NCBI GenBank assembly: GCA_947650365.1
Contig: CANTAL010000027.1
Location: forward strand, 434,001-498,000
Length of the DNA stretch: 64,000 bases
Source of the DNA: Chamaelirium japonicum
Lineage: Eukaryota; Streptophyta; Magnoliopsida; Liliales; Melanthiaceae
Reading direction: 5' to 3'
Shown here piece by piece: positions 1 through 64,000 of this stretch. A program made the translations under genes and the position numbers. Position 1 is the stretch's first letter. Every line of letters begins with the position of its first letter. The notes under the pieces are model-generated. The model ran no database searches, was not told the DNA's origin, and saw only the letters and a program-made list of their open reading frames with translations.

Positions 1-1078
1 TAATTCATTCGCACGATCCATTCTAATTCATTCGCACGATCCATTCTAATTCATTCATACGTTCCATTCTAATTCATACGTATGATTCATTCTAATTCAT
101 TTGCACGATCCATTCTAATTCATTCATATGATCCATTCTAATTCATTTATAAGATCCATTCTAATTCATTCGCATGAATGTATCCATTATAATTCATTCG
201 TACAATCCATTCTAATTCATTCGCACAATCTATTCTAATTCATTCGTACGATCCATTCTAATTCATTAGCACGATCCAGCATAATTAATCGTACGATCCA
301 TTCTATTTCATTGGTACGATCCATTCTTACTCATTGGTACGGTCCATTCTAATTCATTCACAGGAATGTATCCATTCTAATTCATTCGTACGTTCCATTC
401 TAATTCATTTGCATGATCCATTCTAATTCATTCATACGATCCATTCTAATTCATTCGTACGATCCATACTAATTAATTCCTACGATCTATTCTTACTCAT
501 TCGTACGATCCATTCTAATTCATTCGCACGAATGTATCCATTCTAATTCATTCGTACGATCCATTCTAATTCATTTGCACGATCCATACTAATTCATTCA
601 TAAGATCCATTCTAATTCATTCGCACGATCCATTCTAATTCATTCATACAATCCATTCTAATTCTTTCGCACGAATGTATCCATTCTAATTCATTCGTGC
701 GATTCACCCTAATTCCTTCGTATGATCTATTCTAAATCATTCGCACGAATGTATCTATTCTAATTCATTCGTACGATCCATTCGAATTCATTCATACGAT
801 CCATTCTAATTCATTCATATGATCCATTCTAATTCATTCGCACGAATGTATCCATTCTAATTCATTCGTACGATCCATTCTAAATCATTCGCACAATCGA
901 TTCTAATTCATTCGTACAATCCATTCTTATTCATTCGCATGATCCATTCTAATTCATTTGTACGATCCATTCTAATTCATTCATATAATCTATTCTAATT
1001 CTTTTGCACGAATGTATCCATTCTAATTCATTCGTACGATCCATTCTAATTCCTTCGTACGATCCATTCTAATTCATT

Positions 1079-2588
1079 CCCATGAATGTATCCATTCTAA
1101 TTCATACGTACGATCCATTTTAATTCAATCATACGATCCAATCTAATTCATTCATACGATCTATTCCAATTCATTCGCACGAATGCATCCATTCTAATTC
1201 ATCGTACGATCCATTCTAATTCATTCACACAATCTATTCTAATTCATTCGTACGATCCATTCTAATTTATTAGCACGATCCATTCTAATTCATTCGTACG
1301 ATCCATTCTATTTCATTCGTATGATCCATTCTTACGATCCATTCTATTTCATTCGTACGATCCATTCTTACTTATTCGTACGATCCTTCTAATTCATTCG
1401 CACGAATGTATCCATTCTAATTCGTTCATACGTTCCATTCTAATTCATTCGCACGATCCATTCTAATTCACTCGTACGATCCATTCTAATTCATTCGTAC
1501 GAACCATTCTAATTCATTCGCATGATCCATTCTAATTCATTCATACGATCCATTCTAATTCATTCGCACGAATGTATCCATTCTAATTCATTTGTACGAT
1601 CCATTCTAATACATTCACACAATCTATTCTAATTCATTCGTACGATCCATTCTATTTCATTCGTACGATCCATTCTTACTCATTCGTACGATCCATTCTA
1701 ATTCATTCGCACGAATGTATCCATTCTAATTCATTCATACGATCCATTCTAATTCATTTGCACGATCCATTCTAATTCATTCATACGATCCTTTCTAATT
1801 CATTCGTACGATCCATTCTAATTCATTCACACAATCTATTCTAATTCATTCGTACGATCCATTCTAATTCATTAGCACGATCCATTCTAATTCATTTGTA
1901 CGGTCCATTCTATTTCATTCGTACGATCCATTCTTACTCATTTGTACGATCCATTCTAATTCATTCGCACGAATGTATGTATTCTAATTCATTCGAATGA
2001 TCCATTCTAATTCATTCGCACGATCCATTCCAATTCATTCGCACGATCCATTCTAATTCATTCGCACGATCCATTCTAATTCATTCATGCGATCCATTCT
2101 AATTCATTCATACAATCCATTCCAATTCTTTCGCACGACTGTATCCATTCTAATTCATTTGTGCGCTCCACCCTAATTCCTTCGTATGATCCATTCTAAT
2201 TCATTCACACGAATATATCCATTCTAATTCATTCGTACGATCCATTCGAATTCATTCATACGATCTATTCTAATTCATTCATATGATACATTCTAATTCA
2301 TTCGCACGAATGTATCTATTCTAATTCATTCGTATGATCCATTCTAATTCATTCGCACAATCTATTCTAATTCATTCGTACGATCTATTCTAATTCATTT
2401 GCACGATCCATTCTAATTCATTCATACAATCCATTCTAATTCTTTTGCACTAATGTATCCATTCTAATTCCTTCGTACGATCTATTCTAATTCCTTCGTA
2501 CGATCCATTCTAATTCCTTCGTACGATCCATTCTATTTCATTCGTATGATCCATTCTAATTCCTTCGTACGATCCATTCTAATTTATT
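1079..2588 (+). repeat. About 1.5-kb unit, A1 first
   Basis: The unit is 1,510 bp, measured from the CCCATGAATG 28-mer to the next one. It opens with the CATACGTACG, CATACG-ATCCAATC, CATACG monomer trio that begins every such unit. It ends in a run of TAATTCCTTC first boxes. The matching units are 19026-20536 and 47810-49343. Confidence 0.88.
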
Positions 2589-4097
2589 CCCATGAATGTA
2601 TCCATTCTAATTCATACGTACGATCCATTCTAATTCATTCATACGATCCAATCTAATTCATTCATACGATCCATTCTAATTCATTCGCACGAATGTATCC
2701 ATTCTAATTCATTCGTACGATCTATTCTAATTCATTCGCACAATCTATTCTAATTCATTCGTACGATCCATTCTAATTCATTAGCACGGTCCATTCTAAT
2801 TCATTCGTAAGATCCATTCTATTTCATTCGTACGATCCATTCTTACTCATTCGTACGATCCATTCTAATTCATTCGCATGAATGTACCCATTCTAATTCA
2901 TTCGTACGATCCATTCTAATTCATTCGCACGATCTATTCTAATTCATTCGTACGATCCATTCTAATTCATTCGTATGATCCATTCTAATTCATTCGTATG
3001 ATCCATTCTAATTCATTCGCATGATCCATTCTAATTTATTCATACGATCCATTCTAATTCATTCATACAATCCATTCTAATTCTTTCGCTCGAATGTATC
3101 CATTCTAATTCATTCGTATGATCCACCCTAATTCCTTCATATGATCCATTCTAATTCATTCGCACGAATGTATCCATTCTAATTCATTCGTACGATCCAT
3201 TCGAATTCATTCATACGATCCATTCTAATTTATTCATACGATCCATTCTAAATCATTCGTACGAATGTATCCATTCTAATTTATTCGTACGAATGTATCC
3301 ATTCTAATTCATTCGTACGATCCATTCTAATTCATTCGCACGATTAAATCTAATTCATTCGCACGATCCATTCTAATTCATTCGTACGATCCATTCTATT
3401 TCATTCTTACGATCTATTCTTACTCATTCGTATGATCCATTCTAATTCATTCGCACGAATGTATCCATTCTAATTCATTCGTACGATCCATTCTAATTCA
3501 TTCGCACGATCTATTCTAATTCATTCATACGATCCATTCTAATTCATTCGTACGATCCATTCTAATTCATTCGCACGATCCATTCTAATTCATTCATACG
3601 ATCCATTCTAATTCATTCATACAATCCATTCTAATTCTTTCGCACGAATTTATCCATTCTAATTCATTCGTACGATCCACCCTAATTCCTTCGTATGATC
3701 CATTCTAATTCATTCGCATGAATGTATCCATTCTAATTCATTCGTAAGATCCATTCGAATTCTTTCATACGATCCATTCTAATTCATTCATACGATCCAT
3801 TCTAATTCATTCACACGAATGTATCCATTCTAATTCATTCGTACGATCTATTGTAATTCATTCGCACAATCTATTCTAATTCATTCATACGATCCATTCT
3901 AATTCATTCGCACGATCCATTCTAATTCATTTGTACGATCCATTCTAATTCATTCATACAATCCATTCTAATTCTTTTGTACGAATGTATCCATTCTAAT
4001 TCATTCGTACGATCCATTCTAATTCCTTGATACGATCCATTCTAATTCCTTCGTATGATCCATTCTAATTCCTTCGTTCGACCCATTCTAATTCATT
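2589..4097 (+). repeat. About 1.5-kb unit, A1 second
   Basis: The unit is 1,509 bp. Its modules, each closed by a 28-mer, run in order: opening trio; AGCACG/TATTTC/TTACTC module; CATACAATCC module; ATCCACCC/CCTTC module; ATCCATTCGAATTC module. Much of this series then runs a second time before the closing CCTTC run. It holds the perfect palindrome at 3254-3267. The matching units are 20537-22022 and 49344-50852. Confidence 0.88.
3254..3267. repeat. Perfect 14-bp palindrome in a 28-bp monomer
   Basis: CATTCGTACGAATG is its own reverse complement. It arises where a 28-mer carries GTACG instead of the usual GCACG. The same site is at 15617-15630, 21202-21215, 44149-44162 and 50009-50022. Ordinary 28-mers carry the near-perfect form CATTCG-CA-CGAATG, with 6-bp arms and a 2-bp centre. 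Confidence 0.9.
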
Positions 4098-4233
4098 CTC
4101 ATGAATGTATCCATTCTAATTCATACATACAATCTATTCTAATTCATTCATACGATCCAATCTAATTCATTCATACGATCCATTCTAATTCATTCGCACG
4201 AATGTATCCATTCAAATTCATTATAATTCCTTC

Positions 4234-4259
4234 AAACGATCCATTCGTACGATCCATTC
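4234..4259 (+). repeat. Tandem 13-bp boxes without the 10-bp box
   Basis: A second-box variant (AAACGATCCATTC) is followed directly by GTACGATCCATTC, with no TAATTCATTC box between. The same arrangement recurs near 16340, 17705, 22165, 45135 and 46495. It shows that the 13-bp half can be repeated alone. Confidence 0.85.
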
Positions 4260-4900
4260 TAATTCCATCGCACGAATGTATCCATTCGAATTCATTCGTA
4301 CGATTCATTCTAATTCATTCGCACAATCTATTCTAATTCATTAGTACGATCCATTCTAATTCATTCGCACAATCTATTCTATTTCATTCGTACGATCCAT
4401 TCTTACTCATTCGTACGATCCATTCTAATTCATTCGCACGAATGTATCCATTCTAATTCATTCGTACGATCCATTGTAATTCATCCGCACGATCCATTCT
4501 AATTAATTCATACGATCTAATCTAATTCATTCATACGATCCATTCTAATTCATTCGCATGATCCATTCTAATTCATTCATATGATCCATTCTAATTCATT
4601 CATACAATCCATTCTAATTCATTCGCACGAATGTATCCATTATAATTCATTCGTACAATCCATTCTAATTCATTCACATAGTCTATTCTAATTCATTCGT
4701 ACGATCCAATCTAATTCATTAGCATGATCCATTCTAATTCATTCGTATGATTCATTCTATTTCATTGGTACGATCCATTCTTACTCATTCGTACGATCCA
4801 TTCTAATTCATTCGCACGAATGTATCCATTCTAATTCATTCGTACGATCCATTCTAATTAATTTGCACGATCCATTCTAATTCATTCATACGATCCATTT

Positions 4901-5181
4901 TAATTCATTCGTAAGATCCATTCTAATTCATTCGCACAATCCATTCTAATTCATTCACACGATCCATTCTAATTCATTTGCACGATCCATTCTAATTCAT
5001 TTATACAATCTATTCGAATTCATTCATACGATCTATTCTAATTCATTCATATGATACGTTCTAATTCATTCGCACGAATGTATCTATTCTAATTCATTCG
5101 TATGATCCATTCTAATTCATTCGCACAATCTATTCTAATTCATTCGTACGATCTATTCTAATTCATTTGCACGATCCATTC
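4901..5181 (+). repeat. Chimeric 281-bp insertion patch in A1
   Basis: These twelve monomers (11 x 23 + 28) are absent from A3 and A5 at the equivalent site (near 22828 and 51650). Bases 4855-5015 read identically to C1 from 30162 over 161 bp, including a rare TAATTAATTT first box and a TTATACAATC monomer. Bases 5016-5181 match 2248-2413 in the same block with one difference in 166 bp, including the rare CATATGATAC monomer. Recombination or gene conversion between blocks is inferred. Confidence 0.85.
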
Positions 5182-7262
5182 TAATTCATTCGTACAATCC
5201 ATTCTAATTCATTCGCACAATCTACTCTAATTCATTCATACGATCCATTCTAATTCATTAGTACGATCCATTCTAATTCATTCATACGATCCATTCTATT
5301 TCATTCGTACGATCCATTCTTACTCATTCGTATGATCTATTCTAGTTTATTCGCACGAATGTATCCGTTCTAATTCATTCGTACGATCCATTCTAATTCA
5401 TTCGCACGATCCATTCTAATTCATTCATACGATCCATTCTAATTCATTCATACGATCCATTCTAATTCATTCGCACGATCCATTCTAATTCATTCATACG
5501 ATCCATTCTAATTTATTCAGACAATCCTTTCTAATTCTTTCGCACGAATGTATCTATTCTAATTCATTCGTACGATCCACCCTAATTCCTTCGTATGATC
5601 CATTCTAATTCATTCGCACGAATGTATCCATTCTAATTCATTCGTACAATCCATTCGAATTAATTCAGGCGATCCATTCTAATTCATTCATACGATCCAT
5701 TCTAATTCATTCGCAAGAATGTATCCATTCTAATTCATTCGTATGATCCATTCTAATTCATTCGCACAATCTATTCTAATTCATTCGAACGATCTTTTCT
5801 AATTCATTCGCACGATCCATTCTAATTCATTTGCACTATCCATTCTAATTCATTCATACAATCCATTCTAATTCTTTTGCACGAATGTATCCATTCTAAT
5901 TTCTTCGTACGATCCATTCTAATTCCTTTGTACGATCCATTCTAATTCCTTCGTACGATCCATTCTATTTCATTCGTATGATCCATTCTAATTCGTTCGT
6001 ACGATCGATTCTAATTCATTCCCATGAATTTATCCATTCTAATTTATGCGTACGATCCATTCTATTTCATTCATATGATCCAATCTAATTCATTCATACG
6101 ATCCATTCTAATTCATTCGCACGAATGTATCCATTCTAATTCATTCGTACGATCCATTCTAATTCATTCGCACAATCTATACCAATTCATTCGTACGATC
6201 TATTCTAATTCATTAGCACGATCCATTCTATTTCATTCATACGATCCATTCTATTTCATTCGTACGATCCATTCTTACTCGTTCGTATGATCCATTCTAA
6301 TTCATTCACACGAATGTATCCATTCTAATTCATTCTTACGATCCATTCTAATTCTTTCGCACGATCCATTCTAATTCATTCATACGATCCATTCTAATTC
6401 ATTCATACGATCCATTCTAATTCATTCGCACAATCTATTCTAATTCATTCGTACGATCCATTCTAATTCATTAGCATGATCCATTCTAATTCATTCGTAC
6501 AATCCATTCTATTTCATTCGTACGATCCATTCTTACTCATTCGTACGATCCATTTTACTTCATTCGCACGAATGTATCCATTCTAATTCATTCGTACGAT
6601 CCATTCTAATTCATTCGCATGATCCATTCTAATTCATTCATACGATCTATTCTAATTCATTCGTACGATCCATTCTAATTCATTCGCACGATCCATTCTA
6701 ATTCATTCATACGATCCATTCTAATTCATTCGTACGATCCATTCTAATTCATTCGCACGAATGTATCCATTCTAATTCATTCGTACAATCTATTCTAATT
6801 CATTCGCACTCCATTCTTACTCATTCGTACGATCCATTCTACTTCATTCGCACGAATGTATCCATTCTAATTCATTCGTACGATCCATTCTAATTCATTC
6901 GCACGATCCATTCTAATTCATTCATACGATCCATTCTAATTCATTCGTACGATCCATTCTAATTCATTCGCACGAATGTATCCATTCTAATTCATTCGTA
7001 CAATCTATTCTAATTCATTCGCACAATCTATTCTAATTCATTCGTACGATCCATTCTAATTCATTAGTACGATCCATTCTAATTCATTCGTATGATTCAT
7101 TCCATTTCATTGGTACGATCTATTCTTACTCATTCGTACGATCCATTCTAATTCATTTGTACGATCCATTCTAATTTATTCGCACGATCCATTCTAATTT
7201 ATTTATACGATCCATTCTAATTCATTCGTACGATCCATTCTAATTCATTCGCACGATCCATT

Positions 7263-7502
7263 CTAATTCATTCATACGATCCATTCTAATTCATTCATAC
7301 AATCCACTCTAATTCTTTCGCACGAATGTATCCATTCTAATTCATTCGTACGATTAATTCTAATTCATTCATACGATCTAATCTAATTCATTCGCACGAA
7401 TGTATGCATTCTAATTCATTCGTAAGATCCATTCTAATTCATTCGCACAATCTATTCTAATTCATTAGCACGATACATTCTAATTCATTCATACGATCCA
7501 TT
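7263..7502 (+). repeat. 240-bp segment present in B1 only
   Basis: The offset between B1 and B2 falls from 17,598 at 6808 to 17,358 at 7513, so B2 and B4 lack 240 bp here (junction near 24863 and 53703). The length equals 8 x 23 + 2 x 28, and two 28-mers lie in the interval (near 7320 and 7390). It can be read as a deletion in the B2 lineage or a gain in B1. Confidence 0.8.
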
Positions 7503-10500
7503 CTATTTCATTCGTACGATTCATTCTTACTCATTCGTACGATCCATTCTAATTCATTCGCACGAATGTATCCATTCTAATTCATTCGTACGTTCAATTC
7601 TAATTCATTCGCACGATCCATTCTAATTCATTCGTACGATCCATTCTAATTCATTCATACGATCCATTCTAATTCATTCATACGATCCATTCTAATTCAT
7701 TCGCACGAATGTATCCATTCTAATTTATTCGTATGATCCATTCTAATACATTCGCACAATCTATTCTAATTCATTCGTACGATCCATTCTAATTCTTTAA
7801 CACGATCCATTCTAATTCATTCGTACGATCCATCCTATTTCATTCGTACGATCCATTCTTACTCATTCGTACGATCTATTCCAATTCATTCACACGAATG
7901 TATCCATTCTAATTCATTCGTACGATCCATTCTAATTAATTTGCACGATCCATTCTAATTCATTCATACAATCCATTTTAATTCATTCGTAAGATCCATT
8001 CTAATTCATTCACACAATCTATTCTAAATCATTCGAACGATCCATTCTAATTCATTAGCACGATCCATTCTAATTCATTCGTACGATCCATTCTATTTCA
8101 TTCATACGATCCATTCTTACTTATTCGTATGATCCATTCTAATTCATTCGCACGAATGTATCCATTCTAATTCATTCGTACTATCCATTCTAATTCATTC
8201 ATACAATCCATTCTAATTCATTCATACAATCCATTCCAATTCTTTTGCACGAATGTATGCATTCTAATTCATTCGTACGATCCACCCTAATTCCTTCGTA
8301 TGATCCATTCTAATACATTCACACGAACGTATCCATTCTAATTCATTCGTAGGATCCATTCGAATTCATTCATACGATCTATTCTAATTCATTCATACGA
8401 TCCATTCTAATTCTTTCGCACGAATGTATCCATTCTAATTCATTCGCATGATCCATTCTAATTCATTCGCATAATCTATTCTAATTCATTCGTACGATCC
8501 ATTCTAATTCATTCGCACGATCCATTCTAATTCATTTGCACTATCTATTCTAATTCATTCATACAATTCATTCTCATTCTTTTGCACGAATGTATCCATT
8601 TTAATTCCTTCGTACGATCCATTCTAATTCCTTCATACGATCCATTCTATTTCATTCGTATGATCCATTCTTATTCCTTCGTACGATCCATTCTAATTCA
8701 TTCCCATGAATTTATCCATTCTAATTCATACGTACGATCTATTCTAATTCATTCATATGATCCAATCTAATTCATTCATACGATCCATTCTAATTCATTC
8801 GCACGAATGTATCCATTCTAATTCATTCGTACGATCCATTCTAATTCATTCGCACTATCTTTGCTAATTCATTCGTACGATCCATTCAAATTTATTAGCA
8901 CGATCCATTCTAATTCATTCGTACGATCTATTCTATTTCATTCGTACGATCCATTCTTACTCATTCATACGATCCATTCTAATTCATTCGCATGAATGTA
9001 TCCATTCTAATTCATTCGTACGATCCATTCTAATTCATTCGCACAATCTATTCTAATTAATTCGTACGATCCATTCTAATTCGTTAGCACGATCCATTCT
9101 AATTCATTCGTACGATCCATTCTATTTCATTCGTACGATCCATTCTTACTCATTCGTAAGATCCATTCTAATTCATTCGCACGAATGTATCCATTCTAAT
9201 TCATTCGTATGATCCATTCTAATTCATTTGCACGATCTATTCTAATTCATTCATACGATCCATTCTAATTCATTTGTACGATCCATTCTAATTCATTCGC
9301 ACGATCCATTATAATTCATTCATATGATCCATTCTAATTCATTCATACAATTCATTTTAATTCTTTCGCACAAATATTTCCATTCTAATTCATTCGTACG
9401 ATCCACCCTAATTCCTTCGTATGATCCATTCTAATTCATTCGAACGAATGTATCCATTCTAATTCATTCATACGATCCATTCAAATTCATTCATACAATC
9501 CATTCTAATTCATTCATACGATCCATTCTAATTCATTCGCACGAATGTATCCAGTCTAATTCATTCGTACGATCCATTCTAATTCATTCGCACAATCTAT
9601 TCTAATTAATTCGTATGAACCATTCTAATTCATTCGCATGATCCATTCTAATTCATTTGCACGATCCATTCTAATTCATTCATACAATCCATTCTAATTC
9701 TTTTGCACAAATGTATCCATTCTAATTCATTCGTACGATCCATTATAATTCCTTCGTATGATCCAGTATAATTCTATCGTACGATCCATTCTAATTCCTT
9801 CGTACGATCCATTCTATTTCATTCGTATGATCCATTCTAATTCCTTCGTACGATTCATTCTAATTCATTCCTATGAATGTATGCATTCCAATTCATATAT
9901 ACGATCCATTCTAATTCATTGATACGATCCAATCTAATTCATTCATAAGATCCATTCTAATTCATTCGCACGAATGTATCCATTCTAATTTATTCGTACG
10001 ATCCATTCTAATTCATTCGCACAATCTATTCTAATTCATTCGCACGATCCATTCTAATTCATTCATATGATCCATTCTAATTCATTCGTACGATCCATTC
10101 TAATTCATTCGCACGATCCATTCTAATTCATTCATACGATCCATTCTAATTAATTCATACGATCCATTCTAATTCATTCACACGAATGTATCCATTCTAA
10201 TTCATTCGTACGATCCATTCTAATTCATTCGCACAATCTATTCTAATTCATTCGTACGATCCATTCTAGTTCATTAGCACGATCCATTCTAATTCATTCG
10301 TACGATCCATTCTATTTCAACCGTACGAACCAACTTTACTCATTCGTACGATCCATTCTAATTCATTCGCACGAATGTATCTATTCTAATTCATTCGTAC
10401 GATCCATTCTAATTCATTCGCACGATCCATTCTAATTCATTCATACGATCCATTCTAATTCATTCGTATGATCCATTCTAATTCATTCGCACAATCTATT

Positions 10501-10888
10501 CTAATTTATTCGTACGATCCATTCTAGTTCATTAGCACGATCCATTCTAATTCATTCGTACGATCCATTCTATTTCATTCGCACGATCCATTCTTACTCA
10601 TTCGTACGATCCATTCTAATTCATTCACGCGAATGTATCCATTCTAATTCATTCGTACGATCCATTCTAATTCATTCGCACGATCTATTCTAATTATTTC
10701 ATACGATCCATTCTAATTCATTCGTACGATCCATTCTAATTCATTCGCACGATCCATTCTAATTCATTCATACGATCCATTCTAATTCATTCATACAATC
10801 CATTCTAATTCTATCGCACGAATATACCCATTCTAATTCATTCGTACGATCCACCCTAATTCCTTCGTATGATCCATTCTAATTCATT

Positions 10889-11654
10889 CGCACGAATGTA
10901 TCCATTCTAATTCATTCGTACGATCCATTCGAATTCATTCATACGATCTATTCTAATTCATTCATACGATCCATTCTAATTCATTCGCACGAATGTATCC
11001 ATTCTAATTCATTCGTACGATCCATTCTAATTTATTCGCACAATCGATTCTTATTCATTCGTATGATCCATTCTAATTCATTCGCACAATCCATTCTAAT
11101 TCATTTGTACGATCCATTCTAATTCATTCATACAATCCGTTCTAATTCTTTTATACGAATGTATCCATTCTAATTCATTCGTACGATCCTTTCTAATTCC
11201 TTCGTAAAATCCTTTCTAAATCTTTCGTACGATCCATTCTAATTTCTTCGTACGATCCATTCTAATTCATTCCCATGAATGTATCCATTCTAATTCATAC
11301 GTACGATCCATTCTAATTGATTCATACGATCCAATCTAATTCATTCATACGATCTATTCTAATTCATTCGCACGAATGTATCCATTCTAATTCATTCGTA
11401 CGATCCATTCTAATTCATTCGCACTATCTATTCTAATTCATTCGTACTATCCATTCTAATTCATTTGCACGATCCATTCTAATTCATTTGCACGGTCCAT
11501 TCTAATTCATTCATACAATCCATTCTAATTCTTTTATACGAATGTATCTATTCTAATTCATTCGTACGATCCATTCTTATTCCTTCTTACAATCCATTCT
11601 AATTCTTTTGTACGATCCATTCTAATTTCTTCGTACGATCTATTCTAATTCATT
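10889..11654 (+). repeat. 383-bp tandem doublet in B1
   Basis: Two CCCATG 28-mers at 11272 and 11655 are only 383 bp apart (13 x 23 + 3 x 28), against about 1.5 kb elsewhere. The sequence before each shares the CATACAATCC, TTTTATACGAATG and TTCTTCG monomer series, so a 16-monomer unit has been doubled. B3 keeps the doublet (39840 and 40225, spacing 385 because of a 2-bp gain near 39987). B2 and B4 have lost 120 bp (4 x 23 + 28) of it near 28650 and 54815. Confidence 0.8.
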
Positions 11655-13444
11655 CCCATGAATGTATCCATTCTAATTCATACGTACGATCCATTCTAAT
11701 TCATTCATACGATCCAATCTAATTCATTCATACAATCCATTCTAATTCATTCGCACGAATGTATCCATTCTAATTCATTCGTACAATCCATTCTAATTCA
11801 TTCGCACAATCTATTCTAATTCATTCGTACGATCCATTCTAATTCATTAGCACGATCCATTCTAATTCATTCGTACGATCCATTCTATTTCATTGGTACG
11901 ATCTATTCTTACTCATTCGTGCGATCCATATTAATTCATTCGCACGAATGTATTAATTCTAATTCATTCGTACGATCCATTCTAATTCATTCGCACGATC
12001 CATTCTAATTCATTTATACGATCCATTCTAATTCATTCGTACGATCCATTCTAATTCATTCGCACGATCCATTCTAATTCATTCATACGATCCATTTTAA
12101 TTCATTCACACAATCCATTCTAATTCTTTCGCACGAATGTATCCATTCTAATTCATTCGTACGATCCATTCTAATTCATTCGTACGATATATTCTAATTC
12201 ATTCGCACGAATGTATGCATTCTAATTCATTCGTACGATCCATTCTAATTCTTCCGCACAATCTATTCTAATTCATTCGTACGATCCATTCTAATTCATT
12301 AGCACGATCCATTCTAATTCATTCGTACGATCCATTCTATTTCATTCGTACGATCCATTCTTACTCATTCGTACGATACATTCTAATTCATTCGCATGAA
12401 TGTATCCATTCTAATTCATTCGTACGTTCCATTCTAATTCATTCACACGATCCATTCTAATTCATTCATACGATCCATTCTAATTCATTCGAACGATCCA
12501 TTCTAATTCATTCGCACGATCCATTCTAATTCATTCATACGATCCATTCTAATTCATTCGCACGAATGTATCCATTCTAATTCATTTGTATGATCCATTC
12601 TAATACATTCGCACAATCTATTCTAATTCATTCGTACGATCCATTCTAATTCATTAGCACGATCCATTCTAATTCATTCGTACGATCCATTCTAATTCAT
12701 TCGTACGATCCATTCTAATTCATTCGCAGGAATGTATCGATTCTAATTCATTCGTATGTTCCATTCTAATTCATTTGCACGATCCATTCTAATTCATTCA
12801 TACGATCCATTCCAATTCATTCGTACGATCCATTCTAATTAATTCCTACGATCTATTCTTACTCATTCGTACGATCCATTCTAATTCATTCGCACGAATG
12901 TATCCATTCTAATTCATTCGTACGATCCATTCTAATTCATTTGCATGATCCATTCTAATTCATTCATACGATCCATTCTAATTCATTCGCACGATCCATT
13001 TTAATTCATTCATACAATCCATTCTAATTCTGTCGCACGAATGTATCCATTCTAATTCATTCGTGCGATCCACCCTAATTCCTTCGTATGATCTATTCTA
13101 AATCATTCGCACGAATGTATCTATTCTAATTCATTCGTACGATCCATTTGAATTCATTCATACGATCAATTCTAATTCATTCATACGATCCATTCTAATT
13201 CATTCGCACGAATGTATCCATTCTAATTCATTCGTACGATCCATTCTAATTCATTCGCACAATCGATTCTAATTCATTCATACGATCCATTCTTATTCAT
13301 TCGCACGATCCATTCTAATTCATTTGTATGATCCATTCTAATTCATTCATATAATCTATTCTAATTCTTTTGCACGAATGTATCCATTCTAATTCATTCG
13401 TACGATCCATTCTAATTCCTTCGTACGATCCATTCTAATTCATT

Positions 13445-15012
13445 CCCATGAATGTATCCATTCTAATTCATACGTACGATCCATTCTAATTCAATCATAC
13501 GATCCAATCTAATTCATTCATACGATCTATTCCAATTCATTCGCACGAATGTATCCATTCTAATTCATTCGTACGATCCATTATAATTCATTCACACAAT
13601 CTATTCTAATTCATTCGTATGATCCATTCTAATTTATTAGCACGATCCATTCTAATTCATTCGTACGATCCATTCTATTTCATTCGTACGATCCATTCTA
13701 TTTCATTCGTACGATCCATTCTTACTTATTCGTACGATCCATTCTAATTCATTCGCACGAATGTATCCATTCTAATTCGTTGATACGTTCCATTCTAATT
13801 CATTCGCACGATCCATTCTAATTCATTCGTACGATCCATTCTAATTCATTCGTACGATCCATTCTAATTCATTCGCATGATCCATTCTAATTCATTCATA
13901 CGATCCATTCTAATTCATTCATACGATCCATTCTAATTCATTCGCACGAATGTATCCATTCTAATTCATTTGTACGATCCATTCTAATACATTCGCACAA
14001 TCTATTTTAATTCATTCGTACGATCCATTCTATTTCATTCGTACGATCCATTCTTACTCATTCGTACGATCCATTCTAATTCATTCGCACGAATGTATCC
14101 ATTCTAATTCATTCATACGATCCATTCAAATTCATTTGCACGATCCATTCTAATTCATTCATACGATCCATTCTAATTCATTCGTACGATCCATTCTAAT
14201 TCATTCACACAATCTATTCTAATTCATTCGTACGATCCATTCTAATTCATTAGCACGATCCATTCTAATTCATTCGTACGGTCCATTCTATTTCATTCGT
14301 ACGATCCATTCTTACTCATTCGTACGATCCATTCTAATCCATTCGCATGAATGTATCTATTCTAATTCATTCGAACGATCCATTCTAATTCATTCGCACG
14401 ATTCATTCCAATTCATTCATATGATCCATTCTAATTTATTCACACGATCCATTCTAATTCATTCGCACGATCCATTCTAATTGATTCATATGATCCATTC
14501 TAATTCATTCATACAATCCATTCCAATTCTTTCGCACGACTGTATCTATTCTAATTCATTTGTGTGCTCCACCCTAATTCCTTCGTATGATCCATTCTAA
14601 TTCATTCACACGAATATATCCATTCTAATTCATTCGTACGATCCATTCGAATTCATTCATACGATCTATTCTAATTCATTTATACGATCCATTCTAATTC
14701 ATTCGCACGAATGTATCTATTCTAATTCATTCGTATGATCCATTATAATTCATTCGCACAATCTATTCTAATTCATTCGTACGATCTATTCTAATTCATT
14801 TGCACGATCCATTCTAATTCATTCGCACGATCCATTCTAATTTATTCATACAATCCATTCTAATTCTTTTGCACTATTGTATCCATTCTAATTCCTTCGT
14901 ACGATCTATTCTAATTCCTTCGTACGATCCATTCTAATTCCTTCGTACGATCCATTCTATTTCATTCGTATGATCCATTCTAATTCCTTCGTACGATCCA
15001 TTCTAATTTATT
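13445..15012 (+). repeat. About 1.5-kb unit, A2 first
   Basis: The unit is 1,568 bp. Its partner 42015-43544 is 38 bp shorter. That net change is a 51-bp loss (one 28-mer and one 23-mer near 42915) and a 13-bp gain (an extra TTACGATCC box near 42267) in A4. Confidence 0.86.
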
Positions 15013-16197
15013 CCCATGAATGTATCCATTCTAATTCATACGTACGATCCATTCTAATTCATTCATACGATCCAATCTAATTCATTCATACGATCCATTC
15101 TAATTCATTCGCACGAATGTATCCATTCTAATTCATTCGTACGATCTATTCTAATTCATTCGCACAATCTATTCTAATTCATTCGTACGATCCATTCTAA
15201 TTCATTAGCACGGTCCATTCTAATTCATTCGTACGATCCATTCTATTTCATTCGTACGATCCATTCTAATTAATTCGCATGAATGTACCCATTCTAATTC
15301 ATTCGTACGATCCATTCTAATTCATTCGCTGATCCATTCTAATTCATTCGTACGATCCATTCTAATTCATTCGTATGATCCATTCTAATTCATTCGCATG
15401 ATCCATTCTAATTTATTCATACGATCCATTCTAATTCATTCATACAATCCATTCTAATTTTTTCGCTCGAATGTATCCATTCTAATTCATTCGTATGATC
15501 CACACTAATTCCTTCATATGATCCATTCTAATTCATTCGCACGAATGTATCCATAAAATCCATTCGAATTCATTCATACGATCCATTCTAATTTATTCAT
15601 ACGATCCATTCTAAATCATTCGTACGAATGTATCCATTCTAATTTATTCGTACGAATGTATCCATTCTAATTCATTCGTACGATCCATTCCAATTCATTC
15701 GCACGATCCAATCTAATTCATTCGCACGATCCATTCTAATTAATTCGTACGATCCATTCTATTTCATTCGTACGATCCACCCTAATTCCTTCGTATGATC
15801 CATTCTAATTCATTCGCATGAATGTATCCATTCTAATTCATTTGTAAGATCCATTCGAATTCTTTTATACGATCCATTCTAATTCATTCATACGATCTAT
15901 TCTATTTCATTAACACGAATGTATCCATTCTAATTCATTCGTACGATCTATTCTAATTCATTCGCACAATCTATTCTAATTCATTCATACGATCCATTCT
16001 AATTCATTCGCACGATCCATTCTAATTCATTTGTACGATCTATTCTAATTCATTCATACAATCCATTCTAATTCTTTTGTACGAATGTATCCATTCTAAT
16101 TCATTCGTATGATCCATTCTAATTCCTTGATACGATCCATTCTAATTCCTTCGTATGATCCATTCTAATTCCTTCGTTCGACCCATTCTAATTCATT
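15013..16197 (+). repeat. About 1.5-kb unit, A2 second, shortened
   Basis: The unit is 1,185 bp against 1,448 bp in its partner 43545-44992. The 263-bp difference is a clean deletion at about 15777, where a TATTTC monomer joins directly to an ATCCACCC monomer. The partner has eleven further monomers there (9 x 23 + 2 x 28). Confidence 0.87.
15765..15790 (+). repeat. Junction of 263-bp in-register deletion
   Basis: The offset to A4 changes from 28,532 at 15761 to 28,795 at 15777. The eleven missing monomers are present at about 44310-44572. No partial monomer is left at the junction, so the break falls in the shared GTACGATC core of two equivalent monomers. Confidence 0.85.
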
Positions 16198-17512
16198 CTC
16201 ATGAATGTATCCATTCTAATTCATACATACAATCCATTATAATTCATTCATATGATCCAATCTAATTCATTCATACGATCCATTCTAATTCATTCGCACG
16301 AATATATCCATTCTAATTCATTATAATTCCTTTGTACGATCCATTCGTACGATCCATTCTAATTCCATCGCACGAATGTATCCATTCTAATTCATTCGTA
16401 CGATTCATTCTAATTCATTCGCACAATCTATTCTAATTCATTCGTACGATCCATTCTAATTCATTAGCACGATCGATTCTAATTCATTCGTACGATCCAT
16501 TCGAATTCATTCATACGATCTATTCAAATTCATTCATAGGATCCATTCTAATTCATTTGCACGAATGTATCTATTCTAATTCATTCGTATGATCCATTCT
16601 AATTCATTCGCACAATCTATTCTAATTCATTCGTACGATCTATTCTAATTCATTTGCACGATCCATTCTAATTCATTTGCACGATCCATTCTAATTCATT
16701 CATACAATCCATTCTAATTCTTTTGCACTAATATATGCATTCAAATTCCTTCGTACGATCTATTCTAATTCCTTCGTACGATCCATTCTAATTCATTCGT
16801 ACGATCCATTCTATTTCATTCGTACGATCCATTCTTACTCATTCTTACGATCCATTCTAATTCATTCGCATGAATGTATCCATTCTAATTCATTCGTACG
16901 ATCCATTCTAATTCATTCGCACGATCTATTCTAATTCATTCATACGATCCATTATAACTCATTCGTACGATCCATTATAATTCATTCGCACGATCTATTC
17001 TAATTCATTCATACGATCCATTCTAATTCTTTCATACAATCCATTTTAATTCTTTCGCACGAATATATCCATTCTAATTCATTCGTACGATCCACCCTAA
17101 TTCCTTCGTATGGTCCATTCTAATTTATTTGCATGAATGTATCTATTATAATTCATTCGTACGATCCATTCGAATTCATTCATACGATCCATTCTAATTC
17201 ATTCATACGATCCATTCTAAGTCATTCGCACGAATATATCCATTCTAATTCATTCGTACGATCCATTCTAATTTATTCGCACAATCTATTCTAATTCATT
17301 CGTACAATCCATTCTAATTCATTCGCACGATCCATTCTAATTCATTTGTACGATCCATTCTAATTTATTCATACAATCCATTCTAATTCTTTTGCATGAA
17401 TGAATCCATTCTAATTCATTCATACGATCCATTCTAATTCCTTCATACGATCCATTCTAATTCCTTCGTATGACCTATTCTAATTCCTTCGTTCGATCCA
17501 TTCTAATTCATT
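16198..17512 (+). repeat. About 1.3-kb unit, A2 third
   Basis: The unit is 1,315 bp and starts at a CTCATGAATG 28-mer. The partner 44993-46307 is also 1,315 bp. It contains the TTATAATTCC scar at 16321 and the adjoining tandem 13-bp boxes. Confidence 0.86.
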
Positions 17513-19025
17513 CCCATGAATGTATCCATTCTAATTCATACGTACAACCCATTCTAATTCATTCATACGATCCAATCTAATTCATTCATACGCCCATTCT
17601 AATTCATTCATACGGTCCAATCTAATTCATTCATACGATCCATTCTAATTCATTCGCACGAATGTATCCATTCTAATTCATTCTAATTCATTCTAATTCC
17701 TTCGTACGATCCATTCGTACGATACATTCTAATTCCTTCGCACGAATGTATCCATTCTAATTCTTTCGTACGATCCATTCTAATTCATTCGCACAATCTA
17801 TTCTAATTCATTCGTACGATCCATTCTAATTCATTAGCACGATCCATTCTAATTCATTCGTACGAACCATTCTATTTCATTCGTACGATCCATTCTTACT
17901 CATTCGTACGATCCATTCTAATTCATTCGCACGAATGTATCCATTCTAATTCATTCGTACGATCCATTCTAATTCATTCGCACGATCTATTCTAATTCAT
18001 TCATACGTTCCATTCTAATTCATACGTATGATCCATTCTAATTCATTTGCACGATCCATTCTAATTCATTCATATGATCCATTCTAATTCATTTATACGA
18101 TCCATTCTAATTCATTCGCACGAATGTATCCATTATAATTCATTCGTACAATCCATTCTAATTCATTCGCACAATCTATTCTAATTCATTCGTACGATCC
18201 ATTCTAATTCATTAGCACGATCCATTATAATTAATTCGTACAATCCATTCTATTTCATTGGTACGATCCATTCTTACTCATTCGTACGGTCCATTCTAAT
18301 TCATTCGCAGGAATGTATCCATTCTAATTCATTCGTACGTTCCATTCTAATTCATTTGCACGATCCATTCTAATTCATTCATACGATCCATTCTAATTCA
18401 TTCGTAAGATCCATTCTAATTAATTCCTACGATCTATTCTTACTCATTCGTACGATCCATTCTAATTCATTCGCACGAATGTATCCATTATAATTCATTC
18501 GTACGATCCATTCTAATTCATTTGCACGATCCATTCTAATTCATTCATAAGATCCATTCTAATTCATTCGCACGATCCATTCTAATTCATTCATACAATC
18601 CATTCTAATTCTTTCGCACGAATGTATCCATTCTAATTCATTCGTGCGATCCACCCTAATTCCTTCGTATGATCTATTCTAAATCATTCGCACGAATGTA
18701 TCTATTCTAATTCATTCGTACGATCCATTCGAATTCATTCATACGATCCATTCTAATTTATTCATATGATCCATTCTAATTCATTCGCACGAATGTATCC
18801 ACTCTAATTCATTCGTACGATCCATTCTAATTCATTCGCACAATCGATTCTAATTCATTCGTACGATCCATTCTTATTCATTCGCACGATCCATTCTAAT
18901 TCATTTGTACGATCCATTCTAATTCATTCATATAATCTATTCTAATTCTTTTGCACAAATGTATCCATTCTAATTCATTTGTACGATCCATTCTAATTCC
19001 TTCGTACGATCCATTCTAATTCATT
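17513..19025 (+). repeat. About 1.5-kb unit spanning the A2/A3 boundary
   Basis: The unit is 1,513 bp. The partner 46308-47809 is 1,502 bp. It holds the 10-bp-box triplet at 17671-17700 and the GCAGG 28-mer at 18307. Confidence 0.86.
17671..17700 (+). repeat. Three tandem 10-bp boxes without the 13-bp box
   Basis: Three copies of the TTCTAATTCA decamer (the last ending CC) stand in tandem with no GTACGATCC box between. The equivalent site in A4 near 46466 has two. This is a copy-number difference of the 10-bp half alone. Confidence 0.87.
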
Positions 19026-20536
19026 CCCATGAATATATCCATTCTAATTCATACGTACGATCCATTCTAATTCAATCATACGATCCAATCTAATTCATTC
19101 ATACGATCTATTCCAATTCATTCGCACGAATGCATCCATTCTAATTCATCGTACGATCCATTCTAATTCATTCACACAATCTATTCTAATTCATTCGTAC
19201 GATCCATTCTAATTTATTAGCACGATCCATTCTAATTGATTCGTACAATCCATTCTATTTCATTTGTACGATCCATTCTTACGATCCATTCTATTTCATT
19301 CGTACGATCCATTCTTACTTATTCGTACGATCCATTCTAATTCATTCGCACGAATGTATCCATTCTAATTCGTTCATACGTTCCATTCTAATTCATTCGC
19401 ACGATCCATTCTAATTCATTCGTACGATCCATTCTAATTCATTCGCATGATCCATTCTAATTCATTCATACGATCCATTCTAATTCATTCATACGATCCA
19501 TTCTAATTCATTCGCACGAATGTATCCATTCTAATTCATTTGTACGATCCATTCTAATACATTCGCACAATCTATTCTAATTCATTCGTACGATCCATTC
19601 TATCTCATTCGTACGAACCATTCTTACTCATTCGTACGATCCATTCCAATTCATTCGCACGAATATATCCATTCTAATTCATTCATACGATCCATTCTAA
19701 TTCATTTGCACGATCCATTCTAATTCATTCGTACGATCCATTCTAATTCATTCACACAATCTATTCTAATTCATTCGTACGATCCATTCTAGTTCATTAG
19801 CACGATCCATTCTAATTCATTCGTACGGTCCATTCTATTTCATTCGTACGATCCATTCTTACTCATTCGTACGATCCATTCTAATTCATTCGCACGAATG
19901 TATCTATTCTAATTCATTCGAATGATCCATTCTAATTCATTCGCACGATCCATTCCAATTCATTCATACGATCCATTCTAATTCATTCGTACGATCCATT
20001 CTAATTTATTCGCACGATCCATTCTAATTCATTCATACGATCCATTCTAATTCATTTATACAATCCATTCCAATTCTTTCGCACGACTGTATCCATTCTA
20101 ATTCATTTGTGTGCTCCACCCTAATTCCTTCGTATGATCCATTCTAATTCATTCACACGAATATATCCATTCTAATTCATTCGTACGATCCATTCGAATT
20201 CATTCATACGATCTATTCTAATTCATTCATACGATCCATTCTAATTCATTCGCACGAATGTATCTATTCTAATTCATTCGTATGATCCATTCTAATTCAT
20301 TCGCACAATCGATTCTAATTCATTCGTACGATCTATTCTAATTCATTTGCACGATCCATTCTAATTCATTCATACAATCCATTCTAATTCTTTTGCACTA
20401 ATGTATCCATTCTAATTCCTTCGTACGATCTATTCTAATTCCTTCGTACGATCCATTCTAATTCCTTCGTACGATCCATTCTATTTTATTCGTATGATCC
20501 ATTCTAATTCCTTCGTACGATCCATTCTAATTTATT
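19026..20536 (+). repeat. About 1.5-kb unit, A3 first
   Basis: The unit is 1,511 bp, one base longer than its A1 counterpart (1079-2588). It contains the odd-subtype short monomer near 19147 and the extra TTACGATCC 13-bp box near 19275. Confidence 0.87.
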
Positions 20537-22022
20537 CCCATGAATGTATCCATTCTAATTCATACGTACGATCCATTCTAATTCATTCATACGATCCAAT
20601 CTAATTCATTCATACGATCCATTCTAATTCATTCGCACGAATGTATCCATTCTAATTCATTCGTACGATCTATTCTAATTCATTCGCACAATCTATTCTA
20701 ATTCATTCGTACGATCCATTCTAATTCATTAGCACGGTCCATTCTAATTCATTCGTACGATCCATTCTATTTCATTCGTACGATCCATTCTTACTCATTC
20801 GTACGATCCATTCTAATTCATTCGCATGAATGTACCCATTCTAATTCATTCGTATGATCCATTCTAATTCATTCGCACGATCCATTCTAATTCATTCGTA
20901 CGATCCATTCTAATTCATTCGTATGATCCATTCTAATTCATTCGTATGATCCATTCTAATTCATTCGCATGATCCATTCTAATTTATTCATACGATCCAT
21001 TCTAATTCATTCATACAATCCATTCTAATTCTTTCGCTCGAATGTATCCATTCTAATTCATTCGTATGATCCACCCTAATTCCTTCATATGATCCATTCT
21101 AATTCATTCGCATGAATGTATCCATTCTAATTCATTCGTACGATCCATTCGAATTCATTCATACGATCCATTCTAATTTATTCATACGATCCATTCTAAA
21201 TCATTCGTACGAATGTATCCATTCTAATTTATTCGTACGAATGTATCAATTCTAATTCATTCGTACGATCCATTCTAATTCATTCGCACGATCCAATCTA
21301 ATTCATTTGCACGATCCATTCTAATTCATTCGTACAATCCATTCTATTTCCTTCGTACGATCTATTCTTACTCATTCGTACAATCCATTCTAATTCATTC
21401 GCACGAATGTATCCATTCTAATTCATTCGTACGATCCATTCTAATTCATTCGCACGATCTATTCTATTTCATTCATACGATCCATTCTAATTCATTCGTA
21501 CGATCCATTCTAATTCATTCGCACGATCCATTCTAATTCATTCATACGATCCATTCTAATTCATTCATACAATCCATTCTAATTCTTTCGCACGAATTTA
21601 TCTATTCTAATTCATTCGTACGATCCACCCTAATTCCTTCGTATGATCCATTCTAATTCATTCGCATGAATGTATCCATTCTAATTCATTCGTAAGATCC
21701 ATTCGAATTCTTTCATACGATCCATTCTAATACATTCATACGATCTATTCTAATTCATTCACACGAATGTATCCATTCTAATTCATTCGCACAATCTATT
21801 CTAATTCATTCATACGATCCATTCTAATTCATTCACACGATCCATTCTAATTCATTTGTACGATCCATTCTAATTCATTCATACAATCGATTCTAATTCT
21901 TTTGTACGAATGTATCCATATTAATTCATTTGTACGATCCATTCTAATTCCTTGATATGATCCATTCTAATTCCTTCGTATGATCCATTCTAATTCCTTC
22001 GTTCGACCCATTCTAATTCATT
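20537..22022 (+). repeat. About 1.5-kb unit, A3 second
   Basis: The unit is 1,486 bp, 23 bp shorter than its A1 counterpart (2589-4097). That equals one monomer. It carries the perfect palindrome at 21202-21215. Confidence 0.86.
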
Positions 22023-23641
22023 CTCATCAATGTATCCATTCTAATTCATACATACAATCCATTCTAATTCATTCATACGATCAAATCTAATTCATTCATA
22101 CGATCCATTCTAATTCATTCGCACGAATGTATCCATTCTAATTCATTATAATTCATTCGTACGATCCATTCGTACGATCCATTCTAATTCCATCGCACGA
22201 ATGTATCCATTCGAATTCATTCGTACGATTCATTCTAATTCATTCGCACAATCTATTCTAATTCATTCGTACGATCCATTCTAATTCATTTGCACAATCT
22301 ATTCTATTTCATTCGTACGATCAATTCTTACTCATTCGTACAATCCATTCTAATTCATTCGCACGAATGTATCCATTCTAATTCATTCGTACGATCCATT
22401 GTAATTCATTCGCACGATCCATTCTAATTCATTCATACGATCTAATCTAATTCATTCGTACGATCCATTCTAATTCATTCTCATGATCCATTCTAATTCA
22501 TTCATATGATCCATTCTAATTCATTCATACAATCCATTCTAAATCATTCGCACGAATGTATCTATTATAATTCATTCGTACAATCCATTCTAATTCATTC
22601 ACACAATCTATTCTAATTCATTCGTACGATCCATTCTAAATCATTAGCATGATCCATTCTAATTCATTCGTATGATTCTTTCTATTTCTTTGGTACGATC
22701 CATTCTTACTCATTCGTACAATCCATTCTAATTCATTCGCACGAATGTATCCATTCTAATTCATTCGCACGATCCATTCTAATTCATTTGCACGATCCAT
22801 TCTAATTCATTCATACGATCCATTCTAATTCATTCGTACAATCCATTCTAATTCATTCGCACAATCTACTCTAATTCATTCGTACGATCCATTCTAATTC
22901 ATTAGTACGATCCATTCTAATTCATTTGTACGATCCATTCTATTTCATTCGTACGATCGATTCTTACTCATTCGTATGATCTAATCTAGTTTATTCGCAC
23001 GAATGTATCCATTCTAATTCATTCGTACGATCCATTCTAATTCATTCGCACGATACATTCTAATTCATTCATACGATCCATTCTAATTCATTCGCACGAT
23101 CCATTCTAATTCATTCATACGATCCATTCTAATTTATTCAGACAATCCTTTCTAATTCTTTCGCACGAATGTATCCATTCTAATTCATTCGTATGATCCA
23201 CCCTAATTCCTTCGTATGATCGATTCTAATTCATTCGCACGAATGTATCCATTCTAATTCATTCATACAATCCATTCGAATTAATTCAGACGATCCATTC
23301 TAATTCATTCATACGATCCATTCTAATTCATTCGCAAGAATGTATCCATTCTAATTCATTCGTATGATCCATTCTAATTCATTCGCATAATCTATTCTAA
23401 TTCATTCGAACGATCCATTCTAATTCATTCGCACGATCCATTCTAATTCATTTGCACGATCCATTCTAATTCATTCATACAATCCATTCTAATTCTTTTG
23501 CACGAATGTATCCATTCTAATTTCTTCGTACGATCCATTCTAATTCCTTTGTACGATCCATTCTAATTCCTTCGTACGATCCATTCTATTTCATTCGTAT
23601 GATCCATTTTAATTCATTCGTACGATCCATTCTAATTCATT
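22023..23641 (+). repeat. About 1.6-kb unit, A3 third
   Basis: The unit is 1,619 bp and starts at a CTCATCAATG 28-mer. It lacks the 281-bp patch of A1, so it shows the state before insertion. Confidence 0.86.
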
Positions 23642-26600
23642 CCCATGAATTTATCCATTCTAATTTATACGTACGATCCATTCTATTTCATTCATATGAT
23701 CCAATCTAATTCATTCATACGATCCATTCTAATTCATTCGCACGAATGTATCCATTCTAATTCATTCGTACGATCCATTCTAATTCATTCGCACAATCTA
23801 TTCCAATTCATTCGTACGATCTATTCTAATTCATTAGCACGATCCATTCTAATTCATTCATACGATCCATTCTATTTCATTCGTACGATCCATTCTTACT
23901 CGTTCGTATGATCCATTCTAATTCATTCACACGAATGTATCCATTCTAATTTATTCTTACGATCCATTCTAATTCTTTCGCACGATCCATTCTAATTCAT
24001 TCATACGATCCATTCTAATTCATTCGTACGATCCATTCTAATTCATTCGCACAATCTATTCTAATTCATTTATACGATCAATTCTAATTCATTAGCACGA
24101 TCCATTCTAATTCATTCGTACAATCCATTCTATTTCATTCGTACGATCCATTCTTACTCATTCGTACGATCCATTTTACTTCATTCGCACGAATGTATCC
24201 ATTCTAATTTATTCGTACGATCCATTCTAATTCATTCGCATGATCCATTCTAATTCATTCATACGATCTATTCTAATTCATTCGTACGATCCATTCTAAT
24301 TCATTCGGACGATCCATTCTAATTCATTCAAACGATCCATTCTAATTCATTCGAACGAATGTATCCATTCTAATTCATTCGTACAATCTATTCTAATTCA
24401 TTCTCACTCCATTCTTACTCATTCGTACGATCTATTCTACTTCATTCGCACGAATGTATCCATTCTAATTCATTCGTACGATCCATTCTAATTCATTCGC
24501 ACAATCCATTCTAATTCATTCATACGATCCATTCTAATTCATTCGTACGATCCATTCTAATTCATTCGCACGAATGTATCCATTCTAATTCATTCGTACA
24601 ATGTATTCTAATTCATTCGCACAATCTATTCTAATTCATTCGTACGATCCATTCTAATTCATTAGCACGATCCATTCTAATTCATTCGTACGATCCATTC
24701 TATTTCATTGGTACGATCCATTCTTACTCATTCGTACGATCCATTCTAATTCATTCGTACGATCCATTCTAATTTATTCGCACGATCCATTCTAATTTAT
24801 TTATACGATCCATTCTAATTCATTCGTACGATCCATTCTAATTCATTCGCACGATCCATTCTAATTCATTCGTACGATTCATTCTTACTCATTCGTACGA
24901 TCCATTCTAATTCATTCGCACGAATGTATCCATTCTAATTCATTCGTACGTTCCATTCTAATTCATTCGCACGATCCATTCTAATTCATTCGTACGATCC
25001 ATTCTAATTCATTCATACGATCCATTCTAATTCATTCATACGATCCATTCTAATTCATTCGCACGAATGTATCCATTCTAATTTATTCGTATGATCCATT
25101 CTAATACATTCGCACAATCTATTCTAATTCATTCGTACGATCCATTCTAATTCATTAACACGATCCATTCTAATTCATTCGTACGATCCATCCTATTTCA
25201 TTCGTACGATCCATTCTTACTCATTCGTACGATCCATTCTAATTCATTCACACGAATGTATCCATTCTAATTCATTCGTACGATCCATTCTAATTAATTT
25301 GCACGATCCATTCTAATTCATTCATACAATCCATTTTAATTCATTCGTAAGATCCATTCTAATTCATTCACACATTCTATTCTAAATCATTCGAACGATC
25401 CATTCTAATTCATTAGCACGATCCATTCAAATTCATTCGTACGATCCATTCTATTTCATTCATACGATCCATTCTTACTTATTCGTATGATCCATTCTAA
25501 TTCATTCGCACGAATGTATCCATTCTAATTCATTTGTACGATCCATTCTAATTCATTCGCACGATCCATTCTAATTCATTCGTACGATCCATTCTAATTC
25601 ATTTGTACGATCTATTCTAATTCATTCGTACGATCCATTCTAATTCATTCATACGATCCATTCTAATTCATTCGCACGAATGTATGCATTCTAATTCATT
25701 CGTACGATCCAGCCTAATTCCTTCATATGATCCATTCTAATACATTCACACGAATGTATCCATTCTAATTCATTCGTAGGATCTATTCAAATTCATTCAT
25801 ACGATCTATTCTAATTAATTCATACGATCCATTCTAATTCATTCGCACGAATGTATCTATTCTAATTCATTCGCATGATCCATTCTAATTCATTCGCATA
25901 ATCTATTCTAATTCATTTGTACGATCCATTCTAATTCATTCGCACGATCCATTCTAATTCATTTGCACGATCTATTCTAATTCATTCATACAATTCATTC
26001 TAATTCTTTTGTACGAATGTATCCATTCTAATTCCTTCGTACGATCCATTCTAATTCCTTCATACGATCCATTCTATTTTATTCGTATAATCCATTCTAA
26101 TTCCTTCGTACGATCCATTCTAATTCATTCCCATGAATTTATCCATTCTAATTCATACGTATGATCCATTCTAATTCATTCATATGATCCAATCTAATTC
26201 ATTCATGCGATCCATTCTAATTCATTCGCACGAATGTATCCATTCTAATTCATTCGTACGATCCATTCTAATTCATTCGCACTATCTTTGCTAATTCATT
26301 CGTACGATCCATTCAAATTTATTAGCACGATCCATTCTAATTCATTCGTACGATCTATTCTATTTCATTCGTACGATCCATTCTTACTCATTCATACGAT
26401 CCATTCTAATTCATTCGCACGAATGTATCCATTCTAATTCATTCGTATGATCTATTCTAATTCATTCGCACGATCCATTCTAATTCATTCATACGATCCA
26501 TTCTAATTCTTTCGTACGATCCATTCTAATTCATTCGCACAATCTATTCTAATTAATTCGCACGATCCATTCTAATTCGTTAGCACGATTCATTCAAATT

Positions 26601-29600
26601 CATTCGTACGATCCATTCTATTTCATTCGTACGATCCATTCTTACTCATTCGTAAGATCCATTCTAATTCATTCGCACGAATGTATCCATTCTAATTCAT
26701 TCGTATGATCCATTCTAATTCATTTGCACGATCTATTCTAATTCATTCATACGATCCATTCTAATTCATTTGTACGATCCATTCTAATTCATTCGCACGA
26801 TCCATTATAATTCATTAATATGATCCATTCTAATTCATTCATACAATTCATTCTAATTCTTTCGCACGAATATTTCCATTCTAATTCATTCGTACGATCC
26901 ACCCTAATTCCTTCGTATGATCCATTCTAATTCATTCGAACGAATGTATCCATTCTAATTCATTCGTACGATCCATTCAAATTCATTCATACAATCCATT
27001 CTAATTCATTCATACGATCCATTCTAATTCATTCGCACGAATGTATCCATTCTAATTCATTCATACGATCCATTCTAATTCATTCGCACAATCTATTCTA
27101 ATTAATTCGTATGATCCATTCTAATTCATTCGCATGATCCATTCTAATTCATTTGCACGATCCATTCTAATTCATTCATACAATCCATTCTAATTCTTTT
27201 GCACAAATGTATCCATTCTAATTCATTCGTTCGATCCATTATAATTCCTTCGTATGATCCATTATAATTCTATCGTACGATCCATTCTAATTCCTTCGTA
27301 CGATCCATTCTATTTCATTCGTATGATCCATTCTAATTCCTTTGTACGATTCATTCTAATTCATTCCTATGAATATATCCATTCCAATTCATACATACGA
27401 TCCATTCTAATTCATTCATACGATCCAATCTAATTCATTCATAAGATCCATTCTAATTCATTCGCACGAATGTATCCATTCTAATTTATTCGTACGATCC
27501 ATTCTAATTCATTCGCACAATCTATTCTAATTCATTCGCACGATCCATTCTAATTCATTCCTATGATCCATTCTAATTCATTCGTAAGATCCATTCTAAT
27601 TCATTCGCACGATCCATTCTAATTCATTCATACGATCCATTCTAATTAATTCATACGATCCATTCTAATTCATTCACACGAATATATCCATTCTAATTCA
27701 TTTGTACGATCCATTCTAATTCATTCGCACAATCTATTCTAATTCATTCGTACGATCCATTCTAGTTCATTAGCACGATCCATTCTAATTCATTCGTACG
27801 ATCCATTCTATTTCAACCGTACGAACCAACTTTACTCATTCGTACGATCTATTCTAATTCATTCGCACGAATGTATCTATTCTAATTCATTCATACGATC
27901 CATTCTAATTCATTCGCACGATCCATTCTAATTCATTCATACGATCCATTCTAATTCATTCGTATGATCCATTCTAATTCATTCGCACAATCTATTCTAA
28001 TTTATTCGTACGATCCATTCTAGTTCATTAGCACGATCCATTCTAATTCCTTCGTACGATCCATTCTATTTCATTCGTACGATCCATTCTTACTCATTCG
28101 TACGATCCATTCTAATTCATTCGCACGAATGTATCCATTCTAATTCATTCGTACGATCCATTCTAATTCATTCGCACGATCTATTCTAATTCATTCATAC
28201 GATCCATTCTAATTCATTCGTACGATCCATTCTAATTCATTCGCACGATCCATTCTAATTCATTCATACGATCCATTCTAATTCATTCATACAATCCATT
28301 CTAATTCTTTCGCACGAATATACCCATTCTAATTCATTCGTACGATCCACCCTAATTCCTTCGTATGATCCATTCTAATTCATTCGCACAAATGTATCCA
28401 TTCTAATTCATTCGTACGATCCATTCGAATTCATTCATACGATCTATTCTAATTCATTCATACGATTCATTCTAATTCATTCGCACGAATGTATCCATTC
28501 TAATTCATTCGTACGATCAATTCTAATTTATTCGCACAATCGATTCTAATTCATTCGTATGATCCATTCTAATTCATTCGCACAATCCATTCTAATTCAT
28601 TTCTATGATCCATTCTAATTCATTCATACAATACGTTCTAATTCTTTTATACGAATGTATCCATTCTAATTCATACGTACGATCCATTCTAATTGATTCA
28701 TACGATCCAATCTAATTCATTCATACGATCTATTCTAATTCATTTGCACGAATGTATCCTTTGTAATTCATTCGTACGATCCATTCTAATTTATTCGCAC
28801 AATCTATTCTAATTCATTCGTACGATCCATTCTAATTCATTTGCACGATCCATTTTAATTCATTTGCACGGTCCATTCTAATTCATTCATACAATCCATT
28901 CTAATTCTTTTATACGAATGTATCTATTCTAATTCATTCGTACGATCCATTCTAATTCCTTCGTACAATCCATTCTAATTCTTTCGTACGATCCATTCTA
29001 ATTTCTTCGTACGATCCATTCTAATTCACTCCCATGAATGTATCCATTCTAATTCATACGTACGATCCATTCTAATTCATTCATACGATCCAATCTAATT
29101 CATTCATACAATCCATTCTAATTCATTCGCACGAATGTATCCATTCTAATTCATTCGTACAATCCATTCTAATTCATTCGCACAATCTACTCTAATTCAT
29201 TCGTACGATCCATTCTAATTCATTAGCACGATCCATTCTAATTCATTCGTACGATCCATTCTATTTTATTGGTACGATCTATTCTTACTCATTCGTACGA
29301 TCCATTCTAATTCATTCGCACGAATGTATTAATTCTAATTCATTCGTACGATCCATTCTAATTCATTCGCACGATCCAATTCTAATTCATTTATACGATC
29401 CATTCTAATTCATTCGTACGATCCATTCTAATTCATTCGCACGATCCATTCTAATTCATTCATACGATCCATTTTAATTCATTCACACAATCCATTTTAA
29501 TTCATTCACACAATCTATTCTAATTCATTCGTACGATCCATTCTAATTCATTCATACGATATATTCTAATTCATTTGCACGAATGTATGCATTCTAATTC

Positions 29601-30060
29601 ATTCGTACGATCCATTCTAATTCATCCGCACAATCTATTCTAATTCATTTGTACGGTCCATTCTAATTCATTAGCACGATCCATTCTAATTCATTCGTAC
29701 GATCCGTTCTATTTCATTCGTACGATCCATTCTTACTCATTCGTACGATCCATTCTAATTCATTCGCACGAATGTATCCATTCTAATTCATTCGTACGTT
29801 CCATTCTAATTCATTCACACGATCCATTCTAATTCATTCATACGATCCATTCTAATTCATTCGAACAATCCATTCTAATTCATTCGCACGATCCATTCTA
29901 ATTCATTCATACGATCCAATCTAATTCATTCGCACGAATGTATCCATTCTAATTCATTTGTATGATCCATTCTAATACATTCGCACAATCTATTCTAATT
30001 CATTCGTACGATCCATTCTAATTCATTAGCACGATCCATTCTAGTTCATTCGTACGATCC
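23642..30060 (+). repeat. Higher-order block B2
   Basis: B2 matches B1 (offset 17,621 at its start, 17,376 at 29327) and B4 (offset 28,840 until about 25.03 kb, 26,151 from about 27.73 kb). The 267-bp stretch from 23645 differs from 52485 by about one base and from 6024 by four or five. It contains a private one-base gain near 29379. It runs into C1 at about 30060. Confidence 0.86.
25035..27725 (+). repeat. 2,689-bp segment missing from B4
   Basis: The offset between B2 and B4 falls from 28,840 (24921 to 53761) to 26,151 (27817 to 53968), so 2,689 bp of this interval is absent from B4. The length equals 95 x 23 + 18 x 28, and I count eighteen 28-bp monomers in the interval. B1 has the segment too (about 7.68-10.23 kb), as does B3, so loss in B4 is the simpler reading. 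Confidence 0.86.
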
Positions 30061-31979
30061 ATTCTATTTCATTCGTACGATCCATTCTTACTCATTCGTA
30101 CGATCCATTCTAATTCATTCGCACGAATGTAACCATTCTAATTCATTCGTACGATCCATTCTAATTAATTTGCACGATCCATTCTAATTCATTCATACGA
30201 TCCATTTTAATTCATTCGTAAGATCCATTCTAATTCATTCGCACAATCCATTCTAATTCATTCACACGATCCATTCTAATTCATTTGCACGATCCATTCT
30301 AATTCATTTATACAATCTATTCTAATTCTTTTGCACGAATGTATACATTCTAATTCATTCTTACGGTCCATTCTAATTCCTTTGTACGATCCATTCTAAT
30401 TCCTTCGTACGATCCATTCTAATTCCTTCGTATGATCCATTCTATTTCATTCATATGATCCATTCTAATTCCTTCGTACGATCCATTCTAATTCATTCCC
30501 ATGAATGTATCCATTCTAATTCATACGTACGATCCATTCTAACTCATTCATACGATCCAATCTAATTCATTCATACGATCCATTCTAATTTATTCGAACG
30601 AATGTATCCATTCTAATTCATTTGTACGATCCATTCTAATTCATTCGCACAATCTATTCTAATTCATTTGTACGATCTATTCTAATTCATTAGCACGGTC
30701 CATTCTAATTCATTCGTACGATCCATTCTATTTCATTCGTACGATCCATTCTTACTCATTCGTATGATCCATTCTATTTCATTCGTACGATCCATTCTTA
30801 CTCAATCGTACGATCCATTCTAATTCATTCGCACAAATGTATCCATTCTAATTCATTCGTACGATCCATTCTAATTCATTCGCATAATCCATTCTAATTC
30901 ATTCATACGATCTATTCTAATTCATTCGTAGGATCCATTCTAATTCATTCGCACGATCCATTCTAATTCATTCATACAATCCATTCTAATTCAATCATAC
31001 AATCCATTCTATTTCGTTCGCACGAATGTATCCATTCTAATTCATTCGTACGATCCACCCTAATTCTTTCATATGATCCTTTCTAATTCGTTTGCACGAC
31101 TGTATCCATTCTAACTAATTCGTACGATCCATTCGAATTCATTCATACGATCCATTCTAATTCATTCATACGATCCATTCTAATTCATTCATACGATCCA
31201 TTCTATTTCATTCGTACGATCCATTCTTACTCATTCGTACGATCCATTCTAATTCATTCGCTCTAATTCCTTCGTACGATCCATTCTAATTCTTTCGTAC
31301 GATCCATTCTAATTCCTTCGTACGATCCATTCTATTTCATTCGTATGATCCATTCTAATTCCGTCGTACGATCCATTCTAATTCATTCCCATGAATATAT
31401 CCATTCTAATTCATATGTATGATCCATTCTAATTCATTCATACGATCCAATCTAATTCATTCATACAATCCATTCTAATTCATTCACACGAATGTATCCA
31501 TTCTAATTCATTCATACGATCCATTCTAATTCATTCGCACAATCTATTCTTATTCATTCGTACGATCCATTCTAATTCATTAGCATGATCCATTCTAATT
31601 AATTTGTATGATCCATTCTATTTCATTCGTACGATCCATTCTTACTCATTCGTATGATCCATTCTAATTCATTCGCACGAATGTATCCATTCTAATTCAT
31701 TCGCATGATCCATTCTAATTCATTCATACGATCCATTCTAATTCATTCGTAAGATCAGTTCTAATTCATTCGCACGATCCATTCTAATTCATTTGCATGA
31801 TCCATTCTAATTCATTCATACAATCCATTCTAATTCTTTCGCACGAATGTATCCATTCTAAATCATTCGTACGATCCACCCTAATTCCTTCATATGATCC
31901 ATTCTAATTTATTCGTACGATCCATATTAATTCATTAGCACGATCCATTCTAATTAATTCGTACGATCCATTCTATTTC

Positions 31980-32195
31980 ATTCGTACGATCCATTCTAAT
32001 TCATTAGCACGATCCATTCTAATTCATTCGTACGATCCATTCGAATTCATTCATACGATCCATTCTAATTCATTCGTACGATCCATTCTAATTCATCACA
32101 CGATCCATTCTAATTCATTCGCACAATCCATTCTAATTCTTTCGCATGAATGTATCTATTCTAATTCATTCGTACGATCCACCCTAATTCCTTCG
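31980..32195 (+). repeat. Rearranged stretch left of the C1 inversion
   Basis: C1 and C2 keep the same order except here. C1 has an ATTCGAATTC monomer, a shortened TTCATCACACG monomer and a 28-mer before the ATCCACCC pair. C2 (about 58130-58365) instead repeats AGCACG and GTACG/TATTTC monomers several times. The net length difference is 19 bp. Confidence 0.75.
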
Positions 32196-32199
32196 TATG

Positions 32200-32239
32200 A
32201 TCCATTCTAATTCATTCGTACAAAGGAATTAGAATGGAT
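32200..32239. repeat. Inverted repeat at left inversion junction, C1
   Basis: Arms 32200-32213 and 32226-32239 are 14-bp reverse complements (core CCATTCTAATTC / GAATTAGAATGG) around a 12-base centre. They form because the last forward monomer meets the first reversed one. In C2 the left arm has TAATTTATTC, which shortens the match. Confidence 0.85.
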
Positions 32240-33042
32240 TAGAATGGATCGTATGAATTAGAATGGATTGTATGAATGAGTAAGAATGGATCATGCGAAT
32301 GAATTAGAATGGATCATGCTAATGAATTCGAATGGATCGTACGAATGAATTAGAATGGATCGTATGAATGAATTAGAATAGATCGTGCGAATGAATTAGA
32401 ATGGATCGTACGAATGAATTAGAATGGATACATTCGTGCGAATGAATTAGAATGGATCGCACGAATGAGTAAGAATGGATCGTACGAATGAATGGATTGT
32501 ACGAATGAATTAGAATGGATACATTCGTGCGAATGAATTAGAATGGATCATACAAATGAGTTAGAATGGATCGTACGAATGAAATAGAATAGATCGTACG
32601 AATGAATTAGAATGGATCATGCTAATGAATTAGAATGGATCGTAAAAATGAATTAGAATAGATTGTGCGATTGAATTAGAATGGATCGTACGAATGAATT
32701 AGAATGGATACATTCGTGCGGATGAATTACAATGGATCGTATGAATGAATTAGATTGGATCGTATGAATGAATTAGAATGAATCTTACCTATGAATTAGA
32801 ATGGACACATTCATGGGAATGAATTAGAATGGATCGTACGAAGGAATTAGAATGGATCATACGAATGAATTAGAATAGATACATTCGTGCAAAAGAATTA
32901 GAATGGATTGTATGAATGAATTAGAATGGATCGTGCAAATGAATTATAATGGATCGTACGAAGGATTTAGAATGGATCGTACGAAGGAATTAGAATGGAT
33001 CGTATGAAGGAATTAGAATGGATTGTACGAATGAATTAGAAT
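32221..33042 (-). repeat. Inverted satellite segment in C1
   Basis: For about 822 bp the array reads in reverse complement (GAATTAGAATGGATCGTACG pattern). Read on the minus strand it keeps normal module order: CCTTC run, CATACAATCC, TTTTGCACGAATG 28-mer, CCCATGAATG 28-mer, opening trio, then the AGCACG/TTACTC module. It is therefore a moved or flipped piece of ordinary array. The C2 copy (58394-59215) sits at a constant offset of 26,173, with about ten base differences and no indel. Confidence 0.93.
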
Positions 33043-33057
33043 CAATCCATTCTAATT
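33034..33057. repeat. Hairpin-like right inversion junction, C1
   Basis: AATTAGAAT (33034-33042) and ATTCTAATT (33049-33057) are 9-bp inverted arms around CAATCC. The C2 equivalent is 59207-59230. The breakpoint lies within this short dyad. Confidence 0.87.
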
Positions 33058-36000
33058 TATATGTACGATCCATTCTAATTCATTCTAATATCCATTCTAA
33101 TTCATTTGCACAATCTATTCTAATTCATTCATACGATCCATTCTAATTCATTCGCACGAATGTATCCATTCTAATTGATTCGTACGATCCATTCTAATTC
33201 ATTCGTACGATCCATTCTAATTCATTCGCACGATCCATTTTAAATCATTCATACGATCAATTCTAATTAATTCATACAATCCATTCTAATTCTTTCGCAC
33301 GAATGTATCCATTCTAATTCATTTGTACGATCCACCCTAATTCCTTCATATGATCCATTCTAATTCATTCGCACGAATGTATCCATTCTAATTCATTCAT
33401 ACGATCCATTCGAATTCATTCATACGATCCATTCTAATTCATTCATACGATCCATTCTAATTCATTCACACGAATGTATCCATTCTAATTCATTCGTACG
33501 ATCCATTCTAATTCTTTTGCCCAATCTATTCTAATTCATTCGTACGATCCATTCTAATTCATTCGCACGATCCATTCTAATTCATTTGTAGGATCCATTC
33601 TAATTCATTCATAAAATCCATTCTAATTCTTTAGCACGAATGTATCTTTTCTAATTCAGTCGTACGATCCATTCTAATTCCTTCGAACGATCCATTCTAA
33701 TTCCTTCAACTGATCTATTCTATTTCATTCGTATGATCCATCCTAATTCCTTCGTACGATACAATCTAATTCATTCCCATGAATGTATCCATTCTTATTC
33801 ATACGTATGATCCATTCTAATTCATTCATACGATCCAATCTAATTCATTCATACGATCCATTCTAATTCATTCACACGAATGTATACATTCTAATTCATT
33901 CGTATGATCCATTCTAATTCATTCACACTATCTATTCTAATTCATTCGTACGATCCATTCTAATTCATTTGTACGATCCATTCTAATTCATTCATTCGAT
34001 CCATTCTAATTCATTCGTACGATCCATTCTTACTCATTCGTAAGATCCATTTTAATTCATTTGCACGAATGTATCCATTCTAATTCATTCGTACGATCCA
34101 TTCTAATTTATTCGCACGATCCATTCTAATTCAATCGTACGATCCATTCTAATTCATTCGTACGATCCATTATAATTCATTCGCACGATCCATTCTAATT
34201 CATTCATACGATCCATTCTAATTCATTCATACAATCCATTCTAATTCTTTTGCATGAATGTATCCATTCTAATTCATTCGTACGATCCATTCTAATTCAT
34301 TCGCACAATCTATTCTAATTCATTTGTACGATCCATTCTAATTCATTAGCACGATCTATTCTAATTCTTTTGTACGATCCATTCTATTTCATTCATACGA
34401 TCCATTCTTACTTATTCGTACGATCCATTCTAATTCATTCGCACAAATGTATCCATTCTAATTCATTCGTACGATCCATTCTAATTCATTCGCACGATCC
34501 ATTCTAATTCATTCGTACGATCAATTCTAATTCATTCGCACGATCCATTCTAATTCATTCATACGATCCATTCTAATTCATTCATACCATCCATTCTAAT
34601 TCATTCGTATGATCCATTCTAATTCATTCGCACGATCCATTCTAATTCATTCATATGTTCCATTCTAATTCATTCGTACGATCCATTTTAATTCATTCGC
34701 ACAATCTATTCTAATTCATTCGTACGATCCATTCTAATTCATTAGCACGATCCATTCTAATTCATTCGTACGATCCATTCTATTTCATTCGTACGATCCA
34801 TTCTTACTCATTCGTACGATACATTCTAATTCATTCACACGAATGTATCCATTCTAATTCAATCGTATGATCCATTCTAATTCATTCGCATGATCCATTC
34901 TAATTCATTCATACGATCCATTCTAATTCATTCTTACGATCCATTCTAATTCATTCGTACAATCTATTCTAATTCATTCGTACGATCCATTCTAATTCAT
35001 TAGCACGATCCATTCTAATTCATTCGTACGATCCATTCTTTTTTATTCGTACAATCCATTCTTACTCATTCATACGATCCATTCTAATTTATTCGCATGA
35101 ATTTATCCATTTTAATTCATTCGCACAATCCATTCTAATTCATTGGAACGATCCATTCTAATTCATTCATACGTTCCTTTCTAATTCATTCGTACGATCC
35201 ATTCAAATTCATTCGCACGATCCATTCTAATTCATTCATACGATCCATTCTAATTTATTTATATAATCCATTCTAATTCTTTCGCACGAATGTATCCATT
35301 CTAATTCATTCGTACGATCCACCCTAATTCCTTCATATGATCCATTCTAATTCATTCGCACGAATGTATCCATTCTAATTCATGCATACGATCCATTCGA
35401 ATTCATTCATACGATCCATTCTATTTTATTCGTAAGATCCATTCTAATTCATTCGCACGAATGTATCCATTCTAATTCATTCGTACGATCCATTCTAATT
35501 CATTCGCATGATCCAATCTAGTTTATTCGCATGATCCATTCTAATTCATTCGTACGATCCATTCTATTTCATTCGTACGATCCATTCTTACTCATCCGTA
35601 CGATCCATTCTAATTCATTCGCACGAATGTATCCATTCTAATTCATTCATACGATCCATTCTAATTCATTCGCACGATCCATTCTAATTCATTCATACGA
35701 TCCGTTCTAATTCATTTGTACGATCCATTCTAATTCATTCGTACGATCCATTCTAATTCTTTAGCACGATCCATTCTAATTCATTCATACGATCCATTCT
35801 AATTCATATGATCCATTCTAATTCATTCATACGATCCATTCTATTTCATTCGTATGATTCATTCTAATTAATTCATACGATCCATTCTATTTCATTCGTA
35901 CGATCCATTCTTACTCATTCGTCTGATCCATTCTAATTCATTCGCACGATCCAATCTAATTCATTCGCATAATCCATTGTAATTCTTTCGTACGATCCAT

Positions 36001-36079
36001 TCTATTTCATTCGTACGATCCATTCTTACTCATTCGTATGATCCATTCTAATTCATTCGCACGAAGGTATCCATTCTAA

Positions 36080-36115
36080 TTCATTCGTACGATCCATTCT
36101 AATTCATTCGTACGA
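36080..36115 (+). repeat. Tandem-duplication junction
   Basis: Left of here the sequence follows C2 to about 62290, including the GAAGGTATCC 28-mer. Right of here it follows B1 from about 7624: GTACG, CATACG, CATACG, 28-mer, then the TAATTTATTC monomer at 36197, equal to 7721. This end-to-start joint is what a head-to-tail duplication leaves. The exact base is hidden by the shared monomer. Confidence 0.8.
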
Positions 36116-39100
36116 TCCATTCTAATTCATTCATACGATCCATTCTAATTCAATCATACGATCCATTCTAATTCATTCGCACGAATGTATCCATTCTAAT
36201 TTATTCGTATGATCCATTCTAATACATTCGCACAATCTATTCTAATTCATTTGTACGATCCATTCTAATTCATTAACACGATCCATTCTAATTCATTCGT
36301 ACGATCCATCCTATTTCATTCGTACGATCCATTCTTACTCATTCGTACGATCTATTCCAATTCATTCACACGAATGTATCCATTCTAATTCATTCGTAGG
36401 ATCCATTCTAATTAATTTGCACGATCCATTCTAATTCATTCATACAATCCATTTTAATTCATTCGTAAGATCCATTCTAATTCATTCACACAATCTATTC
36501 TAAATCATTCGAACGATCCATTTTAATTCATTAGCACGATCCATTCTAATTCATTCGTACGATCCATTCTATTTAATTCATACGATCCATTCTTACTTAT
36601 TCGTATGATCCATTCTAATTCATTCGCATGAATGTATCCATTCTAATTCATTCGTACTATCCATTCTAATTCATTCATACAATCCATTCTAATTCATTCA
36701 TACAATCCATTCCAATTCTTTCGCACGAATGTATGCATTCTAATTCATTCGTACGATCCACCCTAATTCCTTCGTATGATCCATTCTAATACATTCACAC
36801 GAATGTATCCATTCTAATTCATTCGTAGGATCCATTCGAATTCATTCATACGATCTATTCTAATTCATTCATACGATCCATTCTAATTCTTTCGCACGAA
36901 TGTATCCATTCTAATTCATTCGCATGATCCATTGTAATTCATTCGCATAATCTATTCTAATTCATTCGTACGATCCATTCTAATTCATTCGCACGATCCA
37001 TTCTAATTCATTTGCACGATCTATTCTAATTCATTCATACAATTCATTCTCATTCTTTTGCACGAATATATCCATTTTAATTCGTTCGTACGATCCATTC
37101 TAATTCCTTCATACGATCCATTCTATTTCATTCGTATGATCCATTCTTATTCCTTCGTACGATCCATTCTAATTCATTCCCATGAATTTATCCATTCTAA
37201 TTCATACGTACGATCCATTCTAATTCATTCATATGATTCAATCTAATTCATTCATACGATCCATTCTAATTCATTCGCATGAATGTATCCATTCTAATTC
37301 ATTCGTACGATCCATTCTAATTCATTCGCACTATCTTTGCTAATTCATTCGTACGATCCATTCAAATTTATTAGCACGATCCATTCTAATTCATTCGTAC
37401 GATCTATTCTATTTCATTCGTACGATCCATTCTTACTCATTCATACGATCCATTCTAATTCATTCGCACGAATGTATCCATTCTAATTCATTTGTACGAT
37501 CTATTCTAATTCATTCGCACGATCCATTCTAATTCATTCGTACGATCCATTCTAATTCATTCGCACAATCTATTCTAATTAATTCGTACGATCCTTTCTA
37601 ATTCGTTAGCACGATCCATTCTAATTCATTCGTACGATCCATTCTATTTCAATCGTACGATCCATTCTTACTCATTCGTAAGATCCATTCTAATTCATTC
37701 GCACGAATGTATCCATTCTAATTCATTCGTATGATCCATTCTAATTCATTTGCACGATCTATTCTAATTCATTCATACGATCCATTCTAATTCATTTGTA
37801 CGATCCATTCTAATTCATTCGCATGATCCATTATAATTCATTCATATGATCCATTCTAATTCATTCATACAATTCATTCTAATTCTTTCGCACGAATATT
37901 TCCATTCTAATTCATTCGTACGATCCACCCTAATTCCTTCGTATGATCCATTCTAATTCATTCGAACGAATGTATCCATTCTAATTCATTCGTACGATCC
38001 ATTCAAATTCATTCATACAATCCATTCTAATTCATTCATACGATCCATTCTAATTCATTCGCACGAATGTATCCATTCTAATTCATTCGTACGATCCATT
38101 CTAATTCATTCGCACAATCTATTCTAATTAATTCGTATGATCCATTCTAATTCATTCGCATGATCCATTCTAATTCATTTGCACGATCCATTCTAATTCA
38201 TTCATACAATCCATTCTAATTCTTTTGCACAAATGTATCCATTCTAATTCATTCGTACGATCCATTATAATTCCTTCGTATGATCCAGTATAATTCTATC
38301 GTACGATCCATTCTAATTCCTTCGTACGATCCATTCTATTTCATTCGTATGATCCATTCTAATTCCTTCGTACGATTCATTCTAATTCATTCCAATGAAT
38401 GTATCCATTCCAATTCATACATACGATCCATTCTAATTCATTGATACGATCAAATCTAATTCATTCATAAGATCCATTCTAATTCATTCGCACGAATGTA
38501 TCCATTCTAATTTATTCGTACGATCCATTCTAATTCATTCGCACAATCTATTCTAATTCATTCGCAAGATCCATTCTAATTCATTCATATGATCCATTCT
38601 AATTCATTCGTACGATCCATTCTAATTCATTCGCACGATCCATTCTAATTCATTCATACGATCCATTCTAATTAATTCATACAATCCATTCTAATTCATT
38701 CACACGAATGTATCCATTCTAATTCATTCGTACGATCCATTCTAATTCATTCGCACAATCTATTCTAATTCATTCGTACGATCCATTCTAGTTCATTAGC
38801 ACGATCCATTCTAATTCATTCGTACAATCCATTCTATTTCAACCGTACGAACCAACTTTACTCATTCGTACGATCCATTCTAATTCATTCGCACGAATGT
38901 ATCTATTCTAATTCATTCGTACGATCCATTCTAATTCATTCGCACGATCCATTCTAATTCATTCATACGATCCATTCTAATTCATTCGTATGATCCATTC
39001 TAATTCATTCGCACAATCTATTCTAATTTATTCGTACGATCCATTCTAGTTCATTAGCACGATCCATTCTAATTCATTCGTACGATCCATTCTATTTCAT

Positions 39101-41250
39101 TCGTACGATCCATTCTTACTCATTCGTACGATCCATTCTATTTCATTCGTACGATCCATTCTTACTCATTCGTACGATCCATTCTAATTCATTCGCGCGA
39201 ATGTATCCATTCTAATTCATTCGTACGATCCATTCTAATTCATTCGCACGATCTATTCTAATTCATTCATACGATCCATTCTAATTCATTCGTACGATCC
39301 ATTCTAATTCATTCGCACGATCCATTCTAATTCATTCATACGATCCATTCTAATTCATTCATACAATCCATTCTAATTCTTTCGCACGAATATACCCATT
39401 CTAATTCATTCGTACGATCCACCCTAATTCCTTCGTATGATCCATTCTAATTCATTAGCACGAATGTATCCATTCTAATTCATTCGTACGATCCATTCGA
39501 ATTCATTCATACGATCTATTCTAATTCATTCATACGATCCATTCTAATTCATTTGCACGAATGTATCCATTCTAATTCATTCGTACGATCCATTCTAATT
39601 TATTCGCACAATCGATTCTAATTCATTCGTATGATCCATTCTAATTCATTCGCACAATCCATTCTAATTCATTTGTACGATCCATTCTAATTCATTCATA
39701 CAATCCGTTCTAATTCTTTTATACGAATGTATCCATTCTAATTCATTTGTACGATCCTTTCTAATTCCTTCGTAAAATCCTTTCTAATTCTTTCGTACGA
39801 TCCATTCTAATTTCTTCATACGATCCATTCTAATTCATTCCCATGAATGTATCCATTCTAATTCATACGTACGATCCATTCTAATTGATTCATACGATCC
39901 AATCTAATTCATTCATACGATCTATTCTAATTCATTCGCACGAATGTATCAATTCTAATTCATTCGTACGATCCATTCTAATTCATTTTCGCACAATCTA
40001 TTCTAATTCATTCGTACTATCCATTCTAATTCATTTGCACGATCCATTCTAATTCATTTGCACGGTCCATTCTAATTCATTCATACAATCCATTCTAATT
40101 CTTTTATACGAATGTATCTATTCTAATTCATTCGTACGATCCATTCTAATTCCTTCTTACAATCCATTCTAATTCTTTTGTACGATCCATTCTAATTTCT
40201 TCGTACGATCCATTCTAATTCATTCCCATGAATGTATCCATTCTAATTCATACGTACGATCCATTCTAATTCATTCATACGATCCAATCTAATTCATTCA
40301 TACAATCCATTCTAATTCATTCGCACGAATGTATCCATTCTAATTCATTCGTACAATCCATTCTAATTCATTCGCACAATCTATTCTAATTCATTCGTAC
40401 GATCCATTCTAATTCATTAGCACGATCCATTCTAATTCATTCGTACGATCCATTCTATTTCATTGGTACGATCTATTCTTACTCATTCGTACGATCCATT
40501 CTAATTCATTCGCACGAATGTATTAATTCTAATTCATTCGTACGATCCATTCTAATTCATTCGCACGATCCATTCTAATTCATTTATACGATCTATTCTA
40601 ATTCATTCGTACGATCCATTCTAATTCATTCGCACGATCCATTCTAATTCATTCATACGATCCATTTTAATTCATTCACACAATCCATTCTAATTCTTTC
40701 GCACGAATGTATCCATTCTAATTCATTCGTACGATCCATTCTAATTCATTCATACGATATATTCTAATTCATTCGCACGAATGTATGCATTCTAATTCAT
40801 TCGTACGATCCATTCTAATTCTTCCGCACAATCTATTCTAATTCATTCGTACGATCCATTCTAATTCATTAGCACGATCCATTCTAATTCATTCGTACGA
40901 TCCATTCTATTTCATTCGTACGATCCATTCTTACTCATTCGTACGATCCATTCTAATTCATTCGCACGAGTGCATCCATTCTAATTCATTCGTACGTTCC
41001 ATTCTAATTCATTCACACGATCCATTCTAATTCATTCATACGATCCATTCTAATTCATTCGAACGATCCATTCTAATTCATTCGCACGATCCATTCTAAT
41101 TCATTCATACGATCCATTCTAATTCATTCGCACGAATGTATCCATTCTAATTCATTTGTATGATCCATTCTAATACATTTGCACAATCTTTTCTAATTCA
41201 TTCGTACGATCCATTCTAATTCATTAGCACGATCCATTCTAATTCATTCG
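36096..41250 (+). repeat. Higher-order block B3 (starts inside B)
   Basis: B3 matches B1 from about 7624 onward and lacks the first 1.6 kb of B. Against B1 it has two 46-bp (two-monomer) gains, near 37500-37560 and 39119-39164, and a 2-bp gain near 39987. The 189-bp stretch from 37058 differs from 8582 by about four bases. Confidence 0.85.
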
Positions 41251-42014
41251 TACGATCCATTCTAATTCATTCGTACGATCCATTCTAATTCATTCGCAGG
41301 AATGTATCGATTCTAATTCATTCGTACGTTCCATTCTAATTCATTTGCACGATCCATTCTAATTCATTCATACGATCCATTCTAATTCATTCGTACGATC
41401 CATTCTAATTAATTCCTACGATCTATTCTTACTCATTCGTACGATCCATTGTAATTCATTCGCACGAATGTATCCATTCTAATTCATTCGTACGATCCAT
41501 TCTAATTCATTTGCATGATCCATTCTAATTCATTCATACGATCCATTCTAATTCATTCGCACGATCCATTCTAATTCATTCATACAATCCATTCTAATTC
41601 TGTCGCACGAATGTATCCATTCTAATTCATTCGTGCGATCCACCCTAATTCCTTTGTATGATCTATTCTAAATCATTCGCACGAATGTATCTATTCTAAT
41701 TCATTCGTACGATCCATTTGAATTCATTCATACGATCCATTCTAATTCATTCATATGATCCATTCTAATTCATTCGCACGAAGGTATCCATTCTAATTCA
41801 TTCGTACGATCCATTCTAATTCATTCGCACAATCGATTCTAATTCATTCATACGATCCATTCTTATTCATTCGCACGATCCATTCTAATTAATTTGTATG
41901 ATCCATTCTAATTCATTCATATAATCTATTCTAATTCTTTTGCACGAATGTATCCATTCTAATTCATTCGTACGATCCATTCTAATTCCTTCGTACGATC
42001 CATTCTAATTCATT

Positions 42015-43544
42015 CCCATGAATGTATCCATTCTAATTCATACGTACGATCCATTCTAATTCAATCATACGATCCAATCTAATTCATTCATACGATCTAT
42101 TCCAATTCATTCGCACGAATGTATCCATTCTAATTCATTCGTACGATCCATTCTAATTCATTCACACAATCTATTCTAATTCATTCGTACGATCCATTCT
42201 AATTTATTAGCACGATCCATTCTAATTCATTCGTACGATCCATTCTATTTCATTCGTACGATCCATTCTTACGATCCATTCTATTTCATTCGTACGATCC
42301 ATTCTTACTTATTCGTACGATCCATTCTAATTCATTCGCACGAATGTATCCATTCTAATTCGTTCATACGTTCCATTCTAATTCATTCGCAGGATCCATT
42401 CTAATTCATTCATACGATCCATTCTAATTCATTCGTACGATCCATTCTAATTCATTCGCATGATCCATTCTAATTCATTCATACGATCCATTCTAATTCA
42501 TTCATACGATCCATTCTAATTCATTCGCACGAATGTATCCATTCTAATTCATTTGTACGATCCATTCTAATACATTCGCACAATCTATTCTAATTCATTC
42601 GTATGATCCATTCTATTTCATTCGTACGATCCATTCTTACTCATTCGTACGATCCATTCTAATTCATTCGCACGAATGTATCCATTCTAATTCATTCATA
42701 CGATCCATTCAAATTCATTTGCACGATCCATTCTAATTCATTCATACGATCCATTCTAATTCATTCGTACGATCCATTCTAATTCATTCACACAATCTAT
42801 TCTAATTCATTCGTACGATCCATTCTAATTCATTAGCACGATCCATTCTAATTCATTCGTACGGTCCATTCTATTTCATTCGTACGATCCATTCTTACTC
42901 ATTCGTACGATCCATTCTTATTCATTCGCACGATTCATTCCAATTCATTCATATGATCCATTCTAATTCATTCACACGATCCATTCTAATTCAATCGCAC
43001 GATCCATTCTAATTTATTCATATGATCCATTCTAATTCATTCATACAATCCATTCCAATTCTTTCGCACGACTGTATCTATTCTAATTCATTTTTGTGCT
43101 CCACCCTAATTCCTTCGTATGATCCATTCTAATTCATTCACACGAATGTATCCATTCTAATTCATTCGTACGATCCATTCGAATTCATTCATACGATCTA
43201 TTCTAATTCATTCATACGATCCATTCTAATTCATTCGCACGAATGCATCTATTCTAATTCATTCGTATGATCCATTATAATTCATTCGCACAATCTATTC
43301 TAATTCATTCGTACGATCTATTCTAATTCATTAGCACGATCCATTCTAATTCATTTGCACGATCCATTCTAATTTATTCATACAATCCATTCTAATTCTT
43401 TTGCACTATTGTATCCATTCTAATTCCTTCGTACGATCTATTCTAATTCCTTCGTACGATCCATTCTAATTCCTTCGTACGATCCATTCTATTTCATTCG
43501 TATGATCCATTCTAATTCCTTCGTACGATCCATTCTAATTTATT
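42015..43544 (+). repeat. About 1.5-kb unit, A4 first
   Basis: The unit is 1,530 bp. It lacks a 28-mer and a 23-mer (51 bp) near 42915 that A2 keeps at about 14330-14390, and has an extra 13-bp TTACGATCC box near 42267. Confidence 0.86.
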
Positions 43545-44992
43545 CCCTTGAATGTATCCATTCTAATTCATACGTACGATCCATTCTAATTTATTCATAC
43601 GATCCAATCTAATTCATTCATACGATCCATTCTAATTCATTCGCACGAATGTATCCATTCTAATTCATTCATACGATCTATTCTAATTCATTCGCACAAT
43701 CTATTCTAATTCATTCGTACGATCCATTCTAATTCATTAGCACGGTCCATTCTAATTCATTCGTACGATCCATTCTATTTCATTCGTACGATCCATTCTA
43801 ATTCATTCGCATGAATGTACCCATTCTAATTCATTCGTACGATCCATTCTAATTCATTCGCTGATCCATTCTAATTCATTCGTACGATCCATTCTAATTC
43901 ATTCGTATGATCCATTCTAATTCATTCGCATGATCCATTCTAATTTATTCATACGATCCATTCTAATTCATTCATACAATCCATTCTAATTTTTTCGCTC
44001 GAATGTATCCATTCTAATTCATTCGTATGATCCACCCTAATTCCTTCATATGATCCATTCTAATTCATTCGCATGAATGTATCCATAAAATCCATTCGAA
44101 TTCATTCATACGATCCATTCTAATTTATTCATACGATCCATTCTAAATCATTCGTACGAATGTATCCATTCTAATTTATTCGTACAAATGTATCCATTCT
44201 AATTCATTCGTACGATCCATTCCAATTCATTCGCACGATCCAATCTAATTCATTCGCACGATCCATTCTAATTAATTCGTACGATCCATTCTATTTCATT
44301 CGTACGATCTATTCTTACTCATTCGTATGATCCATTCTAATTCATTCGCACGAATGTATCCATTCTAATTCATTCATACGATCCATTCTAATTCATTCGC
44401 ACGATCTATTCTAATTCATTCATACGATCCATTCTAATTCATTCGTACGATCCATTCTAATTCATTCGCACGATCCATTCTAATTCATTCATACGATCCA
44501 TTCTAATTCATTCATACAATCCATTCTAATTCTTTCGCACGAATTTATCCATTCTAATTCATTCGTACGATCCACCCTAATTCCTTCGTATGATCCATTC
44601 TAATTCATTTGCATGAATGTATCCATTCTAATTCATTTGTAAGATCCATTCGAATTCTTTTATACGATCCATTCTAATTCATTCATAAGATCTATTCTAA
44701 TTCAATCACACGAATGTATCCATTCTAATTCATTCGTACGATCTATTCTAATTCATTCGCACAATCTATTCTAATTCATTCATACGATCCATTCTAATTC
44801 ATTCGCACGATCCATTCTAATTCATTTGTACGATCTATTCTAATTCATTCATACAATTCATTCTAATTCTTTTGTACGAATGTATCCATTCTAATTCATT
44901 CGTATGATCCATTCTAATTCCTTGATACGATCCATTCTAATTCCTTCGTATGATCCATTCTAATTCCTTCGTTCGACCCATTCTAATTCATT
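43545..44992 (+). repeat. About 1.45-kb unit, A4 second
   Basis: The unit is 1,448 bp and starts at a mutated CCCTTGAATG 28-mer. It keeps the eleven monomers (about 44310-44572) lost in A2, and the perfect palindrome at 44149-44162. Confidence 0.86.
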
Positions 44993-46307
44993 CTCATGAA
45001 TGTATCCATTCTAATTCATACATACAATCCATTCTAATTCATTCATACGATCCAATCTAATTCATTCATACGATCCATTCTAATTCATTCGCACGAATAT
45101 ATCCATTCTAATTCATTATAATTCCTTTGTACGATCCATTCGTACGATCCATTCTAATTCCATCGCACGAATGTATCCATTCTAATTCATTCGTACGATT
45201 CATTCTAATTCATTCGCACAATCTATTCTAATTCATTCGTACGATCCATTCTAATTCATTAGCACGATCGATTCTAATTCATTCGTCCGATCCATTCAAA
45301 TTCATTCATACGATCTATTCTAATTCATTCATAGGATCCATTCTAATTCATTCGCACGAATGTATCTATTCTAATTCATTCGTATGATCCATTCTAATTC
45401 ATTCGCACAATCTATTCTAATTCATTCGTACGATCTATTCTAATTCATTTGCACGATCCATTCTAATTCATTTGCACGATCCATTCTAATTCATTCATAC
45501 AATCCATTCTAATTCTTTTGCACTAATGTATCCATTCAAATTCCTTCGTACGATCTATTCTAATTCCTTCGTACGATCCATTCTAATTCATTCGTATGAT
45601 CCATTCTATTTCATTCGTACGATCCATTCTTACTCATTCTTACGATCCATTCTAATTCATTCGCATGAATGTATCCATTCTAATTCATTCGTACGATCCA
45701 TTCTAATTCATTCGCACGATCTATTCTAATTCATTCATATGATCCATTATAACTCATTCGTACGATCCATTCTAATTCATTCGCACGATCTATTCTAATT
45801 CATTCATACGATCCATTCTAATTCTTTCATACAATCCATTCTAATTCTTTCGCACGAATGTATCCATTCTAATTCATTCGTACGATCCACCCTAATTCCT
45901 TCGTATGGTCTATTCTAATTTATTTGCATGAATGTATCTATTATAATTCATTCGTACGATCCATTCGAATTCATTCATACGATCCATTCTAATTCATTCA
46001 TACGATCCATTCTAAGTCATTCGCACGAATATATCCATTCTAATTCATTCGTACGATCCATTCTAATTTATTCGCACAATCTATTCTAATTCATTCGTAC
46101 AATCCATTCTAATTCATTCGCACGATCCATTCTAATTCATTTGTACGATCTATTCTAATTTATTCATACAATCCATTCTAATTCTTTTGCATGAATGAAT
46201 CCATTCTAATTCATTCGTACGATCCATTCTAATTCCTTCATACGATCCATTCTAATTCCTTCGTATGACCTATTCTAATTCCTTTGTTCGATCCATTCTA
46301 ATTCATT
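44993..46307 (+). repeat. About 1.3-kb unit, A4 third
   Basis: The unit is 1,315 bp, the same length as 16198-17512. It contains the TTATAATTCC scar near 45116 and the tandem 13-bp boxes near 45135. Confidence 0.86.
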
Positions 46308-47809
46308 CCCATGAATGTATCCATTCTAATTCATACGTACGACCCATTCTAATTCATTCATACGATCCAATCTAATTCATTCATACGCCCATTCTAATTC
46401 ATTCATACGATCCAATCTAATTCATTCATACGATCCATTCTTTTCATTCGCACGAATGTATCCATTCTAATTCATTCTAATGCCTTCGTACGATCCATTC
46501 GTACGATACATTCTAATTTCTTCGCACGAATGTATCCATTCTAATTCTTTCGTACGATCCATTCTAATTCATTCGCACAATCTATTCTAATTCATTCGTA
46601 CGATCCATTCTAATTCATAAGCACGATCCATTCTAATTCATTCGTACGAACCATTCTATTTCATTCGTACGATCCATTCTTACTCATTCGTACGATCCAT
46701 TCTAATTCATTCGCACGAATGTATCCATTCTAATTCATTCGTACGATCCATTCTAATTCATTCGCACGATCCATTCTAATTCATTCATACGTTCCATTCT
46801 AATTCATACGTATGATCCATTCTAATTCATTTGCACGATCCATTCTAATTCATTCATATGATCCATTCTAATTCATTTATACGATCCATTCTAATTCATT
46901 CGCACGAATGTATCCATTATAATTCATTCGTACAATCCATTCTAATTCATTCGCACAATCTATTCTAATTCAATCGTACGATCCATTCTAATTCATTAGC
47001 ACGATCCATTATAATTAATTCGTACAATCCATTCTATTTTATTGGTACGATCCATTCTTACTCATTCGTACGGTCCATTCTAATTCATTCGCAGGAATGT
47101 ATCCATTCTAATTCATTCGTACGTTCCATTCTAATTCATTTGCACGATCCATTCTAATTCATTCATACGATCCATTCTAATTCATTCGTACGATCCATTC
47201 TAATTAATTCCTACGATCTATTCTTACTCATTCGTACGATCCATTCTAATTCATTCGCACGAATGTATCCATTCTAATTCATTCGTACGATCCATTCTAA
47301 TTCATTTGCACGATTCATTCTACTTCATTCATAAGATCCATTCTAATTCATTCGCACGATCCATTCTAATTCATTCATACAATCCATTCTAATTCTTTCG
47401 CACGAATGTATCCATTCTAATTCATTCGTGCGATCCACCCTAATTCCTTCGTATGATCTATTCTAAATCATTCGCACGAATGTATCTATTCTAATTCATT
47501 CGTACGATCCATTCGAATTCATTCATACGATCCATTCTAATTCATTCATATGATCCATTCTAATTCATTCGCACGAATGTATCCATTCTAATTCATTCGT
47601 ACGATCCATTCTAATTCATTCGCACAATCGATTCTAATTTATTCGTACGATCCATTCTTATTCATTCGCACGATCCATTCTAATTCATTTGTACGATCCA
47701 TTCTAATTCATTCATATAATCTATTCTAATTCTTTTGCACGAATGTATCCATTCTAATTCATTCGTACGATCCATTCTAATTCCTTCGTACGATCCATTC
47801 TAATTCATT
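46308..47809 (+). repeat. About 1.5-kb unit spanning the A4/A5 boundary
   Basis: The unit is 1,502 bp, 11 bp shorter than 17513-19025. One missing 10-bp box near 46466 explains most of this. Confidence 0.85.
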
Positions 47810-49343
47810 CCCATGAATATATCCATTCTAATTCATACGTACGATCCATTCTAATTCAATCATACGATCCAATCTAATTCATTCATACGATCTATTCCAA
47901 TTCATTCGCACGAATGCATCCATTCTAATTCATCGTACGATCCATTCTAATTCATTCACACAATCTATTCTAATTCATTCGTACGATCCATTCTAATTTA
48001 TTTGCACGATCCATTCTAATTGATTCGTACGATCCATTCTATTTCATTCGTACGATCCATTCTTACGATCCATTCTATTTCATTCGTACGATCCATTCTT
48101 ACTTATTCGTACGATCCATTCTAATTCATTCGCACGAATGTATCCATTCTAATTCGTTCATTCGTTCCATTCTAATTCATTCGCACGATCCATTCTAATT
48201 CATTCGTACGATCCATTCTAATTCATTCGTACGATCCATTCTAATTCATTCGCATGATCCATTCTAATTCATTCATACGATCCATTCTAAATCATTCGCA
48301 CGAATGTATCCATTCTAATTCATTTGTACGATCCATTCTAATACATTCGCACAATCTATTCTAATTCATTCGTACGATCCATTCTATTTCATTCGTACGA
48401 ACCATTCTTACTCATTCGTACGATCCATTCTAATTCATTCGCACGAATGTATCCATTCTAATTCATTCGTACGATCCATTCTAATTCATTTGCACGATCC
48501 ATTCTAATTTATTCATACGATCCATTCTAATTCATTCGTACGATCCATTCTAATTCATTCACACAATCTATTCTAATTCATTCGTACGATCCATTCTAAT
48601 TCATTAGCACGATCCATTCTAATTCATTCGTACGGTCCATTCTATTTCATTCGTACGATCCATTCTTACTCATTCGTACGATCCATTCTAATTCATTCGC
48701 ACGAATGTATCGATTCTAATTTATTCGAATGATTCATTCTAATTCGTTCGCACGATCCATTCCAATTCATTCATACGATCCATTCTAATTCATTCGTACG
48801 ATCCATTCTAATTTATTCGCACGATCCATTCTAATTCATTCATACGATCCATTCTAATTCATTCATACAATCCATTCCAATTCTTTCGCACGACTGTGTC
48901 CATTCTAATTCATTTGTGTGCTCCACCCTAATTCCTTCGTATGATCCATTCTAATTCATTCACACGAATATATCCATTCTAATTCATTCGTACGATCCAT
49001 TCGAATTCATTCATACGATCTATTCTAATTCATTCATACGATCCATTCTAATTCATTCGCACGAATGTATCTATTCTAATTCATTCGTATGATCCATTCT
49101 AATTCATTCGCACAATCTATTCTAATTCATTCGTACGATCTATTCTAATTCATTTGCACGATCCATTCTAATTCATTCATACAATCCATTCTAATTCTTT
49201 TGCACTAATGTATCCATTCTAATTCCTTCGTACGATCTATTCTAATTCCTTCGTACGATCCATTCTAATTCCTTCGTACGATCCATTCTATTTCATTCGT
49301 ATGATCCATTCTAATTCCTTCGTACGATCCATTCTAATTTATT
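47810..49343 (+). repeat. About 1.5-kb unit, A5 first
   Basis: The unit is 1,534 bp, 23 bp longer than its A3 partner 19026-20536. That equals one monomer. It carries the short TTCATCGTACG monomer at 47931. Confidence 0.86.
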
Positions 49344-50852
49344 CCCATGAATGTATCCATTCTAATTCATACGTACGATCCATTCTAATTCATTCATACG
49401 ATCCAATCTAATTCATTCATACAATCCATTCTAATTCATTCGCACGAATGTATCCATTCTAATTCATTCGTACGATCTATTCTAATTCATTCGCACAATC
49501 TATTCTAATTCATTCGTACGATCCATTCTAATTCATTAGCACGGTGCATTCTAATTCATTCGTACGATCCATTCTATTTCATTCGTACGATCCATTCTTA
49601 CTCATTCGTACGATCCATTCTAATTCATTCGCATGAATATACCCATTCTAATTCATTCGTACGATCCATTCTAATTCATTCGCACGATCCATTCTAATTC
49701 ATTCGTACGATCCATTCTAATTCATTCGTACGATCCATTCTAATTCATTCGTATGATCCATTCTAATTCATTCGCATGATCCATTCTAATTTATTCATAC
49801 GATCCATTCTAATTCATTCATACAATCCATTCTAATTCTTTCGCTCGAATGTATCCATTCTAATTCATTCGTATGATCCACCCTAATTCCTTCATATGAT
49901 CCATTCTAATTCATTCGCATGAATGTATCCATTCTAATTCATTCGTACGATCCATTCGAATTCATTCATACGATCCATTCTAATTTATTCATACGATCCA
50001 TTCTAAATCATTCGTACGAATGTATCCATTCTAATTTATTCGTACGAATGTATCCATTCTAATTCATTCATACGATCCATTCTAATTCATTCGCACGATC
50101 CAATCTAATTCATTCGCACGATCCATTCTAATTCATTCGTACGATCCATTCTATTTCCTTCGTACGATCTATTCTTACTCATTCGTACGATCCATTCTAA
50201 TTCATTCGCACGAATGTATCCATTCTAATTCATTCGTACGAACCATTCTAATTCATTCGCATGATCTATTCTATTTCATTCATACGATCCATTCTAATTC
50301 ATTCGTACGATCCATTCTAATTCATTCGCACGATCCATTCTAATTCATTCATACGATCCATTCTAATTCATTCATACAATCCATTCTAATTCTTTCGCAC
50401 GAATTTATCTATTCTAATTCATTCGTACGATCCACCCTAATTCCTTCGTATGATCCATTCTAATTCATTCGCATGAATGTATCCATTCTAATTCATTCGT
50501 AAGATCCATTCGAATTCTTTCATACGATCCATTCTAATTCATTCATACAATCTATTCTAATTCATTCACACGAATGTATCCATTCTAATTAATTCGTACG
50601 ATCTATTCTAATTCATTCGCACAATCTATTCTAATTCATTCATACGATCCATTCTAATTCATTCACACGATCCATTCTAATTCATTTGTACGATCCATTC
50701 TAATTCATTCATATAATCCATTCTAATTCTTTTATACGAATGTATCCATATTAATTCATTTGTACGATCCATTCTAATTCCTTGATACGATCCATTCTAA
50801 TTCCTTCGTATGATCCATTCTAATTCCTTCGTTCGACCCATTCTAATTCATT
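49344..50852 (+). repeat. About 1.5-kb unit, A5 second
   Basis: The unit is 1,509 bp, equal to its A1 partner and 23 bp longer than its A3 partner. It carries the perfect palindrome at 50009-50022. Confidence 0.86.
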
Positions 50853-52481
50853 CTCATGAATGTATCCCTTCTAATTCATACATACAATCCATTCTAATTC
50901 ATTCATACGATCAAATCTAATTCATTCATACGATCCATTCTAATTCATTCGCACGAATGTATCCATTCTAATTCATTAAAATTCATTCGTACGATCCATT
51001 CTAATTCCATCGCACGAATGTATCCATTCGAATTCATTCGTACGATTCATTCTAATTCATTCGCACAATCTATTCTAATTCATTCGTACGATCCATTCTA
51101 ATTCATTCACACAATCTATTCTATTTCATTCGTACGATCCATTCTTACTCATTCGTACAATCCATTCTAATTCATTCGCACGAATGTATCCATTCTAATT
51201 CATTCGTACGATCCATTGTAATTCATTCGCACGATCCATTCTAATTCATTCATACGATCTAATCTAATTCATTCGTACGAACATTTCTAATTCATTCGCA
51301 TGATCCATTCTAATTCATTCATATGATCCATTCTAATTCATTCATACAATCCATTCTAATTCATTCGCACGAATGTATCTATTATAATTCATTCGTACAA
51401 TCCATTCTAATTCATTCACACAATCTATTCTAATTCATTCGTACGATCCATTCTAAATCATTAGCATGATCCATTCTAATTCATTCGTATGATTCATTCT
51501 ATTTCATTGGTACGATCCATTCGTACTCATTCGTACAATCCATTCTAATTCATTCGCACGAATGTATCCATTCTAATTCATTCGCACGATCCATTCTAAT
51601 TCATTTGCACGATCCATTCTAATTCATTCATACGATCCATTCTAATTCATTCGTACAATCCATTCTAATTCATTCGCACAATCTACTCTAATTCATTCGT
51701 ACGATCCATTCTAATTCATTAGTACGATCCATTCTAATTCATTCGTACGATCCATTCTATTTTATTCGTACGATCGATTCTTACTCATTCGTATGATCTA
51801 ATCTAGTTTATTCGCACGAATGTATCCATTCTAATTCATTCGTACGATCCATTCTAATTCATTCGCACGATACATTCTAATTCATTCATACGATCCATTC
51901 TAATTCATTCATACGATCCATTCTAATTCATTCGCACGATCCATTCTAATTCATTCATACGATCCATTCTAATTTATTCAGACAATCCTTTCTAATTCTT
52001 TCGCACGAATGTATCCATTCTAATTCATTCGTACGATCCACCCTAATTCCTTCGTATGATCGATTCTAATTCATTCGCACGAATGTATCCATTCTAATTC
52101 ACTCATACAATCCATTCGAATTAATTCAGACGATCCATTTTAATTCATCCATACGATCCATTCTAATTCATTCGCAAGAATGTATCCATTCTAATTCATT
52201 CGTATGATCCATTCTAATTCATTCGCACAATCTATTCTAATTCATTCGAACGATCCATTCTAATTCATTCGCACGATCCATTCTAATTCATTTGCACGAT
52301 ACATTCTAATTCATTCATACAATCCATTCTAATTCTTTTGCACGAATGTATCCATTCTAATTTCTTCGTACGATCCATTCTAATTCCTTTGTACGATCCA
52401 TTCTAATTCCTTCGTACGATCCATTCTATTTCATTCGTATGATCCATTCTAATTCATTCGTACGATCCATTCTAATTCATT
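50853..52481 (+). repeat. About 1.6-kb unit, A5 third
   Basis: The unit is 1,629 bp and starts at a CTCATGAATG 28-mer. It lacks the A1 patch but keeps the extra CATACG monomer near 51910 that A3 lacks. Confidence 0.86.
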
Positions 52482-55400
52482 CCCATGAATTTATCCATTC
52501 TAATTTATACGTACGATCCATTCTATTTCATTCATATGATCCAATCTAATTCATTCATACGATCCATTCTAATTCATTTGCACGAATGTATCCATTCTAA
52601 TTCATTCGTACGATCCATTCTAATTCATTCGCACAATCTATTCCAATTCATTCGTACGATCTATTCTAATTCATTAGCACGATCCATTCTAATTCATTCA
52701 TACGATCCATTCTATTTCATTCGTACGATCCATTCTTACTCGTTCGTATGATCCATTCTAATTCATTCACACGAATGTATCCATTCTAATTTATTCTTAC
52801 GATCCATTCTAATTCTTTCGCATGATCCATTCTAATTCATTCATACGATCCATTCTAATTCATTCGTACGATCCATTCTAATTCATTCGCACAATCTATT
52901 CTAATTCATTCATACGATCCATTCTAATTCATTAGCACGATCCATTCTAATTCATTCGTATAATCCATTATATTTCATTCGTACGATCCATTCTTACTCA
53001 TTCGTACGATCCATTTTACTTCATTCGCACGAATGTATCCATTCTAATTCATTCGTACGATCCATTCTAATTCATTCGCATGATCCATTCTAATTCATTC
53101 ATACGATCTATTCTAATTCATTCGTACGATCCATTCTAATTCATTCGCACGATCCATTCTAATTCATTCAAACGATCCATTCTAATTCATTCGAACGAAT
53201 GTATCCATTCTAATTCATTCGTACAATCTATTCTAATTCATTCTCACTCCATTCTTACTCATTCGTACAATCCATTCTACTTCATTCGCACGAATGTATC
53301 CATTCTAATTCATTCGTACGATCCATTCTAATTCATTCGCACGATCCATTCTAATTCATTCATACGATCCATTCTAATTCATTCGTACGATCCATTCTAA
53401 TTCATTCGCACGAATGTATCCATTCCAATTCATTCGTACAATCTATTCTAATTCATTCGCACAATCTATTCTAATTCATTCGTACGATCCATTCTAATTC
53501 ATTAGCACGATCCATTCTAATTCATTCGTACGATCCATTCTATTTCATTGGTACGATCCATTCTTACTCATTCGTACGATCCATTCTAATTCATTCGTAC
53601 GATCCATTCTAATTTATTCGCACGATCCATTCTAATTTATTTATAGGATCCATTCTAATTCATTCGTACGATCCATTCTAATTCATTCGCACGATCCATT
53701 CTAATTCATTCGTACGATTCATTCTTACTCATTCGTACGATCCATTCTAATTCATTCGCACGAATGTATCCATTCTAATTCATTCGTACGTTCCATTCTA
53801 ATTCATTCGCACGATCCATTCTAATTCATTCATACGATCCATTCTAATTCATTCATACGATCCATTCTAATTCATTCGTACGATCCATTCTAATTCATTC
53901 GTACGATCCATTCTAGTTCATTAGCACGATCCATTCTAATTCATTCGTACGATCCATTCTATTTCATCCGTACGAACCAACTTTACTCATTCGTACGATC
54001 CATTCTAATTCATTCGCACGAATGTATCTATTCTAATTCATTCGTACGATCCATTCTAATTCATTCGCACGATCCATTCTAATTCATTCATACGATCCAT
54101 TCTAATTCATTCGTATGATCCATTCTAATTCATTCGCACAATCTATTCTAATTTATTCGTACGATCCATTCTAGTTCATTAGCACGATCTATTCTAATTC
54201 ATTCGTACGATCCATTCTATTTCATTCGTACGATCCATTCTTACTCATTCGTACGATCCATTCTAATTCATTCGCACGAATGTATCCATTCTAATTCATT
54301 CGTACGATCCATTCTAATTCATTCGCACGATCTATTCTAATTCATTCATACGATCCATTCTAATTCATTCGTACGATCCATTCTAATTCATTCGCATGAT
54401 CCATTCTAATTCATTCATACGATCCATTCTAATTCATTCATACAATCCATTCTAATTCTTTCGCACGAATATACCCATTCTAATTCATTCGTACGATCCA
54501 CCCTAATTCCTTCGTATGATCCATTCTAATTCATTCGCACGAATGTATCCATTCTAATTCATTTGTACGAACCATTCGAATTCATTCATACGATCTATTC
54601 TAATTCATTCATACGATCCATTCTAATTCATTCGCACGAATGTATCCATTCTAATTCATTCGTACGATCAATTCTAATTTATTCGCACAATCGATTCTAA
54701 TTCATTCGTATGATCCATTCTAATTCATTCGCACAATCCATTCTAATTCATTTGTATGATCCATTCTAATTCATTCATACAATACGTTCTAATTCTTTTA
54801 TACGAATGTATCCATTCTAATTCATACGTACGATCCATTCTAATTGATTCATACGATCCAATCTAATTCATTCATACGATCTATTCTATTTCATTCGCAC
54901 GAATGTATCCTTTCTAATTCATTCGTACGATCCATTCTAATTTATTCGCACAATCTATTCTAATTCATTCGTACGATCCATTCTAATTCATTTGCACGAT
55001 CCATTTTAATTCATTTGCACGGTCCATTCTAATTCATTCATACAATCCATTCTAATTCTTTTATACGAATCTATCTATTCTAATTCATTCGTACGATCCA
55101 TTCTAATTCCTTCGTACAATCCATTCTAATTCTTTCGTACGATCCATTCTAATTTCTTCGTACGATCCATTCTAATTCATTCCCATGAATGTATCCATTC
55201 TAATTCATACGTACGATCCATTCTAATTCATTCATACGATCCAATCTAATTCATTCATACAATCCATTCTAATTCATTCGCACGAATGTATCCATTCTAA
55301 TTCATTCGTACAATCCATTCTAATTCATTCGCACAATCTACTCTAATTCATTCGTACGATCCATTCTAATTCATTAGCACGATCCATTCTAATTCATTCG

Positions 55401-56214
55401 TACGATCCATTCTATTTTATTGGTACGATCTATTCTTACTCATTCGTACGATCCATTCTAATTCATTCGCACGAATGTATTAATTCTAATTCATTCATAC
55501 GATCCATTCTAATTCATTCGCACGATCCATTCTAATTCATTTATACGATCCATTCTAATTCATTCATACGATCCATTCTAATTTATTCGCACGATCCATT
55601 CTAATTCATTCATACGATCCATTTTAATTCATTCACACAATCCATTCTAATTCTTTCGCACGAATGTATCTATTCTAATTCATTCGTACGATCCATTCTA
55701 ATTCATTCATACGATATATTCTAATTCATTCGCACGAATGTATGCATTCTAATTCATTCGTACGATCCATTCTAATTCATCCGCACAATCTATTCTAATT
55801 CATTCGTACGATCCATTCTAATCATTAGCACGATCCATTCTAATTCATTCGTACGATCCATTCTATTTCATTCGTACGATCCATTCTTACTCATTCGTAC
55901 GATCCATTTTAATTCATTCGCACGAATGTATCCATTCTAATTCATTCGTACGTTCCATTCTAATTCATTCACACGATCCATTCTAATTCATTCATACGAT
56001 CCATTCTAATTCATTCGAACGATCCATTCTAATTCATTCGCACGATCCATTCTAATTCATTCATACGATCCAATCTAATTCATTCGCACGAATGTATCCA
56101 TTCTAATTCATTTGTATGATCCATTCTAATACATTCGCACAATCTATTCTAATTCATTCGTACGATCCATTCTAATTCATTAGCACGATCCATTCTAGTT
56201 CATTCGTACGATCC
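52482..56214 (+). repeat. Higher-order block B4 (internally deleted)
   Basis: B4 matches B2 up to about 53870, then jumps to the equivalent of about 27.73 kb. It has a private one-base loss in an AGCACG monomer near 55818. It keeps a 28-mer near 55660 where B2 has a 23-mer. It continues into C2 as B2 does into C1. Confidence 0.86.
53865..53900 (+). repeat. Junction of the 2,689-bp deletion in B4
   Basis: CATACG monomers matching B2 near 25.02 kb are followed by two GTACG monomers and then the TAGTTCATTAGCACG monomer of B2 near 27.75 kb. The joint is in monomer register and no foreign bases are inserted. Confidence 0.84.
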
Positions 56215-58129
56215 ATTCTATTTCATTCGTACGATCCATTCTTACTCATTCGTACGATCCATTCTAATTCATTCGCACGAATGTAACCATTCTAATTCAT
56301 TCATACGATCCATTCTAATTAATTTGCACGATCCATTCTAATTCATTCATACGATCCATTTTAATTCATTTGTAAGATCCATTCTAATTCATTCGCACAA
56401 TCCATTCTAATTCATTCACACGATCCATTCTAATTCATTTGCACGATCCATTCTAATTCATTTATACAATCTATTCTAATTCTTTTGCACGAATGTATAC
56501 ATTCTAATTCATTCATACGGTCCATTCTAATTCCTTTGTACGATCCATTCTAATTCCTTCGTACGATCCATTCTAATTCCTTCGTATGATCCATTCTATT
56601 TCATTCATATGATCCATTCTAATTCCTTCGTACGATCCATTCTAATTCATTCCCATGAATGTATCCATTCTAATTCATACGTATGATCCATTCTAACTCA
56701 TTCATACGATCCAATCTAATTCATTCATACGATCCATTCTAATTCATTCGCACGAATGTATCCATTCTAATTCATTTGTACGATCCATTCTAATTCATTC
56801 GCACAATCTATTCTAATTCATTTGTACGATCTATTCTAATTCATTAGCACGGTCCATTCTAATTCATTCGTACGATCCATTCTATTTCATTCGTACGATC
56901 CATTCTTACTCATTCGTATGATCCATTCTATTTCATTCGTACGATCCATTCTTACTCAATCGTACGATCCATTCTAATTCATTCGCACGAATGTATCCAT
57001 TCTAATTCATTCGTACGATCCATTCTAATTCATTCGCATAATCCATTCTAATTCATTCATACGATCTATTCTAATTCATTCGTAGGATCCATTCTAATTC
57101 ATTCGCACGATCCATTCTAATTCATTCATACAATCCATTCTAATTCAATCATACAATCCATTCTATTTCGTTCGCACGAATGTATCCATTCTAATTCATT
57201 CGTACGATCCACCCTAATTCTTTCATATGATCCTTTCTAATTCGTTTGCACGACTGTATCCATTCTAACTCATTCGTAGGATCCATTCGAATTCATTCAT
57301 ACGATCCATTCTAATTCATTCATACGATCCATTCTAATTCATTCATACGATCCATTCTATTTCATTCGTACGATCCATTCTTACTCATTCGTACGATCCA
57401 TTCTAATTCATTCGCTCTAATTCCTTCGTACGATCCATTCTAATTCTTTCGTACGATCCATTCTAATTCCTTCGTACGATCCATTCTATTTCATTCGTAT
57501 TATCCATTCTAATTCCGTCGTACGATCCATTCTAATTCATTCCCATGAACGTATCCATTCTAATTCATATGTATGATCCATTCTAATTCATTCATACGAT
57601 CCAATCTAATTTATTCATACAATCCATTCTAATTCATTCGCACGAATGTATCCATTCTAATTCATTCATACGATCCATTCTAATTCATTCGCACAATCTA
57701 TTCTTATTCATTCGTACGATCCATTCTAATTCATTAGCACGATCCATTCTAATTAATTTGTATGATCCATTCTATTTCATTCGTACGATCCATTCTTACT
57801 CATTCGTATGATCCATTCTAATTCATTCGCACGAATGTATCCATTCTAATTCATTCGCATGATCCATTCTAATTCATTCATACGATCCATTATAATTCAT
57901 TCGTAAGATCAATTCTAATTCATTCGCACGATCCATTCTAATTCATTTGTATGATCCATTCTAATTCATTCATACAATCCATTCTAATTCTTTCGCACGA
58001 ATGTATCCATTCTAAATCATTCGTACGATCCACCCTAATTCCTTCATATGATCCATTCTAATTTATTCATACGATCCATATTAATTCATTAGCACGATCC
58101 ATTCTAATTTATTTGTACGATCCATTCTA

Positions 58130-58365
58130 TTTCATTCGTACGATCCATTCTAATTCATTAGCACGATCCATTCTAATTCATTCGTATGATCCATTCTATT
58201 TCATTCGTACGATCCATTCTAATTCATTAGCACGATCCATTCTAATTCATTAGCACGATCCATTCTAATTCATTCGTACGATCCATTCTATTTCATTCGT
58301 ACGATCCAATCTAATTCATTAGCACGATCCATTCTAATTCATTCGTACGATCCACCCTAATTCCT
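58130..58365 (+). repeat. Local AGCACG/GTACG monomer expansion in C2
   Basis: Five AGCACG monomers alternate with GTACG or GTATG monomers, some with TATTTCATTC first boxes, just left of the inverted segment. C1 has fewer here. It reads as a fresh small-scale amplification of a 46-69-bp unit. Confidence 0.8.
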
Positions 58366-58393
58366 TCGTATGATCCATTCTAATTTATTCGTA

Positions 58394-59215
58394 CAAAGGA
58401 ATTAGAATGGATTAGAATGGATCATATGAATTAGAATGGATTGTATGAATGAGTAAGAATGGATCATGCGAATGAATTAGAATGGATCATGCTAATGAAT
58501 TCGAATGGATCGTACGAATGAATTAGAATGGATCGTATGAATGAATTAGAATAGATCGTGCGAATGAATTAGAATGGATCATACGAATGAATTAGAATGG
58601 ATACATTCGTGCGAATGAATTAGAATGGATCGCACGAATGAGTAAGAATGGATCGTACGAATGAATGGATTGTACGAATGAATTAGAATGGATACATTCG
58701 TGCGAATGAATTAGAATGGATCGTACAAATGAGTTAGAATGGATCGTACGAATGAAATAGAATAGATCGTACGAATGAATTAGAATGGATCGTGCTAATG
58801 AATTAGAATGGATCGTAAAAATGAATTAGAATAGATTGTGCGATTGAATTAGAATGGATCGTACGAATGAATTAGAATGGATACATTCGTGCGAATGAAT
58901 TAGAATGGATCGTATGAATGAATTAGATTGGATCGTATGAATGAATTAGAATGAATCTTACCTATGAATTAGAATGGACACATTCATAGGAAGGAATTAG
59001 AATGGATCGTACGAAGGAATTAGAATGGATCATACGAATGAATTAGAATAGATACATTCGTGCAAAAGAATTAGAATGGATTGTATGAATGAATTAGAAT
59101 GGATCGTGCAAATGAATTATAATGGATCGTACGAAGGATTTAGAATGGATCGTACGAAGGAATTAGAATGGATCGTATGAAGGAATTAGAATGGATCATA
59201 CGAATGAATTAGAAT
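58394..59215 (-). repeat. Inverted satellite segment in C2
   Basis: This is the copy of 32221-33042 at a constant offset of 26,173. I count about ten base differences in 822 bp and no indel; most are C/T or G/A changes at CG, TG or CA. It is flanked by forward array on both sides and was carried along by the super-unit duplication. Confidence 0.93.
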
Positions 59216-62200
59216 CAATCCATTCTAATTTATATGTACGATCCATTCTAATTCATTCTAATATCCATTCTAATTCATTTGCACAATCTATTCTAATTCA
59301 TTCATACGATCCATTCTAATTCATTCGCACGAATGTATCCATTCTAATTGATTCGTACGATCCATTCTAATTCATTCGTACGATCCATTCTAATTCATTC
59401 GCACGATCCATTTTAAATCATTCATACGATCCATTCTAATTAATTCATACAATCCATTCTAATTCTTTCGCACGAATGTATCCATTCTAATTCATTCGTA
59501 CGATCCACCCTAATTCCTTCATATGATCCATTCTAATTCATTCGCACGAATGTATCCATTCTAATTCATTCATACGATCCATTCGAATTCATTCATACGA
59601 TCCATTCTAATTCATTCAAACGATCCATTCTAATTCATTTACACGAATGTATCCATTCTAATTCATTCGTACGATCCATTCTAATTCTTTCACCCAATCT
59701 ATTCTAATTCATTCGTACGATCCATTCTAATTCATTCGCACGATCCATTCTAATTCATTTGCAGGATCCATTCTAATTCATTCATACAATCCATTCTAAT
59801 TCTTTTGCACGAATGTATCCTTTCTAATTCAGTCGTACGATCCATTCTAATTCCATCCAACGATCCATTCTAATTCCTTCAACTGATCTATTCTATTTCA
59901 TTCGTATGATCCATCCTAATTCCTTCGTACGATACAATCTAAGTCATTCCCATTAATGTATCCATTCTTATTCATACGTACGATCCATTCTAATTCATTC
60001 ATACGATCCAATCTAATTCATTCATACGATCCATTCTAATTCATTCACACGAATGTATACATTCTAATTCATTCGTATGATCCATTCTAATTCATTCACA
60101 CTATCTATTCTAATTCATTCGTACGATCCATTCTAATTCATTTGTACGATCCATTCTCATTCATTCATTCGATCCATTCTAATTCATTCGTACGATCCAT
60201 TCTTACTCATTCGTACGATCCATTCTAATTCATTCGCACGAATGTATCCATTCTAATTCATTCGTACGATCCATTCTAATTTATTCGCACGATCCATTCT
60301 AATTCAATCGTACGATCCATTCTAATTCATTCGTACGATCCATTATAATTCATTCGCACGATCCATTCTAATTCATTCATACGATCCATTCTAATTCATT
60401 CATACAATCCATTCTAATTCTTTTGCATGAATGTATCCATTCTAATTCATTCGTACGATCCATTCTAATTCATTCGCACAATCTATTCTAATTCATTTGT
60501 ACGATCCATTCTAATTCATTAGCACGATCTATTCTAATTCTTTTGTACGATCTATTCTATTTCATTCATACGATCCATTCTTACTCATTCGTACGATCCA
60601 TTCTAATTCATTCGCACAAATGTATCCATTCTAATTCATTCGTACGATCCATTCTAATTCATTCGCACGATCCATTCTAATTCATTCGTACGATCCATTC
60701 TAATTCATTCGCACGATCCATTCTAATTCATTCATACGATCCATTCTAATTCATTCATACAATCCATTCTAATTCATTCGTATGATCCATTCTAATTCAT
60801 TCGCACGATCCATTCTAATTCATTCATATGATCCATTCTAATTCATTCGTACGATCCATTTTAATTCATTCGCACAATCTATTCTAATTCATTCGTACGA
60901 TCCATTCTAATTCATTAGCACGATCCATTCTAATTCATTCGTATGATCCATTCTATTTCATTCGTACGATCCATTCTTACTCATTCGTACGATACATTCT
61001 AATTCATTCACACGAATGTATCCATTCTAAATCAATCGTATGATCCATTCTAATTCATTCGCATGATCCATTCTAATTCATTCATACGATCCATTCTAAT
61101 TCATTCGTACGATCCATTCTAATTCATTCGTACAATCTATTCTAATTCATTCGTACGATCCATTCTAATTCATTATCACGATCCATTCTAATTCATTCGT
61201 ACGATCCATTCTTTTTCATTCGTACAATCCATTCTTACTCATTCGTACGATCCATTCTAATTTATTCGCATGAATTTATCCATTTTAATTCATTCGTACA
61301 ATCTATTCTAATTCATTCGAACGATCCATTCTAATTCATTCATACGATCCTTTCTAATTCATTCGTACGATCCATTCAAATTCATTCGCACGATCCATTC
61401 TAATTCATTCATACGATCCAATCTAATTTATTCATATAATCCATTCTAATTCTTTCGCACGAATGTATCCATTCTAATTCATTCGTACGATCCACCCTAA
61501 TTCCTTCATATGATCCATTCTAATTCATTCGCACGAATGTATCCATTCTAATTCATGCATACGATCCATTCGAATTCATTCATACGATCCATTCTATTTT
61601 ATTCGTAAGATCCATTCTAATTCATTCGCACGAATGTATCCATTCTAATTCATTCGTACGATCCATTCTAATTCATTCGCATGATCCAATCTAGTTTATT
61701 CGCATGATCCATTCTAATTCATTCGTACGATCCATTCTATTTCATTCGTACGATCCATTCTTACTCATTCGTACGATCCATTCTAATTCATTCGCACGAA
61801 TGTATCCATTCTAATTCATTCATACGATCCATTCTAATTCATTCGCACGATCCATTCTAATTCATTCATACGATCTGTTCTAATTCATTTGTACGATCCA
61901 TTCTAATTCATTCGTACGATCCATTCTAATTCATTCGTACGATCCATTCTAATTCTTTAGCACGATCCATTCTAATTCATTCATACGATCCATTCTAATT
62001 CATACGATCCATTCTAATTCATTCATACGATCCATTCTATTTCGTTCGTATGATTCATTCTAATTAATTCATACGATCCATTCTATTTCATTCGTACGAT
62101 CCATTCTTACTCATTCGTATGATCCATTCTAATTCATTCGCACGATCCAATCTAATTCATTCGCACAATCCATTGTAATTCTTTCGTACGATCCATTCTA

Positions 62201-62965
62201 TTTCATTCGTACGATCCATTCTTACTCATTCGTATGATCCATTCTAATTCATTCGCACGAAGGTATCCATTCTAATTCATTCGTACGATCCATTCTAATT
62301 CATTCGCACGATCCATTCTGATTCATTCATATGATCCATTCTAATTCACTCGTACGATCCATTCTAATTCATTCATACAATCCATTCTAATTCTTTCGCA
62401 CGAATGTATCCATTCTAATTCATTCGTACGATCCATTCTAATTTGTTCGCACGATCCATTCTAATTCATTCATATGATCCATTCTAATTCATTCGTACGA
62501 TCCATTCTAATTCATACGTACGATCCATTCGAATTCATTCATACGATCCATTCTAATTCATTCATACGATCTATTCTAATTCATTCGCACGAATATATTC
62601 ATTCTAATTCATTCGTACGATCCATTCTAATTCATTCGCACGATTCAATCTAATTTATTCGCATGATCCATTGAAATTGATTCGTACGATCCATTCTATT
62701 TCATTCATACGATCCATTCTTACTCATTCGTACGATCCATGCTAATTCATTCGCACGAATGTATCCATTCTAATTCATTCGTACGATCCATTCTAATTCA
62801 TTCGCACGATCCATTCTAATTCATTCATACGATCCATTCTAATTCATTCGTACGATCCATTCTAATTCATTCGCACAATCAATTCTAATTCATTCGTATG
62901 ATCCATTCTAATTCATTAGCACGATCCATTCTAATTCATTCGCACGATCCATTCTAATTCATTCA

Positions 62966-62990
62966 TGCAATAGAATTAGAATGGATTGCA
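62966..62990 (-). repeat. Single-monomer micro-inversion
   Basis: TGCAAT (62966-62971) and ATTGCA (62985-62990) are inverted arms around AGAATTAGAATGG, the reverse complement of the usual CCATTCTAATTC with one more base. Flipping the interval restores the common series of a CATACAATCC-type monomer followed by a TTTTGCACGAATG 28-mer. Confidence 0.88.
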
Positions 62991-63380
62991 CGAATGTATC
63001 CATTCAAATTCATTCGTACGATCCATTCTAATTCCTTCGTACGATCCATTCTAATTCCTTTGTATAATCCATTCTATTTCATTCGTACGATTCATTCTAT
63101 TTCATTTGTATGATCCATTCTAATTCCTTCATTCGATCCATTCTAATTCATTCCCACGAATGCATCCATTCTAATTCATATGTACGATCCATTCTAATTC
63201 ATTCATACGATCCAATCTAATTCATTCATACGATCCATTCTAATTCATTCGCACGAATGTATCCATTCTAATTCATTCGTACGATCCATTCTAATTTATT
63301 CGCACAATCTATTCTAATTCATTCGTACGATCCATTCTAGTTCATTAGCACGATCCATTCTAATTCATTCGTACGATCCA

Positions 63381-63400
63381 TTCTATTTCATTCTTACTCA
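63381..63400 (+). repeat. Two 10-bp boxes joined without a 13-bp box
   Basis: A TATTTCATTC box runs straight into a TTACTCATTC box. Elsewhere these two are always separated by GTACGATCCATTC. A precise loss of one 13-bp box is the simplest reading. Confidence 0.85.
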
Positions 63401-64000
63401 TTCGTACGATCTATTCTAATTCATTCGCACGAATGTATCCATTCTAATTCATTTGTACGATCTATTCTAATTCATTCACACGATCCAATCTAATTCATTC
63501 ATACGATCCAATCTAATTCATTCATACGATCCATTCTAATTCATTCGCACGAATGTATCCATTCTAATTCATACATACGATCCATTCTAATTCATTCGCA
63601 CAATCTATTCTAATTCATTCGTACGATCCATTATAATTCATTAGCATGATCCATTATAATGGATTCGTACAGTCCATTCTTTTTCATTCGTACGATCCAT
63701 TCTTACTCATTCGTACGATCCATTCTAATTCATTCGCACGAATGTATCCATTCTAATTCATTCGTACGATCCATTCTAATTCATTCGCATGATCCATTCT
63801 AATTCATTCATACGATCCATTCTAATTCATTCGTACGATCCATTCTAATTTATTCGCACGATCAATTCTAATTCATTCATACGATCCATTCTAATTCATT
63901 CATACAATCCATTCTAATTCTGTCGCACTAATGTATCCATTCTAATTTATTCGTACGATCCACCATAATTCCTTCGTATGATCCATTCTAATTCATTCGC

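Follow-up and report, generated by a model that had tools for sequence, protein, structure and literature searches.

The satellites Chio1 and Chio2 are described in PMC10264360 (Kuo 2023) as the CENH3-bound satellites of the Chionographis japonica holocentromere. As reported there, their monomers measure 23 and 28 bp, respectively, and differ by a 5-bp deletion and one substitution; the satellite forms cluster CL1, a higher-order Chio cluster (CL73) has already been named, and CENH3 enrichment has been published for the family. The same paper leaves the route of spread undecided among interlocus conversion, inversions and extrachromosomal circles, and the passages of its main text compared here mention neither a mosaic of duplications nor strand-switch junctions in common between loci nor the difference between contigs C39 and C45. 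In the sister genus, Chamaelirium luteum carries Chama, a 60-bp CENH3-bound satellite for which PMC12722358 reports higher-order repeats.

The window analysed here is a stretch of 64,000 bp (C39:434001-498000) within a 2.02-Mb contig, C39, of a 1.52-Gb plant assembly. A satellite array of 23- and 28-bp monomers occupies it from end to end (1..64000), on the forward strand except for two 0.82-kb segments. Parsing yielded 2,697 intervals, of which 2,207 measure 23 bp and 406 measure 28 bp, and TRF reported a 23-bp array spanning the full length, which bears out the monomer tier proposed in the initial annotation. Comparison of the consensus sequences (2,160 23-mers and 395 28-mers) showed that the 28-bp monomer is the 23-bp monomer with one substitution and 5 additional bp, the difference published for Chio1 and Chio2. 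The consensus 23-mer of the window, which ends in ...CATTCGTACGA, contains TTCGTACGA, printed as part of the Chio monomer; TTCGTACGA, taken from a figure legend in PMC10264360, is the stretch of the published monomer with which the letters were compared. The mixed orientation of Chio arrays is likewise found, in the two inverted segments of the window and in the frequent orientation switches at C39:234-309 kb, and the copy number is very high in both cases, one 50-mer of the array having 56,327 + 54,742 occurrences. The CENH3 peptide printed for C. japonica in PMC10264360 matches the assembly at 23/23 residues at a single site, on C12, which identifies the species, on sequence grounds, as C. 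japonica. Judged by these likenesses, the window is identified as the published Chio1/Chio2 centromere satellite of this species. The family, which the initial annotation could not say had been described, is thus already known, and its view of a centromeric-type satellite with higher-order repeats agrees with the Chio1/Chio2 and CL73 family of PMC10264360. Chama shares the 9-bp TTCGTACGA with the monomer of the window but differs in its 60-bp monomer and in its arrays, which according to PMC12722358 stay homogeneous and keep a consistent orientation for hundreds of kb, whereas the window is a mosaic.

The higher-order structure had been interpreted as five nested regular tiers, namely monomers, modules closed by a 28-mer, units of about 1.5 kb, A blocks and a super-unit of about 28.5 kb. 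Regularity holds for the two lowest. The 1.5-kb tier hardly rises over background, and what looked like the upper two tiers consists of tandem duplications that overlap, differ in age and have two to five copies within the window, without forming periods that run through the array. The array very probably grew by local tandem duplication at many scales, with older copies lying inside younger ones. The window very probably represents the interior of a Chio1/Chio2 array of C. japonica, the class of DNA reported to bear CENH3 in the megabase centromere units of this holocentric species. Tracts ranging from about 100 bp up to about 28 kb would have been duplicated repeatedly in tandem, presumably when misaligned copies underwent unequal exchange or replication slipped between them; point mutations and small indels would have accumulated after each duplication, and older duplications would have been carried along within younger ones. 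The resulting pattern would be a by-product of array turnover on a CENH3 platform and carry no functional code. The corrected picture is that of a holocentromere satellite, already published, in which dated duplications form a higher-order mosaic instead of a ladder of repeat sizes.

The module tier was confirmed. In the forward parts of the window, which contain 400 28-mers, no two 28-mers are separated by exactly one 23-mer, against 51.5 such pairs expected, and spacings of 97, 166 and 189 bp are 2 to 4 times as frequent as expected. The avoidance of close pairs and the excess of 74/97- and 166/189-bp spacings are shared by the window and two further parts of C39. In the eight-monomer modules, slot-specific variants persist once the 72 modules have been reduced to 10 (statistic of 1.26, where 200 within-module shuffles reached 0.51 at most), and the C that marks 28-mers reaches 0.97 in slot 2 and 0.51 in slot 4. 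Derivation of the 166/189-bp modules from 74/97-bp modules by loss of one 28-mer found no support in slot composition.

This non-random spacing might be functional, contrary to the by-product reading. If it were under selection, Chio2 units recurring roughly every 155 bp could phase CENH3 nucleosomes or place the palindromic dyad, and both the avoidance of close 28-mers and the enriched spacings in three parts of C39 would fit such a functional module tier. However, the common descent of the modules (72 collapsing to 10) means that duplication of a founder pattern accounts for the bias with no need of selection, and the 28-mer intervals are a broad mix of lengths; selected spacing, with either of these roles, is unlikely.

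Duplications at larger scales were mapped by edit-distance scans of the window; autocorrelation at fixed lags gives a weak signal beyond 3 kb, as indels shift the copies out of phase. The largest is a 28.5-kb tandem duplication on the forward strand, with a first copy at 7600..36075 and a second at 36076..62196 (all edges approximate), the latter being about 2.65 kb shorter near 53.6k. The stretch at about 7.6-24.8k pairs with 36.1-53.6k at 1.17% substitutions, and 27.6-36.0k pairs with 53.75-62.2k at a lag of 26.15-26.2 kb and 1.5% substitutions. Two further forward-strand pairs are an older one (200..4500 with 18147-22425; lag of about 17.95 kb, 2.83% substitutions) and one joining 25760..29900 with 36810-41098 (lag of about 11.1 kb, 1.85% substitutions). 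The large copies cannot have arisen by chance, since the median best non-self identity of 500-bp segments (128 queries each) is 98.5% in the real sequence, far above the 87.0% and 91.2% obtained after shuffling of monomers and modules, respectively. The super-unit of the initial annotation thus exists as two copies but is not array-wide: in the 264 kb of C39:234001-498000, 45 segments match over 3 kb or more at many different lags, with several partial 29-31-kb matches further left, but no third full 28.5-kb unit. The 28.5-kb repeat is a single tandem duplication and is not iterated through the 200 kb upstream.

The A blocks were located by a 59-bp marker with five forward-strand copies in the window, at 721..779, 13087..13145, 18668..18726, 41657..41715 and 47452..47510. 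Their successive spacings are about 12,366, 5,581, 22,989 and 5,795 bp, so that lags of the proposed 5,581-5,825 bp do occur, but as two pairs among five copies and not as a period; the second pair exists because the first was duplicated by the 28.5-kb event. Along C39 the marker is clustered at 422.9-481.5 kb and scattered elsewhere.

The 1.5-kb tier is weak, barely above background. A triplet of such units lies at 1079..5597 on the forward strand, with copies at 19026 and 47810, and the nine proposed unit starts are indeed homologous across the three block copies, at 95-98% identity for units 1 and 2 and 89-96% for unit 3. Within a triplet, however, identities are 83-88% (86.6-88% between units 1 and 2, 83-87% between unit 3 and the others), compared to a median of 82.4% and a maximum of 85.4% at the 1.5-kb lag in one module shuffle. 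The identity between units 1 and 2 lies above this null, though not above that of the closest 1.5-kb matches at any position of the module shuffle (median 86.7%, maximum 89.5%). Over the whole window, median identity is 84.7% at lags of 1450-1560 bp versus 82.8-83.7% at eight other lags. Self-comparison accordingly gives clear off-diagonals near 28.5 and 5.7 kb but a faint one near 1.5 kb.

Identity rises from about 83% for unrelated 500-bp segments and about 87% for 1.5-kb units 1 and 2 to 96-97% for the 5.6- and 17.9-kb copies, 98% for the 11-kb copies, 98.5-99% for the 28.5-kb copies and 99.98% for a 6.1-kb duplication left of the window, where C39:418272-424386 recurs at a lag of 6,140 and a single base of 6,115 is mismatched. 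The trend of age with scale is rough: the most recent duplication is that of 6.1 kb, and the 11-kb copies postdate those at 5.6 kb, indicating that age follows the event and not the size.

The 6.1-kb duplication is present in C39 but not in the near-identical contig C45, where C45:369001-373000 aligns with C39:415412-419412 at 99.0-99.8%; at the corresponding site C45 has one A marker, with the next 5,669 bp on, matching C39 after the second copy. The order of A markers is the same in both contigs and their spacings differ by tens to hundreds of bases. C39 and C45 probably represent homologous chromosomes, although they could instead be paralogous arrays rather than alleles. Contigs collapsed or falsely duplicated in so difficult a repeat, a megabase satellite with a 23-bp unit, could in principle have created the upper tiers, and the single difference between the 6.1-kb copies would suit such an artefact. 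Yet the larger copies in the window are 1.2-3.6% apart, well above what false duplication would be expected to leave, C45 keeps the marker order at slightly different spacings, and PMC10264360 states HiFi reads at 58.5x; an assembly origin is thus very unlikely.

The array does contain higher-order repeats in the sense that copies of multi-monomer units are more alike than neighbouring monomers. Human alpha satellite, with its 171-bp monomer, consists of one higher-order unit iterated very many times, with slot-specific monomer variants and units largely private to an array. The window resembles it in slot-specific variants and largely array-private units, with no sequence relation claimed, but has 23/28-bp monomers and two to five copies of its long units, and it lacks one long unit in many iterations, having two 28.5-kb copies and lags that vary over 264 kb. 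A true hierarchy of five regular periods, with the 28.5-kb super-unit as the higher-order repeat of the array, is a highly improbable reading, for the regular modules, the two copies at 1.2-1.5% substitutions and the partial 29-31-kb matches are outweighed by 264 kb with many other lags and no third full unit, the clustered A marker and the near-background 1.5-kb tier.

Besides local duplication, the preferred reading has some tracts moving from one centromere unit to another. The inverted 0.82-kb segment, bounded by two strand-switch junctions, occurs on the reverse strand at 32222..33042 and 58395..59215, and the inversion predates the 28.5-kb duplication. The pair of junctions recurs on C1, C2, C5, C7 and C10, with flanks mostly 93-98% alike, a divergence about that of the 5.6- and 17.9-kb copies. 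The right junction, found at 36 places, is usable as a junction count; the left marker can sit wholly in reverse array, and its 58 places are not such a count. The stretches from left marker to right junction on C1, C2 and C5 are not single inverted blocks, as sampled points inside them show both orientations. Chio tracts with their strand-switch junctions were probably copied among centromere units on at least these five chromosomes, the long repeats specific to each unit then arising through local tandem duplication. Given the flank divergence, spread between loci and growth within a locus would be of similar age. The fine structure of the array thus holds clues to its growth and its spread between chromosomes: the junctions can be counted and compared across units, separating between-locus spread from growth within one locus, and together with the difference between C39 and C45 they provide markers for how the satellite seeded about a hundred centromere units.

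From 109 raw strand switches, 50 were dropped, almost all for bounding blocks under 60 bp, and 18 of the remaining 59 were removed as repeats, leaving 41, among which relatives may persist. Palindrome arms of at least 7 bp occur at 8 of these 41, compared to about 4% of random joins (binomial 1.6e-4), and the signal is confined to reverse-to-forward switches (6/22; forward-to-reverse 2/19, p 0.16). Arms of 150 bp at the switches are only 72-88% alike. Fold-back at palindromic dyads remains no more than a lead to the source of the strand switches.

The satellite covers the entire window. Its consensus units are a 23-bp monomer, TCCATTCTAATTCATTCGTACGA (from 2,160 23-mers), and a 28-bp monomer, TCCATTCTAATTCATTCGCACGAATGTA (from 395 28-mers), which differs from the former by five additional bases and one substitution; mean identity to the respective consensus is 92% and 94%. 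Both fit the description of Chio1 and Chio2, the CENH3-bound satellites of the holocentric plant Chionographis japonica, in passages of Kuo et al. 2023 (PMC10264360), the comparison being made by description and by TTCGTACGA, which is stated to be part of the Chio monomer in a passage of a 2025 paper (PMC12722358) and is present in the 23-mer consensus of the window. By analogy with the system published in those passages of PMC10264360, the array would belong to a CENH3-binding satellite platform. A typical 50-mer occurs in the genome 56,327 times in forward and 54,742 times in reverse orientation. The fine structure of the duplications was not found described in main-text passages of the literature on Chio and related satellites.

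The assembly holding the window (1,518,659,071 bases, 3,253 contigs) is similar, not identical, to the C. japonica primary assembly given in passages of Kuo et al. 2023 (1,526,137,861 bp, 3,786 contigs; PMC10264360), and the CENH3 peptide published there matches (23/23) at a single place in the genome, on contig C12. Among the 100 matches listed, a full-length COX1 frame with equal best score is present on 59 contigs (e.g. C514, C537), from which the assembly contains many organelle-derived contigs.

The main structure of the window is a single tandem duplication of 28.5 kb, with copies at ~7.6-36.1 kb and ~36.1-62.2 kb, the second of which lacks ~2.65 kb. The copies differ by substitutions at 1.17% of 17,126 aligned bases and at 1.5% of another 8,394; the copy pairs at lags of ~17.95, 5.58 and 11.1 kb differ by 2.83%, 3.63% and 1.85%, respectively. 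The median best non-self identity of 500-bp segments is 98.5%, versus 87.0% in a monomer shuffle and 91.2% in a module shuffle (128 queries each; single shuffle per null).

The initial annotation regarded 28.5 kb as a super-unit of the array. The duplication itself stands, but it has two copies, and no third full unit is present in the window and the 200 kb to its left (264 kb of the 2.02-Mb contig C39, CANTAL010000027.1, which carries the window at 434001-498000). The 45 chained segment pairs in this range (at least 3 kb, at least 93% identity), all in the same orientation, have lags between 3.8 and 82 kb; left of the window, several segments match partially at lags of 29-31 kb, e.g. C39:397.5-402 kb. 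Similarly, lags of 5.6-5.8 kb, proposed as a further tier, exist, but the successive spacings of the five copies of the A block, a locus tagged by a 59-bp marker (~12,366, 5,581, 22,989 and 5,795 bp), reduce this tier to a single pair that was duplicated once as part of the 28.5-kb event. Exact copies of the marker number 27 in the genome: 14 on C39, 11 on C45 and two on C7. Of those on C39, seven fall within 422.9-481.5 kb, and the other seven are dispersed between 701 kb and 1.74 Mb. By exact match, the A block is therefore a local feature, confined for the most part to C39 and C45.

A tier of 1.5-kb units, also claimed initially, is weak. Between block copies the triplets of such units are homologous, with identities of 0.95-0.98 in units 1 and 2 and of 0.89-0.96 in unit 3, and within triplets identity is 0.83-0.88. 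Unit 1 against unit 2 (0.866, 0.88 and 0.87) exceeds the lag null, which has a median of 0.824 and a maximum of 0.854, and unit 3 clearly does so in two of six comparisons, but all within-triplet comparisons stay within the range of the best-anywhere null (maximum 0.895). Somewhat stronger than these triplets is a local 1,448-bp tandem pair at ~25500-27500, with identities of 0.88-0.90 across 1.5 kb and 94-95% across 500 bp.

At the lowest level, the 2,697 parsed intervals of the window comprise 637 distinct sequences, and the placement of the 28-mers is non-random. Among 400 28-mers, five adjacent pairs were observed versus 60.8 expected, pairs separated by a single 23-mer were absent (51.5 expected), and spacings of 97, 166 and 189 bp were 2 to 4 times expectation. 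Motif counts show broadly similar preferences elsewhere on C39, the 51-bp spacing accounting for 4/521 at 326-418 kb and for 4/238 and 3/209 on the two strands at 234-312 kb. Variants are fixed per slot in 8-monomer modules (statistic 1.26 versus a shuffle maximum of 0.51; near-identical modules collapsed from 72 to 10, 200 within-module shuffles). Because modules share descent, their counts are non-independent trials. The 28-mer spacing may have a functional role.

Left of the window, C39:418272-424386 is repeated at a lag of 6,140 bp, and the two copies differ at a single position out of 6,115. Eight 500-bp pieces of C45:369001-373000 are 99.0-99.8% identical to C39:415412-419412. Beyond this stretch, C45 carries its next A marker at 376450 and another 5,669 bp further, a step identical to that on C39 following the second 6.1-kb copy. 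Therefore, C45 has one copy and C39 two. At the window-start loci the contigs are 99.7% identical over 3.5 kb, and they are probably alleles; if so, the 6.1-kb tandem duplication arose, or the second copy was lost, after their divergence.

Two 0.82-kb segments, 32222-33042 and 58395-59215, lie on the opposite strand and are copies of one another at a lag of 26.17 kb; the inversion is therefore older than the 28.5-kb duplication. Their right junction, a reverse-to-forward join, recurs exactly at 36 places (three on C1, one on C2, three on C5, seven on C7, two on C10 and 20 on seven smaller contigs). In all eight inspected of the 34 outside the window the strand switches; the reverse side is 92-97% identical to the window, and the forward side 96-97.5% in five and 85-87% in three, where the continuation is different. 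The left marker, tagging the other edge, is not junction-specific (58 places); of the 56 outside the window eight were inspected, all with a strand switch and 93-98% identity on both sides. It lies less than 900 bp upstream of 14 of the 36 right junctions (C39, C45, C7, C106, C209) and 18-29 kb upstream of eight (C1, C2, C5, C10, C73), and is absent within 40 kb of the other 14. Shared junctions with shared flanks are best explained by common descent, in which case tracts have moved between centromere units. C1-C12 are, from their number and length, probably the twelve chromosomes, and the apparent spread is subject to possible misplacement of satellite contigs in Hi-C scaffolds. Mutation and tandem duplication at many scales are the simplest account of the window architecture, with some inversion and transfer of tracts in addition.

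Pairs of left markers have a spacing of exactly 4,967 bp in three C5 units (3.57, 80.57 and 85.12 Mb) and of 4,759 bp at two places on C10 (61.87 and 62.34 Mb); on C7 (29.23-30.32 Mb) they recur every ~13.3 kb. These spacings hint at unit-specific long repeats and unit-to-unit copying within chromosomes. Unlike the window, C39:234001-309000 has frequent orientation flips, the majority of 109 raw switches; some junctions there form short, perfectly palindromic sequences around TCGTACGA, GGATCC or TATA, and short stretches unlike Chio sequence adjoin two strand switches near 287969 and 293310. An LTR retrotransposon of 13.5 kb is inserted in the Chio array at C39:312601-326100, ~108 kb left of the window. 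Its LTRs (1,461 bp) are 99% alike, and its frames encode gag, reverse transcriptase, RNase H and integrase in this order, which is that of Ty3/gypsy elements.
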